Of a stretch of DNA of 64,000 nt, positions 1 through 64,000 are shown one piece after another. The notes beneath the pieces are model-generated. The model ran no database searches. It was not told the origin of the DNA and saw only the letters and a list, made by a program, of their open reading frames with translations. Location: positions 1-64,000 of the forward strand of contig NZ_BOLM01000001.1 of assembly GCF_016861605.1 (NCBI RefSeq), in the 5' to 3' direction. Position 1 is the first letter of the stretch; each line of letters starts with the position of its first letter. A program made the translations under genes and the position numbers. The DNA is from Levilactobacillus wangkuiensis. Its GTDB lineage: Bacteria; Bacillota; Bacilli; Lactobacillales; Lactobacillaceae.

Positions 1-2
1 GG

Positions 3-46
3 AAATAAGGCACGAAACCAAAGTTCGGTTTCGTGCCTTATTTTTG
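3..46 (+). terminator. Rho-independent terminator of an upstream gene
   Basis: A perfect 17 bp stem (3-19 with 27-43) encloses a 7 nt loop and runs into a T-rich tail. The gene it ends lies outside the window. From here to 291 I see no gene, only the argS1 promoter. Confidence 0.85.
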
Positions 47-199
47 TTCTACAGAGGCTAGTTATGTCACAGCCTCTTTTTGTCGTCTACAAGCCCCATT
101 TGGCCCCCTAGAGTCCAGTCCACTGGTTATTAGCATAATTATATGGCCCCCGATAGAAGCGCGCTGAGGCACAACTAGCAGGCATTTAACGTAGGTAAT

Positions 200-243
200 T
201 TGTGACACAACACCTTTGACGCCCTAGGGAATTAGTGTACACT
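200..243 (+). promoter_or_regulatory. Probable argS1 promoter with an 11 nt palindrome
   Basis: TTGACG (216-221) and TACACT (238-243) are 16 nt apart, a fair sigma-A promoter. Just upstream TTGTGACACAA (200-210) is a perfect palindrome about the central A, next to the -35 box, and could be an operator. No T-box motif is present here, unlike the leader of argS2. Confidence 0.5.
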
Positions 244-291
244 GAGATTAATCATCTTGATAATTTTTGAACTACAGGGAGGAATTTTCGT

Positions 292-1983
292 ATGGACTAT
301 AAACAGAAGGTTATTACGGCATTGGCGAACGCGTTAGACGGCCAATTGTCGGCGGAAGAGATTGCGTTGAAGCTTGAAAAGCCCAAGACGTCTGATCTTG
401 GGGACATGGCGTTCCCCACGTTTGCACTAGCTAAGCTCCTGCACCGGGCACCGCAACAGATTGCCCAAGATTTGGCCGAAAAGATTGATTCAAGTGACTT
501 TGAACGTGTCGTGGTTGCCGGTCCATACTTGAATTTCTTCTTTGATAAGGGCCAATACAGTGCTGCGACGCTGGAAAATGTCTTGAACGCCGGCGCTTCC
601 TACGGCCAAAACAATGATGGCAACGGTGGGAAGGTGCCCATCGACATGTCTTCACCAAACATTGCCAAGCCAATGTCCATGGGGCATTTACGGTCGACCG
701 TGATTGGGAACTCGATTGCTGAGATTCTGACCAAGAACGGCTATGCCCCCATCAAGGACAATCACCTAGGCGACTGGGGCACCCAATTTGGGAAGCTCAT
801 CACGGCCTACAAGCTGTGGGGGAACGAAGCTGACGTTAAGGCTGACCCCATTAACAAATTAGTTGAATATTATGTTCGCTTCCATAAAGAGGATGTGGAC
901 AAGCCTGAATTGGACGATGAAGCCCGTGAATGGTTCAGAAAGCTGGAAAATGGCGACCCTGAAGCGCACCGTCTCTGGAAATGGTTCCGGGAAGCTTCAT
1001 TGGAAGAGTTCAACGACGTCTACAAGAAGTTGGGTGTAACGTTTGATACCTACAACGGGGAAGCCTTCTACAACGATAAGCTGGAAGAGGTCGTTCAAAT
1101 CCTCAAGGACAAGCACCTGTTGGTTGAATCACAAGGCGCCCAAGTCGTTGACCTCAGCAAGTACAACCTGAACCCAGCACTGATCTTAAAGAGTGATGGG
1201 GCATCACTATACATCACGCGGGATATTGCGACCGCGCTGTATCGTGACCGTGAATATGCACCAGCCAAGAACTTATACGTTGTTGGCTCGGAACAAACGT
1301 ATTACTTCCAGCAGTTAAAGGCCGTTCTGTTAGAAATGGGCCTGAAGTCAGCGCCGAACCTGCAACACGTGCCATTTGGGCTGATCACCGTTGATGGGAA
1401 GAAATTGTCAACGCGTTCCGGCCGGATCATTCTGTTGGCTAAGGTCTTGGAAGAATCCGTCGAGCTGGCTGAAAAGGAAATCAACGAGAAGAATCCTGAT
1501 TTGGCCAACAAGTCAGCGGTCGCGCAACAAGTTGGGGTCGGTGCCATCGTCTTTGGTGATTTGAAGAACGAACGGACCAACAACATTGACTTCGTTTTGG
1601 CAGATCAACTGAAGTTCGAAGGGGAAACCGGTCCTTACGTCCAATACGCCCATGCCCGGGCCGAAAGCATTCTGCGGAAAGCTAAGGCAACCACAATTAC
1701 GGCGGATGCCAACCAGGTCACCGATCCCGAAGCTTGGGATACCATCAAGGCCCTGGCCGACTTCCCAACCATGGTCAAGATGGCCTGTGACGAGTTAGAG
1801 CCTTCCGTCATCGCCAAGTATGCCATCCGCTTGTCCAAGACTTTCAACAAATACTACGCGCACTCCAAGATTCTTGCGGATGATGCCGGCTTACCAGCCC
1901 GGTTAGCTTTGGTTAAGTCCGTCTCAATCGTCGTCAAGGAAAGCTTGCGCTTGTTGGGCGTTAAGGCACCAGACGAGATGTAG
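292..1983 (+). CDS. argS: Arginyl-tRNA synthetase, copy 1
   Basis: Cytoplasmic class I synthetase that charges tRNA-Arg with arginine using ATP. The 563-residue product has the usual N-terminal additional domain, a HIGH-type signature (SMGHLRST, about residues 127-134), a KLSTRSG stretch in place of KMSKS, and a C-terminal anticodon-binding domain. ATG 292 follows an AGGGAGGA ribosome site (277-284). It closely resembles the second copy at 27787-29478, with the same length and near-identical blocks throughout. It stands alone between a terminator and the arc promoter. A synthetase near arc genes also occurs in Oenococcus. Whether this or the T-box copy is the housekeeping enzyme cannot be told from sequence. 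Confidence 0.97.
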   Translation: MDYKQKVITALANALDGQLSAEEIALKLEKPKTSDLGDMAFPTFALAKLLHRAPQQIAQDLAEKIDSSDFERVVVAGPYLNFFFDKGQYSAATLENVLNAGASYGQNNDGNGGKVPIDMSSPNIAKPMSMGHLRSTVIGNSIAEILTKNGYAPIKDNHLGDWGTQFGKLITAYKLWGNEADVKADPINKLVEYYVRFHKEDVDKPELDDEAREWFRKLENGDPEAHRLWKWFREASLEEFNDVYKKLGVTFDTYNGEAFYNDKLEEVVQILKDKHLLVESQGAQVVDLSKYNLNPALILKSDGASLYITRDIATALYRDREYAPAKNLYVVGSEQTYYFQQLKAVLLEMGLKSAPNLQHVPFGLITVDGKKLSTRSGRIILLAKVLEESVELAEKEINEKNPDLANKSAVAQQVGVGAIVFGDLKNERTNNIDFVLADQLKFEGETGPYVQYAHARAESILRKAKATTITADANQVTDPEAWDTIKALADFPTMVKMACDELEPSVIAKYAIRLSKTFNKYYAHSKILADDAGLPARLALVKSVSIVVKESLRLLGVKAPDEM

Positions 1984-2014
1984 TCCGCACCTAATAGAAA
2001 AATTAATTTAGCAA

Positions 2015-2051
2015 AGAGCGTTCAAGTCCTCGTGACCTGAGCGCTCTTTTA
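2015..2051 (+). terminator. Terminator of argS1
   Basis: The arms at 2015-2028 and 2034-2047 pair over 14 bp with G-T wobbles around a short loop and are followed by T residues. The roughly 550 bases from here to arcA hold no ORF. They contain a small hairpin (CGAAAAG 2320-2326 with CTTTTCG 2333-2339), an AT-rich tract and the arc promoter. Confidence 0.85.
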
Positions 2052-2465
2052 CTAGTCTCAGGGGCTGACAAACGTTAAGAGAAGTGACCAGCCACTTATT
2101 TGTGATTAAATTACTAACAGCCGCGGTGCCACAACCGGTCTGGAGCGTTTTACCTGAATAATACTCAGTTTATACATTATCTTTACAATGAAAAAGCCAA
2201 AGTTCTTTTACAAGGAAAGTTAACGAAAAAGCCCTCAGCCAAGAAAATCATGTAATCACTAATGCCACTGTAAAAGCATCGACAAGTTATGGAAAGCCTT
2301 TAATAGCAACGATATAAATCGAAAAGAGTTGTCTTTTCGTCAATGACGTTGCCTCTGAAAAGTCATGCAAAGAAATGATCTGCAAAAAAATGTAAGAAAA
2401 ACACAAATTAATTTTATGTAAAAAAGTCTATTTTTACTAATTTTTACCAGTCAAAATGAATGAAT

Positions 2466-2496
2466 AATGTATATTTTGGACTGAATATACATTCCA
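2466..2496 (+). promoter_or_regulatory. ArgR-like operator upstream of arcA
   Basis: AATGTATATT (2466-2475) and AATATACATT (2484-2493) form a perfect inverted repeat. The right arm lies within TGAATATACATTCC (2482-2495), close to the ARG-box consensus TGAATWWWWATTCA. Two ArgR genes lie in this window, so arginine-responsive control of arcA is likely. The site sits too far upstream to block the promoter, so activation is plausible. Confidence 0.6.
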
Positions 2497-2501
2497 CTCT
2501 T

Positions 2502-2525
2502 AAAATGTGAAATCCTTCGCATTTT
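2502..2525 (+). promoter_or_regulatory. Crp/Fnr-type operator of arcA
   Basis: AAAATGTGA and TCGCATTTT form a palindrome with a 6 nt spacer, so the core reads TGTGA-N6-TCGCA, one base from the Crp consensus TGTGA-N6-TCACA. Its centre is about 64 bases before the start site expected from the -10 box at 2566-2571, a class I activator position. The ArcR-like protein at 8593-9276 has a Crp-type recognition helix and is the obvious candidate ligand. Confidence 0.65.
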
Positions 2526-2542
2526 GAATGCTAGCCATTTAA

Positions 2543-2571
2543 TGTTAGCGTTTTCATTTCGAGATTATACT
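2543..2571 (+). promoter_or_regulatory. arcA promoter with overlapping cre site
   Basis: TGTTAGCGTTTTCA (2543-2556) matches the CcpA cre consensus TGWAANCGNTNWCA except at one position. It covers the place of the -35 box, which is poor, while the -10 TATACT (2566-2571) is good. Repression by CcpA on sugars together with activator dependence fits known control of ADI operons. Confidence 0.7.
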
Positions 2572-2601
2572 CTGTCTTGTAGTTAAGCAAGGGAGGAAAC
2601 A

Positions 2602-3843
2602 ATGATGACAACACCTATCCATGTAACATCTGAAATCGGTAAACTGAAAACGGTTATGCTGAAGCGTCCGGACGTTGAAGTAGAAAACTTCACGCCAGAT
2701 ATGATGTCACGGTTACTGTTTGATGACATTCCATATTTACCAATCGCCCAACAAGAACATGACAACTTCGCTAAGGTTCTTCGCGAAAACGGGACTGAAG
2801 TTCTGTACTTAGAAAAATTATCCGCCGAAGCCTTAGACGATGGTGGCGAAGAAGTTAAATTAAATTTCTTGCAACAGATGTTAACTGAAAGCGGCTACAT
2901 GGCCGGCACGATTCATGATGTCCTGAAGGAATACTTACTTTCCCTCGACACACAAGCAATGGTTAACAAGATTATGGGTGGGGTTCGTAAAGACGAACTG
3001 GACTTCACACCTAGTGACCTGGTTAGTGCCGCTGAAGACAGCGACTACCCATTCTTTATGGACCCAATGCCTAACCTGTACTTCACTCGTGACCCAGCGG
3101 CTTCAATCGGGGATGGTTTAAGCATTAACCACATGACGTTCGCTGCTCGCCAACGCGAATCACTCTTTATGGAAACCATTATCAAGTACCATCACCGGTT
3201 TGCTAACAAGGGCTTGAACGTTTGGCGCGACCGGAACCACACCACCCGTATTGAAGGTGGGGACGAACTGGTTCTGTCCGATCACGTGATGGCCATCGGA
3301 GTTTCACAACGGACTTCTGCCAATGCCATTGAAGACATTGCCCGGAACCTGTTCAAGGACAGCAACTTCGATACTGTGATTGCTATCCGGATTCCACATA
3401 ACCACGCAATGATGCATTTGGACACGGTGTTCACCATGATCAACACCGACCAATTCACGGTTCACCCAGGTATCTTAGGCGAAGGCGGTCACATCGACAC
3501 CTGGACCATCACACCTGGCAAGGGCACTGAAGACTTACACCTCGAACACAAGACGGACTTGAAGCAAGTTCTGAAAGACGCCTTAGGTTTGGATGACTTA
3601 GACTTAATCCCAACCGGTAATGGTGACCCAATCGTCGCTGGCCGTGAACAATGGAATGATGGTTCTAACACCTTAGCCATTGCCCCTGGTGTCGTCGTTA
3701 CCTACAACCGGAACTATGTTTCTAACGAATTACTTCGTAAGCATGGCTTGAAGGTTATTGACATTCTCTCAAGTGAATTATCCCGCGGTCGTGGGGGTCC
3801 TCGTTGCATGAGTATGCCATTGGTACGTGAAGACTTAAAGTAA
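2602..3843 (+). CDS. arcA: Arginine deiminase
   Basis: First ADI enzyme: arginine + water to citrulline + ammonia, in the cytoplasm. The 413-residue protein has the family blocks FTRDP (near 160), HLD (His272, Asp274) and the C-terminal [12 protein letters not shown] with the nucleophile Cys402. ATG 2602 is followed at once by a second ATG (2605). The site GGGAGGA (2591-2597) serves the first with a short spacing and the second with a better one, so the true start may be one codon later. It is first in a same-strand run of six arc genes. Ammonia release makes the pathway an acid-resistance system as well as an ATP source. Confidence 0.97.
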
Positions 3844-3879
3844 ACAATTAATTTTAAAATTAGAGGAGATTGATTAATC

Positions 3880-4911
3880 ATGGCACAAGATTTCAAGCAA
3901 AATGTCTTTCAAGGTCGCAGCGTTTTAGCTGAAAAGGACTTCACCGCAGAAGAACTCGAATACTTGATCGACTTCGGTTTACATTTGAAGGCTTTGAAGA
4001 AGGCCGGCGTTCCTCACCACTACTTGGAAGGTAAGAACATCGCCTTACTCTTTGAAAAGTCCTCAACTCGGACCCGTTCAGCATTCACCACTGCTGCTAT
4101 CGACTTAGGTGCTCACCCAGAATACTTGGGCCAAAACGACATCCAATTAGGTAAGAAGGAATCGACTTCTGACACTGCCAAGGTCTTAGGCGGCATGTTC
4201 GATGGGATTGAATTCCGTGGGTTCAAGCAAAGCGATGCTGAAATCTTAGCTCGCGACTCAGGTGTGCCAGTTTGGAACGGTTTAACCGACGAATGGCACC
4301 CAACCCAAATGTTGGCTGACTTCATGACCGTTAAGGAAAACTTCGGTACCTTAAAGGGCTTGACCTTAACCTTCATGGGTGATGGCCGGAACAACGTTGC
4401 CAACTCTCTGCTGGTTACTGGTGCTATCTTAGGTGTCAACGTCCACATCGTTGCCCCTAAGGAACTGTTCCCAACTAAGGAAACCCAAGACTTGGCTCAA
4501 GGCTTTGCTAAGAAGTCCGGTGCTAAGCTCCTGGTTACCGATGACTTGGATGAAGGTTTAGCAGGTTCCAACGTGGTTTACACCGACGTTTGGGTATCCA
4601 TGGGCGAAAGCAACTGGGAAGAACGGGTTAAGTTATTGAAGCCATACCAAGTTAACATGGCTGCTCTTAAGAAGACTGGTACCCCAGATGACCAACTCAT
4701 CTTCCTGCACTGCTTACCAGCATTCCACAACACCGAAACCCAATACGGTCAAGATGTTGAAAAGAAGTACGGCATTACTGAAATGGAAGTTACTGAAGAA
4801 GTCTTCACTAGTAAGTATGGGCGTCAATTCGAAGAAGCTGAAAACCGGATGCACTCCATCAAAGCGATGATGGCCGCAACTTTAGGTAACTTGTTTATTC
4901 CTAAAGCTTAA
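3880..4911 (+). CDS. arcB: Catabolic ornithine carbamoyltransferase
   Basis: Cleaves citrulline with phosphate to ornithine and carbamoyl phosphate. The 343-residue protein shows the carbamoyl-phosphate loop STRTR (residues 62-66), the HPTQ motif and the HCLP motif near the C-terminal third. It starts 36 bases after arcA behind AGAGGAG. Its place between arcA and arcC, and the absence of anabolic arg genes nearby, argue for the catabolic role. A terminator follows, so arcAB is probably made in excess of the downstream genes. Confidence 0.96.
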
Positions 4912-4923
4912 CGAGTGATTAAA

Positions 4924-4957
4924 GACGGGCTAATCAGAGCGATTAGTCCGTTTTTTA
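4924..4957 (+). terminator. Intra-operon terminator between arcB and arcD1
   Basis: An 11 bp stem (4925-4935 with 4941-4951) with a 5 nt loop is followed by a T tract. There is no clear new promoter before arcD1, so the hairpin probably acts as a partial terminator that lowers transcription of arcD1-arcT-arcC-arcR relative to arcAB. Confidence 0.75.
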
Positions 4958-4985
4958 TTGCAAACACGAGGAAAAGAGTGAGAAT

Positions 4986-6398
4986 ATGGATGAAAATAAA
5001 GGATTATCTCTGGGCGCGTTAACGGCGGCCGTCGTCACTAGTTCAATCGGTTCAGGGGTCTTTACCTTAACCAGTTCACTGGCTGGCGGTGCTGCACCTG
5101 GCCCCGTTCTGTTAGCGTGGTTGATCGTTGGATTTGGGATTTTAATGTTAGCGTTGTCACTAAACAACTTATTATTAAAGAAGCCCGATGCTGAAGGAAT
5201 CCACGCCTATGCCCAAGAGGGGTTCGGTAACTTTGCCGGATTCGTGAGTGGCTGGGGTTACTGGCTGAGTGCTTGGCTGGGGAACGTGGCCTTTGCCACC
5301 GTCCTCATGAGTTCTCTGGGGTACTTCCTGCCAATGTTCAAGGGTGGCCAAAATGTGGCTTCCGTGATCTTGGCCAGTGTCGTTTCCTGGGCGCTGACGT
5401 TCATCGTTAACCGCGGGGTTGAATCCGCTGCGGCAGTGAACACGATTATTACGATTTGCAAATTGATTCCACTGTTTGCCTTCATCGTTGTCGGCATCTT
5501 CGTCTTCAAGGGTGGCATGTTCACGGCGCACTTCTGGACGAACGTGACCTCTGGCGTTGCCGGTGGTAGTGATATCTGGACCCAATTCAAGTCTTGCTTG
5601 ATGATCATGATGTGGGTCTTCGTTGGGGTTGAAGGGGCAAGCATGCTGTCTTCTCGTGCCAAGAGCAAGAACGATGCCGGCCGGGCAACCATCATCGGGA
5701 TCATTTCCTTACTGGTCATCTACGTTTTGGCTTCTGTTTTACCTTATGGTTACCTGTCACAAAACGAATTAGCTAAAATCAACCAACCTGCCATGCTCTA
5801 CATTTTCCAAGACATGGTCGGCAAATGGGGCGGGGCCTTCATCAGTGTTGGTTTAATCATTGCCATCTTAGGGGCATGGTTATCCTGGACGATGTTGCCA
5901 GCCGATACCACCATGTTAATGGCTGAAGAAAAACTCTTGCCTAGTTACTTTGGTAAGAAGAACAAAAACGGTGCACCAACGTTCTCACTGGTGCTGACTG
6001 CTGCCTTAATTCAAATCTTCCTGTTAGTGCTGTTATTCTCTGAAGAAGCTTACAACTTTGCGCTTTCCCTGTGTACCGCTGCTATCGTGGTGTGCTACAT
6101 TTTCGTGGGGATGTACCAAGTGAAATTCTCTGCGCAAAATAAAGATACAAAACAGATGTGGATCGGGATCTTTGCCTTAGCCTTCCAAGTTATTGCCATT
6201 ACCTTAGCTGGGTTACACTTCCTGTTACTCTGCTGTATCGGTTACATTCCAGGCCTATACTTCTACTACCGTGCCAAAAAAGAATTCGATATTGATGATG
6301 GGAAGCTGACCAAAGCTGAAATCATCTACTCGACCTTGATTGTCATCGGTGCAATCGCCGGGGTCGTCCTGGTTGCAATGGGACTCATCACGATTTAG
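4986..6398 (+). CDS. arcD: Arginine/ornithine antiporter, copy 1
   Basis: Integral membrane protein of the APC superfamily that exchanges external arginine for ornithine made by the ADI pathway. The 470 residues contain about 12 to 13 hydrophobic segments. The first carries the small-residue SSIGSGVF stretch typical of the substrate site in APC helix 1. It lies between arcB and arcT. It is clearly homologous to the second antiporter at 9378-10847, with identical stretches such as FVSGWGYW. Confidence 0.92.
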   Translation: MDENKGLSLGALTAAVVTSSIGSGVFTLTSSLAGGAAPGPVLLAWLIVGFGILMLALSLNNLLLKKPDAEGIHAYAQEGFGNFAGFVSGWGYWLSAWLGNVAFATVLMSSLGYFLPMFKGGQNVASVILASVVSWALTFIVNRGVESAAAVNTIITICKLIPLFAFIVVGIFVFKGGMFTAHFWTNVTSGVAGGSDIWTQFKSCLMIMMWVFVGVEGASMLSSRAKSKNDAGRATIIGIISLLVIYVLASVLPYGYLSQNELAKINQPAMLYIFQDMVGKWGGAFISVGLIIAILGAWLSWTMLPADTTMLMAEEKLLPSYFGKKNKNGAPTFSLVLTAALIQIFLLVLLFSEEAYNFALSLCTAAIVVCYIFVGMYQVKFSAQNKDTKQMWIGIFALAFQVIAITLAGLHFLLLCCIGYIPGLYFYYRAKKEFDIDDGKLTKAEIIYSTLIVIGAIAGVVLVAMGLITI

Positions 6399-6410
6399 GA
6401 GGAACGGCAC

Positions 6411-7517
6411 ATGGATATCGATGGATTTGGTGTTGAGGAATGGTTGAACGTTCACGAACGCGAGGCGACCTATGATTTGGCCCAGAGCACGATCACGTCG
6501 TTTTCAATGAATGAACTGGTTAATCTGACCAAAGATAACACCTATGATGAATTAGACCAACAGAAAATGAATTACGGCTGGATCGAAGGCTCACCGACCT
6601 TTAAAAAAGAGGTCAGCAAGCTGTACGATCACGTTGATGCCGCTAACATCCTGCAAACGAATGGGGCCACTGGGGCTAACCTGTTAGCGCTGTACGCTTT
6701 GATCAAACCGGGCGACCACGTCATCAGTGTTTACCCAAGTTACCAACAACTGTACGATATTCCGCGGTCACTGGGTGCGGACGTCAGCTTCTGGAAGTTA
6801 CAGGAAAGTGAAAACTGGTATCCGGACATTGAAGAGCTGAAACGCTTGATTCGCCCTGACACTAAGATGATCTGTATCAACAACGCCAACAACCCGACCG
6901 GGACGATTCTGAACCGGGACTTCATGGAACAGGTCGTTGCCATTGCCCGTGAAGTGGGCGCCTACGTGCTGGTGGATGAAGTTTACCTGCCATTCGATGA
7001 AAGCGTTGACTTTGCGCCAATCGCGGACCTCTATGAAAAGGGGATTTCCACCAACTCGCTGTCGAAGACCTACTCGATGCCGGGGATCCGGGTCGGCTGG
7101 ACGGCCACCAATGCCGAACTAGCCGAAACCTTCCGCAAGTACCGGGATTACACCATGATTTGTGCCGGGGTCTTCAGTGATCAGGCGGCTTGCCTGGTCC
7201 TCCAGAACCGCGACAAGGTGTTGGCTCGAAACCGTGAGATTGTCCAAAACAACCTGAAGATTTTCAAAGATTGGGTTGCCAAGACGCCCAATGTGAGTTG
7301 TGTCTTTCCGAATGGGGTCTCAACCTCATTTGTTAAGCTCGAAACCAAGACGTCTAGCCTGGAATTCTGTCAAAACTTACTCCGGGATACCGGCGTTCTG
7401 CTGGTTCCTGGGGAAGCCTTCGATGTTCCGGGACACGCCCGCCTGGGGTACTGTGCCCCAACGGAAACGTTGAAGAAGGGCTTGGCTGTTTTAGCGGATT
7501 ACTTGAATAAAGATTAA
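6411..7517 (+). CDS. arcT: PLP-dependent aminotransferase of the arc cluster
   Basis: Fold-type I aminotransferase of 368 residues with NNPTG (substrate-binding Asn), VDEVY and the [10 protein letters not shown] block whose Lys219 should form the Schiff base with pyridoxal phosphate. The AGGAGG ribosome site overlaps the arcD1 stop, so the two are translationally linked. ArcT proteins are regular members of lactobacillus and streptococcus arc operons, but their substrate is not settled. An aspartate-type aminotransferase is a fair label, and the sequence alone does not decide it. Confidence 0.85.
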
Positions 7518-7539
7518 ACAAAGACGAGGAGAATTGATT

Positions 7540-8484
7540 ATGACAAAGCGTAAAATTGTTGTGGCCCTTGGCGGTAACGCCATCTTATCAAAGGATGCTT
7601 CTTCGGAAGCCCAACAAGCTGCTCTGCGGACGACCGCAAAGTACTTGGTGAAGTTCGTTGAACAGGGGGATGACCTGATTATTTCCCACGGGAACGGTCC
7701 CCAAGTTGGAAACTTGTTACTGCAACAGGCTGCCGGGAGTACTGAAAAGAACCCCGCAATGCCATTGGATACTGCCGTTGCCATGACGCAAGGGAGCATC
7801 GGTTACTGGATGCAAAACGCTTTGGACGAAGAATTGGCCGCAGCCGGAATCACCAAGGATGTTGCCACGGTGGTTACCCAAGTTGAGGTTGACCCTAAGG
7901 ATGGCGCCTTCACGTCACCAACGAAGCCAATCGGTCCCTTCTACAACCAAGCCGAAGCTGAAAAGTTACAGAAGGAGCACCCAGAATACACCTACGTTGA
8001 AGACGCAGGCCGAGGCTACCGTCGCGTTGTGCCATCACCAAAGCCAATTGGTGTGAACGAATACCGGGTCGTGGACACCTTAGTTGGTGCCGGCGTCATT
8101 CCTATCTCCGTTGGGGGTGGTGGCGTGCCCGTGGTCCGTGAAGGCAACCGCCTCGTTGGTCGCGAAGCCGTTATCGACAAAGACTTTGCCTCAGAAAAAT
8201 TAGCTGAATTGGTTCACGCCGACCTGCTGATCATCCTGACGGCCGTGGACAACATTTACGTGAACTTCAACAAGCCAGATCAAAAGAAGCTGGAACACGT
8301 CAGCATCCAAGAACTGGAAGACTACGAAAAGGATAACCAATTTGCCAAGGGGAGCATGCTCCCTAAGGTCCAAGCCGCTGTCGACTTCGTTAAGAACAGC
8401 AGCCATGGCCAAGCCGTTGTGACCTCACTGGAAAACATTGGTGAATTCCTCGAAAACGGTCAAGGAACCATCATTTCTAAATAG
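7540..8484 (+). CDS. arcC: Carbamate kinase
   Basis: Last ADI step: carbamoyl phosphate + ADP to ATP, ammonia and carbon dioxide. The 314-residue protein has the amino-acid-kinase opening [16 protein letters not shown] near residue 50 and the lysine-bearing KGSMLPK segment. I place the start at ATG 7540, eight bases after CGAGGAG, and not at TTG 7534, which sits too close to that site. It follows arcT by 22 bases. Confidence 0.95.
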
Positions 8485-8535
8485 TTAGCGCACGTCGCTG
8501 ATCAAACTAGCAATTTTTTGATGATCGGTGCTGAT

Positions 8536-8589
8536 AATCCTCCCGAATTACGTTATGATGAAATAAGTCATAACGCGTTTGGGAGGATT
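8536..8589 (+). promoter_or_regulatory. Hairpin enclosing the arcR ribosome site
   Basis: AATCCTCCC (8536-8544) pairs perfectly with GGGAGGATT (8581-8589), which contains the arcR Shine-Dalgarno sequence. Inside, CGTTATGA (8551-8558) pairs perfectly with TCATAACG (8568-8575). On read-through mRNA from arcC the ribosome site would be buried. A weak -10 (TATGAT 8554-8559) overlaps the left inner arm; RNA starting there would lack that arm and leave the site open. The inner palindrome could also be a protein operator. Confidence 0.6.
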
Positions 8590-8592
8590 ATT

Positions 8593-9276
8593 TTGATTAT
8601 ACGAAAGAATGAATATCCACAATATTTACAGCTTTTGAAAAAAAATCCCGAGTTTAAAGATTTTACCAGTGAAGAGTTTGCCGTGATTCAAAATAAAATG
8701 CGGGTCCGGAGCTATCCGAAGGGCCAGTTACTGTTCAATCAGGCCGATCCGCGCGCAAACTTTTATTTTTTGGCGAAAGGCTTGTTGAAGACTGAGCGAA
8801 CCGATGAATCCGGGAATGAGTTTTTCTACGAATTTATCAATGAGACGAAGGGATTTCCCTACCGGGGGATGTTCCACGACCATGACTATTCCTATTCGGT
8901 CACGGGCATGACGGCGACCGAAATCATTTCGATTCCGATGGCAGACTTCGAAAGTCTCTTGATGAAGAACAAGAAGATGATGCGGAATGTCATCCTGGAA
9001 ATGGGGCAGATCATCAACGAAAATGAGAATCAATTACAGTTGATGGTGAACTCCAGTGCCAGCAGTCGCGTGCGCAACGGCCTCAAGGTTCTCGGCCAAT
9101 CCATTGGTAAACCAGGGGCTGATGGCACGCGCCTGATTCCCTACCCCATTACGTTGATCGAGCTCTCCCAAATTTCCGGGACCACCCGCGAGACCGCCAG
9201 CCAGGTAGTCAAAGAACTGGTTGCCGGTGGGCAAATTACCTATGAGCGCAAGTATTTCACCTTATTGAACAATTAG
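8593..9276 (+). CDS. arcR: Crp/Fnr-family regulator of the ADI operon
   Basis: Cytoplasmic transcription factor of 227 residues with an N-terminal cyclic-nucleotide-like beta barrel, a dimer helix and a C-terminal winged helix. There are no cysteines, so it is neither an Fe-S Fnr nor a thiol switch. The recognition helix reads TTRETASQVVKEL; its R-E-T matches Crp, which reads TGTGA. That fits the palindrome before arcA. The start is taken as TTG 8593, six bases after GGGAGGA, because upstream codons in the frame lack a ribosome site. Being last in the arc cluster supports the ArcR name. Confidence 0.85.
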   Translation: MIIRKNEYPQYLQLLKKNPEFKDFTSEEFAVIQNKMRVRSYPKGQLLFNQADPRANFYFLAKGLLKTERTDESGNEFFYEFINETKGFPYRGMFHDHDYSYSVTGMTATEIISIPMADFESLLMKNKKMMRNVILEMGQIINENENQLQLMVNSSASSRVRNGLKVLGQSIGKPGADGTRLIPYPITLIELSQISGTTRETASQVVKELVAGGQITYERKYFTLLNN

Positions 9277-9315
9277 AGTGGCAGCCATTACTGGCAACGC
9301 AATCGTTGCTACCAA

Positions 9316-9361
9316 AAAACGCTGTCACATCAACCAAACGGTTGATGTGACGGCGTTTTGT
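9316..9361 (+). terminator. Bidirectional terminator between arcR and arcD2
   Basis: A 20 bp stem (9316-9335 with 9340-9359, one wobble) closes on an AAAC loop, with A residues on the left and T residues on the right. It can stop transcription from both converging genes. Confidence 0.9.
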
Positions 9362-9377
9362 TTACCCATCAATTCGA

Positions 9378-10847
9378 CTAGAGGCGCAGGGAACCATTGA
9401 AGAGGCTGATCAAGGCCAACACGGCACAGCCCAGGATGATGGCCATTCCGGCCCATTCCTTGTGGGACAGCATTTTGCCGCCCTGGGTGCGGTGTTTACG
9501 CGCCATCAGGAAGAGAATACTTCCGGGAATGTAGGCGATGGAACAGAAGATTAGGTATTTAATTCCGGAGAAGTAGACGGCCGTACTTTCGAAGAGCAGG
9601 GCGCCAATCCCAATCCACAGCTGGAGCTTGTTGCCCGCTTCCTGCAGGTGATGCCAGGAAAACTTGATTTGGTAGGCCGCCACCAGGATGTAACAGATGG
9701 TGATGGCAACGGTACACATCGAGTAGGCAATTTGGTAAGCGCGGTCCGTGAAAATTAAGGTTAAGAGAAAGAATTGAATCAGGGCACTACTGGTAATCAA
9801 CGAAATGGTAGCGGTGCCGTTTTTGTTCTTGCGACTGAAAATCTTGGGTAAGAGTTCTTGCTTGGACATTAAGCGAATCGTTTCTGCGGGGAGCATAGTC
9901 CAGGATAACCAGGAACCCAGGGTTGAAATAATCAGGCCTAAGCTGATCATCGCGCCACCCCAGGAGCCGACCATGTCTCTGAAAATGTAAACCATGGCGG
10001 GTTGCTTCATAGCGGCCAGCGTTTGCCGGTCGAAGTAGCCGTACGGGAGAACGGAAGCTAGGATGTAAATGACCACCAAGCCACACAGGCCAATCAACGT
10101 GGCCTTACCAGCATCGGATTTCTTGTTCGCCCGCGAGGAGAGCATCGTGGCCCCTTCAATCCCGACGAAGACCCACATCATAATGATGAAACAGCTCTTG
10201 ATCTGCGAGCCAATCGAACTAGGTGCGATGGCCCCCTGTACGTTAGATTGGACGTTGCCCCAGAAGTTGACGGTGAAGACCTGTCCCTTGAACAGGATAA
10301 TCGCAATCACAATGAAGACAAACAGGGGGATCAGCTTGCAGACAGTGATCAGAGAATTAATAACGGCGGCACTTTCAATCCCGTGATTGACCAGTAGCGT
10401 CAGTAACCAGAGGATAATACTGGTGACAATGACGGACGGAATCTTATTGCTGCTGTTGAACAGGGGAATGAAGTAGCCGACCGCATTCATCATCACGGTC
10501 GCAAAGGCCACGTTACCCATCCAGGCAGAAATCCAGTAGCCCCAGCCACTGACGAAGCCCGTGTATTTGCCAAAGCCTTCCTCGGCGTAGGAGAAGATCC
10601 CTTCGAGGTCGGGGCGCTTGGTGACGAGATTGTTCAGTGACAGGGCCAGCATCAGGGTTCCAAAACCCACGATGCCCCAGGCAATAAGGGCGGGTCCAGG
10701 TGAAGCGGCGACCGCTAAGTCAGAAGTTAAGGCGAAGATTCCCCCACCAATTGAAGAGGAGATAACGGTTGAAATCAGTGCAGTGAGGCCTAGTCCGTGA
10801 CTCGGCCTGGCAGGGGATTCGGGTTCTGACAGCGTTGACATTTTCAT
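9378..10847 (-). CDS. arcD2: Arginine/ornithine antiporter paralogue
   Basis: Membrane exchanger of the APC superfamily, 489 residues with about 12 to 13 hydrophobic segments. It shares long identical stretches with the product of 4986-6398 (VGFG.LMLALSLNN, FVSGWGYW, MMWVFVG.EGA). It has a longer polar N-terminus, and the start could be Met1 or Met3; AAAGGA lies 11 bases before Met1. It stands convergent to the arc operon under its own promoter with a cre-like site, so it may be used under different conditions or for a related exchange such as citrulline/ornithine. Confidence 0.87.
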   Translation of the reverse strand: MKMSTLSEPESPARPSHGLGLTALISTVISSSIGGGIFALTSDLAVAASPGPALIAWGIVGFGTLMLALSLNNLVTKRPDLEGIFSYAEEGFGKYTGFVSGWGYWISAWMGNVAFATVMMNAVGYFIPLFNSSNKIPSVIVTSIILWLLTLLVNHGIESAAVINSLITVCKLIPLFVFIVIAIILFKGQVFTVNFWGNVQSNVQGAIAPSSIGSQIKSCFIIMMWVFVGIEGATMLSSRANKKSDAGKATLIGLCGLVVIYILASVLPYGYFDRQTLAAMKQPAMVYIFRDMVGSWGGAMISLGLIISTLGSWLSWTMLPAETIRLMSKQELLPKIFSRKNKNGTATISLITSSALIQFFLLTLIFTDRAYQIAYSMCTVAITICYILVAAYQIKFSWHHLQEAGNKLQLWIGIGALLFESTAVYFSGIKYLIFCSIAYIPGSILFLMARKHRTQGGKMLSHKEWAGMAIILGCAVLALISLFNGSLRL

Positions 10848-10868
10848 AATAGAAACGATCCTTTCAGC

Positions 10869-10887
10869 CTGACGAGACGCTCGCCAG
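10869..10887 (-). promoter_or_regulatory. Hairpin in the arcD2 leader
   Basis: On the minus strand CTGGCGAG and CTCGTCAG pair over 8 bp around a 3 nt loop, ending just before the arcD2 ribosome site. There is no T tract, so it is not a terminator. It may stabilise the message or affect initiation. Confidence 0.4.
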
Positions 10888-10920
10888 ACTCCTATGGGGA
10901 ATATAAAACAACTTCGGAAA

Positions 10921-10934
10921 TTAATGCGCTTACA
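10921..10934 (-). promoter_or_regulatory. cre-like site upstream of arcD2
   Basis: Read on the minus strand, TGTAAGCGCATTAA agrees with the cre consensus at 12 of 14 positions. It sits where the -35 of a promoter with -10 TATATT would be, the same arrangement as at arcA, suggesting that CcpA represses both. Confidence 0.5.
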
Positions 10935-10979
10935 TTTCGAAACGGAAACCTTGGTCGCCCGTCATTCGCTGATAATCGG

Positions 10980-11693
10980 TTAGTCTTTGAACGTAATGGC
11001 TGGGTGTGCTTTGGTCACAAGGGTGAGGCTGGTTTCCAAGCCTAAGTAGTCGTGCAGTCGTTGTTGCAGAGCCTGAATGGCTTGGGTGTGATCCTCTTGC
11101 CGCGCTGGATTGACGTTTTCCATGTAGAACAAAAGATTCTTGGAGTCCTCGGTAGCTTCGACGCGAGCACTGTCACGCCAAGCCCAGCAACGAGAAATGA
11201 CATCGTGGGCGTCATGGTAGATGACCTCACCAGGTAGGGCCGTTTCAACCTCGTCCTCACCGATTGGCCGGAAGGGTTCGCCACCCTCGGCGACCGTCAA
11301 ATGAATGTCGCCCTGAATCTGATCCATATCCTCCGCTGCAACGGGGAAGGCCCATTCGAGCGAAACGGAATTGTAGATGTCCACGACGGGGTTGATGTTG
11401 CCAACCCCCTTGCCGTTCTTGGCCCGCTTCAACAGGCTTTCAACGGCGCAGCGCGCACCTTTTTTGGTCTTGAACTGTTGAAAGGCATTTCGCCAGTCTT
11501 GGATCACGGCATTCTTACTGATGGGATCATTGGGAACCCAGCGCGTTGCGGCCGCTTCATTGGCAGCGGATAAAAGCGTTGCCGGAACCTGACCGTTATC
11601 ATGATTGTCCACATTGTGTGCGGTTAAAAATGCAATTTCGACTTCGGGGAAAATTTCCCAGAACGAGTCGTCAACGATAAAATTTTGTGACAT
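10980..11693 (-). CDS. B3/4 domain protein, possible aminoacyl-tRNA editing factor
   Basis: The 237-residue protein resembles the B3/4 domain of the PheRS beta subunit, which hydrolyses mischarged tRNA. The typical block is NSVSLEW..P..AEDMDQIQGDI (roughly residues 108-132), followed by FRPIGEDE. Free-standing B3/4 proteins are common in lactobacilli and of unproven function; trans-editing is an inference from the fold. It has no signal peptide and should be cytoplasmic. It reads toward arcD2 with a 132-base gap holding that gene's promoter. Its own AGGAGG ribosome site is clear. Confidence 0.75.
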   Translation of the reverse strand: MSQNFIVDDSFWEIFPEVEIAFLTAHNVDNHDNGQVPATLLSAANEAAATRWVPNDPISKNAVIQDWRNAFQQFKTKKGARCAVESLLKRAKNGKGVGNINPVVDIYNSVSLEWAFPVAAEDMDQIQGDIHLTVAEGGEPFRPIGEDEVETALPGEVIYHDAHDVISRCWAWRDSARVEATEDSKNLLFYMENVNPARQEDHTQAIQALQQRLHDYLGLETSLTLVTKAHPAITFKD

Positions 11694-11861
11694 TCTGAAT
11701 GCCTCCTAGACGTGAATAAATTACACTTCTAAGTATACAGTTTTTAACCCGTCGTACCAGTGATTTTAGCGATTTTTTTCAAAATTTAATTTTTAATTTC
11801 TTCTACTATATTTCATTAAAAATGTTATTTTAAAATGGGGTCGTTTGGGTGGTAAATAATT

Positions 11862-11935
11862 TTGCGTTCGTCGGTGATTTTTGCTACAATGTGGCTAATC
11901 ATTATGCATAAAAACCGGTATTTTATACATTTATA
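11862..11935 (+). promoter_or_regulatory. argR1 promoter and possible ARG boxes
   Basis: TTGCGT (11862-11867) and TACAAT (11885-11890) are 17 nt apart and the -10 is extended by TGC. Between the start site and the gene lie AT-rich inverted pieces, ATTATGCATAA (from 11902) and TTTTATACAT (from 11921), resembling ARG half-sites. This suggests autoregulation. Confidence 0.6.
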
Positions 11936-11975
11936 TCTAGTGTAAGGCAACGTTTATACAATGGGGGCGGATTTA

Positions 11976-12449
11976 GTGAAAAAGAGTATGCGACAGGCAC
12001 ACATTGAACGATTAATTAATCAGTATCCAATTGGGACGCAAGAAGAATTAATGACCCATTTGGAAGAGGTAGGTATTCAAGCCACCCAGACCACTATTTC
12101 CCGGGATATTCGGGAGATGCAGATCGTTAAGTCTCAGGATGGTCACGGCCATTTACGCTACACGATTTTTAAGGCCGGCAATCGGAGTGAGGAAGAGCAC
12201 CTGCGAGAAACCATTAATGAGGTGGTTGTCGGCATCACACGGGTAGAATTCGTGAACGTGATCAAGACACAACCCAGCAATGGAAATCTGCTGGCCGCCA
12301 TTTTCGACGACCTCGACCTGCCGGAAATTACGGGGACCTTGGCGGGGCATGATACGATTTTTATTATTAGTCCGACTGAAGACGTGGCAAAAAAGTTGCA
12401 TGATCAGATTTTAAAGGACGTCAATCCGGACATTATTAGTCATTTGTAG
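11976..12449 (+). CDS. argR: Arginine repressor/activator, copy 1
   Basis: Hexameric ArgR/AhrC-type regulator that binds ARG boxes with arginine as co-effector. The 157 residues comprise an N-terminal winged helix (GTQEELMTHLEEVGIQATQTTISRDI) and a C-terminal arginine-binding and oligomerising domain with GTLAGHDTIFI. I choose GTG 11976, five bases after GGGGGCGG, because from there the protein aligns with the paralogue at 39721-40188. The upstream ATG 11961 overlaps the ribosome site. It adjoins the ADI region. Lactobacilli often need both ArgR proteins for arginine control. Confidence 0.93.
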   Translation: MKKSMRQAHIERLINQYPIGTQEELMTHLEEVGIQATQTTISRDIREMQIVKSQDGHGHLRYTIFKAGNRSEEEHLRETINEVVVGITRVEFVNVIKTQPSNGNLLAAIFDDLDLPEITGTLAGHDTIFIISPTEDVAKKLHDQILKDVNPDIISHL

Positions 12450-12551
12450 CTTGGTGGTTCTGCGAAAGTAATTGGTAAGCGGCTGAACCAACGGAATTTC
12501 TGCGAGAATGGTATAGTGAAATTAGAGTCCATTTTCAGAAAGGAGTTTTCC

Positions 12552-15056
12552 ATGCCAACTAATTTACCCACACACATCAAGGTGCGCGGCGCTAAGGTCA
12601 ACAATCTTAAGGACCTGGACGTCGACATCCCCTTAAACCAATTCGTCGCTATCACCGGGCGGAGTGGATCCGGCAAGTCATCCCTGGCGATGGGTGTGCT
12701 CTACGCAGAAGGGGCTCGGCGCTACCTAAATGCGCTCTCGACCTTTACACGGCGGCGCATCAACCAGATGGGGAAGGCCGCAGTTGAATCCGTCGAGTAC
12801 CTACCTTCAGCCTTAGCGTTACGTCAACGGCCGCAGGTGCCCGGGGTCCGCTCGACCGTCGGCACCATGTCCGAGAGCCTGAATATTTTACGACTAGTCT
12901 TTTCTCGGCTGGGGTCACCGGTTTGTCCCAACGGCCATCAGGTGCCGTCGACGCTAGCTGTCGCGGAAAATGATGGTTACGTGACCTGCCCGACCTGTGG
13001 CGTCACATTCCGGGCGCCCGGCGCAGAAGACTTTGCGTTTAACTCAGGTGGGGCTTGTCCCACCTGTGATGGGCTGGGCGAGGTCCGGCAACTGGACGCG
13101 TCCCTGATTATTGGCAACGAGGATCAGACGCTTCAGGAAGGGGCCGTGGCTTCCTGGCACCTGCCCGGCCGGAACTTCATGCCCATCGTGGCCAACGCCA
13201 TCGGTATTCCCATCGACGTTCCTTACAAGGACCTGAGTGACGCGGATAAACAGCGCGTGCTCCATGGAAAGAAGCAGTTCGTGGCTATCGACATCCCCAG
13301 CAGCAAGGGGAAAATCTTCCACATGGATAAGGCCGTTTACGAAAGCGCCTTTGCCGCAGTGGAGGACAGCATGGCCACCAGCAAGAATGAACGGACGATT
13401 GCCAAATTAAACAAATTTTACACGTTCGATACCTGTCCAACCTGTCACGGCACCCGGCTGAATCCAGCATTGCTCAAGCAGAAATTAGTCGGCAAGAATA
13501 TCGCGGAAGTGTGTGACCTGCCCGTCAATGAGCTGCGGCAATTTGCCGGGACCATTGTGGACTGGTTGCCCGCTAAGATGCAGGGCATCGGCCAGAACTT
13601 GGTCGACGAATTACTGTTGAGCCTGCAACCAATGGTGGATCTGGGCTTGGATTACCTCACGCTAAGTCGTCCCGGCGCTACCCTGTCGACCGGGGAACTC
13701 CAACGGATTCAACTGGGACGCACGTTACGGAGTGCCACGACTGGCGTGCTCTACGTGTTGGACGAACCTTCCGTGGGCTTGCATCCCGCCAACGTCACCG
13801 GATTGATTAAAGCCTTCCGGGGCTTGGTGGCGCAGGGTAATTCCGTGGTCGTGGTCGACCATGATACCCGAATCATTGGCGCGGCCGATTACGTGATTGA
13901 AATTGGCCCCGGTGCCGGCAAAACGGGCGGGACCGTCGTTGACCAGGGGACCGTGGCCGAGGTGGCCCACAGTCAGCAATCACTGATTGCACCATTTTTA
14001 AACGGGACCGCCCAACTGCGCGAACGGCCGCAGCTCGACGACCAGACGCTTTGGCAAAAGGGCAGTCTGAGCCTCGAGGTGCAGCACCGTTTCAACATTG
14101 ACGATGTTGCCGTGAAGTTCCCGAAAAATCGCTTGACTACGGTCACGGGGATGAGTGGGGCCGGTAAGACGACGCTGGTACTCGACAGTCTAATTCCCGC
14201 CATTGAGGCGGACGTGGCCCATCGCACGTTGCCCAAGCACGTCACCCAGTTGGACCGTGCCGGCATTCGTCACGTGGTCAAGGTGGATTCCGTCCCGGTT
14301 GGCAAGAATGTCCGGTCGACGGTGGCCACCTATACCGATATTTTGGACCGGTTACGTAAGCTGTTTGCGGCGACCTCGGCGGCGAAGAAACAGGGCTATA
14401 CCAACAGTCGTTTCTCGTATAACGTCAAGGCGGGGGCCTGCCCCACGTGTAACGGGACCGGTCAGATTTCCCTCGACGTCCAATATTTGCCAGATATCAC
14501 GGAGGTTTGTCCCCAGTGCCATGGGCAACGCTACAATCCAGAAACGCTGGCTGTGACCTGGCATGGCTATAGCATTGCGGACATTCTGGCTCTGTCCGTC
14601 GATGAGGCATTACCAATTTTTGCGACGGAAAGTGGAATCGAACAAACCCTGCAGACGCTACATGACATGGGGCTGGGCTACCTCTTATTGGGGGAGAGCA
14701 CGCCAGCATTGTCCGGTGGCGAGGCGCAGCGCTTGAAGCTGGTCTCACGAATCGGCAAACGCCAGACTGGGACGCTGTTTATCTTCGATGAACCCACGGT
14801 CGGCCTGCACCCGCTGGATATCCAACAATTGGTTAAGGTCTTTGACCAGCTGCTTCAGCAAGGGGCCACGGTGATTGCGATTGAACATGACTTGGACCTG
14901 ATCGCCAACGCGGACTACGTGATTGACATGGGACCCGGTGGCGGCATCAACGGGGGCCACTTGGTCGCAACCGGCACGCCTACAGCGGTCAGTCAAGCCA
15001 CGGAAAGTGTCACCGGTAAATATTTAAAGGACCAATTAAACTTATTTAAAAAATAG
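12552..15056 (+). CDS. UvrA-like ABC ATPase (class II UvrA paralogue)
   Basis: Cytoplasmic tandem ABC ATPase of 834 residues, about 100 shorter than canonical UvrA. It shows two Walker A motifs (GRSGSGKSS and GMSGAGKTT), two signatures (LSTGELQ and LSGGEAQ), two Walker B segments (VLDEPSVGLHP, IFDEPTVGLHP) and CxxC clusters of the UvrA zinc modules (CPTC repeatedly, and CPQC). The shorter length fits UvrA2-type proteins, implicated in DNA-damage or drug tolerance, and not the main UvrA, which would sit beside uvrB. ATG 12552 follows AAAGGAG. It is monocistronic with a terminator. Confidence 0.85.
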   Translation: MPTNLPTHIKVRGAKVNNLKDLDVDIPLNQFVAITGRSGSGKSSLAMGVLYAEGARRYLNALSTFTRRRINQMGKAAVESVEYLPSALALRQRPQVPGVRSTVGTMSESLNILRLVFSRLGSPVCPNGHQVPSTLAVAENDGYVTCPTCGVTFRAPGAEDFAFNSGGACPTCDGLGEVRQLDASLIIGNEDQTLQEGAVASWHLPGRNFMPIVANAIGIPIDVPYKDLSDADKQRVLHGKKQFVAIDIPSSKGKIFHMDKAVYESAFAAVEDSMATSKNERTIAKLNKFYTFDTCPTCHGTRLNPALLKQKLVGKNIAEVCDLPVNELRQFAGTIVDWLPAKMQGIGQNLVDELLLSLQPMVDLGLDYLTLSRPGATLSTGELQRIQLGRTLRSATTGVLYVLDEPSVGLHPANVTGLIKAFRGLVAQGNSVVVVDHDTRIIGAADYVIEIGPGAGKTGGTVVDQGTVAEVAHSQQSLIAPFLNGTAQLRERPQLDDQTLWQKGSLSLEVQHRFNIDDVAVKFPKNRLTTVTGMSGAGKTTLVLDSLIPAIEADVAHRTLPKHVTQLDRAGIRHVVKVDSVPVGKNVRSTVATYTDILDRLRKLFAATSAAKKQGYTNSRFSYNVKAGACPTCNGTGQISLDVQYLPDITEVCPQCHGQRYNPETLAVTWHGYSIADILALSVDEALPIFATESGIEQTLQTLHDMGLGYLLLGESTPALSGGEAQRLKLVSRIGKRQTGTLFIFDEPTVGLHPLDIQQLVKVFDQLLQQGATVIAIEHDLDLIANADYVIDMGPGGGINGGHLVATGTPTAVSQATESVTGKYLKDQLNLFKK

Positions 15057-15065
15057 ACTACAAAA

Positions 15066-15106
15066 AAGCGCATCGCCGGCAGAAATTTTGGCGATGCGCT
15101 TATTTA
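15066..15106 (+). terminator. Bidirectional terminator
   Basis: A 12 bp perfect stem (15066-15077 with 15090-15101), with A residues before and T residues after, lies between two converging genes. Confidence 0.85.
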
Positions 15107-15111
15107 GCAAA

Positions 15112-15348
15112 TTAAAGTTTTTTGGAAACGGTGTAACGTTTGGTCGTTGACGGTTCTGTTCGATCGGTCAACTGTTGTTCCGCCAAAAAGATATCGAACG
15201 ATGGCTCCCCGTGTTCGCTCTTGACGACCAGGACGTGACCGGACTCATCATGCCGTTCCTGGTAAATCTGGGCCGTTTGCACGGCTTCGTGATAATCGTG
15301 AAAATTACCAATTGAATCTCCTGGGTTGAAAAGGACTACTTCATCCAT
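15112..15348 (-). CDS. Small acidic hypothetical protein
   Basis: A 78-residue protein with no signal peptide or membrane segment that I can name. It begins with MDEVVLFNPGDSIGNF and has a charged middle. A good AAAGGAA ribosome site precedes the ATG, and the gene fits exactly between a terminator and pepD on the same strand, which is why I call it real. It may be cotranscribed with pepD, 68 bases upstream. Confidence 0.65.
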   Translation of the reverse strand: MDEVVLFNPGDSIGNFHDYHEAVQTAQIYQERHDESGHVLVVKSEHGEPSFDIFLAEQQLTDRTEPSTTKRYTVSKKL

Positions 15349-15416
15349 CTAATCATTCCTTTCGAGGCTAGCTGCTAATTTCATTATAGCGCATTCCTTT
15401 TGAAAACGATACCAAT

Positions 15417-16826
15417 TTACAAGCCGGCATCCATGGTAAAGGTCAGGGCGGAAAGGTCGGCATTGGCCTGAACTAATTTACCCGTCTGGACTTGAATGGC
15501 TTGAGCCAAGGCATCGGCCGTCTCGGCGTTGAACTGGCCGAGAGAAGCAGCGGAGACGGTGGCTTGTTGGTCGCCTAAATGTAAGCGTTGGTAGCCGGCC
15601 GCTTGCGTTTGGTTCAGGAAGTCGGCAAGTAGCTTGCGGTTCTGGTGGTAATGCGCCTCGCTCAAAACGTCGAGTAACTTGTTGGCCCAGTAGGGGTTCT
15701 GGCCATTGTAAGCGGCGTTGTCCTCGCCGTATGCCAGACCCACTTGATCACCCTGTGCATAGAAAGGCAGGTAGGGACTGAAGGCGGGGTTGCCGAGACA
15801 TTGCCAAACGACGCCGGCCAGGACGGGCGCCACGTTGCGGCGAATCTGCAGGATGTGTGAGTTCTGGGTCCGTGACAGGCCGACCGCCCGGAACTGGTGC
15901 TTGGCCTCTTCGCTACCAGTGCCCAACGGATCGAACGGGGTTTCTTGGTAGTGGGAGCCCAAGAATTGTTCAACGGCGCCGACGCTGATTTTACGTTCGG
16001 CGTGCCGGATGAATGGCAGGTCTTGGCTGCTAGGATTCTCCAGGGCGCTCGGGGTGAACAGCTTGTGACCGTACCAGACCCGTGGTGTGTTGTAGTGCGC
16101 ATCGTCAATCGTTTGGGTACCGAAGATGTGGCGGGAGTTGAAACGATTGCCATCGGGGTTCAAGCGGTTTTCCTGAACAAACTGGCGGATACCCGGGGAG
16201 GTCAAGAAGTTCTTGGTGTCAATGAAGTCGACGTCCTCAATGGCCAATTGGTTGGCAACCACGGCGTAGGCGTCGTCGGGGATGCGCTGGGCGACCCAGT
16301 GATGCCCACTGACGATTTCCATGTACCAAACCTCTTCGGCGTCACTGAAGAGGACCCCGTTGGTTTCGGCAGCCCCATTTTCCGTGACCAGTTGGCCCAG
16401 CCGTTGAATCCCGGCCTGGGCGGAGTCGACGTAAGGCAGAACGACCGTTAGCATAGCGTCTTCGGCGATGCCGTCCGTGACTAGTGGATCGATGCCCAAG
16501 ACGCGGCTATTGGTATAGGCACTTTCGGTCGCGCTCATGGCCACGTTCTGGTCGTTGATGCCGCTCTCCTCAAAGTAGCCTTCGCTCGGGTCATTGTCGG
16601 GCATGGCCGTGTAGTGGTAAGCCTGTTCGGGTAACGTCGTGGTAAACGCGTTACCTTTCGAAACAAAGTGGCGGTCGCGGTCCTCGTTAGCGGGATGGAC
16701 GACGGCCCGTTTTGGCCAAATGGCCACGAAGTTATCTTCGTTACGGGCAATCAGTGTGCTACCATCTAAAGTAGCAAGTTTACCGGCTAAAAACGAGGTG
16801 CAAGCCTGATGGGTATGACGGTTCAT
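15417..16826 (-). CDS. pepD: C69-family dipeptidase
   Basis: Intracellular N-terminal nucleophile dipeptidase with broad specificity, part of the peptide-utilisation set of lactic acid bacteria. The 469-residue protein begins MNRHTHQACTSFLAGKLATL; Cys9 is the expected nucleophile after processing, followed by the DGSTLIARNED block of the family. The ATG follows AGGAGG. Its upstream side opens onto the 1.2 kb intergenic region of structured repeats. Confidence 0.9.
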   Translation of the reverse strand: MNRHTHQACTSFLAGKLATLDGSTLIARNEDNFVAIWPKRAVVHPANEDRDRHFVSKGNAFTTTLPEQAYHYTAMPDNDPSEGYFEESGINDQNVAMSATESAYTNSRVLGIDPLVTDGIAEDAMLTVVLPYVDSAQAGIQRLGQLVTENGAAETNGVLFSDAEEVWYMEIVSGHHWVAQRIPDDAYAVVANQLAIEDVDFIDTKNFLTSPGIRQFVQENRLNPDGNRFNSRHIFGTQTIDDAHYNTPRVWYGHKLFTPSALENPSSQDLPFIRHAERKISVGAVEQFLGSHYQETPFDPLGTGSEEAKHQFRAVGLSRTQNSHILQIRRNVAPVLAGVVWQCLGNPAFSPYLPFYAQGDQVGLAYGEDNAAYNGQNPYWANKLLDVLSEAHYHQNRKLLADFLNQTQAAGYQRLHLGDQQATVSAASLGQFNAETADALAQAIQVQTGKLVQANADLSALTFTMDAGL

Positions 16827-16948
16827 AATAATTCCTCCTCATAGAATGTCGTTAAGCACACTATAACACACGCGTGGCACGGGATAAACCGCTATCATTG
16901 TGAAAGGGATGGGGCATTTCGCCAAGAGTGAGGCGTCAGCCACCGGTA

Positions 16949-17285
16949 ACCGCTAATAGTTTGATAGAATGGACTTAACTTGGTCGTTGTCTGGCGCCTC
17001 CGGGCTGGTGAAAACCGCGCCTAGTCGCGTCCGTTCCCGCCGACGAGCTCAAGGCGCCCTGCTATGGGGTCGGTTACAGCCAAAGGACGGGCTTCCACCT
17101 CGATTTTGAGCCGAAGAGCGGTCTCAAAAGTCGCCCCGTGGACTAGGCTGGAAAAGAACTCCAGCCAAGGCCACCGACACAGCTGGGCGCCTTGGCTCGT
17201 CTCTGGTCACTTCCACGACTGGCCCAGTTTTCCCATCCCTGCGGCTGACACGGGTTAAGCCCATTATCAAACGGCTATCGGCGGT
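16949..17285 (+). repeat. Structured intergenic element, copy A
   Basis: First full copy of the family described in the findings. The closing stem pairs 17049-17066 with 17178-17195 (15 of 18 canonical pairs plus one wobble). Inside are the hairpins TTTTGAG/CTCAAAA (17104-17110, 17123-17129) and GGCTGGA/TCCAGCC (17146-17152, 17160-17166). A second stem GGGCTGGTGAAAAC/GTTTTCCCATCCC (17002-17015, 17227-17239) encloses the core. An outer inverted repeat of about 31 bp (16949-16979 with 17254-17285) bounds the unit. There is no ORF with a ribosome site. Confidence 0.85.
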
Positions 17286-17569
17286 TGGCAGTGACTGACA
17301 GAGACTGTCGTTCCCGGCGGCAGATTCAACCACCCCTGCTATGGGGCCGGTTCCAGCCGAAGGGCGGGCTTCCACCTCAACTTTGCGCCTGAGAAGCGGT
17401 CGCAAAGGTTGTCCCATGGGCTAGGCTGGAAAAGAACTCCAGCCAAGACCATCGACACAGCCGGGGTGGTTGATCTGCCTCTGGTCACTAATTCTGTCCT
17501 CGCTGGCTCATTTTCACCAGCCCTGCGGCTGACACTGGTTTAGTCCATTATCAAACGGTTATTAGCGGT
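17286..17569 (+). repeat. Structured intergenic element, copy B (tandem with A)
   Basis: It follows copy A directly and repeats its core and 3' end with a period of about 284 bases (compare 17254-17285 with 17538-17569). The closing stem pairs TCAACCACCCCTGCTATG (17326-17343) with CACAGCCGGGGTGGTTGA (17456-17473). That sequence differs from copy A but is equally complementary. The hairpin TTTGCG/CGCAAA (17382-17387, 17401-17406) is a compensated variant of TTTGAG/CTCAAA. It lacks its own left terminal repeat. The 182 bases after it, before copy C, show nothing I can identify. Confidence 0.85.
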
Positions 17570-17751
17570 GGCTGGTGGCTGTTATTGGGGTGGTTGAGTA
17601 GTTTGTCCGCGATGACTCATTCTCACCGATTTTGCCGGTAACACACAGTGGTCCGTGGTATCAGTGATTTTCAGTAATTTGTAATTGCAAAAATTAGCAA
17701 TAATGTTATGTAAATGCTAGTATTGCGGCATTCAAAGCCAGACGGATTGGC

Positions 17752-18002
17752 ATTGGTCTAGTGAAAAACGGTGGTCAATGTCAGTGACCAGAGGCGGGCC
17801 AAGGTGACCAGCTGTGTCGGTGGTCTTAGCTGAGTGATTTTCTCAGGTTAGAGCACGGGACGACCTTGGAAACTCGCGGTTTTGGCGAAGTTTCAAGGCG
17901 AGGCGGAGGACCGTTCCACAGTCCGGAGTCGTTCCCCACAGCAGGGCACTTTGAGCCCGCCGCCGGGAACGGAATCAACCCATCATTTCTCACTAGACCA
18001 AT
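17752..18002 (-). repeat. Structured intergenic element, copy C (inverted)
   Basis: Same family on the minus strand, facing A and B. The terminal inverted repeats 17752-17768 and 17986-18002 match over 17 bp with one difference, in a sequence private to this copy. The closing stem pairs 17937-17954 with 17799-17816. The middle hairpin is the long variant (GAAAC..CGC with GCG..GTTTC) in place of TTTGAG/CTCAAA. The right end lies 26 bases before the flp start codon, so the element forms part of that gene's leader or promoter region. Confidence 0.85.
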
Positions 18003-18027
18003 CGAAAAAATTTAAGGAGATGCCGAA

Positions 18028-18726
18028 ATGGTACATGAACATCATCATGAATCAATCGAACAAGAACTGGAATGTGTTTCCCAGGTGACCATTTTTCAGC
18101 GCTTGTCGGCGGATCAACTGACGTCGGTGGCTCAGGTTACCCGGCCCGTCATGGCCAAGAAGGGCGGGACGGTGTTTAGCACCGGAGAAGTTTCACAAAC
18201 TCTGTACATCGTCAATGTGGGTCAGGTACGCCTATACCATTTGGGCGAAGATGGTCGGGAACAGGTCTTGCGGGTACTGAATCCGGGCGACTTCATTGGT
18301 GAAATCGCGCTGTTTACGGATGAAATTCACAGTTCATACGCTGAAGCTACCAAGGACAGCGAGTTATGTACCATTTCGCGAGCTTCCCTGACAGCCTTGA
18401 TCAAGCAGATGCCACCGCTGTCCATGGCCTTGCTGGGGGCGCTAGCGGACCGGTTGAAGACGGCGGAACGACAGGCCACCTTGCTGGCCATTCCGGACGC
18501 GCTCCCACGGTTAGCCGGCTATTTACAAGAAATTAGCGGGCATCAGTCCGGCGTCATTGATCTACCAATGAGCAAGCAGGACCTGGCCGCTTACCTGGGC
18601 ATGACGCCAGAGTCCTTGAGCCGCAAGCTTCGGCAGCTGGTCAAGGACGGCGTGATTGAGACCATTGGTCGTCGTCAGGTCAAAGTGATCAACACGGATC
18701 AATTGGCTGAAGTGGCGCCAGAGTAA
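18028..18726 (+). CDS. flp: FNR-like protein (FLP), thiol-type Crp/Fnr regulator
   Basis: Transcription factor of 232 residues: a cNMP-like barrel, dimer helix and winged helix. Cys16 (in ECVSQVTIFQRLS) and Cys114 (SELCTIS) lie 98 apart, like the pair that forms a redox-switching disulfide in Lactobacillus casei FLP. There is no N-terminal Cys cluster, so no Fe-S centre. The recognition helix MTPESLSRKLRQL has the E..SR pattern of FNR, so its sites should differ from those of ArcR. An unusual His-rich start (MVHEHHHES) is present. ATG 18028 follows AAGGAG. Repeat copy C lies immediately upstream. Confidence 0.88.
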   Translation: MVHEHHHESIEQELECVSQVTIFQRLSADQLTSVAQVTRPVMAKKGGTVFSTGEVSQTLYIVNVGQVRLYHLGEDGREQVLRVLNPGDFIGEIALFTDEIHSSYAEATKDSELCTISRASLTALIKQMPPLSMALLGALADRLKTAERQATLLAIPDALPRLAGYLQEISGHQSGVIDLPMSKQDLAAYLGMTPESLSRKLRQLVKDGVIETIGRRQVKVINTDQLAEVAPE

Positions 18727-18787
18727 CCGGAGTTTTAGCTATCCATTAAGAATCCTTAATATTATGGTATTCCCGAAATAAATTTGC

Positions 18788-18793
18788 TAAAAT
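18788..18793 (+). promoter_or_regulatory. Probable asnB -10 box
   Basis: TAAAAT with an extended TGC and no good -35, about 80 bases before asnB. The leader contains the small hairpin TTCATT/AATGAA. Confidence 0.4.
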
Positions 18794-18872
18794 GATGGGT
18801 GTTGTGTTTCATTTAATTTTTAATGAACGACTAAATTAGGCGATAAGAATAAAGGAAAAAGGGGATACGCAC

Positions 18873-20756
18873 ATGTGTGGATTCGTTGGCTATGTGAATC
18901 AAAAAGATGTTCCGACTAATACCATCAACAGTATGGCAGATCGGATTAAGCACCGGGGGCCGGATGACGAGGCTTTCTTCCACGACGAACAAGCCGTGAT
19001 GGGTTTCCGCCGGCTGTCGATCATCGACTTAGCCCATGGTAAACAACCCATGTATAACCGGGATCAAACCAAGGTTTTGACCTTTAACGGTGAAATTTAT
19101 AACTATCAAGAAATTCGGGCCGACTTACAAAAGTTGGGTTACGAATTCCAAACTGACGTGGACTCAGAAGTCTTGATTCACGGGTACGATGCTTGGGGTC
19201 CTAAGCTGTTGGACCGCCTGCGTGGGATGTACGCCTTCGCCATTTATGACAAGACGAAGAACGAAGTCTTTGGCGCACGGGACCACTTTGGTATCAAGCC
19301 AATGTACTACTACGATGATGGCGAGACCTTCCTGTGGGCCTCTGAAATTAAGGCGTTCCTCGAACACCCTAACTTTAAGAAGGAATTCAACGAAGCCCTC
19401 TTGCCAATTCATTTGAGTTTTGAATTTATCCCATCACGGGACACGATGTTCAAGAACGTCTACAAGGTTTTGCCTGGTCAATACTTCATTCACCATGCCA
19501 ATGGCGAGACGGAAACGCACCGTTACTACAAGTTCAACTACGATCACATCGACAACAGTCAGACGGTTGAAGAGGATGCCAAGAAGATTCGCGGGATTGT
19601 TGATGAATCCGTCAAGACCCACATGATCGCCGACGTTGAGGTTGGGAGCTTCCTGTCCAGTGGGATTGATTCTTCCTACGTGTTGAACGAAGCTTCTAAA
19701 TTAAAGCCAATCCAATCCTTCTCCTTAGGGTTCAAGAATTCTAAGTACAGTGAATTGAGCTGGTCAACCGAATTTGCCAAGGAAATCAAGCAAAAGAACA
19801 CGCCACTCTACATGACTGGTGACGATTACTTTGACATTTTGCCAACGATTATGTACTACATGGATGAACCGTTATCCAACCCATCTGCCATGCAACTGTA
19901 CTACCTGTCCAAGGGGACGCGTGAATCCGTTAAGGTGGCGCTGTCTGGTGAAGGGGCCGACGAATTCTTCGGTGGCTACAACACTTACTTGGAAGCCATT
20001 CCATTCGAACGTTACCAGAAGTGGGTACCTAAGGGCATTCGGAAGATGCTGGGTGGCATCGCTGAAAAATTCCCTCGCTTCCATGGTCGGCGGTTCCTGG
20101 TCCGTGGGGCACAGCCATTGAGTGAACGCTACTACCGGGTCAACTACGTCTTCGATTACCATGACCGCAACAAGATTCTGAAGAACCCAAGCCTGAACCA
20201 AGACGCTGGGGCTTACACTAAGCATTTCTTCGATGACGTTAAGGGCCTGGATGAAATGACGCAGATGCAATACTTTGATATCAACACCTGGTTACCTTAT
20301 GACATTCTGCACAAGGCTGACCGGATGAGTATGGCAAACTCACTTGAAGTGCGGACGCCATTGGTTGATAAGGAAGTTGCGAAGTTTGCCGCCACCATGC
20401 CAGTGAAGACGCGGATTCACGCGGATGAAACCAAGGTTTCTCTGCGGACCGCTGCCGAGGCTGAGTTACCAGAACGGGTGGCTAAGAAGGAAAAGATGGG
20501 CTTCCCATCTCCAATTGCCACCTGGATCAAGACGGAACCTTACAAGTCACGGATCATCGAAGCCTTTAATTCCGACGTGGCCCACAAGTTCTTTAACACG
20601 GACGCCCTGATGGATATCTTACACGAACACATCAACGGTAAGTCTAGCATGCAAAAGATCTTCACCATCTACACGTTTATCTTATGGTACGAAGTTTACT
20701 TCCCAGAAGACACGACGGCTAAGACGGTGGACCTGGTTCGCCGCACGCAAATTTAA
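18873..20756 (+). CDS. asnB: Glutamine-dependent asparagine synthase family amidotransferase
   Basis: A 627-residue cytoplasmic enzyme with an N-terminal glutaminase domain (nucleophile Cys2 after Met removal, MCGFVGY) and a C-terminal ATP-dependent synthetase domain (PPi loop FLSSGIDSS near residue 260, later SGEGADEFFGG). Members either make asparagine or amidate peptidoglycan precursors (D-Asp to D-Asn as with AsnH, or meso-DAP). The next two genes on the strand make and attach D-aspartate, so amidation of the D-Asp bridge is the more attractive role here, though this is inference. A large hairpin and repeat copy D follow. Confidence 0.9.
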   Translation: MCGFVGYVNQKDVPTNTINSMADRIKHRGPDDEAFFHDEQAVMGFRRLSIIDLAHGKQPMYNRDQTKVLTFNGEIYNYQEIRADLQKLGYEFQTDVDSEVLIHGYDAWGPKLLDRLRGMYAFAIYDKTKNEVFGARDHFGIKPMYYYDDGETFLWASEIKAFLEHPNFKKEFNEALLPIHLSFEFIPSRDTMFKNVYKVLPGQYFIHHANGETETHRYYKFNYDHIDNSQTVEEDAKKIRGIVDESVKTHMIADVEVGSFLSSGIDSSYVLNEASKLKPIQSFSLGFKNSKYSELSWSTEFAKEIKQKNTPLYMTGDDYFDILPTIMYYMDEPLSNPSAMQLYYLSKGTRESVKVALSGEGADEFFGGYNTYLEAIPFERYQKWVPKGIRKMLGGIAEKFPRFHGRRFLVRGAQPLSERYYRVNYVFDYHDRNKILKNPSLNQDAGAYTKHFFDDVKGLDEMTQMQYFDINTWLPYDILHKADRMSMANSLEVRTPLVDKEVAKFAATMPVKTRIHADETKVSLRTAAEAELPERVAKKEKMGFPSPIATWIKTEPYKSRIIEAFNSDVAHKFFNTDALMDILHEHINGKSSMQKIFTIYTFILWYEVYFPEDTTAKTVDLVRRTQI

Positions 20757-20792
20757 TTTAAAACGGCATAGCTTTTTGGCTGGCCGATAACG

Positions 20793-20832
20793 ATCAAGGT
20801 TGCTATTGGACTCGTCCGCTAACAACCTTGAT
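20793..20832 (+). terminator. Hairpin after asnB
   Basis: ATCAAGGTTG (20793-20802) and CAACCTTGAT (20823-20832) pair perfectly with a 20 nt loop. T residues follow about 10 bases later. It is probably the asnB terminator, though not a textbook one. Confidence 0.55.
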
Positions 20833-20866
20833 TGTGTTTACTTAGCTTTTTTCTGGTCCAACGATT

Positions 20867-21112
20867 GGTGAAAATGGACCAGAACGCTGTGGGCAATTTC
20901 CGTTCCCGGCGGCGGATTCAAGGTGCCCTGCTGTGGGGTCGGTTCCAGCCGAAGGGCGGGCTTCCACCTCAACTTTGAGCCTGAAAAACGGTCTCAAAGG
21001 TTGTCCCATGGTCTAAGCTGAGTGAGAAACCTCAGCTTAGACCATCGACACAGCTGGTCACCTTGATCCGTCTCTGGTCACTGAGACTGACCACGCTTGG
21101 TCCGTTTTCACC
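20867..21112 (+). repeat. Structured intergenic element, copy D
   Basis: Single copy between asnB and the D-Asp ligase gene. The terminal arms 20867-20881 and 21098-21112 pair over 15 bp with one wobble. The closing stem pairs TCAAGGTGCCCTGCTGTG (20918-20935) with CACAGCTGGTCACCTTGA (21049-21066), 16 of 18 pairs. Hairpins are TTTGAG/CTCAAA (20974-20979, 20993-20998) and TAAGCTGAG/CTCAGCTTA (21014-21022, 21031-21039). The left arm also lies in a competing perfect 10 bp hairpin (20851-20860 with 20875-20884). The remaining bases to 21294 hold only a GGGTGTTCA/TGAACACCC hairpin. Confidence 0.87.
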
Positions 21113-21294
21113 AGCCCTCCGACTGACACCGGTTGCGGATCGGAAATCGCCTGTAACACGGGTGTTCATGGCAGTAATTGTGAACACCCGTGCTGGCTGA
21201 AATAATTATTGCCAGAAATTGTGCGATAAATAAAATAAATAGTTGAACATTTAATGAGAGATATAAGTACGTTGTGAAGGGACTTTAATTTGTT

Positions 21295-22551
21295 ATGGAA
21301 ACCAATGGAGCAAAATTCACGCCCGTTCTGCTAGGGAGCGATTTTAACGTATACGGGATGGCCCGGTCATTTTATCAGCTGTACCATGAACCCGTTCAGG
21401 CCTTTGCCAGCATTCAGTTGGCACCGACCCGCTACACCAAAGTCGTCAACCTGGAATTGATTCCAGGATTTGATGAGGACCCCGTTTGGATTGAGACCAT
21501 GCGGAAACTCAAGGAACGTTACGCGGATCATCCAGAACCCGTGATTTTGATTGGGTGTGGGGATGGTTACGCGGAACTGATCAGTAAGCACAAGGACGAA
21601 CTGGAAGACGTATTCATTTGCCCATATATCGATTACGATAAGCTGCGGCACCTGAACAACAAGGAAAACTTCTACAAGGTTTGTGACCAGTATGGCTTGC
21701 CATACCCCGCAACGCGGATCATCACCAAGGCAGACGCCACCGCATCAGAACCCGTTGAACAACCCTTTGACTACCCGGTAGCCCTGAAGCCTGCCAACAG
21801 TGTGGAATGGTTAGACGTCCACTTTGAAGGCCGGAAGAAGGCCTTTCGGATTCAGTCCGAGGCGGAATTCCGCGACATTTTACAAAAAATTTACGCTAAC
21901 GGGTACCAATCTGACCTGATTTTACAGGACTTTGTGCCCGGGGATGACAGTAACATGCGGGTGTTGAACGCCTACGTGGACCGCAACCATCACGTTAAAA
22001 TGATGTGCCTGGGCCACCCCTTACTGGAAGACCCAGCACCATCCGCGATTGGCAATTACGTGGCTATCATTCCGGAATATAACGAAACGATTTACCATAA
22101 CATTCAAAAATTCCTGGAAGCCATTGAGTTTACCGGTTACGCCAACTTTGATATGAAGTATGACGTGCGGGACCAATCCTTCAAGCTGTTTGAAATCAAT
22201 TTGCGGCAGGGCCGGAGCAGTTTCTTCGTCACCTTAAACGGCTATAACTTGGCCGATTGGGTGGTCAAGGATTACGTTCAGGACAGCTTAGCGGATGCCC
22301 CAACGGTGTACGGCAACAAGGACGAAAGCCAACATGCGCTCTGGTTAGGTGTGCCGGTCAAGGTCTTCAAGCAGTACACCCGGGAAAATGCCGACAAGGA
22401 CCGTGCGTTGAAGCTGATTGCAGCGGGCAAGTACGGCACGACCTACCGTTACGACGAGGACATGAACCTGAAGCGCTGGGCGTTGATTCAATGGATGCAA
22501 CACAACTACACGGTTAACTTTAAGAAGTATTTCGCAGAAAATAAGGGGTAA
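21295..22551 (+). CDS. D-aspartate ligase, ATP-grasp
   Basis: A 418-residue protein strongly resembling the Aslfm family (opening PVLLGSDFNVYGMARSFYQLY, then LAPTRY, IPGFD and CGDGYAEL). Such enzymes ligate D-aspartate to the side chain of L-lysine in UDP-MurNAc-pentapeptide, making the cross-bridge of Lys-D-Asp peptidoglycan. ATP-grasp blocks include VALKPANSVEW and FEINLRQGRSS near the C-terminal third. It is cytoplasmic with no signal peptide. The racemase supplying its substrate starts five bases after it. The ribosome site AAGGGA lies about 12 bases before the ATG, longer than usual. Confidence 0.9.
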   Translation: METNGAKFTPVLLGSDFNVYGMARSFYQLYHEPVQAFASIQLAPTRYTKVVNLELIPGFDEDPVWIETMRKLKERYADHPEPVILIGCGDGYAELISKHKDELEDVFICPYIDYDKLRHLNNKENFYKVCDQYGLPYPATRIITKADATASEPVEQPFDYPVALKPANSVEWLDVHFEGRKKAFRIQSEAEFRDILQKIYANGYQSDLILQDFVPGDDSNMRVLNAYVDRNHHVKMMCLGHPLLEDPAPSAIGNYVAIIPEYNETIYHNIQKFLEAIEFTGYANFDMKYDVRDQSFKLFEINLRQGRSSFFVTLNGYNLADWVVKDYVQDSLADAPTVYGNKDESQHALWLGVPVKVFKQYTRENADKDRALKLIAAGKYGTTYRYDEDMNLKRWALIQWMQHNYTVNFKKYFAENKG

Positions 22552-22556
22552 CCACC

Positions 22557-23267
22557 ATGAAAAAATTCTTTACGATTATTGGCGGTATGGGGACCATGGC
22601 AACCGAGAGTTATCTTCATTTGTTAAATGCTCGGACGCCCGCCCACGCCGATCAAGATTATTTGAATTATATTTTGGTCAACCACGCGACGGTACCGGAT
22701 CGGACGGCTTACATTTTGGATCACAGTCAGCCCAATCCGTTACCCAGTCTGCTAGACGATATTCGCCAGCAGAGTCAACTGGGCCCAGCCTTTTTCACGT
22801 TGCCATGTAACACGGCGCATTACTTTTACGATGATTTGAAGGCGGCAACCGATGTTCCCATCCTACACATGCCGTGGGAAACGGTGAATGAGATCAAGCG
22901 TAAGTACCCGAATGCCAAGCGCATTGGGATTACTGGGACGCAGGGGACCATCACTGATAAGGTCTACGAAGATGAGATTAACGCGGCTGGGTTGACGCCC
23001 GTGCTGCCAACGCCGGAAATCGAAGCGGAAACGATGACGCTGATCTACGACCACATTAAGCAAAATAATGACGTGGATGCCGATTTATTTCACCGCATTA
23101 TTCGCGAAATGATTGAAGACCAACACGCCGATGTCGTGATCCTGGGCTGCACGGAATTATCCTTGGCGCAGGAACGCGAACCGGAAAAGACCTACCCAAT
23201 CGTTGACAGCCAATCTGTTTTGGTTGACCGGACGATTGAGATGGCCTTGTCTAAGCTACGCAACTAA
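22557..23267 (+). CDS. racD: Aspartate racemase
   Basis: Cofactor-independent racemase (Asp/Glu/hydantoin family) of 236 residues. The two catalytic cysteines appear in FTLPCNTAHYF and ILGCTELSLA, and the N-terminal GGMGTMAT loop is typical. It supplies D-aspartate to the adjacent ligase, with five bases between the genes and the ribosome site at the ligase stop. The pairing of racemase and ligase makes the assignment secure. Confidence 0.93.
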   Translation: MKKFFTIIGGMGTMATESYLHLLNARTPAHADQDYLNYILVNHATVPDRTAYILDHSQPNPLPSLLDDIRQQSQLGPAFFTLPCNTAHYFYDDLKAATDVPILHMPWETVNEIKRKYPNAKRIGITGTQGTITDKVYEDEINAAGLTPVLPTPEIEAETMTLIYDHIKQNNDVDADLFHRIIREMIEDQHADVVILGCTELSLAQEREPEKTYPIVDSQSVLVDRTIEMALSKLRN

Positions 23268-23282
23268 GATTAAGCAAGTTGA

Positions 23283-23332
23283 AAAGGAATCACTCAGCTT
23301 CTCCGTATGGAGGGTGAGTGATTCCTTTTTTA
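23283..23332 (+). terminator. Bidirectional terminator
   Basis: AAAGGAATCACTCA pairs with the opposite arm ending ATTCCTTT, with a T tract to the right and A residues to the left, between converging racD and the dehydrogenase. Confidence 0.85.
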
Positions 23333-23342
23333 GTGAAATGAT

Positions 23343-24359
23343 TTAAGCGTTGACGTTAATGACGACCTTGAGTGCCGTCTTATCAGTGTTTGCCCGTTCA
23401 AACGCGGCTTCGCTCTCGGCAAGTGGGTAGTGAGCGGATACAATTTCAGGGAAGTGGTTGTCAGTCTGGGTGACGTTGGCGATGGCTTCTTTGATATCGA
23501 CGGCGGTATAGATGGCCGAGCCAATTAGGCTGATCTCATTCATGGCCAGGAACTGTGGCTTGAAGGTGACCGGTTTCGCACCCAACGCGACTACGACAAA
23601 TTTTGCGCCGAACTTGGCTTGGTCGATGAAGTCGGTCATGAAGCTGGGAAGCCCGACACAATCGATGTAAGTGTCTACGCCAATCCGTTCATCGCCCATA
23701 AGACCGGTCCCGGTGCCAAAAAGTTTTTTCAGAGCGGCGGATAAGTTGGTTTTGGCAGAATTAATGACGTTAGCTCCTAACTTTTTGGCGAAGGCTAAAC
23801 GTTGGTTATCGATGTCGACAACAACGACCCGGGTCATGCCTTGACGCAACAGGCCAGAAGCGCTCGCTAAGCCGACTGGCCCGGCGCCAAAGATACAAAA
23901 GCTTTGATTGGTTTGGGGATGCGCGATATTTTTGCCATGGATACCGACGGCGTAGGGTTCAATCACGACGGCTCGGTCAAACGAAAGCGACTGTGGCAAA
24001 AGAAAGACGTTTTGATCAAGGACGGCATCCTGAATCAGATTAAATTGGGAGAGACCACCGGCCATGGCCAGTTGACTAGTGGAGCCTTTAGCGCGACTGG
24101 GATTGATGAAGACATGGTCATCGACCTGAATGCCAGTCACGTTTGCGCCGACCTCAGTGACAATACCAACAAATTCGTGACCTAAGGCACCACCTTTGAG
24201 AATCCCGATTTCATCACCACCTAAATTATAGGCGTGGAGGTCTGAGCCACAAATGCCGTTACGCATAACCTTGATGACGATATCATTTGCAGTCGGATGA
24301 GGCATGGGTAAGTCCTTAACCGCGATATCGTGAATACCATTATAGATAACACCTTGCAT
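23343..24359 (-). CDS. Zinc-dependent medium-chain alcohol dehydrogenase
   Basis: NAD(P)-dependent dehydrogenase of 338 residues with NGICGSDLHAY (catalytic zinc Cys), GHEFVG (zinc His) and a Rossmann stretch FGAGPVGLA. The best guess is a polyol, 2,3-butanediol or threonine dehydrogenase. The structural-zinc cysteine set is not obvious, as in the sorbitol/butanediol subgroup. The start is at 24359 because GAAGGAGTG precedes that ATG; the longer frame upstream has no such site. It faces racD tail to tail. Confidence 0.85.
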   Translation of the reverse strand: MQGVIYNGIHDIAVKDLPMPHPTANDIVIKVMRNGICGSDLHAYNLGGDEIGILKGGALGHEFVGIVTEVGANVTGIQVDDHVFINPSRAKGSTSQLAMAGGLSQFNLIQDAVLDQNVFLLPQSLSFDRAVVIEPYAVGIHGKNIAHPQTNQSFCIFGAGPVGLASASGLLRQGMTRVVVVDIDNQRLAFAKKLGANVINSAKTNLSAALKKLFGTGTGLMGDERIGVDTYIDCVGLPSFMTDFIDQAKFGAKFVVVALGAKPVTFKPQFLAMNEISLIGSAIYTAVDIKEAIANVTQTDNHFPEIVSAHYPLAESEAAFERANTDKTALKVVINVNA

Positions 24360-24423
24360 ATCGTTCACTCCTTCACATGTACTTGTCTTTATTTTAAGAG
24401 GAGCTAATGGAAAAAGCAAACAA

Positions 24424-24456
24424 CTACCAAAAAGGACCCAGCCAATCAGCCAGGTC
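24424..24456 (-). terminator. Terminator of the DUF1516 gene
   Basis: Read on the minus strand, GGACC and GGTCC close a GC-rich hairpin followed directly by TTTTT. It separates the small membrane protein gene from the dehydrogenase. Confidence 0.7.
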
Positions 24457-24475
24457 CGTCCATTATTTGTTAAAT

Positions 24476-24817
24476 TTAGTGAAGGCCCAGCGTGAGTCCC
24501 AGGGCAACCGTTGCGAGGGCGACCACACCCAAGATCCAGTAGACCAAGTGAGGCGTGTTGCGCTCCATCTTCCGGCCGAAACTGATTTCGATGAGGGCAA
24601 TCGTGCCGATGCCCAGCAGAAACTTCAGGCTGATGAGCAGGGGGGCGTGGCTAAAGGTCCGGATGCTTAAGACGACCCCACTGATGATCATGACCAAATA
24701 CGCGATTCGCGCCAGAATCAAGAACTGCGTGGCCCGTTTTTCTGAATGGCGGGTCAAGCCACCGACAACTAAAATTGTTAAAACTATCCAGGTCCAAAAA
24801 TGTAGGCCTAACCACAT
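24476..24817 (-). CDS. yisL: DUF1516 (YisL-like) membrane protein
   Basis: A 113-residue integral membrane protein with four hydrophobic segments (about 4-21, 34-53, 58-78 and 90-111) and short polar loops. The layout and motifs such as HFWTWIV and HLVYWILG match the YisL/DUF1516 family of Bacillales and Lactobacillales, whose function is unknown. It is a single gene with its own terminator. Confidence 0.75.
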   Translation of the reverse strand: MWLGLHFWTWIVLTILVVGGLTRHSEKRATQFLILARIAYLVMIISGVVLSIRTFSHAPLLISLKFLLGIGTIALIEISFGRKMERNTPHLVYWILGVVALATVALGLTLGLH

Positions 24818-24879
24818 ACCGACCGCTCCTTCGCGTAAAAACTAAGTTAAGCGTACCATACTCGCGTGGTCAAGCGTTA

Positions 24880-25410
24880 CTAATTTCTGCGCTGATAGAC
24901 TAATTCGGCCAATGGCCCAAGGGTGTGGGCCTGCATCAACGTGAATTGGTGCGGCGCCGCGAGTTCTCCCCACAGGCGTTTGCCTTGCCCCAACACGATG
25001 GGGGCAAGCTGTAAGTAGAGTTCATCAACGAGGTCGGCGGCTAGTAAGGGGGTCAAAATGCTGGAACCCCCAACAATCCAGATGTTGCCGTCCGCACGCT
25101 TGAGTTGGCGAGCAAGAGTGACCACGTCATTATCGGTGAACGTCGTTAATGGCAAATTCTGCCGGTTTTCCCGCGTTAAAACGTAATTGTGCATCCGTGG
25201 GTTGGCAGGGTTAAACGGGACGTCAGGCGCCATCTTAGCGACGAAATCGTAGGTAACGCGACCCATGATGGCACTAGTCATTTTGGAAAGGACCTGGACG
25301 CCGGCATCGGCGGGGATGTCGGGCAGTTGGGTGAGCCAGTCGATATTGTCCTCGGGGGTGGCCAGGTAGCCGTCGAGGGAGGTGGCGCCGTAGAAAATAA
25401 TTTTATTCAT
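24880..25410 (-). CDS. Dihydrofolate reductase/RibD C-terminal family protein
   Basis: A 176-residue cytoplasmic protein of the DHFR-like fold (MNKIIFYGATSLDGYLA, IMGRVTYDF, IWIVGGSS, ELYLQLAPIVLGQG). Proteins of this kind bind NADPH and are usually annotated as deaminase-reductase domain proteins without known substrate. It is not FolA, which has different signature residues. The start at 25410 is set by AAAGGATCG upstream; the frame extends nine codons further without support. Confidence 0.8.
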   Translation of the reverse strand: MNKIIFYGATSLDGYLATPEDNIDWLTQLPDIPADAGVQVLSKMTSAIMGRVTYDFVAKMAPDVPFNPANPRMHNYVLTRENRQNLPLTTFTDNDVVTLARQLKRADGNIWIVGGSSILTPLLAADLVDELYLQLAPIVLGQGKRLWGELAAPHQFTLMQAHTLGPLAELVYQRRN

Positions 25411-25424
25411 CGGAAACGATCCTT

Positions 25425-25460
25425 TCAAAAAAGGCACGGAACAAATGCGTTCCGCGCCTT
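25425..25460 (-). terminator. Terminator of the amidase gene
   Basis: On the minus strand an 11-12 bp stem with a short loop (plus coordinates about 25431-25442 with 25449-25460) runs into TTTTTT, directly upstream of the DHFR-like gene. Confidence 0.85.
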
Positions 25461-25468
25461 AGGTAGTT

Positions 25469-26716
25469 TTAAGCGTTACCGTTCAAGCCGGCTGCTGGAA
25501 TCCAGTAAGCTTTATCGTTTAAGGTGATGCGGTACCAAGTCGAACCGTCGCTGGCTTTAAGACCAGACTTGTTCACTTTGACCTTGGTGCCAGCAGGGAA
25601 GTCCTGCGTGTGCGCCGTCGTCTTAGACAGGTAGTTTGAGTTTAACACGTGATTCGTCAGCTTGTAGTTGGTGTCGGTGTTCAGGGTGTAAGTCCCGCTG
25701 GCATCACTGTAGGTGACCTTGGGGAAGTTCAAGGTCTTACTGTAGACCCAGTATTTGGCCGTTGAATTCTTGCCAAAGCGAATCCGGTACCAGGTACCAC
25801 TCCAACCGCCTTTTTTCACACCGCGAGAGTCAACGTAGACCTTTGCGCCACGGTGGTCCGCACTCAGGCGGCCCCAACCGATCTTGTAGGCACCGCTCGT
25901 ACCCTTGACGTGGTTGTAGACGGTCCACTTGGTGTAGTTGCTAGCCAGGGTAGCCGTTTCATTGTTGCCACCGTGGTTGTATTTAACCGTCTTCTTAGGC
26001 GTCGTCACGGTATGGTCCGTTGAAGTATCGGTCGTATCCGTACTGTCCGTGGTCGTGCCACCGAGATTGGCGTATTGGGTATTGACCAGCGTCATGAAGT
26101 CATTCATGGTGTAAGTCGTGCCAAAGTAGGCGCTGGCATTGGCTTTCCAGTAACCATCGGGGTCGGTATGGTTCGTGCCACCAAGGTTGTTGGACACATC
26201 ATGGTGGGAGAGAACCGTCACGTTACGCTTTGGTGATAGGCCGTACTGGTTAAGGATATAAGCCGTGTAGTAGGCGGCATTGTTCAATTCAGACGCGAAG
26301 GCTGCCTTGCTGTGGACTTCAACTTGTTCGAATTGGACGTAGCGGGCGTTGGCAATGGGACCGGCTCCCCAGCATAAGTAATTCGTGTTGGCGATGTTGA
26401 TGATACTGCTAGCATCCACGAAGGTGTGGACGAAAGCTGATTGATAATTATTCTTCATATAAGAAATTTCACCGTAAATCGTCGAGTTGGGGTTGGCCGT
26501 TTCATGGACCACGACCCCTTCAGGCTTCCCATTCCGGTAGCTATTCTTAGGAAAAGTCGGCCAGATATTCTTCGTGATTTTGGGTGTTGCATATTGCTGA
26601 TTGGCAATATAAGTATTAATTGCATTGGCGCTGGCCGTTGTTGTTGACCAGAAAAGGCCTAAACAGCCCGCCGTGAGAGCGATTCCCCGAACCGCCCAAC
26701 GTTGCCATTTCTTCAT
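25469..26716 (-). CDS. Secreted N-acetylmuramoyl-L-alanine amidase
   Basis: Exported autolysin-like hydrolase of 415 residues. It has a signal peptide (KKWQRWAVRGIALTAG..., cleavage near ASA-NA, residues 29-31) and an amidase_2 domain (GVVVHETANP, SAFVHTFVD, VLSHHDVS and HTDPDGYW; His and Asp residues bind zinc), about residues 40-215. Then comes a Thr/Asp-rich linker and two SH3-like wall-binding repeats ending in WYRI..GKN.AKYWV and WYRITLNDKAYWI. It cleaves the glycan-peptide bond and is likely involved in wall turnover. The ribosome site AGGAGGAGAAG is strong. Confidence 0.9.
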   Translation of the reverse strand: MKKWQRWAVRGIALTAGCLGLFWSTTTASANAINTYIANQQYATPKITKNIWPTFPKNSYRNGKPEGVVVHETANPNSTIYGEISYMKNNYQSAFVHTFVDASSIINIANTNYLCWGAGPIANARYVQFEQVEVHSKAAFASELNNAAYYTAYILNQYGLSPKRNVTVLSHHDVSNNLGGTNHTDPDGYWKANASAYFGTTYTMNDFMTLVNTQYANLGGTTTDSTDTTDTSTDHTVTTPKKTVKYNHGGNNETATLASNYTKWTVYNHVKGTSGAYKIGWGRLSADHRGAKVYVDSRGVKKGGWSGTWYRIRFGKNSTAKYWVYSKTLNFPKVTYSDASGTYTLNTDTNYKLTNHVLNSNYLSKTTAHTQDFPAGTKVKVNKSGLKASDGSTWYRITLNDKAYWIPAAGLNGNA

Positions 26717-26809
26717 AATGTCTTCTCCTCCTATGAAAATTTCCTATTGAATAAAAACGAACTAACACAACGACTAGATTATAACTTATTTAGACCAATT
26801 TGAGTATGG

Positions 26810-26827
26810 TTTCGGAATTCGCCGAAA
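26810..26827. promoter_or_regulatory. Palindrome between the amidase and DUF2187 genes
   Basis: TTTCGG and CCGAAA flank six bases, a perfect inverted repeat in the divergent spacer. A wider pair GCTTTCTC/GAGAAAGC (26934-26941, 26981-26988) lies further right. Neither has a T tract. The rest of this 385-base gap shows only the promoter below. Confidence 0.35.
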
Positions 26828-27041
26828 TATCCCGTTGTTCGGTAATTTGCAGTTAAAAATGATATTGAAGTTAAAATAGAAATGTACGTTCGCGTTTTGA
26901 CGGATATAATTACTAAACAGCAAGCAAGGTTCGGCTTTCTCATTTTGTTTCAATCACCTTACAATTAGATTGCAAGCCACGAGAAAGCGGGCGTAAACGG
27001 TGGCACTAGGGGGAATCATGAAGTCTGGGAGGGAACTTTAC

Positions 27042-27070
27042 TTGCTTCACCGCTGAAACATGGCTATAAT
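27042..27070 (+). promoter_or_regulatory. Promoter of the DUF2187 gene
   Basis: TTGCTT (27042-27047) and TATAAT (27065-27070) with a 17 nt spacer, 31 bases before the start codon. Confidence 0.75.
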
Positions 27071-27101
27071 ATTACTTTGCATACGAAAGGAGCGACGAAC
27101 A

Positions 27102-27332
27102 ATGGCTGAGACTACAGAGATTAAGATTGGCGATTACGTTGCGGCGAAAAAATTTGGTCCTCTGGAACACGATTTCACTGGGGAAGTTACCAAAGTGTAT
27201 GATAATTCAGTTTTAGTTGAGATTCGGGACTACGATCCTGCCGACAAAACTGCCGTTGGCGACATGAACAACCGCGCTGTTGTGCGGAAGTCTGCTGCTA
27301 AAATTACCGGAAACAGTGCGGATGAAAATTAG
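27102..27332 (+). CDS. DUF2187 (KOW-like) small protein
   Basis: A 76-residue protein with IKIGDYVAAKK and FTGEVTKVYDNSVLVEI, the SH3-like beta strands of the DUF2187/YkvS family, whose role is unknown. The start is ATG 27102 after AAAGGAG; the frame extends 14 codons further but the promoter -10 lies inside that stretch. It is a single gene placed before the tRNA. Confidence 0.75.
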   Translation: MAETTEIKIGDYVAAKKFGPLEHDFTGEVTKVYDNSVLVEIRDYDPADKTAVGDMNNRAVVRKSAAKITGNSADEN

Positions 27333-27369
27333 TTTTTCAAAACTTTTTTGAATTTATTTGCAAAAAACG

Positions 27370-27398
27370 ATGACAACTCACAAATGATATGCTATACT
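27370..27398 (+). promoter_or_regulatory. tRNA-Gly promoter
   Basis: ATGACA (27370-27375) and TATACT (27393-27398) are 17 nt apart with an extended TGC, 12 bases before the tRNA. Confidence 0.75.
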
Positions 27399-27410
27399 CA
27401 TTTGTGTTGT

Positions 27411-27481
27411 GCGGGTGTAGTTTAGTGGTAAAATTCAAGCTTCCCAAGCTTGCGTCGCGGGTCCGATTCCCGTCACCCGCT
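27411..27481 (+). tRNA. tRNA-Gly (anticodon CCC) with unusual T loop
   Basis: A full cloverleaf can be drawn: acceptor GCGGGTG/CACCCGC with discriminator T, a D arm containing AGTGGTA, anticodon stem CAAGC/GCTTG around TTCCCAA (anticodon CCC), four variable bases, and T stem GCGGG/CCCGT. The T loop reads TCCGATT instead of TTCGATT, so the normally invariant U at position 55 is C. It decodes GGG. No CCA is encoded within the gene. Confidence 0.93.
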
Positions 27482-27492
27482 TTCGAATGTTG

Positions 27493-27518
27493 GGCGGCCA
27501 GTCTTGGTCGTCTTTCTT
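27493..27518 (+). terminator. Probable terminator after tRNA-Gly
   Basis: GGCGGCCA and TGGTCGTC pair over 8 bp (two wobbles) with a 4 nt loop and run into TTTCTT. It would limit read-through into the T-box leader. Confidence 0.6.
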
Positions 27519-27544
27519 ATTATTCGAAGGCATTTATCGCCATT

Positions 27545-27728
27545 GAAATAGTACGTTGTGGAAATCCTTTTCAGCGAGTCCGGAGTGCTGCGAGCCGGAC
27601 AAGGATCCTAGCGGAACGGAGCAATTGGTGTCATTTAAACAGAATTTTAAAGTGGACTTTAAAGTCAATCAGAGTGGTACCGCGGGTCATCTCGTCTCTT
27701 ACAATTTATTTTGTAGGGGACTTTTTTT
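27545..27728 (+). promoter_or_regulatory. Arginine T-box leader of argS2
   Basis: The stem I distal part pairs ATCCTT with AAGGAT and TCCGG with CCGGA, flanking the conserved GAG and GCTGCGAG elements (27564-27606). A specifier-like GAA-CGG-A places the arginine codon CGG at 27617-27619. The T-box TGGTACCGCG is at 27675-27684. A terminator (27694-27702 with 27713-27721, then seven T) follows. Uncharged tRNA-Arg should favour the antiterminator and switch on argS2. No clear promoter is seen between the tRNA and the leader. Confidence 0.92.
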
Positions 27729-27786
27729 ATCCCGTGAAGCGCCTGAGACTGACGATGTTTTGAGAAGAATACGAGGAGGAACTAGT

Positions 27787-29478
27787 ATGGATTACAAACA
27801 AACAGTTACCAATGCCTTAGCTACCGCGCTGGACGGCCAATTATCCGCAGAAGATATCGCGGCTAAGTTGGAACGTCCTAAGACGTCAGACAAAGGGGAC
27901 ATGGCGTTCCCAACCTTTACCTTGGCTAAGTTGTTGCACCAAGCACCCCAACAAATTGCCCAGGATTTGGCGGACAAGCTAGATAAGACGGGCTTTGAAA
28001 AGGTTGAAGTCGTGGGTCCTTACCTGAACTTCTTCTTTGATAAGAGCGCTTATAGTGAAGAAACGTTGAACACGGTCTTAACGGCCGGCGCCAGCTATGG
28101 TCAAAACGACGATGGTAACGGCGGCAATGTGCCAATCGATATGTCCTCACCTAACATTGCTAAGCCAATGTCCATGGGTCACTTGCGGTCAACGGTGATT
28201 GGAAATTCCATCGCTGAAATTTTGACCAAGAACGGCTATAACCCAATCAAGGACAATCACTTGGGTGACTGGGGAACGCAATTCGGGAAGCTCATCACGG
28301 CCTACAAGCTGTGGGGGAACGAAGAAGACGTTAAGAAAGATCCTATCAACAAACTGGTTGAATACTACGTTCGTTTCCATAAGGAAGACGTTGACAAGCC
28401 TGAACTGGACGATGAAGCCCGGGAATGGTTCAGAAAGCTTGAAAATGGCGATCCCGAAGCCCACCGTCTCTGGGACTGGTTCCGGAAGGCGTCATTGCAA
28501 GAATTCAACGACGTTTATGAAAAATTAGGGGTTACCTTTGATACCTACAATGGTGAAGCCTTCTACAACGATAAGTTAGCCGAAGTTGTTCAAATTTTGA
28601 AGGACAAGCATTTACTGGTTGAATCTCAAGGGGCCCAGGTGGTTGACCTGAGCAAGCACGACTTGAACCCAGCCCTGATCCTGAAGAGTGATGGCGCTTC
28701 CCTGTACATCACCCGGGACATTGCGACGGCTCTGTACCGTGACCGGACTTACAAGCCAGCCAAAAACTTGTACGTCGTGGGGTCCGAACAAACCTACTAC
28801 TTCAAGCAATTGAAGGCTGTCTTGCAGGAAATGGGTGTGCCATCTGCTGATGACGTTCAACACGTGCCATTTGGACTGATCACCGTTGATGGGAAGAAAC
28901 TTTCCACGCGTTCTGGTCGGATCATCTTGCTGGACAAGGTTCTCGAAGAATCTGTTAAGCTGGCCGGCGAAGAAATTAACGAAAAGAACCCTAACTTAGC
29001 TAACAAGGAAGAAGTTGCCAAGCAGGTCGGGGTTGGGGCCATCGTCTTCGGTGATTTGAAGAACGAACGGACCAACAACATTGACTTCGTGCTCGCCGAT
29101 CAATTGAAGTTTGAAGGTGAAACGGGTCCTTATGTGCAATACTCACGGGTACGGGCCGAAAGTATCTTACGTAAGGCTGGTGACGTCGCCGTTAAGGCCG
29201 ATGGCAACCAAGTTTCTGATCCAGAAGCCTGGGATACGATCAAGACTTTGGCCGACTTCCCAGCCATGGTCAAGATGGCTTGCGATGAGTTAGAGCCATC
29301 CGTCATTGCTAAATACGCGATTCGGTTAGCCAAGACCTTCAACAAGTACTACGCCCACTCCAAGATTTTAGCGGACGATGCCGGTTTGCCAGCACGTTTA
29401 GCTTTAGTCAAGGCAGTGTCAACAGTCTTGAAGGAAAGCTTACGTCTGTTAGGGGTTCAAGCACCTGACGAAATGTAA
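27787..29478 (+). CDS. argS: Arginyl-tRNA synthetase, copy 2 (T-box controlled)
   Basis: A 563-residue class I synthetase, near-identical in length and layout to copy 1 at 292-1983: the same SMGHLRST signature and KLSTRSG stretch. Differences are scattered and mostly conservative, with the largest clusters around residues 70-90 and 465-475. The ATG follows GAGGAGGA. Control by the T-box means this copy responds to the charging level of tRNA-Arg, whereas copy 1 has a plain promoter beside the ADI genes. Confidence 0.97.
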   Translation: MDYKQTVTNALATALDGQLSAEDIAAKLERPKTSDKGDMAFPTFTLAKLLHQAPQQIAQDLADKLDKTGFEKVEVVGPYLNFFFDKSAYSEETLNTVLTAGASYGQNDDGNGGNVPIDMSSPNIAKPMSMGHLRSTVIGNSIAEILTKNGYNPIKDNHLGDWGTQFGKLITAYKLWGNEEDVKKDPINKLVEYYVRFHKEDVDKPELDDEAREWFRKLENGDPEAHRLWDWFRKASLQEFNDVYEKLGVTFDTYNGEAFYNDKLAEVVQILKDKHLLVESQGAQVVDLSKHDLNPALILKSDGASLYITRDIATALYRDRTYKPAKNLYVVGSEQTYYFKQLKAVLQEMGVPSADDVQHVPFGLITVDGKKLSTRSGRIILLDKVLEESVKLAGEEINEKNPNLANKEEVAKQVGVGAIVFGDLKNERTNNIDFVLADQLKFEGETGPYVQYSRVRAESILRKAGDVAVKADGNQVSDPEAWDTIKTLADFPAMVKMACDELEPSVIAKYAIRLAKTFNKYYAHSKILADDAGLPARLALVKAVSTVLKESLRLLGVQAPDEM

Positions 29479-29493
29479 TGAACTGTTTTCAAA

Positions 29494-29522
29494 AGAGATG
29501 CCTGCGGGCGTCTCTTTTTTTA
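29494..29522 (+). terminator. Terminator of argS2
   Basis: AGAGATGCC and GGCGTCTCT pair around TGCG and are followed by a T tract. Confidence 0.88.
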
Positions 29523-29625
29523 CGGAAAAAATTAGGAAAATTGATCTCGCACATATTTGTGTTAAGTTCGCGATTACTGAATATTTAAATTGTAAAATGA
29601 ATTTATCAAGAATATAGTTCTACTG

Positions 29626-29707
29626 AAAACGAATATTAAAATAATTATATCACGTAATTGTTAGTATTTTAGTTGACAGTCAGGTGGCGAATTGCTAAAC
29701 TTAGCGA
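29626..29707 (+). promoter_or_regulatory. purE promoter with PurR-like CGAA motifs
   Basis: TTGACA (29673-29678) and TAAACT (29696-29701) are 17 nt apart with an extended TGC, a strong promoter with a leader under 30 bases and so no purine riboswitch. CGAA, the core of PurR boxes in Firmicutes, occurs at 29630-29633, 29688-29691 and 29704-29707. The first lies in AAAACGAATATT, a 12-mer repeated before argR2. Confidence 0.6.
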
Positions 29708-29734
29708 ATAAATAGACTAGCGGGAGGAATAAAC

Positions 29735-30217
29735 ATGGTGCAGGTTGGTTTAGTCATGGGGTCTATCTCGGATTGGCCCACGATGCAGTTAGCGGCGCAG
29801 CAATTGACGACCCTAGGCGTCGACTACGAGCGGCACATCATCTCAGCGCATCGAATGCCGGATGTCTTGCAAGATTACGGCCAACAGGCGCAGGGCCGGG
29901 GATTGCAGGTGATTATTGCCGGAGCTGGCGGGGCGGCGCACTTACCGGGGATGCTCGCAGCTAATACGGTGCTCCCGGTCATTGGGGTGCCCATGCAGTC
30001 GCACGCGCTGAACGGCATGGATTCGCTCCTGTCCATTGTCCAAATGCCAGCCGGCGTCTCGGTAGCCACTATGACAATTGGGGCGGCTGGGGCTAAGAAT
30101 GCGGCACTATTGGCAGCGCAAATTTTAGGTTTACAGGATCAGCAAATTCAAATGCAGGTCCAAGACTTTCGACAACGTCAACGGCAGGAGGCAGAACGCA
30201 GTGAACAACAATTCTGA
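29735..30217 (+). CDS. purE: N5-carboxyaminoimidazole ribonucleotide mutase
   Basis: Interconverts N5-CAIR and CAIR in de novo purine synthesis. The 160-residue class I PurE has [12 protein letters not shown] (the SxSD loop), the [12 protein letters not shown] stretch with the catalytic His, and [10 protein letters not shown]. It is first gene of the operon behind GGGAGGA. Its 3' end overlaps purK by 17 bases. Confidence 0.96.
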
Positions 30218-31331
30218 GACGCCAATCCTACCGCCGGCAACAATCGGTATCGTAGGTGGCGGGCAGCTGGGCCAAATGCTAGCGCTGAGTGCGAAAGCCA
30301 TGGGCTATCACGTGGGCATCCTAGACCCCACTCCTCAGTCACCAGCGGGGCAGGTGGCCGACTTTCAAATCATCGCGGACTATCAGGAGACCACAGCTCT
30401 GGAACAATTGGCCCAACGAAGCGATGTGCTGACCTACGAGTTTGAAAACGTTGATGTAGCAGCTTTAGATGCCGTGCAATCGCTGACCCGACTCCCACAA
30501 GGTACGGACCTGCTGCGGTTGACTCGGAATCGTTTGGCGGAAAAACAGTTTTTACATAGTCAAGGGATTCCAGTCACGCCGTTTGCGGCGGTTCAGGGGA
30601 CGGCAGCGTTAGAAAAGACCGTTGGACAGCTAGGGACCCCGGCAATTTTGAAAACGCTAGAAGGCGGCTACGACGGGCACGGCCAGGTCGATGTCAACCA
30701 ACCAGAATTGTCGGCAGCTAGTCGGGAACTTTGCCAACGGCCTTGTATCCTAGAGCGCCGACAGGACTTTAAATTAGAGGTTGCGATGATGGTGACCCGT
30801 GATGCGACGGGAAACGTGGCGGCCTTTCCACTGGTTGAAAATCGCCACCAAAACCATATCCTGCATACCACGATTGCACCAGCCCAGGTTGCGCCGGCCG
30901 TGCACCAGCAAGCGCAAGTGTTCGCCACAAAAATTGCCACAGCCTTACATTTACGTGGGGTCTTGGGGATCGAATTCTTTGTCTTACCTGATGGCGAGCT
31001 CTTAGTGAATGAATTAGCACCGCGACCGCATAATTCTGGGCATTACAGCATTGAGGCGTGCAACATTTCACAGTTTGAGGCCCACATCCGCAGTATTTGT
31101 GGGTTACCGATTCCCCAGATTACGCAGGCGACCCCAGCGGTCATGCGCAACTTACTGGGAGCAGATTTACAGGTGGCCCGAGACTTGCTCAGCCAACATC
31201 CGGAGTGGCATTTTCACGATTACGGCAAGGCAGAAATTAAAGCGCAGCGGAAGATGGGGCACGTAACGGTTTTGAATGCGGATACGCAGGCGGCTTTAGC
31301 AGCAGTAGCGGCATTGAAAGGGGAACAATAA
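30201..31331 (+). CDS. purK: N5-carboxyaminoimidazole ribonucleotide synthase
   Basis: ATP-grasp enzyme converting AIR and bicarbonate to N5-CAIR, the step before PurE. The 376 residues start at GTG 30201, after GGAGG inside pur[14 protein letters not shown] marks the nucleotide-binding N-terminus and [13 protein letters not shown] the ATP-grasp loop. [13 protein letters not shown] is the usual metal-binding block. Confidence 0.95.
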
Positions 31332-31334
31332 CCG

Positions 31335-32075
31335 ATGACAGAGATTACCAAGCAAGGCCTGATTTACACGGGGAAAGCTAAGGCCATGTACGAAACGAAC
31401 GACCCAGAAGTGTTGTGGGTGGAGTATTTAGATCAAGCGACTGCCTTAAATGGCAAGCGCAAAGTCGCCATTGCCCAAAAGGGCTTGCTCAACAATCGGA
31501 TTGCTAGCCTGATCTTTCAGGACTTGGCGAAGCATGGGATTGCCAATCACTTTATCACGCAGCAGTCAGCCTACGTTCAGTTGGTCCGCCGGGTAACCAT
31601 GATTCCTTTGGAAACGGTGGTGCGGAACGCTGCGTCGGGGAGTTTTGAACGGAAATTTGGTATGCCACATCTGACCCCTTTTGAAGAGCCGGTCATGGAA
31701 TTCTTCTACAAGAGTGACCAGCTAGATGATCCATTCATCAACGATTCTCAAATTCTGGCCTTAAACGTGGCTACCGCAGATTCGCTAGCTGAAATGCGCC
31801 GACAAGCCCAATTGGTCAATCGACGATTACAACAAATCTTTGGCGCCATGCAGGTCCAGCTGGTCGATTTTAAAATTGAATTTGGCTTAACGACGGACGG
31901 CAAAGTTTTATTAGCCGATGAAATTTCACCAGATAGCTGTCGACTGGTTGATCAAACAACCCATGAGTCGTTGGACAAAGATGTTTTCCGTAAGAATTCT
32001 GGTGACTTGACCCAGGTCTATACAGAAGTGCTCGATCGATTGGCAGTGGTAGAGGAGGAAAAGCCATGTATTTAG
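31335..32075 (+). CDS. purC: SAICAR synthase
   Basis: Joins CAIR with aspartate using ATP. The 246 residues include IYTGKAKAMYET at the N-terminus, the signature VPLETVVRN-like MIPLETVVRNAASGS near residue 90, and LADEISPDSCRL near 195. It starts three bases after purK and overlaps purS by 10 bases. Confidence 0.95.
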   Translation: MTEITKQGLIYTGKAKAMYETNDPEVLWVEYLDQATALNGKRKVAIAQKGLLNNRIASLIFQDLAKHGIANHFITQQSAYVQLVRRVTMIPLETVVRNAASGSFERKFGMPHLTPFEEPVMEFFYKSDQLDDPFINDSQILALNVATADSLAEMRRQAQLVNRRLQQIFGAMQVQLVDFKIEFGLTTDGKVLLADEISPDSCRLVDQTTHESLDKDVFRKNSGDLTQVYTEVLDRLAVVEEEKPCI

Positions 32076-32317
32076 CAAAGGTCTATGTGACCTATAAACC
32101 ATCGATTTTAGATCCGAAGGGTGAAGCCATCAAAGACGCCCTCCATCGGCTAGACTATGAAAATGTGGCGACCGTTACCCTAGGTAAATACTTTGAAATT
32201 AAATTGACTCCTGGGGAGAAACCGTTAGCCGAACAGGTTGATGAGATGTGCGACCGGTTACTGGCTAACGTGAACATGGAAACTTATCGTTACGAAATTA
32301 CAGAGTTGGAGGCTTAA
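32066..32317 (+). CDS. purS: Phosphoribosylformylglycinamidine synthase subunit PurS
   Basis: An 83-residue small subunit of the three-part FGAM synthase, bridging PurQ and PurL for ammonia transfer. The sequence shows the usual LDPKGEAIKDALHRL helix and the strand GKYFEIKL. The start codon lies inside purC, so translation is coupled. Confidence 0.93.
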   Translation: MYLAKVYVTYKPSILDPKGEAIKDALHRLDYENVATVTLGKYFEIKLTPGEKPLAEQVDEMCDRLLANVNMETYRYEITELEA

Positions 32318-32320
32318 ACC

Positions 32321-33010
32321 ATGAAGTTTGCCATCCCCGTTTTTCCGGGTTCTAATTGCGACTATGATTTATTGAATGCCCTGCGTGATTGTCTACACAC
32401 GCCGGCCGATTTAGTGCCCGCCACTACCACCGATTTGAGCGGCTATGATGCGGTCATTCTGCCCGGCGGATTTTCATACGGGGATTACCTGCGTAGCGGG
32501 GCGATTGCCCGTTTTGCGCCAGTGATGACGGCAGTGAAGGCCTTTGCCAACGCTGGCAAGCCGGTCATGGGTATCTGTAATGGTTTTCAAATTTTGACGG
32601 AGGCGGGCCTGTTGCCAGGTGCCTTACAGGCAAATGAATCATCCAAGTTTATTTGCCAAGTTAGCCCCCTACACGTCAGCAATACCCAAACCCGATTTAC
32701 GACGGCCTATGCGCGTCATCAAGACATTAAACTACCGATTGCACATGGCGAGGGTAATTATTATTGTGATGACGCAACCCTAGCGGAATTAAAAGCACAT
32801 AATCAGATTGTCTTTGAATACGTTGATAATCCCAACGGTAGTGTGGCGAACATTGCGGGAATTGTGAACCGTCGTGGCAACGTTTTGGGGATGATGCCCC
32901 ATCCAGAACGGGCAGTTGAAACGATTCTGGGTTCCGTTGATGGGTTAGGAATTTTTGACTCATTGTTGATGAATCATGTACAGGGGGATGCGCATGTTGA
33001 AAACCGCTAA
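32321..33010 (+). CDS. purQ: FGAM synthase glutaminase subunit PurQ
   Basis: Class I glutamine amidotransferase of 229 residues that feeds ammonia to PurL. The nucleophile Cys lies in MGICNGFQ and the catalytic His in MPHPE; the opening [14 protein letters not shown] is typical. The gene overlaps purL by 17 bases. Confidence 0.95.
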
Positions 33011-35213
33011 ATTAACGCCGGAGGCTATCCGGGATACGCAAGCCTACCTGCAACTAGGCCTCACGACTGATGAGTATCACCTCATTTGTGAACAAGTCCT
33101 CCATCGGTTGCCCAATTATACTGAGGTCGGCCTTTTCTCGGGGATGTGGAGTGAACACTGTTCCTACAAGAACTCTAAACCAGTGTTGAAAAAGTTTTGG
33201 ACCCAGGGTGATCACGTCTTAGCGGGTCCGGGCGAAGGGGCCGGCATCATTGATATTGGTGATGGCCAGGCCGTGGTCTTTAAGGCAGAAAGTCATAACC
33301 ATCCGTCGGCAGTGGAACCCTATGAGGGGGCCGCAACCGGCGTGGGGGGCATCATCCGCGATATCTTTTCAATGGGGGCCAAGCCAGTTGCCTTGCTCGA
33401 TAGCCTACGCTTTGGTGAACCCACGGATTCGGCAACGACGTATGTGATTTCGCAAGTCGTGGCCGGCATCGGGGGCTACGGCAACTGTATTGGGATTCCC
33501 ACGATTGGTGGGGATATGGCATTTGATGCGTGTTATCAGAAGAATCCGCTAGTGAATGCCATGTGCGTTGGCCTCCTAAATCATGCAGACATGCAGAAGG
33601 GGCAGGCAACCGGGGTCGGCAATCAAATCATCTACGTTGGCGCCAAAACCGGTCGTGATGGCATCAATGGCGCGTCCTTTGCGTCGGCAGAATTCAATGA
33701 TGCCAAGGAAACCCAGCGTTCGGCAGTTCAAGTCGGTGATCCATTCATGGAAAAACTGTTGATGGATGCCTGTCTAGAAGTGATTCACGAGCATCGTAAC
33801 AGTCTGGTCGGGATTCAAGACATGGGCGCGGCCGGCTTGGTTTCCTCTTCAGCAGAAATGGCGTCCAAAGCGGGAAGTGGGCTTAAACTCAATTTGGACT
33901 TAGTGCCCCAACGTGAAACGGATATGACAGCGTTTGAGTTGATGCTGTCGGAATCACAAGAACGCATGCTGTTATGCATTAAGCAGGGCTCAGCGGCAGA
34001 AATTCGTGAAGTCTTTGATAAATATGGGTTAGATGCGGTGGTCATTGGTGAAGTCGTCCCGGGACATCAGTACCAGTTGGTGCATCACGGGGTGATAGAG
34101 GCCGATGTGCCAGTTGATGCGTTGGCGACGCAAGCACCGGTCTATCAACGAGAAAAGCGTCGTCCTCAGCGTCTGGACCAACAGTCTGCCACACAGTTTG
34201 TGCCGGTAATCCCAGATGTGACGGCCACACTCAAACAGCTATTACAGCAGCCCACGATTGCTTCCAAGCAGTCACTGTTTGAAACGTATGATTCACAAGT
34301 TCAGACCAACACAGTTGTCCGACCGGGTTCAGATGCCGGGGTGATTCGGATTCGCCAAACGGATAAGGCTCTGGCAATGACGACGGATGTGAATGGCCGT
34401 TACCTTCATCTCAACCCGCGTGTCGGTGGTGAGATGGCCGTGGCAGAGGCTGCTAGAAATATCGTTGCTTCGGGGGGCTTACCGCTGGGAATCACGGACT
34501 GCTTGAACTTTGGTAATCCAGAAAAGCCCGAACAATTTTACGACTTGGATGAGGCTGCCCAAGGAATCAGTCGCGCCTGCCAGCTGTTTAACACGCCAGT
34601 CATTTCGGGAAATGTGTCGTTGAACAATGAATCAAACGGCGAACCTATTTATCCAACCCCAATGATTGGGATGGTCGGGTTGATTAAGCATTTACGGGAC
34701 GTGACGACGCAAGACTTCAAACGAGCTGGTGACAAGGTTTACGTGGTGGGTGCCACTCATGCCGACTTTAATGGAAGTGAGTGCCAGAAGATGTTGACGG
34801 GTCAAGTCAGCGGCAATCTGTTTGACTTTGACCTGGCGACGGAGCATCACCATCAAAAACTCGTCCTAGAAGCTATCCAAGCAGGACTAGTTGCCAGTGC
34901 CCACGATGTCTCTGAAGGGGGACTGATCACCACGATTGCTGAATCATGTTTTGGTGGCGACTTAGGGGTGACTTTGACCAGTCAACTGCCAGCCGTTCAG
35001 TTCTTTGCGGAAACCCAATCACGCTTTGTCGTGTCGGTAGCGCCGGAACATCAGGCAGCGTTTGAAGCCTTGATGCAAGAGACGGTCACTTATCTGGGAA
35101 TCACGACAGCAGAAGACCGGCTATGGGTCAAAACAGCTGATCAGGCTTTTGATCTGCCCGTCAGCGAAGCAAAAAAGTTATGGGAAGGAGCGTTACCGTG
35201 TCTGTTGAAATAA
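32994..35213 (+). CDS. purL: FGAM synthase large subunit PurL
   Basis: ATP-dependent amidinating subunit, 739 residues, the small PurL form that needs PurS and Pur[14 protein letters not shown] and [19 protein letters not shown] mark the active site. Three ATGs are in frame; I take 32994, seven bases after AGGGGG, since 32976 lacks a ribosome site and 32988 is too close to it. The 3' end overlaps purF by 16 bases. Confidence 0.95.
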
Positions 35214-36631
35214 AAGGCCTGAACGAAGAGTGCGGCGTCTTTGGCGTCTGGGGCTCACCGGATGCGGCCAAGCTCACCTACTTTGGCTTGCATGCACTGC
35301 AGCATCGGGGGCAAGAAGGGGCTGGGATTACCGCGAATAATGCGGGCCAGCTCCAGTCAGAACGGGGATTAGGTTTACTGGCCGATGTCTTTCGGGAACC
35401 GCGTCGCTTAGAGCGGTTGACCGGCACGGCTGCGGTTGGCCATGTGCGGTACGCCACTGCCGGCAACCACGGCATTGAAAACATTCAGCCACTGGAATTT
35501 AATTTCAGTGACGCCCAGTTTGCCTTAGCCCACAATGGCAATTTAACCAATGCCAAGACGTTGCGCCACCGGTTAGAAGCCGCCGGGGCCATTTTTCATG
35601 CCAGCTCGGATAGCGAAATTCTCATGCATCTGGTTCGCCGAAGTCAATCACCAACCCTGACCGGCCAATTAAAAGAAGCGTTACGTCAGGTTCACGGGGG
35701 CTTTGCGTACCTGTTATTAACGAATGATCGGTTGTTTGCGGCGTTAGACCCGAATGGTTTGCGGCCACTGGTTGTGGGTCAGTTGCCCACCGGGGGTTAC
35801 GTGGTTTGTAGTGAGACGTGCGCGCTGGATGCCGTCGGTGCCAAGTTTATCCAGGATGTCCATCCGGGTGAGCTCCTAACGATTGATGATCAAGGACTGA
35901 CCGTCGATCATTACACGACGGCGGGAAATTTAGCCATTTGTTCAATGGAATTCATTTACTTTGCCCGACCAGATTCCAATATTTATGGCGTTAACGTGCA
36001 CTCGGCCCGGAAGCGAATGGGCATCCAATTAGCCAAGGAGCAACCGGTCGATGCAGATATTGTGGTGGGGGTGCCTAATTCCTCGCTGTCGGCCGCAACG
36101 GGGTACGCCGAAGCTAGTGGGCTACCGTATGAAATGGGGTTGATCAAGAACCAATATTCCTCGCGAACCTTCATTCAACCGACGCAAGCACTGCGAGAAC
36201 AGGGGGTCCGGATGAAGTTGTCCGCCGTTCAAGGCGTGGTGGCTGGGAAACGGGTGGTTTTAATTGACGACTCAATTGTTCGTGGTACTACTTGCCAGCG
36301 AATTGTGAAGTTGTTAAAAGATGCTGGGGCCAGCGCCGTACACTTGCGCATTGCGTCACCGCCGCTACGCTTCCCGTGTTTCTACGGAATTGATATTCAG
36401 ACCACCAAGGAATTAGTCGCCGCTCAGAAAACAATTCCAGAAATGTGTACCTCATTTGGGGCGGATTCACTAGGATTCTTGAGTGAACAGGGTGTGATTG
36501 ATTCAGTGGGTCTGGACGTGGATGACCCGTATGGTGGACTGTGTATGGCCTATTTCAACGGGGACTATCCGACGCCGTTATACGATTACCAGGCAGAATT
36601 TGACGAAGAAATGCAGTGGCTAAAGAAGTAG
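35198..36631 (+). CDS. purF: Amidophosphoribosyltransferase
   Basis: Committed step: PRPP + glutamine to phosphoribosylamine. I start at GTG 35198, eight bases after AAGGAGC, because this gives an 11-residue propeptide before Cys12 ([12 protein letters not shown]), as in the Bacillus enzyme, where cleavage frees the Cys nucleophile. The PRTase motif [13 protein letters not shown] is present. The cysteines of the Bacillus Fe-S cluster seem to be represented (for example in [11 protein letters not shown]). Confidence 0.95.
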
Positions 36632-36644
36632 GGAGGAAACAGGC

Positions 36645-37670
36645 ATGAGTGAGGCCTACAAAAAGGCAGGTGTGGATCTAAACGCTGGCTATGAAGTACT
36701 GAAGACCGTGAAGGCATTGAGTGGTAACCGTCAGCTGGGAGCCTTTGGCGGTCTCTTTCCCCTAGCTGCCGATGCGGTCATGAATGAGCCAGTCCTGGTT
36801 GCCGGCACGGATGGTGTGGGAACCAAATTATTGGTGGCGATTGCTGCGCAACGTCACGAGACAATTGGTATCGATTTAGTCGCGATGTGTGTAAATGATA
36901 TTCTGGCGCAAGGGGCTCGCCCCCAGTTTTTCTTAGACTACCTGGGCTTGGGCCACACTGATCAAGATCAAGTAGCAGCTATCATGAAAGGCGTGGTCAC
37001 AGGCTGTCAAGAGGCCGACGTCGCGCTGATTGGCGGCGAAACGGCTGAAATGCCAGACATGTATGCGCACAGCCATTACGACCTCGCGGGCTTTGCGGTT
37101 GGGATTGCGGACCGGTCGGCCTTGCTCAATCCGAGTCAAGTTCGGGCTGGGGATGTGTTGATTGGGTTACCAGCCAATGGCTTACACGCCAACGGCTTCA
37201 GTCTGGTGCGGGATATCTTATTTAAACAGCATCATTTTTCACTCGACCACGTTTTTCCAACGGTGGGTCACGCTCTTGGCGAAGAACTATTACGACCCAC
37301 TAAAATCTATGTCGGCAGCGTCTTGCCACTGTTACAACAAAAACTGGTTGCCAGTATCGCCCACATTACGGGCGGGGGGCTGATTGAAAATGTGGCCCGA
37401 GCCCTGCCGGAGAAGTTAAGCGCCCAATTTGAGTTGGGCACTTGGCCAGTCCCCCCAATCATGACCGTCTTAGCTGAGTTGGGGCAACTGACGGTAACGG
37501 ATGTCCGCTCGACGTTTAACTTGGGCCTGGGAATGGTATTGGTTGTCCACCCAGAACAGGTCGCCTCGGTCCTAGCCAGCTTAGCCGCGGTTGATCAAGT
37601 CGCCTACCAAGTCGGCCAGGTCGTCACCGGTGAAGATCCAGTGACCTTTCGGGAGGCGACGGATGGTTAA
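36645..37670 (+). CDS. purM: AIR synthetase
   Basis: Closes the imidazole ring (FGAM to AIR). The 341 residues contain VLVAGTDGVGTKL and LIGGETAEMPDMY, the nucleotide and substrate signatures of the PurM fold. GGGAGGA precedes the ATG. The last 8 bases overlap purN. Confidence 0.95.
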   Translation: MSEAYKKAGVDLNAGYEVLKTVKALSGNRQLGAFGGLFPLAADAVMNEPVLVAGTDGVGTKLLVAIAAQRHETIGIDLVAMCVNDILAQGARPQFFLDYLGLGHTDQDQVAAIMKGVVTGCQEADVALIGGETAEMPDMYAHSHYDLAGFAVGIADRSALLNPSQVRAGDVLIGLPANGLHANGFSLVRDILFKQHHFSLDHVFPTVGHALGEELLRPTKIYVGSVLPLLQQKLVASIAHITGGGLIENVARALPEKLSAQFELGTWPVPPIMTVLAELGQLTVTDVRSTFNLGLGMVLVVHPEQVASVLASLAAVDQVAYQVGQVVTGEDPVTFREATDG

Positions 37671-38241
37671 ACGCATTGCTGTTTTTGCTTCCGGCACTGG
37701 CACCAACTTTAGTGCGCTCCAGTCAGCCATTGTGGAACGAAAAATTCCAGCAGAAATTGTGTTGCTGGTTTGTGATCAAGCCGCTGCGCCCGTGATTAAG
37801 CGGGCCGAGGCGGTTGGCGTTCCCGTACTCGTGATTAACTACAAGGATTTTGCCACGAAGGCGGCTGCCGAGACGGTTATTTTAACCAGCTTGTATGCTC
37901 ACCAGGTAGCGGCTATTCTACTGGCGGGTTACATGCGTATCGTGGGGAAAACCTTACTGACGGCTTACCCCCATCGCATTATTAATCTGCATCCCGCACT
38001 ATTACCCAAGTTTCCGGGGAGACAGGGAATCGCAGACGCCTTTGCGGCCGGTGTGTCAGAGACCGGTGTGACGGTCCACTTTATTGATGCGGGCATCGAT
38101 ACGGGCCAAGTTATTCGCCAACAGCGGGTTTCCGTGGAGTCCGATGACACCTTGGCCAGCCTAACTGAACGTATTCATCAGATCGAACATGAGCTGTATC
38201 CAGATGTTTTAGCAGAATTGATTGCCACGAAGAAAATCTAA
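37663..38241 (+). CDS. purN: GAR formyltransferase
   Basis: Transfers formyl from 10-formyl-THF to GAR. The 192-residue protein has [14 protein letters not shown] at the N-terminus and the catalytic block [10 protein letters not shown]. In most lactobacilli purH follows; here purD begins only 24 bases on. Confidence 0.95.
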
Positions 38242-38264
38242 GCAAAAATGGAGGAGAGTCAACT

Positions 38265-39503
38265 ATGGCAGAAGTTTTCGTCATCGGTAGCGGCGGCCGT
38301 GAGCATGCCATTGCCAAGGCACTATTGCGGAGTCCCCAGGTAACGACCGTTTTTTGTGCACCAGGTAATCCGGGGATGCAATTGGATCAGATTGAAACGG
38401 TTGCCATTGCTGAACTTGATTTTGCTAAATTGGTTGCCTTTGCCCAGCAGCATCAGGTTGCGTTAACGGTCGTGGGACCGGAAGTCCCGCTGGCTGCGGG
38501 TATTGTGGATTATTTCCAGGCGGCTGGGCTCCAAGTGTTTGGACCCAAACAGCAAACAGCACGGTTAGAGAGCTCCAAAGTCTTTGCCAAGACGTTTATG
38601 CGACGCCACGGGATTCCGACCGCTGATTACCAGTTGTTTGAAGACGTGACGACCGCGATTGCCTACAGTGATCAGGCCAGTCTGCCACAGGTGATTAAGG
38701 TGGATGGCCTGGCGGCGGGCAAGGGTGTCACGGTAGCGACGACACACCAAATGGCACAACAAGCCCTGCAAGCCGCTTTCTCAGCTGGCGGCCCCGTCTT
38801 GATTGAAGCCCATTTGACAGGCTTTGAATTTTCTCAGATGGTCTTTGTTGGCGGCGACCAGTATGGGCTGTTACCGACGGCTCAGGACCACAAACGCTTG
38901 TTGAATCAGGACAAGGGACCTAATACCGGGGGTATGGGGGCGTATTCACCCGTCCCGCAAGTGACCACTGACATCCTTCAAGAGACGGTCCAGAAGATTA
39001 TTCAGCCCACAATTGATGGGTTGATGGCTGACAACCTGGCGTTTGCCGGAGTTCTGTACGTTGGGGGAATCGTGACGCCAACGGGGGTCCAAGTCATTGA
39101 ATATAATCTGCGACTGGGGGACCCGGAAGCCCAGGTTTTACTCCCACAATTACAGAGCGATTTCTATCAGGTCATCGTCGACCTTTTAGAAGGCAAACAG
39201 CCGACTTTAGACTGGCAAACGACGGACACTTATTTAGGTGTGGTCTTAGCGGCACCGGGTTATCCCAGCAAGCCACAGCTGGGCGTACCCGTGCCGACCG
39301 TCGCCGGGGCGGATTATGCCAGCGTGAGCGGGACCCCCGACCAACTGATCAGTACCGGTGGTCGGGTCATGCTGGTGGCTGATCACGCAGCTGATTTAAA
39401 GACGGCACAGCGACGGGTCTACCATCAACTTGACCGGTTATCATTGGGGTCGTTGATTTACCGGACTGATATTGGGGACCATGGACTGAACGCGTCAGAT
39501 TAG
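38265..39503 (+). CDS. purD: GAR synthetase
   Basis: ATP-grasp ligase joining phosphoribosylamine and glycine, 412 residues. [12 protein letters not shown] at the N-terminus, [13 protein letters not shown] and [20 protein letters not shown] are diagnostic. It is last gene of the operon. It starts behind GGAGGAG directly after purN, with no trace of purH between them. Confidence 0.95.
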
Positions 39504-39529
39504 GGTCAATACTAGATAGAAAGCAAGCG

Positions 39530-39568
39530 AAGTTCCGGGTCGGCTACCAGCGGCACGAAACTTTTTCG
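39530..39568 (+). terminator. Probable terminator of the purine operon
   Basis: AAGTTCCG and CGAAACTT pair with one mismatch around a GC-rich loop and end in TTTTT. The structure is weaker than most here. Confidence 0.5.
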
Positions 39569-39614
39569 TTTACCCAAAAGTCGGTAAATGAAATAAGCAA
39601 GGTTCTTTGCGTTA

Positions 39615-39689
39615 AAAACGAATATTTGGTACACTTACTTTATAAATATGCAGAGACATGTGGCCAAATTCCGCATCCTTTGTTATACT
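39615..39689 (+). promoter_or_regulatory. argR2 promoter region
   Basis: A TATACT -10 (39684-39689) with an extended TG and a poor -35. AAAACGAATATT (39615-39626) repeats the 12-mer found before purE. TATAAATATGCA (from 39641) read in reverse resembles an ARG half-box. Confidence 0.5.
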
Positions 39690-39720
39690 TAATGCAATTT
39701 TATGCGGGAGGGTCGTCGCC

Positions 39721-40188
39721 ATGAAAAAAAGTATTCGCCAAGCGCGCATCGAGCAACTCATCAATCAGTATCCCATTGGGACTCAAGAAGAATTAATGGA
39801 ACACCTGGAAGAGGTGGGTATTCAGGCGACTCAGGCCACCATCTCGCGGGATATCCGGGAAATGCAAATTGTTAAGGCCCAAGACGGCCACGGCCATTTG
39901 CGTTACACCATCTTCAAGGCGGGAAACCGGAGCGAAGAAGAGCATTTACGGGAAACGATTAACGAAGTCGTGACCGGCTTAACCCGGGTTGAATTCGTCA
40001 ACATTTTGAAAACGCTGCCGAGTAACGGGAACCTATTGGCGGCCATCTTTGATGATTTGAATATGCCAGAGATTGCCGGAACCCTGGCCGGGCATGATAC
40101 CATCTTCATCATCAGTCCGAACGCCGAGATTGCTGAAAAATTGCATGATGAAATCGCCGGTGAAATGAACCCAGAAATTGTGCACTAA
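39721..40188 (+). CDS. argR: Arginine repressor/activator, copy 2
   Basis: A 155-residue ArgR-family regulator, most positions identical to the copy at 11976-12449, including the DNA-binding helix region QATQATISRDIREMQIVK and GTLAGHDTIFIISP. Arginine-binding residues of the C-terminal domain appear intact in both. The start ATG 39721 follows GGGAGG. Having two close paralogues suggests either mixed hexamers or division of roles. It stands between the purine operon and the PBP gene as a single gene. Confidence 0.93.
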   Translation: MKKSIRQARIEQLINQYPIGTQEELMEHLEEVGIQATQATISRDIREMQIVKAQDGHGHLRYTIFKAGNRSEEEHLRETINEVVTGLTRVEFVNILKTLPSNGNLLAAIFDDLNMPEIAGTLAGHDTIFIISPNAEIAEKLHDEIAGEMNPEIVH

Positions 40189-40205
40189 ATTTAGAAATGA
40201 ACCGA

Positions 40206-40247
40206 GCGGTACCGGTCGAATTTGTCGGCTGAGTCCCGCTTTTTTGT
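40206..40247 (+). terminator. Terminator of argR2
   Basis: An imperfect two-part stem beginning GAGCGG and ending CCCGC is followed by TTTTTT. Confidence 0.65.
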
Positions 40248-40364
40248 TGCGCTGAATCGGTTAAGCTAATTTAAAGCTTGCTAAAGATTCAACTGAATGT
40301 CGGCTGATTGGCTGGACTATGCTAAAATAGGTCTATTACAATTGAGATAAGAAGAGGCTATTTT

Positions 40365-42458
40365 ATGAATAACCAAGAACCTAATCAGAATTTTTGGTCG
40401 GGCTTCAGAGCTCGCTTCAAACGCTTCTGGCGGCGATTCCAACTGACACGTTGGTTAATCGTGATTTTTCTAACCATCATTTTGGTGGGGAGCGGCTACC
40501 TGACCTTTATGGCCAAGACTGCCAACGTTGGTGATCTGAAGGCTGCGCTGGAAAATCCCACGCAGATCTATGACCGTAAAAATAATAAGGCGGGGACCCT
40601 GTATTCGCAGAAGGGAACCTACGTGCCGTTGAAGAAAATTTCACCCAACATTCAGGGTGCGGTCATTTCGACCGAAGACCGTAATTTTTACAAGGAATAC
40701 GGCTTTTCCTTCAAGGGGTATGCGCGAGCCTTCTACCTGTTTGCCAAAAATAAAGTGCTTCGGCGCGGCTACATTAGTGGTGGTGGGAGTACGTTGACCC
40801 AGCAACTGGTGAAGAACGCCTACCTAACGCAGGAGCAAACGTTTACGCGGAAGTTTAAGGAACTGTTCCTCTCCATTGAAGTGGAAAATGTTTATAGCAA
40901 AAAGGACATTCTCTCGATGTATTTGAACAACGCCTACTTTGGCAACGGAGTCTGGGGTGTTCAGGACGCTGCCGAACGCTACTTTGGCAAGACAGCGGCT
41001 AATTTATCCGTGCCCGAATCTGCGGTTTTGGCGGGGATGTTGACGTCACCGAGTGCCTACAACCCCGTTGACCATCCCCAAGCCTCGCGGTCACGGCGAA
41101 ACGTGGTCCTGGGACTGATGGCGGAGACCGGCAGTATTTCCAGTGCCCAGGCCAAGCAGTATCAGGCCACTGCGTTGACCACCAGCGACACCTATAACTA
41201 CAAGAATAGTTATAAGTACCCGTATTACTTTGACGCCGTGATCAATGAGGCCGTTAGTAAGTATGGGTTGACCGAATCGGAAATAATGAACAAGGGATAT
41301 AAGATCTACACGTCCCTGGACCAGGCCAACCAGTCGCAAATGCAGACGCTCTTTAAAAATCCCAGTTATTTCCCAGCCAATGCCAGCGACGGGACCAAGG
41401 TCCAGGCCGCCAGCATTGCGATTGACCCCAACACGGGTGGGGTCGAGGCCGTCGTCGGCGGTCGGGGCCAGCACGTGTTCCGGGGCTACAACCGGGCCAC
41501 GCAGATGCGGCGCCAACCCGGATCGACCATTAAACCGCTGGCCGTTTATACGCCAGCCCTGGAAAATGGCTACTACTATGATTCCGAATTGACCGATAAG
41601 AAACAGTCCTATGGGACCAATAAATATTCACCACACAACTATGGCAATCAGTACAGCGGTAAGGTGCCAATGTATCAGGCACTGGCGCAGAGTAAGAACG
41701 CGCCGGCCGTCTGGTTACTGAACAAGATTGGCGTGGACAAGGGGTATGACTCCGTCAAGAAGTTCGGTCTCCCCGTCACCAAGTCCGATAAGAACCTAGC
41801 GCTCGCGTTGGGTGGCTTGAAGACCGGGGTGTCCCCGCAACAGTTGGCCCAGGCCTACACGGCCTTTGCCAACAACGGGACCATGTCCTCGGCCCACTAC
41901 ATTCGCAAGATTGTCGACGCGTCCGGTAATGTGGTTGTGGACACGTCCGACTCCGCGGCCAAGAAGACCAAGGTCATGTCCAGCAAGACCGCTAAGCAGA
42001 TGACCAGCATGATGATGGGCGTCTTCAACTACGGGACCGGGGTCAGCGCCAAGCCTTACGGGTACACGATTGCCGGGAAGACCGGGAGCACCGAAGCCGA
42101 TGGTGATTCCGATGCGACCCGGGACAAATGGATCGTCGGCTATACGCCGGACGTGGTCGTGGCCACCTGGGAAGGCTTTGACAACACCAGTAGCAAGCAC
42201 CATTTGGAAAATGTCAGTGGTACCGGTGAAGGTCCACTTTACCAGGCCGAAATGCAGAGCATCCTGCCGAACACGAAGGGAACTGCCTTCAACACCAAGG
42301 ACGCCTCGACGATTGCCAAGGCCGAAAACAATGGCAGCAGTTCTAGCGACGGCAGTGACGTTTGGGATTCCGTGCAAAAGGGCATCGATAACGCCGGCAA
42401 GTCCTTCAGCGACGCCGCCAATACGGTGAAGTCGTGGTGGAATTCCATTGTCAATTAG
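40365..42458 (+). CDS. Class A penicillin-binding protein (transglycosylase/transpeptidase)
   Basis: A 697-residue bifunctional wall synthase. A basic cytoplasmic N-terminus (residues 1-30) precedes a single membrane helix (about 31-49). The GT51 domain carries STEDRNFY with catalytic Glu104. The transpeptidase domain has SxxK at Ser387 (PGSTIKP), SKN at 443 and KTG at 572. The C-terminal 50 residues are Ser/Asp/Asn-rich. It belongs to the PBP1a/2a group. A lone extended -10 (TGC TAAAAT, 40323-40328) lies upstream. It polymerises and cross-links the Lys-D-Asp peptidoglycan implied by the ligase and racemase genes. Confidence 0.93.
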   Translation: MNNQEPNQNFWSGFRARFKRFWRRFQLTRWLIVIFLTIILVGSGYLTFMAKTANVGDLKAALENPTQIYDRKNNKAGTLYSQKGTYVPLKKISPNIQGAVISTEDRNFYKEYGFSFKGYARAFYLFAKNKVLRRGYISGGGSTLTQQLVKNAYLTQEQTFTRKFKELFLSIEVENVYSKKDILSMYLNNAYFGNGVWGVQDAAERYFGKTAANLSVPESAVLAGMLTSPSAYNPVDHPQASRSRRNVVLGLMAETGSISSAQAKQYQATALTTSDTYNYKNSYKYPYYFDAVINEAVSKYGLTESEIMNKGYKIYTSLDQANQSQMQTLFKNPSYFPANASDGTKVQAASIAIDPNTGGVEAVVGGRGQHVFRGYNRATQMRRQPGSTIKPLAVYTPALENGYYYDSELTDKKQSYGTNKYSPHNYGNQYSGKVPMYQALAQSKNAPAVWLLNKIGVDKGYDSVKKFGLPVTKSDKNLALALGGLKTGVSPQQLAQAYTAFANNGTMSSAHYIRKIVDASGNVVVDTSDSAAKKTKVMSSKTAKQMTSMMMGVFNYGTGVSAKPYGYTIAGKTGSTEADGDSDATRDKWIVGYTPDVVVATWEGFDNTSSKHHLENVSGTGEGPLYQAEMQSILPNTKGTAFNTKDASTIAKAENNGSSSSDGSDVWDSVQKGIDNAGKSFSDAANTVKSWWNSIVN

Positions 42459-42492
42459 CCAAAAGTGGGTGGGATGAAAGCGCCTAACATGT

Positions 42493-42498
42493 TACAAT
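42493..42498 (+). promoter_or_regulatory. Probable yheA promoter -10
   Basis: TACAAT with an extended TGT, about 50 bases before the gene; no convincing -35. Confidence 0.45.
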
Positions 42499-42546
42499 AG
42501 ACTTTGTATTGTAAATGGGCGTCACGCCCACTGAGGAGGAAACGTA

Positions 42547-42891
42547 ATGGCTGACAAGATGGTAGAGCTGGGCGAACAAGTGACCCAAGCGCTCAAAGAT
42601 TCAGATCAATTCAAAGCACTGCAAACGGCATTTAACGAGATGAAGGCAGACGCCGACACCTACAAGCTGTTCAAAGACTTTCAAAAGATTCAACTGGACT
42701 TGCAACAAAAGCAAATGTCTGGTCAACAATTAACAGACGATGAAATGAAGCATGCCCGTGAGGTTGCCGACCAAGTTGGCAAGATCGACGCCGTTAAGAA
42801 CTTAATGGAAGCCGAACGCGGTGTCAACTCCATGTTGAACCAATTAAACAAAACGATTACGCAACCCATTCAAGATATTTACGCGGGTTAA
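42547..42891 (+). CDS. yheA: YlbF/YheA family protein (UPF0342)
   Basis: A 114-residue all-helical cytoplasmic protein with the heptad-like pattern of the YlbF/YmcA superfamily (EQVTQALKDSDQFKALQTAF..., ending QPIQDIYAG). The YheA branch has no firm function; relatives act in RNA turnover complexes. It lies before yhaO as in other Firmicutes. GAGGAGG precedes the ATG. Confidence 0.85.
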   Translation: MADKMVELGEQVTQALKDSDQFKALQTAFNEMKADADTYKLFKDFQKIQLDLQQKQMSGQQLTDDEMKHAREVADQVGKIDAVKNLMEAERGVNSMLNQLNKTITQPIQDIYAG

Positions 42892-42900
42892 GCATCAGTC

Positions 42901-42954
42901 AATCGTCGGCGCAACCACTCACTTTGGGAGGTCGGTGCGCCGACGATTTTTTGT
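42901..42954 (+). terminator. Terminator between yheA and yhaO
   Basis: AATCGTCGGCGCA pairs with TGCGCCGACGATT around a long loop and ends in a T tract. Confidence 0.8.
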
Positions 42955-42981
42955 TCGACCCAGTTAATCGGGAGGAAACTC

Positions 42982-44196
42982 ATGAAATTTATTCACGCAG
43001 CTGATTTACATTTAGATAGTCCCTTTCTGGGATTGACGACCCTCCCCAGTAGCTTACTGACGACCGTGCGGCAATCAACCTTTACGGCGGCGACGCGGGT
43101 CTTTGACCGGGCCATTGCCGAGCAGGTCGACTTTGTGTTGCTTGCGGGGGACCTGTTTGACCGGGCGGAACAAAGCGTGGCGGCGCAGGCCTATCTGTTT
43201 CAACAATTTGACCGGTTAAACGACCACCATATTCCCGTCATTATTAGTTTTGGGAATCATGATTACCTGGCCGACCGGCACCAGACCGTGAACTATCCGG
43301 CCAACGTGACGGTTCTGGGCCCGAACGTGACCACCCACACGTTGACGCTGGCCTCCGGTGAGACCGTGGCGGTGAGTGGCTTCAGCTACCCCGAGCGGTG
43401 GGTGCCCACGGATCAGGTGGCCGATTTTCCGGCTCACGCTGAGACGCAGTGGCACATTGGCATGCTACACGGTGCCGTGGCCACGGGAACCAGCGACCAT
43501 TACGCCCCGTTTCACGTGGCCGATTTATTGGCCAAACGCTATGATTACTGGGCGTTAGGGCACATTCACCACCGGCAATTTCTGGCGGAACAGCCCCCAA
43601 TCCTATACGCCGGTAACACGCAGGGACGCAGCATCAACGAAACGGGTGAGAAGGGCGCCTACCTGGTGACCAGTCAAGCCGGTAAATTGGTGCCGGAATT
43701 CTTCCCCACCGCCGAAATTCTCTGGGATGCCGCCACGTTAACGTCCACGGCCACCGACTTGCCCCAGCTGACGACCGACCTGACGGCATGGCTCACCACT
43801 AACACCGCCGCACAAGCCACGTTGACCGCGGTAACCGTGAGTGGCGCCGCGTTGACGGGGGCCGACTTGACCAGTTTTAACAATGGTGAGTGGTTGGCCC
43901 TCTATCAACGAACCCACGCCCGCCAATTGAAGGCGGCCCAACGCTACCTGATTGGCGTCAAGCTCGCGACCAATCAAGCGCAACCGGTCGCGCCCCAGTT
44001 GGATCAAGCCTACTGGGAGCAGGGGGCGGCGGCAATCTTTACCGCAGATAATTTACAGACAACTTTTGGCAAATTAGCCCAAGATCCGGCGTTAGCCGAG
44101 TGGTTTGTGCAGCCCGAAACGGCCACGCAGGTCCACGCGCAGGCCGAAGCACTCTTGGCGGAATTGATGGGAGAGGAGGCACACGATGAAGCTTAA
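42982..44196 (+). CDS. yhaO: YhaO-type DNA repair metallophosphoesterase
   Basis: A 404-residue SbcD/Mre11-like nuclease with the five metallophosphoesterase motifs: HAADLHLDS, LLAGDLFDR, SFGNHDYL, GMLHG and ALGHIHHR. It pairs with the SMC-like ATPase encoded by the next gene, which it overlaps by 11 bases. The likely role is processing of DNA ends or hairpins, by analogy with SbcCD. GGGAGGA precedes the ATG. Confidence 0.9.
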   Translation: MKFIHAADLHLDSPFLGLTTLPSSLLTTVRQSTFTAATRVFDRAIAEQVDFVLLAGDLFDRAEQSVAAQAYLFQQFDRLNDHHIPVIISFGNHDYLADRHQTVNYPANVTVLGPNVTTHTLTLASGETVAVSGFSYPERWVPTDQVADFPAHAETQWHIGMLHGAVATGTSDHYAPFHVADLLAKRYDYWALGHIHHRQFLAEQPPILYAGNTQGRSINETGEKGAYLVTSQAGKLVPEFFPTAEILWDAATLTSTATDLPQLTTDLTAWLTTNTAAQATLTAVTVSGAALTGADLTSFNNGEWLALYQRTHARQLKAAQRYLIGVKLATNQAQPVAPQLDQAYWEQGAAAIFTADNLQTTFGKLAQDPALAEWFVQPETATQVHAQAEALLAELMGEEAHDEA

Positions 44197-46813
44197 GCGC
44201 TTGACGATTTACGGCTTTGGCCATTTTCACGACCGAACCTTTGACTTGACGGACGGCCTCAACTTTTTAGTGGGCCCCAACGAAGCCGGCAAGTCGACCC
44301 TGACCCAATTTATCACGGCCATTCTCTTTGGCTTTCCGACCAAGAAACATCCCGAGTTGCGGTACGAACCGCTCGACGGCAGTCGTTTTGGCGGCGAAAT
44401 TCAGTTCGTTCAGGCGGACGCCACCTATACCGTCACCCGAACGGCGGGGCCTCACGGGGGCAAGGTCACGCTACATAACGACACCACGGATCTGACGCTA
44501 CCGGCCAACAACCTGGCGAGCCTCCTAGCACCGGTGGACCAACAACTGTTCACCAGCGTGTACGCCATCAACGAGCCCCGGCTCGGTCAAGTCTTCGCGG
44601 CCTCCAAGCAGGAGCTGATTGACCGTCTGCGACACGTGGGGGCGGTCGGCAGTGACTTTTGGCTGACGCAGGCCCATCAGTTGGACCAGCAGGCCGATAG
44701 TCGCTACAAGCCGCAGGGGCGCAATCCCATTTTGAATCAACAATTACAGGCACACCGCGAGCTGACGGACAAATTAGCCAAGGCGGATGCGGCCTACGGG
44801 ACCTACTGGCAGTTGTTACAGGAACAACAGAACCTACGCCAGCAGCAGTCCCAAACGCAGGACCAGCTGGCGCAACAACGCCAAGTCACGGCGCAGTTAA
44901 CCCAGCAGGCGGCCAGTTGGCCCGCGTTTGCGGAATGGCAACGACTCGGTCACTTGGCCGACCAGCCCGTCCCCAGTGGCTTTAGTGCCGATGACGCCAC
45001 GCAGCTTGAACAGTTGCGGGGGCAGGTCACGGCAACGGAAAAGGTCCTGACCGCTGATCAACAGCGCGTCCAGGACCTCCAACAAACGGCACAGTTGCCA
45101 CCGCTATTTCAGGAATACTTACCAGTTGCCGCCCAGGTCGATCCGTTGCTGGCCCAACTGCCAGCCGTGCAACAGGCGGCTCAGACACAACAGCAGTTAG
45201 CCGCGCAGCAACGTGACCTACAGCAACGGTCGACCGCCCTGGAAACCCAGTACGCAGTCGGCGGGCAGATGCCGCGGCCATTTTCACTGGCGACCCTGCA
45301 ACAAGTCAAAGACCTACAGGAACGCTTGACCGCCGCCAATCAGAAACGCCGGCGTATCCAGCAACACCTCAATCAGCTGAATGAACGCTACCAGCAACAG
45401 CAGCCGACCCGTCAGCAGCAACGCAACCCACTGGCCGACAAGCAATTGATTTGGTTGGCCGTGGGACTCGTGGTCCTGATTGGCTCGCTGCTCTTGCCCG
45501 GGACACTGTTCAAGTTGGTGGGGGCCCTGTGTGGGGTCGCCGTCGGGTACTACGGCGTCTTTCAGGTCGACAGCAGTACGCCGGCCAGCCGGGAGCTCGA
45601 GGACCTAACGGCTGATATTCGGGATAACCAGGCGCAGTTGCGCGAGGGGGGCCACCTCGTCGATGACCTGACCAATCAGTTAGACGTCATCGGAGACGCC
45701 CACGGCCTGGGAAACGTGCCGTTAGCTCAGTGGTCGGCCGCTCAGACCGCCATTGCGGAGTGGGAACGTTTATCTCGGCAAATGGAGTCGCAGGGCGCCC
45801 AATTGGCCAAGGCCAAGCAGACGGTCGCGGATTTCCTCACGGCGGTCGGGCAGGTCTTGCCCTCGCTGGCGACTAGCAATTTTGCCACGGTCGCCACGCA
45901 ACTGGCTGATCTACAGGCACGCCAACAGGCCAGCCAGACCCAATCGGGCGAACTGGCCAGTCTGACGGCACGTCTCCGCACGGATCAACGCGCCGCGGAC
46001 GAGGCCAGTCATGCGTTGGCCACCTTCCTGAGCACACGAAATCTGCGGAGTGTCGCGGCCTTTTATGAACGCTACCAGGCTCAACGTGAACGACAGAACC
46101 AGGAACAACAACGCACGACATTGGCCCAGCAAATCGGGGCGGCCAACCTGACGGCCTTACAACAGGTCGCTGATCAGGCGGCCCTGACCGGTTCCGTGAC
46201 CCAAGCGCAAACACAGCAGGCACAGCTCCAACAGACGCTGGATCAAGCCACGACGCAGTTGGCCACCTTAGCCGGGCAACTGGCTCATTTGACGGCCAGC
46301 GGCACCCAAGCCACGTTGCGCCAACGTCTGGCGAATTTGGAAACGCAAATGGTGGCCACGACCCAGGAGTGGCTGGTGCAACGCCTGACCAGTCAATGGA
46401 TCAGTGCGACGTTGGCCGCGGCTTCCGGTGACCGACTCCCACAAATTGTGGCCCAGGCCAGCAAATTATATGGCAAATTAACGGAAAACCGGTATACTGA
46501 AATTGAACTGACCGCGACGACTTTACGGGTACGGCGAGCCGACGGGGCATGGCGCAACGTCGGTCAGCTTTCCCGGGGAACCGCGGAACAGCTAGATTTG
46601 GCCGTGAAACTGGCGTTTGCCATCGTCATGCAGCAACAGGTCGCCATGCCGTTGCTGATCGACGATGGGTTCGTCAACTTTGATGCGGACCGGCGCCAAG
46701 CCGCGTACGCTTTATTGACGGAGATTAGCCAGACCGTTCAAATCATTTTCTTGACGGCAGATACGGCCGTTGAACGGTTAAACACGGGAAACTTAATTCG
46801 GTTAAATGACTAG
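44186..46813 (+). CDS. yhaN: YhaN-type SMC-like ATPase
   Basis: An 875-residue ATPase with an N-terminal Walker A (VGPNEAGKSTL, about residues 29-39), a long Gln/Ala-rich coiled coil, and a C-terminal signature and Walker B (LSRGTAEQLDLAVKLAFA, LLIDDGFVNFD). A strongly hydrophobic pair of segments (about residues 420-455) interrupts the coil. It was visible in the translation and is typical of YhaN as opposed to SbcC. It is the partner of YhaO. The coil has very high glutamine content. Confidence 0.9.
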   Translation: MKLKRLTIYGFGHFHDRTFDLTDGLNFLVGPNEAGKSTLTQFITAILFGFPTKKHPELRYEPLDGSRFGGEIQFVQADATYTVTRTAGPHGGKVTLHNDTTDLTLPANNLASLLAPVDQQLFTSVYAINEPRLGQVFAASKQELIDRLRHVGAVGSDFWLTQAHQLDQQADSRYKPQGRNPILNQQLQAHRELTDKLAKADAAYGTYWQLLQEQQNLRQQQSQTQDQLAQQRQVTAQLTQQAASWPAFAEWQRLGHLADQPVPSGFSADDATQLEQLRGQVTATEKVLTADQQRVQDLQQTAQLPPLFQEYLPVAAQVDPLLAQLPAVQQAAQTQQQLAAQQRDLQQRSTALETQYAVGGQMPRPFSLATLQQVKDLQERLTAANQKRRRIQQHLNQLNERYQQQQPTRQQQRNPLADKQLIWLAVGLVVLIGSLLLPGTLFKLVGALCGVAVGYYGVFQVDSSTPASRELEDLTADIRDNQAQLREGGHLVDDLTNQLDVIGDAHGLGNVPLAQWSAAQTAIAEWERLSRQMESQGAQLAKAKQTVADFLTAVGQVLPSLATSNFATVATQLADLQARQQASQTQSGELASLTARLRTDQRAADEASHALATFLSTRNLRSVAAFYERYQAQRERQNQEQQRTTLAQQIGAANLTALQQVADQAALTGSVTQAQTQQAQLQQTLDQATTQLATLAGQLAHLTASGTQATLRQRLANLETQMVATTQEWLVQRLTSQWISATLAAASGDRLPQIVAQASKLYGKLTENRYTEIELTATTLRVRRADGAWRNVGQLSRGTAEQLDLAVKLAFAIVMQQQVAMPLLIDDGFVNFDADRRQAAYALLTEISQTVQIIFLTADTAVERLNTGNLIRLND

Positions 46814-46824
46814 GAGGGACATAT

Positions 46825-47802
46825 ATGGCGGCAACGAAACAACTAATGGACTATGGGGTCGACGAAGCCGTTGACCTCTTCGTCCTCCTGAAGTCGGCGG
46901 ACGTCCGCACGGCCAAGAACGGGAAGCAATACATCGCGCTGGTCTTCGAGGACCAGTCGGGTGAAATCTCTGGGAAATACTGGGACGCCTCACCGGACGA
47001 CACGGAAAACTACGTGGCCGGCCGGGTCGTGCACCTACAGGGGAAGCGGGAGAATTACCAAACGCACCCGCAAATCAAGATTTTCCATTTGCGTTTGACA
47101 CACGCGGGCGAGCCAAGTGACCCCAACGCCTTCATTGAACAGGCGCCCATGTCACGCGCGGAGATGGAAGAGTACATCACCCAAACCATTTTTGAAATCA
47201 CGCAGCCAACCTGGAATCGGCTCGTTCGCAAGCTGATTGCGGAGTACGCGGATAAATTTTACACGTACCCGGCCGCCAAGAGTAACCACCACGCATTCCA
47301 AGGTGGCTTGGCATTCCATACGATTTCCATTTTGAAATTGGCACACGCGGTCGTGAAGCAGTATTCGGACCTGAACGCGCCGTTGCTATTCGCCGGAGCC
47401 ATCCTGCATGACCTGGGCAAGACGATTGAACTGTCCGGTCCCAAGTCGACGGTCTACACGCTGGCCGGCAACCTGGTCGGGCACATCGTGTTGATCGATG
47501 GGGAACTGGTCCGGGCCTGCGACACGCTGAAGCTTGATCCACAGGCCGAGGACGTGCTGCTACTCCGGCACATGATTCTCAGTCACCACGGGTTGCTGGA
47601 GTACGGCTCACCGGTACGGCCAGCCTTGCGCGAGGCGGACGTCTTACATCAATTGGACGAACTCGATGCCTCCATCATGATGCTCGACACGGTCGTGGCC
47701 CACACGGAACCCGGTGAATTCTCCGAACGGGTCTTCGCCATGGACGGCCGTCGGTTCTACCGACCATCCAGCACCACGCCGCAACCACCAACTGAAGACT
47801 AA
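46825..47802 (+). CDS. yhaM: 3'-5' exoribonuclease YhaM
   Basis: A 325-residue nuclease with an N-terminal OB-fold (KSADVRTAKNGKQYIALVFED...) and an HD domain (HHAFQGGLAFHTISI, ILHDLGK), the YhaM layout. It degrades short RNA and DNA oligonucleotides with metal. It starts 11 bases after yhaN behind AGGAGG, so the three genes form an operon that ends at the next terminator. Confidence 0.93.
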   Translation: MAATKQLMDYGVDEAVDLFVLLKSADVRTAKNGKQYIALVFEDQSGEISGKYWDASPDDTENYVAGRVVHLQGKRENYQTHPQIKIFHLRLTHAGEPSDPNAFIEQAPMSRAEMEEYITQTIFEITQPTWNRLVRKLIAEYADKFYTYPAAKSNHHAFQGGLAFHTISILKLAHAVVKQYSDLNAPLLFAGAILHDLGKTIELSGPKSTVYTLAGNLVGHIVLIDGELVRACDTLKLDPQAEDVLLLRHMILSHHGLLEYGSPVRPALREADVLHQLDELDASIMMLDTVVAHTEPGEFSERVFAMDGRRFYRPSSTTPQPPTED

Positions 47803-47812
47803 TGCCAAATAG

Positions 47813-47857
47813 GGCGTCGCCAATCTCTCACACGGGAGACTGGCGGCGTCCTTTTTA
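47813..47857 (+). terminator. Terminator of yhaO-yhaN-yhaM
   Basis: A GC-rich stem beginning GGGCGTCGCCA and ending TGGCGGCGTCC is followed by TTTTT. Confidence 0.85.
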
Positions 47858-47871
47858 AGCTGTTACGGCAA

Positions 47872-47908
47872 ACAAAAAGGGCGCCGACCAAATGATCGGT
47901 GCCCCAAA
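47872..47908 (-). terminator. Terminator of prsA
   Basis: On the minus strand GGGCACCGA and TCGGCGCCC pair around an 8 nt loop and run into TTTTTG. Confidence 0.85.
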
Positions 47909-47921
47909 CGGAAACGTTTAA

Positions 47922-48845
47922 TTATTTAGATGAAGCTGATGATGACGTCTTAGAACTTGAGCTAGTTGAGAGGTAGTCGGAAAGGATGTTCTTCAAGTCG
48001 TTATCCTTGATAGAAACGTTACCCTTCTTCAAGACCTTGGCAACCACGTTGTGCAGAACGGTGCTATCGTTCATGTCGTTGTCAATGATTTGCTTCTTCA
48101 ATTCAGCCTTGTGTTCGTTGATTGTGCCCTTACCAGGGTTCTTCAACATCAAGATGACGTGGTAACCGTATTGCGTCTTAACAGGCGTAGTGGTGTATTC
48201 GTCAGTTGATAACTTGAAGGCAGCCTTCTTAAAGGTTGCGTCCAGGGAAGTGTCGGTGCTATCGAAGGCACTCAACTTACCACCCTTGTTCTTAGTAGCC
48301 GTATCAGTGGAGTACTTCTTAGCTAACTTCGTGAATTCGCTAGTCAAGTTGCTCTTCTTGGTACCCTTCAAGTCACTGATAACCGTGTTGGCAGTTGACT
48401 TCTTAGATACTAAGATGTGGGCAACAGTGACCTTTGGTTGGTAACTCTTGAATTGCTTCTTGAGTTGCGCGTCACTAACCGTCACATTATCCTTAACGGC
48501 TTCCTTCAAAAGTAAGTTCGAACGGATTTCAGTCTTTAAGCTGGATTCCGTCATCCCACTTTGGGAAAGAACGCTCTTGAATGATGAACCGTATTGTGAT
48601 TTGTAGGTATTGAATTGCTTGGTAACTGCAGACTTGCTGACCTTGCTACCGTATTGCTTTTCCAAGACCTTGTTCAAAATCATTTGTTGCAAGACTTGCT
48701 TACCAGAAGAGGTACCCTTTAAACTGCTGTAGTACGCACTTTCGGTAATCTTACCACCGTTAGTGGTGGCAACGGTTTGGCTGCCGCAACCGGCCAGTGT
48801 TACAGTCAGTAACAAGCCAGCGAAGGCGATAAACCATTTCTTCAT
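47922..48845 (-). CDS. prsA: Foldase lipoprotein PrsA
   Basis: Extracytoplasmic, lipid-anchored peptidyl-prolyl isomerase that helps secreted proteins fold. The lipobox LAGC follows a [15 protein letters not shown] leader. A parvulin (PpiC) domain begins near VAHILVSKK. The C-terminus is Ser-rich. The 307 residues are counted from the ATG at 48845, but its GAGG site is only three bases away. An alternative ATG six codons upstream (48863) has no better site, so the start is uncertain. The position beside yhaM, the YhaH-like gene and hit matches other Firmicutes. Confidence 0.92.
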
Positions 48846-48957
48846 ATTCCTCAACACATCCATTCATCAAAATTGGTGCAAGCACCATACTCAAACATCA
48901 TAACACAAATAGTGGCAAACCGAAAAAGGTCGGCAAAGCTTTACAAAAAGTTCAAAA

Positions 48958-49278
48958 TTACTCGCCAGCGTGTTCATCCAAAATTTCTTGAATCGCTGAG
49001 ACCCGCGGGGCAATCTTAAACGCAAACTTATCGACGTCGGTCTGAATGTCATCCAAAACCGGCTGGGCAGCGGTCAGGGCTGCCGTTAATCCGGTTGCGC
49101 GTTGTGCCACGCGGTCCTTGGCTTGACGAATATCATCAATTTGTGCGGCCGTGTGCTGGGCTTGTTGTTTGACATTCTTGCCCCAGGTGAGGGGGGCTTG
49201 CTTCGTGAGGGTTAGGTAGGCTGCCAAACCAACGCCGACAGCGAGGGTGGTGCCCGTTAGAAAACGACCAAGTCCCAT
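48958..49278 (-). CDS. YhaH/YtxH-like membrane-anchored protein
   Basis: A 106-residue protein with one N-terminal hydrophobic segment (about 5-24) and a helical polar tail rich in Ala, Gln and Asp. Length, layout and position between hit and prsA match YhaH of Bacillus, a YtxH-domain protein of unknown role. It begins two bases after hit ends, so the two are cotranscribed. Confidence 0.75.
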   Translation of the reverse strand: MGLGRFLTGTTLAVGVGLAAYLTLTKQAPLTWGKNVKQQAQHTAAQIDDIRQAKDRVAQRATGLTAALTAAQPVLDDIQTDVDKFAFKIAPRVSAIQEILDEHAGE

Positions 49279-49280
49279 AA

Positions 49281-49739
49281 TTAACCCTCCAATTGTGCTT
49301 TGATTTTTTCTTGGATCGCAGCGTAGTCGGCGGGGGTGTAATTGCCGGAGTTGTCTTTGAAAATCATCTTGAAGTCATCCTGATCGGTGTAGCGAGGAAC
49401 CAGATGAATGTGGGAGTGGAAAACGGATTGGTAAGCCACTTTCCCATTATTGTTTAAAATGTTCATCCCGGTGATGGCAGGGTCGGAAGCCTTAACGGCG
49501 CGCGCAATCTTAGGAATCCGGGAGAAGACGGCGGCAGCGAGGTCGGCGTCGTAAGCAAAGATATCTTGAACGTGGGTCTTCGGAATCACCAACGTATGGC
49601 CGGGCGTCCCTTGCGAGATATCCAGAAATGCCTTCACGATGTTGTCTTCGTAAACCGTGTAGCTGGGGATGTCCCCGGTTAAGATTTTACAAAAGATACA
49701 GTCGTCAGCGTAGTGTGGTTCTAGGGTCATTTGATCCAT
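49281..49739 (-). CDS. hit: HIT family nucleotide hydrolase
   Basis: A 152-residue protein with CIFCKILTGDIPS at the N-terminus (zinc-type cysteines) and the histidine triad HSHIHLVPR. Family members hydrolyse nucleoside phosphoramidates or dinucleoside polyphosphates. The start at 49739 follows AAGGAG; the frame continues upstream without a ribosome site. It is divergent from ecsA across a kilobase of structured repeats. Confidence 0.92.
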   Translation of the reverse strand: MDQMTLEPHYADDCIFCKILTGDIPSYTVYEDNIVKAFLDISQGTPGHTLVIPKTHVQDIFAYDADLAAAVFSRIPKIARAVKASDPAITGMNILNNNGKVAYQSVFHSHIHLVPRYTDQDDFKMIFKDNSGNYTPADYAAIQEKIKAQLEG

Positions 49740-49821
49740 GAAAACTCCTTCTTTCACTTCGATTTCCCTCATTATACACCATTGCTCCGGGGACCCCAAC
49801 CAACGATACAAGCGTGGACCC

Positions 49822-49957
49822 GGTCCGGACAGGCCAACTCCACCTGCGTCAGTTCAGACCCGCCCCCCTATGGGGACCGACCGAAGCCAAGAATCGGTCT
49901 TCGGTCTTGCTTTTGAGCCTGAGGATCGGTCTCAAAAGACATCCCGTGCTGTAAGCC
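49822..49957 (+). repeat. Truncated structured element, fragment E0
   Basis: A 136-base tandem duplicate of the 5' part of copy E: the left terminal repeat (49822-49838), the left closing-stem arm (49855-49872) and the TTTTGAG/CTCAAAA hairpin. It stops before the second hairpin, so it has no partner arm of its own. The right arm of copy E could pair with either. Confidence 0.85.
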
Positions 49958-50173
49958 GCTCCGGACAGGTCAACTCCACCTGCGTCAGTTCAGACCCGCC
50001 CCCCTGTGGGGACCGACCGAAGCCAAAGAGCGGTCTTCGGTCTTGCTTTTGAGCCTGAGGTCCGGTCTCAAAAGGCATCCCGTGCTGTAAGCCTGAGAAA
50101 ATGCTCAGACTAACACCACCGACACAGGGGGGACGGGTCTGACTGCCTCCGGCTCCGTTGACCTGTCCGGAGC
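49958..50173 (+). repeat. Structured intergenic element, copy E
   Basis: Bounded by a perfect 17 bp inverted repeat, GCTCCGGACAGGTCAAC (49958-49974) and its complement (50157-50173). The closing stem pairs CAGACCCGCCCCCCTGTG (49991-50008) with 50123-50141, all 18 positions with one bulged A. Its outer half is unlike that of any other copy. Both internal hairpins are present. The 308 bases before copy H show no ORF and nothing I can name. Confidence 0.88.
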
Positions 50174-50481
50174 TGACACTGGTGTCGTTTGGGGTATCTG
50201 AGAGTGGTGTATATATGGTCGAGATGTGCTATGACCGCTGAGTGACAGAGCGTTAGTGATTACTTTTGCAACGAAGCGGGACAGTTCGCCAGATGAAATC
50301 GGTTCGTCGGTGTCTAGTTTTTTGGTCTACTTTAGTAGAGAAGCAGTAGGATCAAACGGCTGCTCCCACCTCAAGTAGGACAACGTAAAGTGGTGAAGAC
50401 AATTATCGTTAATTAAGGTAGAGGTGCATATCAAACAGAAACTGACCGATTATCCCATCCGTGGCCGGGGTTTACGCCCAC

Positions 50482-50823
50482 CTTGTTGGCGGGGTGGGAC
50501 CTAGCCCTTGACCTTGACCCTAAGCTCCAAGCCAAAAGAAAGGGCAACGCACAATCAGAGCCGGAGGAAGCCAGGTACGGAGACGGCTGTGTCGGTGGTG
50601 TTGGCTGAGGGTCTTTCTCAGCCTACAGCACGGGACGACTTTGGAAACTCGCGACCCTAAGCGAGGTTTCAAAGCGAGGTGCAGGACCGCTCCTCAGGCC
50701 GGAACCGTTCCCCACAGCAGGCGTAGTACCTGGAAGCCGCAGGCGGCCAATGTCAGGTGTCCTTAATCTTTTGACTTTAAGGGCTAAAGGGCTAAGGGTC
50801 TTAGGGCCCCACCCGCCAACAAG
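50482..50823 (-). repeat. Structured intergenic element, copy H (inverted)
   Basis: Minus-strand copy facing E. The terminal arms 50482-50498 and 50807-50823 pair over CTTGTTGGCGGG and beyond. The closing stem pairs 50713-50733 with 50571-50591; the outer 8 bp CCAGGTAC/GTACCTGG and the inner GCTGTG/CACAGC are perfect, with mismatches between. The middle hairpin is the long GAAAC/GTTTC variant as in copies C and F. It ends 29 bases before the -10 of ecsA. Confidence 0.85.
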
Positions 50824-50851
50824 ATAAAAGCAACCCTAAGGCCACGTATGG

Positions 50852-50857
50852 TATAAT
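50852..50857 (+). promoter_or_regulatory. ecsA promoter -10
   Basis: TATAAT with an extended TGG, 37 bases before the start codon, placed just outside repeat copy H. No good -35 is visible, so the edge of the element replaces whatever lay there. Confidence 0.6.
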
Positions 50858-50893
50858 AGGGCGGTTAATTCAAAGGAAATGAAGGGATGCATA

Positions 50894-51628
50894 ATGGCAC
50901 TAGAAGTCAGCCATGTCGTGGGTGGTTACTCACAAATTCCCGTCTTAAAAGATATCAGTTTTGACGTTAAAGACGGTGAATTAGTTGGGCTCATTGGATT
51001 GAACGGGGCCGGGAAGTCGACCACGATTAATCACGTGATTGGCCTACTGACCCCCCACAAAGGGAAAATCAGTCTGAACGGTGTGACTATCGATCAGGAT
51101 AGCCAAGCCTACAAACAACAGATTGCTTATATTCCCGAAACGCCGGTGCTCTATCAGGAGCTCACGTTGCGAGAACATTTGGAAATGACCATGATGGCCT
51201 ATGATCTGGACCAGGAGAAGGCCTGGGTCACGGCCCATGAATTGTTAAAGACGTTCCGTTTAGACAACAAGCTTGACTGGTTCCCCGCCAACTTTTCCAA
51301 GGGGATGAAGCAAAAGGTCATGATCGTCTGTGCCTTTTTGACCCAAGCCAAGCTGTTTATCATTGACGAACCCTTCCTGGGCCTGGATCCACTGGCCGTC
51401 AATGACCTCTTAAACTTAATCGAAGCCCGTAAGAAGACCGGGGCCAGCATCCTGATGTCGACCCACGTGTTGGACACGGCCCAACGGTACTGTGACCGCT
51501 TCGTGCTCTTGCACGATGGCCAGGTCAAGACCGAAGGCACCCTCAGTGAATTGCAAGCCGCTCTTCCGGAAGCGGGGGAATCGCTGAATGATATTTACCT
51601 GTCGATGACCAAGGTCGACCGCGCATGA
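50894..51628 (+). CDS. ecsA: ABC transporter ATPase EcsA
   Basis: A 244-residue ATPase with Walker A GLNGAGKST, a signature-like FSKGMKQK and Walker B LFIIDEPFLGLD. With EcsB it forms the Ecs exporter-like complex, linked in Firmicutes to protein secretion and intramembrane proteolysis. I start at ATG 50894, seven bases after AAGGGA, and not 50879. The stop overlaps ecsB (ATGA). Confidence 0.92.
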   Translation: MALEVSHVVGGYSQIPVLKDISFDVKDGELVGLIGLNGAGKSTTINHVIGLLTPHKGKISLNGVTIDQDSQAYKQQIAYIPETPVLYQELTLREHLEMTMMAYDLDQEKAWVTAHELLKTFRLDNKLDWFPANFSKGMKQKVMIVCAFLTQAKLFIIDEPFLGLDPLAVNDLLNLIEARKKTGASILMSTHVLDTAQRYCDRFVLLHDGQVKTEGTLSELQAALPEAGESLNDIYLSMTKVDRA

Positions 51629-52851
51629 AAGATTTATTCAAGAACCGGCTACAGCGCCATCTCCGGGAAATGGCCAAGTATTTGCGGCTGGTGTTCAATG
51701 ATTTCTTCGTCTTTGCGTTATTATTCTTCATGGGTGGCCTGGGATTGGGCTACTCCAACATTTTAAAATCGTTAAAGCCGGGCCTGTGGTGGGCGCCACT
51801 GGTTGCCTTACTGGTGCTGGTCATCGTGGCTCAGATTGGTCGGTTCGCAACCTTGATTGAGGATGCCGACCGCGTCTTTCTCCTGCCAAAGGAGCGGGCG
51901 ATGCACGATTACTTCGTGGCCGCGCGGCGCTACAGCCAGTTTCTGGCGCAGTGTACGCAGGTCATCACGCTGTTCATTCTGGCACCATTTTTGAGCGTGG
52001 CCCTGCACTGGACCGTGGCTAAGATTCTGATCCTGGCGGTGGCTCAAATCGTCTTGAAGGATAGCCTCCTTCGGTTGGACCTGGCCAGTGCCTACCAGGT
52101 GACCGGGCAACGCCGGATGAACCAGTGGGGATTCAAGTGGCTCCTGGCCATCGTCGTGATTGCCAGCGGCCTGTGGGTCACGCCTTACGTGGCCTTGGCG
52201 CTGGCGCTCGTCGCTGATGGGGCAGTTGCCGTTTGGTTCCAACAACACTGGCAAAAGCAACAGATTCGTTGGCGCGAGCAGATCAAGCTCGAAGACAACC
52301 GGATGCTGGGCATTTACCGCTTCTTCAATCTCTTTACGGAGGTGCCCATGGTTTCGGGCACCATCAAGCGGCGGCGTTACCTGGACTGGCTGTTTACCGG
52401 GATCAAACCCAAGCATAGTCAAACGTACCTGTATCTGTTTAGCCGCGGGATGGTCCGGGGCACCGATTTCAGTGGGTTGGTCGTTCGCCTGACGGTTATC
52501 GGCATGCTCCTGCTGTACTTCGTGCGCGGGCAGTGGTTGCCCGTCTTCCTGGCGGCTCTGTTCATCTACCTGATTGGCTTCCAGCTTCTGCCATTCTTCC
52601 AGCAATACGACGACGTGGTCTTCACGCACGTCTATCCCATCCTGCCAGAGTTTCGGCTCAAGAGTTTCGTCAAATTGGTCACGCTGATTCTCAGCACGGC
52701 GGCGCTCCTATTGTGGGTGGTTGTCGTGATTGCCAATCGGGAGTTAGAAACGGCGGGGATCACCCTGCTGGTCGAGGCCGTCGAAGTTTGGTATCTTGCT
52801 AGAATCTACACGCCGCAACGGTTAGCGCGCGCCGATAAAAATAAGGCTTGA
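51625..52851 (+). CDS. ecsB: ABC transporter permease EcsB
   Basis: A 408-residue polytopic membrane protein with hydrophobic segments around residues 28-48, 54-75, 105-140, 170-200, 285-330 and 345-390. It is the membrane partner of EcsA, with the start codon inside the ecsA stop. EcsC is not present next to it. Confidence 0.88.
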   Translation: MKDLFKNRLQRHLREMAKYLRLVFNDFFVFALLFFMGGLGLGYSNILKSLKPGLWWAPLVALLVLVIVAQIGRFATLIEDADRVFLLPKERAMHDYFVAARRYSQFLAQCTQVITLFILAPFLSVALHWTVAKILILAVAQIVLKDSLLRLDLASAYQVTGQRRMNQWGFKWLLAIVVIASGLWVTPYVALALALVADGAVAVWFQQHWQKQQIRWREQIKLEDNRMLGIYRFFNLFTEVPMVSGTIKRRRYLDWLFTGIKPKHSQTYLYLFSRGMVRGTDFSGLVVRLTVIGMLLLYFVRGQWLPVFLAALFIYLIGFQLLPFFQQYDDVVFTHVYPILPEFRLKSFVKLVTLILSTAALLLWVVVVIANRELETAGITLLVEAVEVWYLARIYTPQRLARADKNKA

Positions 52852-52912
52852 CGTGGCCGCCATTTCCCCATAGAATTAATAATAGCTGACAAATCGAGGA
52901 GGGGTGGCACGC

Positions 52913-53704
52913 ATGGCACTAGATATTAGTGACGGCTGGAGTCTGTATCCGCTGGGCGGTAATACGGGCACGGCGTACATGGGAACCAAGGCGTCACAAA
53001 AGGTGTTCTTAAAACAAAACGCGTCACCGTTTCTAGCGGCTCTCTCCATGGAGGGCATTACGCCGCGGCTCGTCTGGACCAAACGTTTGGCCACCGGCGA
53101 CGTCATGACGGCCCAGGAATGGTTAAACGGCCGAACGTTACGGCGCAGTGAAATGCGTGAAGAGCGGGTCGCCCGCTTGCTTCACCGGGTCCATCATTCC
53201 CATCTGCTTCATGATATGTTATTAAAAGTCGGCGGACGATTTACCACGCCCGCCCAGTTGTTAACTCGCTTACAGCCAGCCTTAGCCGCTGACCTGCGCC
53301 AACATCCGCTGATCCAATCAGCCTTTGCGACCTTGCAAAACGAGCAACCGCAACTGCCCAAGACGCATTATGAAGTTTGTCATGGTGATTTGAATCATAA
53401 GAACTGGTTGTTATCCGACCGCCAACGGCTTTACCTGGTGGATTGGGACGCAGCCACGTTCGCTGACCCCGCCTTCGACCTGGGCGCACTGCTCTGTGAG
53501 TACGTGCCCCTGGAAGAGTGGCAACGCTGGTTACAGGATTACGGCGAGACGACAACGCCGGACCTGACCGCACGGGTCAACTGGTATGCGCGGGTGCACT
53601 GCTTGAGCGTTATCGCGGAGAGCTTCCACCAGCAGCGTTTTCAAATCATGAATCAACATTTAATTTTACTCGAAAAGCTGACGTGTGAGTCAGTAACTGA
53701 TTAA
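52913..53704 (+). CDS. Choline/aminoglycoside kinase-like protein (YtmP-type)
   Basis: A 263-residue protein of the protein-kinase-like APH fold. The catalytic loop is CHGDLNHKNWLL and the metal motif LVDWDAATFADPAFDLG. Its place before trmB matches ytmP-ytmQ in Bacillus. The substrate is unknown; thiamine, choline or a sugar are possibilities. I use ATG 52913, nine bases after GAGGAGGGG, and not the GTG at 52904. Confidence 0.82.
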   Translation: MALDISDGWSLYPLGGNTGTAYMGTKASQKVFLKQNASPFLAALSMEGITPRLVWTKRLATGDVMTAQEWLNGRTLRRSEMREERVARLLHRVHHSHLLHDMLLKVGGRFTTPAQLLTRLQPALAADLRQHPLIQSAFATLQNEQPQLPKTHYEVCHGDLNHKNWLLSDRQRLYLVDWDAATFADPAFDLGALLCEYVPLEEWQRWLQDYGETTTPDLTARVNWYARVHCLSVIAESFHQQRFQIMNQHLILLEKLTCESVTD

Positions 53705-53711
53705 ATAACGT

Positions 53712-53744
53712 CGGCGGGAGCGGGGACAAACCTCGCGCCCGCCG
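53712..53744 (+). promoter_or_regulatory. GC-rich hairpin before trmB
   Basis: CGGCGGGAGCG and CGCGCCCGCCG pair over 11 positions with one mismatch and an 11 nt loop. There is no T tract, and it ends ten bases before the trmB ribosome site. It may be a processing or attenuating structure. Confidence 0.5.
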
Positions 53745-53769
53745 TTGTGCTAACAAGGAGGATTTTATA

Positions 53770-54417
53770 GTGCGTGTACGTAATAAACCGTGGGCCAAGG
53801 ACTATGTGGCCGAACACACCGAACGATTGGTGAGCGAACCAGAACCCTTGAAGGGCAACTGGCAGAGTCGCTTCCCCAAGAACCAACCCTTATTTGTTGA
53901 AATTGGGACCGGGAAGGGGCAGTTCATCGTTGAAATGGCCAAGGCCCATCCCGACCACAACTTTATTGGCATCGAAATTCAATTTTCTGTGATTGCGGCC
54001 GCTCTGAAAAAGGTCGTGGCCAGTGAATTGACGAACATCCAATTGGTACACACGGATGGTGAAGCCATCAACACCTTCTTCGCCGCTGGGGAAGTTGCGG
54101 GGCTGTACCTGAACTTCTCTGACCCATGGCCTAAGACGCGTCATGAGAAGCGTCGGTTAACATCACCGGTCTTCTTGGCCCATTACGCCGACGTCCTTCA
54201 GCCAGAAGGGTCCGTTCAGTTCAAGACCGATAACCGCGGCTTATTTGAATATTCCTTAGGGAGCTTGAATAACTTCGGCATGGTCTTCGACGGCGTCTGG
54301 CTCGATTTGCATGCCGCGACTGATGACGTGGAAGATATTCAGACGGAGTACGAGCAAAAGTTTTCGGCTAAGGGGCCTATTTACCAAGTCATCGCCCATT
54401 TTCCAGCTAAGGACTAA
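53770..54417 (+). CDS. trmB: tRNA (guanine-N7-)-methyltransferase
   Basis: A 215-residue SAM-dependent enzyme that makes m7G46 in tRNA. VEIGTGKGQFIVEMA is the SAM motif, and FSDPWPKTRHEKRRL is the family signature. It starts at GTG 53770 behind AAGGAGGA. Confidence 0.94.
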   Translation: MRVRNKPWAKDYVAEHTERLVSEPEPLKGNWQSRFPKNQPLFVEIGTGKGQFIVEMAKAHPDHNFIGIEIQFSVIAAALKKVVASELTNIQLVHTDGEAINTFFAAGEVAGLYLNFSDPWPKTRHEKRRLTSPVFLAHYADVLQPEGSVQFKTDNRGLFEYSLGSLNNFGMVFDGVWLDLHAATDDVEDIQTEYEQKFSAKGPIYQVIAHFPAKD

Positions 54418-54428
54418 TCGTTAAGAAT

Positions 54429-54728
54429 AGTGAAATATACATTGGTTTTGCTGTTCCCGCCGGTGGGCTCAAGGTGGCCTGCTATGGGGTCCGACTCCAG
54501 CCTGAGCTAGTCATGCGTTCCCGGCGGCGGGTTCAACCTGCTCTGTTGTGGGGAGCGGTCCCAGCCTGAGAGGCGGTCTGGGGCCTCGCCTTGAAACCTC
54601 GCTGTGAATCGCGAGTTTCCAAGGTCGTCCCGTGATCTAAGCTGAGAAAAACACTCAGCTAACATCACTGACACAGCTGACCAGGTTGACCCGCCTCTGG
54701 TCGCTTAGACTGGTTAGGTGCGTTTTCA
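54429..54728 (+). repeat. Structured intergenic element, copy F with 5' fragment F0
   Basis: The core pairs TCAACCTGCTCTGTTGTG (54533-54550) with CACAGCTGACCAGGTTGA (54672-54689), 16 of 18 positions. The middle hairpin is the long GAAACCTCGC/GCGAGTTTC type, and the last is TAAGCTGAG/CTCAGCTAA. About 55 bases of a second 5' half (F0, 54450-54506) precede it. The ends show only AGTGAAA (54429) and TTTCACT (54722-54728) as a possible outer repeat. Confidence 0.82.
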
Positions 54729-54811
54729 CTGTCTGCACGTCAGCGTGTCGATGTTTCGTTTTGCTGAATGATAGGTCATTACATCAACGTCTATTTAAAA
54801 TAAAAATCTCC

Positions 54812-54847
54812 AATCCGAATCCCATTCCAAGGATTCGGATTTTTTTA
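54812..54847 (+). terminator. Terminator upstream of coiA
   Basis: AATCCGAATCC and GGATTCGGATT pair perfectly around 8 nt and run into TTTTTT. It ends either trmB or a transcript of repeat copy F. Confidence 0.88.
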
Positions 54848-54905
54848 ATTTCCCACGAACATTTGGCGGTCCTTTACGGAGTTAACCTGTGAGGAGGGAT
54901 GTTTG

Positions 54906-56000
54906 ATGTTGATTGCGGCTCGAGAAAAACAGTTGGTGGATGCGAAGAATGCTGAACGGGGGCGGTCGTACGTGTGTCCGGCGTGTCAGCAGCCGGTGGT
55001 TCTGCACCATGGGACACGGGTGCAGCCGTATTTTGCCCACCGGCCACAGTCGTCATGTACGGTTAAGGGCGAAGGGGAGACGCCCCAACACGTGTTGGGA
55101 AAACGCCAGTTGGCTGACTTCTTCGTTCCTTGGGGAGCCATCACCTTGGAACGGGTCTTACCCAGTATTTCCCAGCGGGCCGACTGTTGGATTGACCACC
55201 AGCCGCGACCGATTGCCCTGGAGTTTCAGTGTAGCCCCATCAACCGCGACGAGGTCGCTGAACGGACGTTAGGCTATCAAGGCCTAGGGGTGTATCCGCT
55301 CTGGTTACTGGGGAGCCGGTTCGCCAAGCAAAAATTGGGGTGGCATTTGATCGACCGCTTTGCCAGCTGGTTAAATGGGTGGGGACTTTGCCTGTTATTT
55401 TGGGACGTGGAGCGCAATCAACTGCGCGTCGACCATCACATCTGTCAGGCCATTACCGGTGACTATCAGTGTCAGTCGGTTTGGCTTGCGAATGTGGCCG
55501 ACTTATCGGCTGGGTCACAGCGACGTTTGTGGTGGGCGCAACCGAACTTGGCGCGGTTTCGCTGGGAGCTGGACCGCGATTTACGCCGGTCATCCACCGT
55601 ACTCAAACCTTTACAGACGGCGGTTTATTTGACCGGACATCATCTGGCCGGGTTCCCCCAGGTGTTGGCAACGGTGACGGTCACGGCGCCTATTTTTAGC
55701 CGCGGCTTGTTACTGTGGCGTATCATTCTGGCGGCGTGGCTATTTGAACGTTCGAACGTTTTGACGGATACCCTGGAACGCTTGGCGTGGGCGGCCTTTC
55801 AGCTGGTGGGTGGCGAGGTCACGGCGGTTCGATTTACCGGGCAGACGGCTTATTTGACCGCCATTGACGATTTACTAGCCGATTTGACCCAAGCGGACCT
55901 GATCAAACGCACGACGACCGGTTGGCAAATTATCTCGGAACCGCATTGGGATGCAGATTACACCGCCTGGTTAGAAAATGATGAGAAAGTTTTGGGCTGA
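54906..56000 (+). CDS. coiA: Competence protein CoiA-like nuclease
   Basis: A 364-residue protein with an N-terminal zinc-finger-like segment (YVCPACQQPVVLHHG), then the CoiA nuclease region (LEFQCSPINRDEVAERTLGY) and a variable C-terminus. CoiA acts in processing of DNA taken up during transformation. GAGGAGG lies seven bases before ATG 54906. The gene looks intact. Its order before pepF is common in lactobacilli. Confidence 0.85.
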   Translation: MLIAAREKQLVDAKNAERGRSYVCPACQQPVVLHHGTRVQPYFAHRPQSSCTVKGEGETPQHVLGKRQLADFFVPWGAITLERVLPSISQRADCWIDHQPRPIALEFQCSPINRDEVAERTLGYQGLGVYPLWLLGSRFAKQKLGWHLIDRFASWLNGWGLCLLFWDVERNQLRVDHHICQAITGDYQCQSVWLANVADLSAGSQRRLWWAQPNLARFRWELDRDLRRSSTVLKPLQTAVYLTGHHLAGFPQVLATVTVTAPIFSRGLLLWRIILAAWLFERSNVLTDTLERLAWAAFQLVGGEVTAVRFTGQTAYLTAIDDLLADLTQADLIKRTTTGWQIISEPHWDADYTAWLENDEKVLG

Positions 56001-56065
56001 TTTCCCTATGGCACGGGTGAAAGTGGTAAAATATTGCTATGCAATGTTAAAGGAGGATGAGAAAT

Positions 56066-57874
56066 TTGAAACAAATTCCCAAACGTTCCGCAGTTCCCAC
56101 GGCCCTGACCTGGGACTTAACCACGATTTACCCCGATGACGCGGCCTTTAAGGCTGCCGTGAAGGACGTCCAAGCCGAAGCAACGAAGATGGCCGCCATG
56201 AAGGGGCAATTATCCCAGAGCGGTGCCGACCTGTACCGCGTGACCAAGGCCAACTTTGACCTGGAACGCCAGTTAGAACGCGTTTACGTTTACGCCTCCC
56301 TGAAGAATGATCAGGATACCGGCGATGCGGCCGCCCAAGCCTTAATGGGCCAGGCGGAAGGCCTCTTGGCAACCGTTGGCGCAGCAGCGTCTTGGTTCGA
56401 GCCAGAAGTCTTGGCCTTGGAGCCAGCCGACCTGCAAAAGCTGATCGATGCTGAGCCTAAATTAGCGGCGTATCAACACATCTTTGATGTCTTAGGGCAA
56501 CAACGGGCCCACACACTGTCCGTTCAAGAAGAAAAGCTCTTGGCTGGGGCCAGTGATATCTTCGCTGCCTCATCGAAGACCTATAGCGTGCTGAGCGATG
56601 CCGATTTGAAGTTCCCCGTCGTTCAGGATGAAAAGGGTAACGACGTCCGGCTCTCCGAAGGCCTCTATGGGGTCCTGCTGGAATCCACCACGCCAGCCGT
56701 CCGTGAACAGGCCTTTAAGGCCCTGTACAGCGTCTATCAACAGTTCCGGCATACCTTTGCCTCCACGCTGGCTAGCGAAGTTAAAACGCACAATTTTAAC
56801 GCTGACGTTCGTCATTATGCCAGTGCCCGTGAAGCTGCGATGAGTGCCAACAACGTACCCGCTGTGGTTTACGACACGCTGGTCAAGACGGTCAACGACC
56901 ACCTGGATTCCCTGCACCAATACGTGAACCTGCGTAAGGAAATCTTGGGCCTGCCCGAACTGCACATGTACGACCTGTACACGCCCATCACCGGGGAACC
57001 TAGCCTGAGCTACACCTACGCGGAAGCCCAACAGGAAGCCTTGAAGGCGCTGAGCGTGCTCGGTCCCGATTACGTGGCCAACGTGCAGAAGATGTTCGAT
57101 ACCCGCGCCATTGACGTCGTGGAAAACGAAGGCAAACGCACGGGGGCCTATTCCGGTGGGATGTACGACACCAAGCCGTACATTCTGTTGAATTGGCAGG
57201 ACAGTCTGGAAAGCCTGTTCACGCTGGTCCACGAAATGGGTCACAGCATGCACAGCCACTACACCCGGACGAACCAACCTTACCAGTATGGGGATTACTC
57301 CATCTTCGTGGCCGAAATTGCTTCGACGACGAACGAAAATCTCTTAACGGATTATCTGTTGAAGACACAAACGGATCCTCAGGTCCGGGCTTACGTGTTG
57401 AACCACTACCTGGATGGGTTCAAGGGGACCGTTTACCGGCAGACGCAGTTCGCTGAATTTGAAGACTACATTCACACGCAAGCCGCTGCCGGGGAAACCT
57501 TGACGGCCGACTTCATGAGCAAATTCTACGGTGACCTGAACCGGCGTTACTACGGCGACGGGGTCGTGTCCGATCCCCAAATCGCCGACGAGTGGACGCG
57601 GATTCCGCATTTCTACTACAACTACTACGTTTACCAGTATTCCACTGGTTTCGCGGCCGCAACGACCTTGGCCCAACGCGTGTTGAGCGGGGATGATGCC
57701 AAGCGCGAGGCTTACCTGAACTACCTGAAGTCCGGGAGCTCCGACTTGCCACTGAACGTGATGAAGAAGGCCGGTGTCGACATGACGCAGCCAGATTACC
57801 TGCAGACGGCATTTAAGACGTTTGATGACCGCTTAGCTGAATTCAGCCAACTGGCCCATGAATTAAAGAAATAG
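56066..57874 (+). CDS. pepF: Oligoendopeptidase F
   Basis: A 602-residue M3-family zinc metallopeptidase that cleaves medium-length peptides in the cytoplasm. HEMGH is at residues 389-393, with the third zinc ligand expected in the Glu about 25 residues on (FVAEIASTTNE). I choose TTG 56066, nine bases after AGGAGG; ATG 56057 directly abuts that site and is less likely. A long terminator follows. Confidence 0.93.
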   Translation: MKQIPKRSAVPTALTWDLTTIYPDDAAFKAAVKDVQAEATKMAAMKGQLSQSGADLYRVTKANFDLERQLERVYVYASLKNDQDTGDAAAQALMGQAEGLLATVGAAASWFEPEVLALEPADLQKLIDAEPKLAAYQHIFDVLGQQRAHTLSVQEEKLLAGASDIFAASSKTYSVLSDADLKFPVVQDEKGNDVRLSEGLYGVLLESTTPAVREQAFKALYSVYQQFRHTFASTLASEVKTHNFNADVRHYASAREAAMSANNVPAVVYDTLVKTVNDHLDSLHQYVNLRKEILGLPELHMYDLYTPITGEPSLSYTYAEAQQEALKALSVLGPDYVANVQKMFDTRAIDVVENEGKRTGAYSGGMYDTKPYILLNWQDSLESLFTLVHEMGHSMHSHYTRTNQPYQYGDYSIFVAEIASTTNENLLTDYLLKTQTDPQVRAYVLNHYLDGFKGTVYRQTQFAEFEDYIHTQAAAGETLTADFMSKFYGDLNRRYYGDGVVSDPQIADEWTRIPHFYYNYYVYQYSTGFAAATTLAQRVLSGDDAKREAYLNYLKSGSSDLPLNVMKKAGVDMTQPDYLQTAFKTFDDRLAEFSQLAHELKK

Positions 57875-57883
57875 CGCATTAAA

Positions 57884-57931
57884 AATAGACTGATCACCCA
57901 CCTGTAATCGGGCGATGATCAGTCTATTTCA
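57884..57931 (+). terminator. Bidirectional terminator
   Basis: AAATAGACTGATCA and TGATCAGTCTATTT form a perfect 14 bp stem between converging pepF and degV. Confidence 0.88.
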
Positions 57932-57948
57932 TTTGCATACATTTAAAT

Positions 57949-58809
57949 TTAGTAGGATTGCCAGTCGCGTTGCCAAATCAGGCCCATGGTTTTTTCACCG
58001 GTGTGGACACTGATGGCGGGGCCAAGTTGGCTCTGGACCACGCGGACCTCTGGGAATTGGTCGGTGAGCGCGGCATCCCAGTCGTCGGCCAGGTCGGCAT
58101 TGTTGGCGTTGATGACCGTGATCAACAGGGGATAATCGACCTGGGTCAACGTCTCCTGGAGCTTGTCAGTCATGTAGTGGAAGGCCTTCTTCATGGTCCG
58201 TTCCTTGCCGATGGCGATGATCTTGCCCTCGTCGTTGAACGTCAGGAGGGGTTTGATGTTGAGCAGGTTACCGATGATGGCCGACCGGTTACTGAGACGA
58301 CCGGTCCGGGCCAAATGACTCAGGTTGTCCACGGCAAAGTACACGTTCATGGTATCGCGCAAGTCTTCGAGCTGGGGAACGATGTCGGCGGCCGTGTTGC
58401 CGTTAGCGACCAGCTGGCCCGCTAACAGACACAGGTTGGCCTCGCCGGCACTGGCGACCAGGGAATCGACCGGGTAGATGTGGGCCTTGGTGTAGGTCCG
58501 GCAGAACATCTTGAGATTGCTCATGAACGAGGTGATTCCGCTGGACAGGTGAATCGAAATAATCTCGTCATAGCCCTCGTCAGCCAGTCGGTCGTAGGCT
58601 TCTTCAATCTGACCCAGGGAGACCTGTGCCGTGGTGGGAAGCTCCTGATCCGTCTTCAGATAGTCGTAGAACGTCTTCAGACTTAATTTGGATTCGGCGT
58701 ATTGCTGGCCACCCAAAATCACGGTGATGGGCAGGACCACGATATGAAATTGCTTGATCTGTTCGGGGGTGAGGTAGGAGGCGGTGTCCGTAACGATAGC
58801 TGTTCGCAT
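57949..58809 (-). CDS. DegV family fatty-acid-binding protein
   Basis: A 286-residue protein with TAIVTDTASYLTPEQ at the N-terminus, the SSG(I)TSF motif and the DNLSHLARTGRLSN block typical of DegV/FakB proteins, which present fatty acids to a kinase. The start at 58809 follows AAGGGA. It is a lone gene here; no FakA lies beside it. Confidence 0.9.
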   Translation of the reverse strand: MRTAIVTDTASYLTPEQIKQFHIVVLPITVILGGQQYAESKLSLKTFYDYLKTDQELPTTAQVSLGQIEEAYDRLADEGYDEIISIHLSSGITSFMSNLKMFCRTYTKAHIYPVDSLVASAGEANLCLLAGQLVANGNTAADIVPQLEDLRDTMNVYFAVDNLSHLARTGRLSNRSAIIGNLLNIKPLLTFNDEGKIIAIGKERTMKKAFHYMTDKLQETLTQVDYPLLITVINANNADLADDWDAALTDQFPEVRVVQSQLGPAISVHTGEKTMGLIWQRDWQSY

Positions 58810-58989
58810 AAATTTTCCCTTCAGTTCCACAAAATAGTTGGCTCAATCATACCATATTGGATTCTAATTCGGTAGTGGCAGGTATCACTAACATTTACAA
58901 TTAATTGGATGATTCGTGAGCTGGAGACACTGCGAGCCAGGTAAGGTTTAGGTGACCCGTCGCAACCTGTTATCTAGAATTGCCCCCAC

Positions 58990-59036
58990 GAAAAAACTGG
59001 CCCCGTAAAATCACGCAGATTTTACGAAGCCAGTTT
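58990..59036 (-). terminator. Terminator of spxH
   Basis: A two-part stem (AAAACTGGC with GCCAGTTTT, and inside it GTAAAATC with GATTTTAC) bounded by A and T runs. It works for the leftward gene and possibly both ways. Confidence 0.85.
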
Positions 59037-59058
59037 TTAAGGTGAACAAGCAGCGAGA

Positions 59059-59709
59059 CTACAACACCCGCAGATTGGGTTGATTGCTGCCCAGCATTAA
59101 TGAAGTCGCCTGTTCATTAGTTTGATAATTAGGTTCAGCCATTAACATTTCTTTCGTGGCAACGCCTTGGCTTTCACAGACGTCGCAGAGGGCATCATAA
59201 GTCACGTCGTTTAAGAGTAACCCACAGTCGGAAACATCACAGTTAAAAATCACAGCGGATGAGGATTGTTCAATCTTCATTTCAGCCGCTAACTTTTGAT
59301 CCGTCTTGAAGGCTTGTTTCGCCAGATCGGATTGACAGTCTTCCGTGAACATGTCGAGGTCCAGGTGGCACTTCTTGGCCATTTCTAAAGTCAGTTCTTC
59401 CGTAAAACTTTGGTGCTGACTGACAACGGCATCCTGCATGTTGAGCAGGAATTTGCGCCCCTTACGTTTTCCTTGAAAAAGGGCGGCCTTATAAGCCAAA
59501 ATTGCTTGGTAGGTGACGTTGAAGCGCGCATTTCTCTCGGCGAGCGTTGGTCGCGAAGAGAGAGATTGCGCGATGATCTGTTGGTTAAGCAACGGAACAA
59601 ACTGGAACGACACCTTGCTATTAAGATGATCGGCCAACCGCATGATATTTCGTTCAGAACGCATACAACGCGCACCGAGCGGGTTGACGAACAAATAGAC
59701 TTCTAACAC
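59059..59709 (-). CDS. spxH: DsbA-family ClpXP adaptor SpxH/YjbH-like protein
   Basis: A 216-residue thioredoxin-fold protein with an opening VYLFVNPLGARCMRSERN, where only one active-site-like Cys remains in place of CxxC, as in YjbH relatives. In Bacillus YjbH delivers Spx to ClpXP. The start is GTG 59709 behind AGGAGG; the overlapping ATG is out of frame. It is divergent from relQ-nadK-rluD, the same neighbourhood as yjbH in Bacillus. Confidence 0.85.
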   Translation of the reverse strand: MLEVYLFVNPLGARCMRSERNIMRLADHLNSKVSFQFVPLLNQQIIAQSLSSRPTLAERNARFNVTYQAILAYKAALFQGKRKGRKFLLNMQDAVVSQHQSFTEELTLEMAKKCHLDLDMFTEDCQSDLAKQAFKTDQKLAAEMKIEQSSSAVIFNCDVSDCGLLLNDVTYDALCDVCESQGVATKEMLMAEPNYQTNEQATSLMLGSNQPNLRVL

Positions 59710-59987
59710 ATTGCTTCCTCCTATACCTGTCCTAGTTGGCAATCAGCAAGGGTCGCCAAACAAAAAGTAACAATACCACTACATTACCAAAATTTCAAAA
59801 AATAGCAATTGGAACGTTTGTTTGAGGTGAAGACCGTTCGTTTAAAACGCAACCCTATCATGCAACATTTTTAAGCGGACGTAAAGCTAAACGCCTCGTA
59901 AAAGGGAGTCAGTCCATTCATCGAACGATAAGTGAAATGCTTAACAAATTAAAGAGGTAATTACTCTCAGTTGCTGAGAAAATATGG

Positions 59988-60037
59988 TAAAATCGAGAGA
60001 TGAGTCATGTTCTGCGCCGGAATTATTCCCGACGCAG
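59988..60037 (+). promoter_or_regulatory. relQ promoter and leader hairpin
   Basis: An extended -10 (TGG TAAAAT, 59988-59993) precedes a leader with a hairpin formed by CTGCGCCGG (60012-60020) and CCCGACGCAG (60028-60037). The rest of the 358-base gap from spxH shows nothing else I can name. Confidence 0.5.
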
Positions 60038-60067
60038 GCGTGGAATTAAGGTTGGGGGATAGTCATT

Positions 60068-60724
60068 ATGGTAACGAACTGGGATCAATTTTTATTGCCC
60101 TATCAACAGGCCGTGAGTGAGCTCAAGGTGAAGCTCCGCGGTATCCGCAAGCAATTTGAAAATAAAAATGAACGGCCGCCGATTGAGTTCGTGACGGGTC
60201 GGGTCAAGCCAGTCCCCAGCATCAAGGAAAAGATGTCTCGGCGTCACGTGGCCGAAGAACGACTGGAACAGGATATGCAAGACATTGCGGGCTTGCGGAT
60301 CATGTGTCAGTTTGTGGAAGATATTTATCAAGTCGTCGACCTGTTACGGCGGCGGACCGACCTGACGATTCTGGAGGAACGGGATTACATCCATAACGAG
60401 AAGCCGAGTGGTTATCGGTCTTACCATATTGTGGTGGAATATCCGGTTCAGCTGGTTTCCGGCGAGAAGAAAATTCTGGCCGAGATTCAGGTGCGGACGC
60501 TGGCCATGAACTTTTGGGCCACCATCGAGCATTCATTAAATTACAAATACCAGGGCGCCTTTCCTGAGGAACTCAGCGACCGCTTACAACGGGCAGCCGA
60601 GGCCGCCTTTAAGTTGGACACGGAAATGTCCGAGATTCGTGAAGAAATTCAAGAGGCCCAGCAATATACGCCGAAGCATGAGAGCGATGTGGATGGAACG
60701 CCTCACCAGAATAAGGAAGATTAG
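60068..60724 (+). CDS. relQ: Small (p)ppGpp synthetase RelQ
   Basis: A 218-residue single-domain alarmone synthetase with the RelA/SpoT synthetase motifs ([17 protein letters not shown]-like [17 protein letters not shown], and [23 protein letters not shown]) and no hydrolase domain. It makes (p)ppGpp from ATP and GDP/GTP. It is the first of three tightly packed genes; nadK starts two bases after its stop. Confidence 0.93.
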
Positions 60725-60726
60725 TT

Positions 60727-61530
60727 ATGAAGGTTTCCATTTTTAGTAATAACGGCCCGTCCTCACAGAAGGTGGCGACGGCGCTGCACCGTGGCTTAGA
60801 GACTGCGGGGGTGACCATCGATAGTTTGAATCCAGATATCGTGGTCACGGTCGGCGGGGATGGCACGTTGCTATCCGCGTTTCACCATTACAATGACCGG
60901 CTCGACAAGGTCCGCTTTGTCGGGATTCATACCGGTCACCTGGGTTTCTACACCGACTGGCGGGACTACGAGGTCCAGGAGCTGGTCGATAGCTTGGCCG
61001 ACGACAACGGCCAAAGTGTGAGCTATCCACTGCTGTCGATTCAGGTCGACTACGCGGATGGCACGCACTCGGACCAAGCGCTGGCTTTAAACGAATCCAC
61101 TATTAAAAAGGTGTCTGGAACCATGGTCGCTGACGTGTATATCAAGGACGAACTCTTCGAAAGCTTTCGGGGGGATGGCCTGTGTATCTCGACGCCGACC
61201 GGATCTACGGCCTACAATAAATCCGTGGGTGGGGCGGTCATCAACCCCCGATTCAACGCGATTCAAATGGCAGAGATTGCGTCCATTAACAATTTAGTCT
61301 TCCGGACATTGGGGTCGCCCCTGATTATCCCGGCGGACGAATGGATTCGCATCGAACCCACGGATCCGACCGACAACGTCTTAATGTGTGATCAGCTCGG
61401 CATCGAAGGTCGGCCCATCAAGGCCATTTCGTACCGTATCGCGCGGCAACGGATCGCCTTCGCTGAGTACCGCCATACCCATTTCTGGCAACGGGTCGAG
61501 GCTTCCTTCATTGGAAGGGAGAACGCATGA
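60727..61530 (+). CDS. nadK: NAD kinase
   Basis: A 267-residue enzyme that phosphorylates NAD to [16 protein letters not shown] (near residue 45) and [16 protein letters not shown] (near 155) are the GGDGT and NE/D-type family motifs. Its stop overlaps the rluD start (ATGA). Confidence 0.95.
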
Positions 61531-62426
61531 TCAATTTTAAATGGACAGTGACCGGTGAGAGTCCGGTCCACGTACGCACGGTGCTGATGGCCCACGGGGT
61601 CACCCGCACCTTTTTGAAACGCGTGAAATTTCACGGCGGCATCATCACCCTGGATGGGGTCGAGGTCCGGGTGATTGCGATGGCCCAGCCGGGGCAAATG
61701 GTGGGGCTGCAGCTGCCGCCGGAACAGGCCAACGACCACGTGGCGACCTCATTTAAACCGTTGGACATCCTCTATGAGGACCCGCACTTCTTGGTCGTCA
61801 ATAAACCGGCTGAGATGGCCTCTGTGCCGTCACACCTGTATCCAGATGATACGTTAGCTAATCGGGTCAAAGGGCACCTAACGGCCATTCACGCGCCCAG
61901 CACGGTGACCCACATTGTGACGCGCTTGGACCGCGAGACCAGCGGGGCGGTGCTCTTTGCCAAGCATCACTTTGCCCATTCTATCCTGGATAAGCAATTG
62001 AAGGACCACGCACTGGACAAACGCTACATTGCGTTGGCGACTGGCCGAATCCCCGTGGATCACCAGCTAATCGACCAGCCGATTGGGCGAGCAGCGGATT
62101 CCTTTATCAAACGAACCGTGCGGCCAGATGGGCGGTCGGCTCAGACGGAGTTCTGGGTGCGGGGTCGCTCTCGTTCGGCCACCTTACTAGCCCTCAAGCT
62201 CCATACTGGGCGGACCCATCAAATTCGGGTCCATTGCCAGTCGATTGGGCATCCACTAGTGGGGGATTGGTTGTACGGTAAACAAACCAATCCCTGGATT
62301 CACCGGCAAGCCTTACACTGCGCGCGTTTGCGCTTCTATCAGCCGTTCCTGGGAAAATGGATCACCTGCTACGCACCACTGCCGGATGACATGGCAGCGG
62401 TTATCACTAACGAGCTTATAAACTGA
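61527..62426 (+). CDS. RluD-type pseudouridine synthase
   Basis: A 299-residue rRNA or tRNA pseudouridine synthase of the RluA/RluD family. It has an N-terminal S4-like region, then [12 protein letters not shown] with catalytic Asp135, and [12 protein letters not shown]. The position after nadK matches yjbO in Bacillus. The exact target base cannot be told from sequence. Confidence 0.92.
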
Positions 62427-62444
62427 ACAATCTAGGTAAAAGGT

Positions 62445-62476
62445 CCCGTCAACGCAGTCTGTTGGCGGGATTTTTG
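62445..62476 (+). terminator. Terminator of relQ-nadK-rluD
   Basis: CCCGTCAAC and GTTGGCGGG pair around a 7 nt loop and run into TTTTT. Confidence 0.85.
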
Positions 62477-62479
62477 TGT

Positions 62480-63257
62480 CGATAAATATCCAATTATTGG
62501 TGGTTTATACGGGGGTGACTGGTCGTAATTCAACTAGTTAGCAATGAAAACGGTTTCTGAAAGCTGATGACCTGAGGCAGTGTCGGCCGAGCTGAAATAT
62601 AAATGGATTAATAGGCCAGTGAATAAAATAGTTAAAATCACGAAGAATATTACTGTTACACATTTGAAAAAGTGTGTGCATGGTAAACTGATTTACGTGA
62701 AAAGTTAAGGATTTCTAAACTAAATGCTTGATTTTTGATCGTAAAAATGGCCAATAATCGTTTGCGCATAAATCGTCATATGGACAGTATTTTCATCAAA
62801 ATATAATTTTTCAAAACTATGAATATGTTTTTACGATTTTAGAACAGTTAATGGTATAACCCCTGTATTTATCGCACGATAGAATGATAACAATTAGTTA
62901 ACACACGCAAAATGCTTGTTTAACGCGATTTATAAACTGAACTAATCAGGAAAAAGTCTGATTAATCAGATATTAGCTCAGTGTTTACAGGTAAAATGTT
63001 GACAAAAAGTTTGATGTGATTGTTTTAACACTTTACTTAGATTTAGCGAAATCTTAGAAATATTGTCAATAAATTTACTTTTAAAACAGTGCGTAGAGTA
63101 AATCTATGCTAGAATAGCAATTGTTAGGGGATGGTTTATAGGGGAGACCCTTTATTAGGGGAATGTGTATAGACCATTCAATGTAAGTTCACTAATTTTT
63201 GGGAAACTCAATCACTAGGAGTAGCGATTGTCACTCATCTATTGCAAGTCAACTTTT
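62480..63257. other. Long AT-rich non-coding spacer before the surface protein
   Basis: Nearly 800 bases without a credible ORF on either strand. It is markedly more AT-rich than the surroundings. Near its right end are a possible -10 (TATGCT 63105-63110) and a leader hairpin ATGGT..TATA with TATAGACCAT (about 63131-63177). The length suggests a regulated promoter with a long leader. Confidence 0.6.
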
Positions 63258-63273
63258 AAGGAGGACATTAAAA

Positions 63274-64000
63274 GTGAAATTCATGCGGAATAAAGCTTTT
63301 AACGGCGACCCTAAATTGCGGTACAAGATGTACAAGGTAGGGAAGACCTGGGTCTTCGCTGCATTGGCATCCTTTTCGTTATTAGGTGCAGGAACGCTGT
63401 CAGCCAGTGCGGATGCAACGAGCACGGATGACGCAACCAATAGTACTAAAGTCGCCACATCAGCTGCCAGCTTAACGAGTTCGGCGGCGGATCAGCAGGA
63501 ACAGAAGAGCGAATCAACAGCCAGTAGCGCTGGTACGAGCAGCGAGACTAGCGCTGCCAGTTCATCAGCCTCAAGTGCTTCATCTAAAGTGGTAGTTGAA
63601 TCTGCACCGGTTTCCGACGCCAGCAGTTCAGCCGCTTCATCTTCAAGCAACAGTAGTAGTGCCACGACGGCAACCGCCATTAGTGCTGACACGACTAGCA
63701 CAGCGACGTCAACATCAGACGCTGCGAGCATCGCGTCCAGTGCCGCTGCCAACGTTAAGACGGATGTCACGCTGAGTGCCAACGTGACCAAGACGGTTGC
63801 GAAGGTTGCGACGACTAAGAAGTCCGTTGTCACGCCTGTAACTGAAAACGATACCGTGACGGTAGGGACGTCTGATGAGACAAAGGTCGCCACGGATGCT
63901 GACAACGATGCGAGTGCCGCTGCCAGTGCAGCCGCTGCTGCCAAGGCCAGTGCCACGACCGCTAGTAGTTATGCAGCGCTGGTGCCAACGAGTGACGTGA
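63274..64000 (+). CDS. Partial KxYKxGKxW-type surface protein, cut by the window edge
   Basis: An open frame of at least 242 codons running out of the window. GTG 63274 lies eight bases after AAGGAGGA; ATG 63283 is in frame but further away. The N-terminus KLRYKMYKVGKTWVFAALAS carries the KxYKxGKxW signal motif, with cleavage likely near SAS-ADA. All that follows is a low-complexity Ser/Ala/Thr/Val region, as in glycosylated serine-rich adhesins. The functional domains would lie beyond the window. Confidence 0.85.
   Translation, partial: MKFMRNKAFNGDPKLRYKMYKVGKTWVFAALASFSLLGAGTLSASADATSTDDATNSTKVATSAASLTSSAADQQEQKSESTASSAGTSSETSAASSSASSASSKVVVESAPVSDASSSAASSSSNSSSATTATAISADTTSTATSTSDAASIASSAAANVKTDVTLSANVTKTVAKVATTKKSVVTPVTENDTVTVGTSDETKVATDADNDASAAASAAAAAKASATTASSYAALVPTSDV

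Follow-up and report, generated by a model that had tools for sequence, protein, structure and literature searches.

A dispersed three-hairpin palindromic repeat of Levilactobacillus, polarised towards genes and possibly shaped by hairpin template switching

BOX elements, found between genes in the low-GC Gram-positive Streptococcus pneumoniae, are structured repeats with a modular make-up, and extragenic palindromic repeats as a kind are already known; by what means palindromic repeats in bacteria originate, multiply and stay paired without a transposase is an old question. According to the passages covered of PMC2267715, ERIC (IRU) is 127 bp and YPAL 169 bp long, and the element reported here resembles both in being an extragenic imperfect palindrome of 100-200 nt with many copies. 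It is also similar to REP, BIME and REPIN sequences, which in the covered parts of PMC3733652, PMC2817692 and PMC3116915 amount to hundreds of extragenic palindromes per genome, and to the imperfect, enzyme-recognised DNA hairpins of IS200/IS605-type elements (PMC6006769, in part). Template switching at quasipalindromes makes reverse-complement copies and repairs stem pairing, as set out in the portions covered of PMC8794818 and PMC7202029.

The window, a stretch of 64,000 nucleotides of Levilactobacillus wangkuiensis, had been described in a preliminary description as holding seven copies and two fragments of a structured intergenic element. Two covariance models were used, R1 for the 181-nt type-1 core (33 sequences, including five window copies) and R2 for a shorter core (72 sequences, none taken from the window). 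R1 matched the window seven times at 88-214 bits, apart from faint shadows on the opposite strand that did not exceed 23 bits, and R2 eight times, with E-values (rough, in a 464 kb search) of 6e-10 to 1.6e-4; since R2 contains no window sequences, its eight matches are an independent confirmation. The seven copies named earlier were recovered by both models, F0 stayed a 5' fragment, and E0, matched by R2, counts as a near-complete apex. The window total, by R2, is eight copies and one fragment across four intergenic regions, with the following features:

16935-17027 (+): 5' flank of copy A, pairing with the 3' flanks of A and B (scores 70 and 75, against shuffle maxima of 37 and 32)
17033-17211 (+): copy A, type-1 core, R1 192 bits; R2 match 17061-17183 (+)
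17216-17299 (+): 3' flank of copy A, an inverted copy of 16935-17027
17310-17489 (+): copy B, type-1 core stacked behind A, R1 202 bits; R2 match 17338-17461 (+)
17511-17581 (+): 3' flank of copy B, whose partner is the 5' flank of A
17783-17970 (-): copy C, type-1 core whose hairpin 2 is longer, R1 161 bits; R2 match 17811-17942 (-)
17980-18048 (-): 5' flank of copy C, extending to the start of the gene at 18028; pairs with 17700-17774 (score 42 against a shuffle maximum of 36)
20902-21082 (+): copy D, type-1 core, R1 214 bits, fold z -8.3; R2 match 20930-21054 (+)
20866-21113 (+): copy D plus flanks, of which 20866-20900 pairs with 21083-21113 (score 33 against a shuffle maximum of 35; p 0.006, marginal)
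49867-49969 (+): copy E0, near-complete apex, R2 46 bits
50003-50128 (+): copy E, apex, R2 58 bits; R1 88 bits, match 49982-50148
49770-50217 (+): E region plus flanks, of which 49770-49866 pairs with 50130-50217 (score 73 against a shuffle maximum of 40)
50586-50718 (-): copy F, apex, R2 47 bits; R1 91 bits, match 50559-50744
50440-50866 (-): inverted repeat of about 140 nt around copy F, 50726-50866 with 50440-50578; score 97, shuffle maximum 32
54453-54491 (+): F0, 5' fragment, direct repeat family D7
54517-54705 (+): copy H, type-1 core whose hairpin 2 is longer, R1 142 bits; R2 match 54545-54677 (+)

The element is a dispersed non-coding imperfect palindrome, in which a basal stem bears three apical hairpins. 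In the 181-nt type-1 core the basal stem is GTTCCCGGCGGCGG..CTCTGGTCACT, followed by the three hairpins, while in type 2, of about 120 nt, three hairpins are enclosed by GCTGTGGG..CCCACGGC; R2 also recognises type-1 copies internally, thus both types share the apex. By eye, hairpins 1 and 2 have in common AGCC..GGTCT with an unpaired T, hairpin 3 in many copies has CTAAG in each of its sides and an A.A mismatch, and a copy from another genus, Lactiplantibacillus, displays the identical plan. Folding z-scores were -8.3 for copy D and -7.7, -3.8 and -8.4 for the copies L090, L105 and L128, respectively. The ordered parts, the hairpins and the occurrence on both strands agree with the preliminary description, which did not include the type-2 core, the inverted flanks specific to each locus or the polarity relative to genes. 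Its end of the element at CTCTGGTCAC did not hold, as for copies A, C, D, E and F pairing continues 30-150 nt beyond that point, in flanks specific to the locus. Past CTCTGGTCAC, copy B pairs with the 5' flank of A, its own immediate 5' flank giving no pairing with its 3' flank (score 16), and no flank pairing was found for copy H (score 23, p 0.20). The inverted repeat of F includes, by eye, a TATAAT at 50852-50857, in a promoter-like region before the gene at 50879. Copy E0 originated as a 136-nt tandem duplication, the direct repeat being 93% alike.

A covariance-model scan for copies outside the window had been set as a test beforehand, and it found many, both in the same genome and in other Lactobacillaceae. 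BLAST with copy D gave 43 places, including itself, in the window's own genome (G000, 3.14 Mb, 56 contigs). A search with its pgsA points to Levilactobacillus, with L. mulengensis (99%) and L. lanxiensis (98%) as best matches. R1 was applied to 150 of the 1650 first-look candidates in this genome, and every one matched with E 6e-38 or better, which puts the number of type-1 copies there at 150 or more; by R2, the 122 candidates scored out of 1212 all matched at E 1e-4. Within the genus Levilactobacillus 22 of 24 genomes were positive with R1 and 23 of 29 with R2, one or the other model matching 27 of the 29 sampled (negative: G015 and G021). There are subfamilies, for which high scores were restricted to close species. 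R1 found nothing in 16 genomes of other families of the order, and R2, under strict filters, was positive in 21 of 151 genomes and 9 of 40 genera of the family. Named loci outside Levilactobacillus gave an R2 match in 5 cases out of 50, among them Lactiplantibacillus xiangfangensis, fabifermentans, mudanjiangensis and herbarum. Neither plasmid records (queried with copy D and one type-2 copy) nor phage records (copy D) gave a match, in searches which short ends would escape. That no named family fits, as stated earlier, was borne out by a comparison with Rfam 15, in which no family reached its gathering score and nothing rose above noise (best 26.4 bits against a threshold of 100); among the matches listed from open PMC papers there was no published account of this family.

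To describe the position of the copies we used a 464 kb sample picked for its richness in type-1 matches, which contained 97 R1 matches of at least 141 bits and 44 R2 (type-2) matches of at least 80 bits. Gene calls were hexamer-based (405 genes), and 136 of the 141 copies had a neighbour on both sides. In only 6 of these 136 does the overlap with a predicted gene exceed 20 nt, in line with the between-gene location noted before. The 5' side was the one nearer to a gene in 122 of the 136 (p 1e-22), with a median distance of 73 nt against 472 nt on the 3' side, and the same was seen for copies alone in their gap (69 of 80), in other Levilactobacillus species (28 of 32, from 35 matches) and for type 2 in G019, G020 and G042 (28 of 31, from 33); in Lactiplantibacillus the proportion of 5 in 7 (from 10) was not significant. 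These p-values are optimistic, because some sites are orthologous. Growth of the 3' flank would itself add to the asymmetry of the distances. Where a gap holds several copies, they were all on one strand in only 4 of 25 cases, and opposed copies occur in the window too, in the gap before 18028 (A and B against C) and in that before 50879 (E against F). The top-scoring loci had suggested a 3'-UTR element, an idea dropped since 72 of 136 copies lie downstream of a co-directional gene against an expected 45% (p 0.07), which is near expectation.

The flanks pair with their own partners. In a set of 33 copies own flank pairs scored 40.4 against 23.9 for crossed ones, and the own pair ranked first in 14. 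Another test took as the 5' part the last 60 nt of the upstream frame, for 42 of 97 copies: own pairs scored 21.1 and crosses 17.0 (permutation p 5e-5), with 13 of the 42 exceeding the 95th percentile of crosses, and the direct-repeat control gave 17.4 against 16.7. When copies were divided by type and neighbour, all four classes were significant at 0-60 nt and three at 60-130 nt, the fourth having p 0.885. Direct-repeat controls were raised beside gene starts (20.2 vs 15.7) and for type 2 at 60-130 nt (23.1 vs 17.9), indicating that tandem repeats contribute to the flank signal there. The 3' flank often contains a decayed inverted copy of the gene's edge. At galT, a locus which illustrates rather than tests the point, having been chosen for its high score, element-bearing loci of four related genomes scored 42-46 and two further ones 18 and 19, while 22 loci counted as empty scored 16-29 with no comparable inverted copy; here L198 was labelled element-bearing by eye and the rest by R2, and L197, apparently a third type, was counted as empty. 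The inverted gene end was weak at dacA (24.2 vs 19.7, p 0.009) and was not found at the pgsA locus; pooling galT, dacA and pgsA gave 26.2 (n = 19) against 20.6 (n = 60), p 0.02.

Turnover was studied in a 40 kb region common to G000, G020 and G042, which holds 18 G000 copies, one of them of only 19 bits. An element was present at 16 of the 18 sites in G020 and at 15 in G042, the strand being the same in every case. Four sites (6840, 17643, 20392 and 30564) have a lone type-1 core in G000 and a lone type-2 core in one or both of the others, and at 9033, 28571 and 35051/35265 an extra copy distinguishes the genomes. The galT element is likewise type 1 in G000 and type 2 in G020, G042 and G019, within related arms. 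Between close species, place and strand are thus mostly kept and the core type is exchanged at 4 of the 18 sites, and of the orthologous sites some are occupied and some empty. The earlier wording "mobile or amplified" fits the subfamilies of close species, the occupied and empty orthologous sites and the in-place exchange of cores. Relic halves lie behind full copies; orphan halves numbered 23 (3') and 11 (5'), and those reaching their own end 15 (3') and 5 (5'), by reading of the listing and with orthologous sites included. When the flank behind a relic was compared to that behind the full copy, 7 of 9 comparisons gave scores of 86-192 and the remaining two gave 25 and 27. Most cases can therefore be accounted for by a tandem duplication of the 3' part, and a displacement model, in which old elements would be pushed aside by new ones, was set aside. 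Copy E0 of the window is a 5' duplication.

Covariation of the kind expected from a structured RNA family was found beyond controls. In type 2, both partners had changed in 24 of 33 pairs, which none of 500 shuffles reached; the cells numbered 363 against 101 in shuffles, and the score was 0.408 against at most 0.096 when slid. In type 1 the corresponding figures were 22 of 59 pairs and 92 cells against 22.5, and one of five measures, the number of pair types, is weak, since 11 of 500 shuffles attain it. All of this applies to structures derived from the same alignments and to copies related to each other. The variable pairs switch from A-T to G-C with few G-U intermediates: type 1 had 316 alternative Watson-Crick cells, 5 G-U and 21 A-C (14 pairs, 97 copies), and type 2 had 334, 10 and 41, respectively (13 pairs, 72 sequences), the A-C excess being confined to a few pairs of related copies. 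A transcript read from this strand should tolerate G-U. The opposite strand folds slightly better (p 6e-4 and 0.013). Three type-1 core pairs, G-T in most copies, were excluded from the variable-pair count; with all core pairs included there were 297 G-U against 67 A-C, and in the outer arms 195 against 116, a lean that could mean RNA on this strand. The scarcity of G-U at variable pairs tips the balance there towards correction at the DNA level, and the conserved G-T pairs leave room for an RNA.

We propose, with a probability of a little under one half, that this is a BIME/ERIC-like repeat family which has been moulded mainly as DNA, by ectopic copying and by template switching at hairpins. 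A nascent strand in which the core has already been copied would fold back onto its own 5' arm and be extended by copying outwards, so that the gene's edge would be repeated in inverted form 3' of the core. By this same mechanism the arms would be extended and corrected and so remain complementary, and copies would convert one another through shared arms, so that type-1 and type-2 cores are exchanged in place. The creation and repair of hairpins by template switching is published (PMC8794818, in the part covered). This DNA-level reading is favoured by the covariation, the scarcity of G-U at variable pairs, the excess of own over crossed flank scores, the polarity and the core exchange. We counted against it the G-U lean of the whole core and outer arms, the restriction of the A-C excess to a few pairs of related copies, the null class at 60-130 nt, the raised direct-repeat controls, and an inverted gene end which is clear at galT, weak at dacA and absent at pgsA. 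In its boldest form, a transposase-free family whose 3' core end self-primes on its own 5' side, writes the inverted gene edge, and owes both spread and pairing to template switching alone, the proposal appears rather improbable to us.

The copy number, the subfamilies, the occupied and empty sites and the fixed polarity would also be produced by a MITE-like non-autonomous transposon, a unit moved by a trans-acting transposase with a preference for gene edges and for one orientation. Such a unit leaves unexplained the locus-specific inverted flanks and the exchange of cores within related arms, and the plasmid and phage searches, which short ends would escape, found no transposase-bearing element; we consider it an unlikely but serious contender. 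A similarly small chance is given to a functional RNA, be it a leader, a small RNA or the 3' end of an mRNA, with selection on its fold reflected in the compensatory changes. The strong covariation, the conserved loops and G-T pairs on this strand and the plan repeated in another genus speak for it. Against it, G-U is not favoured at variable pairs, sites and cores turn over, and the near-expected proportions of copies after and before genes (72 of 136 vs 45%, p 0.07) mean that no single transcript class fits.

Two other explanations carry very little weight. Cores may have been inserted into the loops of pre-existing hairpins, for instance terminators, the paired flanks then being older than the element; at L012, L015 and L018 paired flanks do enclose cores that have no common outer arms. 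Against this, paired flanks extend into coding sequence and into a promoter-like region, and the 22 galT loci scored as empty stay at 16-29 compared with 42-46 in four filled ones, which makes the idea highly improbable. If, as in REP-like repeats, a REP-associated tyrosine transposase (RAYT) had mobilised the family, the extragenic hairpins with unpaired bases and the hundreds of copies would fit. Y1_Tnp occurs in 21 of the 29 genomes of the genus, yet it had no match in G000, which is 99.99% complete, nor in G002, despite 115 R2 matches there; RAYT was accordingly rejected as the driver and its role is largely contradicted, a slim prospect unless the enzyme was lost after the spread. A reverse transcriptase was rejected as well, RVT_1 being present in 7 of 29 genomes and absent from the copy-rich G042, G019 and G001.

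Hairpin template switching can be tested directly in this family, thanks to its numerous copies, its close sister genomes, its strong polarity, and inverted flanks that are specific to the locus and decayed. In food bacteria the family remodels many genes at their ends and in their promoters. It also carries a warning, namely that arm correction at the DNA level can mimic the compensatory evolution of an RNA.

Set beside the described systems, the Levilactobacillus element has three apical hairpins, two core types and locus-specific flanks, whereas ERIC, in the passages covered of PMC2267715, is a single long stem-loop, of about 127 bp. REPs are 20-40 bp long (PMC3733652, in part), in contrast to cores of about 120 and 181 nt here, and no RAYT (Y1_Tnp) accompanies the latter in their genome. 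IS200/IS605-type elements differ in their enzyme, of which G000 has none, and the Levilactobacillus element carries no gene. BOX is set apart by other parts and another length. Quasipalindrome template switching is a mutation process which the passages covered of PMC8794818 and PMC7202029 do not describe as shaping dispersed bacterial repeats that copy gene edges. Compared with the open PMC papers listed, what is apparently new in the Levilactobacillus element is the combination of an apex that branches, a polarity relative to genes, gene edges copied in inverted form and cores exchanged in place.

By eye, a third core type with different arms appears to be present at galT (loci L197 and L199) and at dacA (L234 and L238), the genomes carrying it being G018, G002 and G041. 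R2, the covariance model built from 72 sequences of the shorter, type-2 core, scores just 42-45 bits at L199 (galT) and L234 (dacA).

Scans of the Levilactobacillus genomes with R2 and with R1, the type-1 model, found copies to be scarce or absent in G004, G005, G012, G013, G015 and G021; these six provide a natural contrast set for host factors that permit the element to spread.

The window also holds an isolated tRNA gene and paralogous gene pairs, two of which show a separation of 27.5 kb:

292-1983 and 27556-29478, paralogous gene pair, stretches within 71-81% alike
11977-12276 and 39722-40021, paralogous gene pair, stretches within 71-81% alike
27411-27481, tRNA-Gly(CCC) gene, isolated

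Directly 3' of pgsA, the interval that the element occupies in other species contains, at L091, L096 and L097, what resembles a CRISPR array, made up of GTATTCCCCACAGGTGTGGGGGTGATCC-like tandem repeats and spacers.
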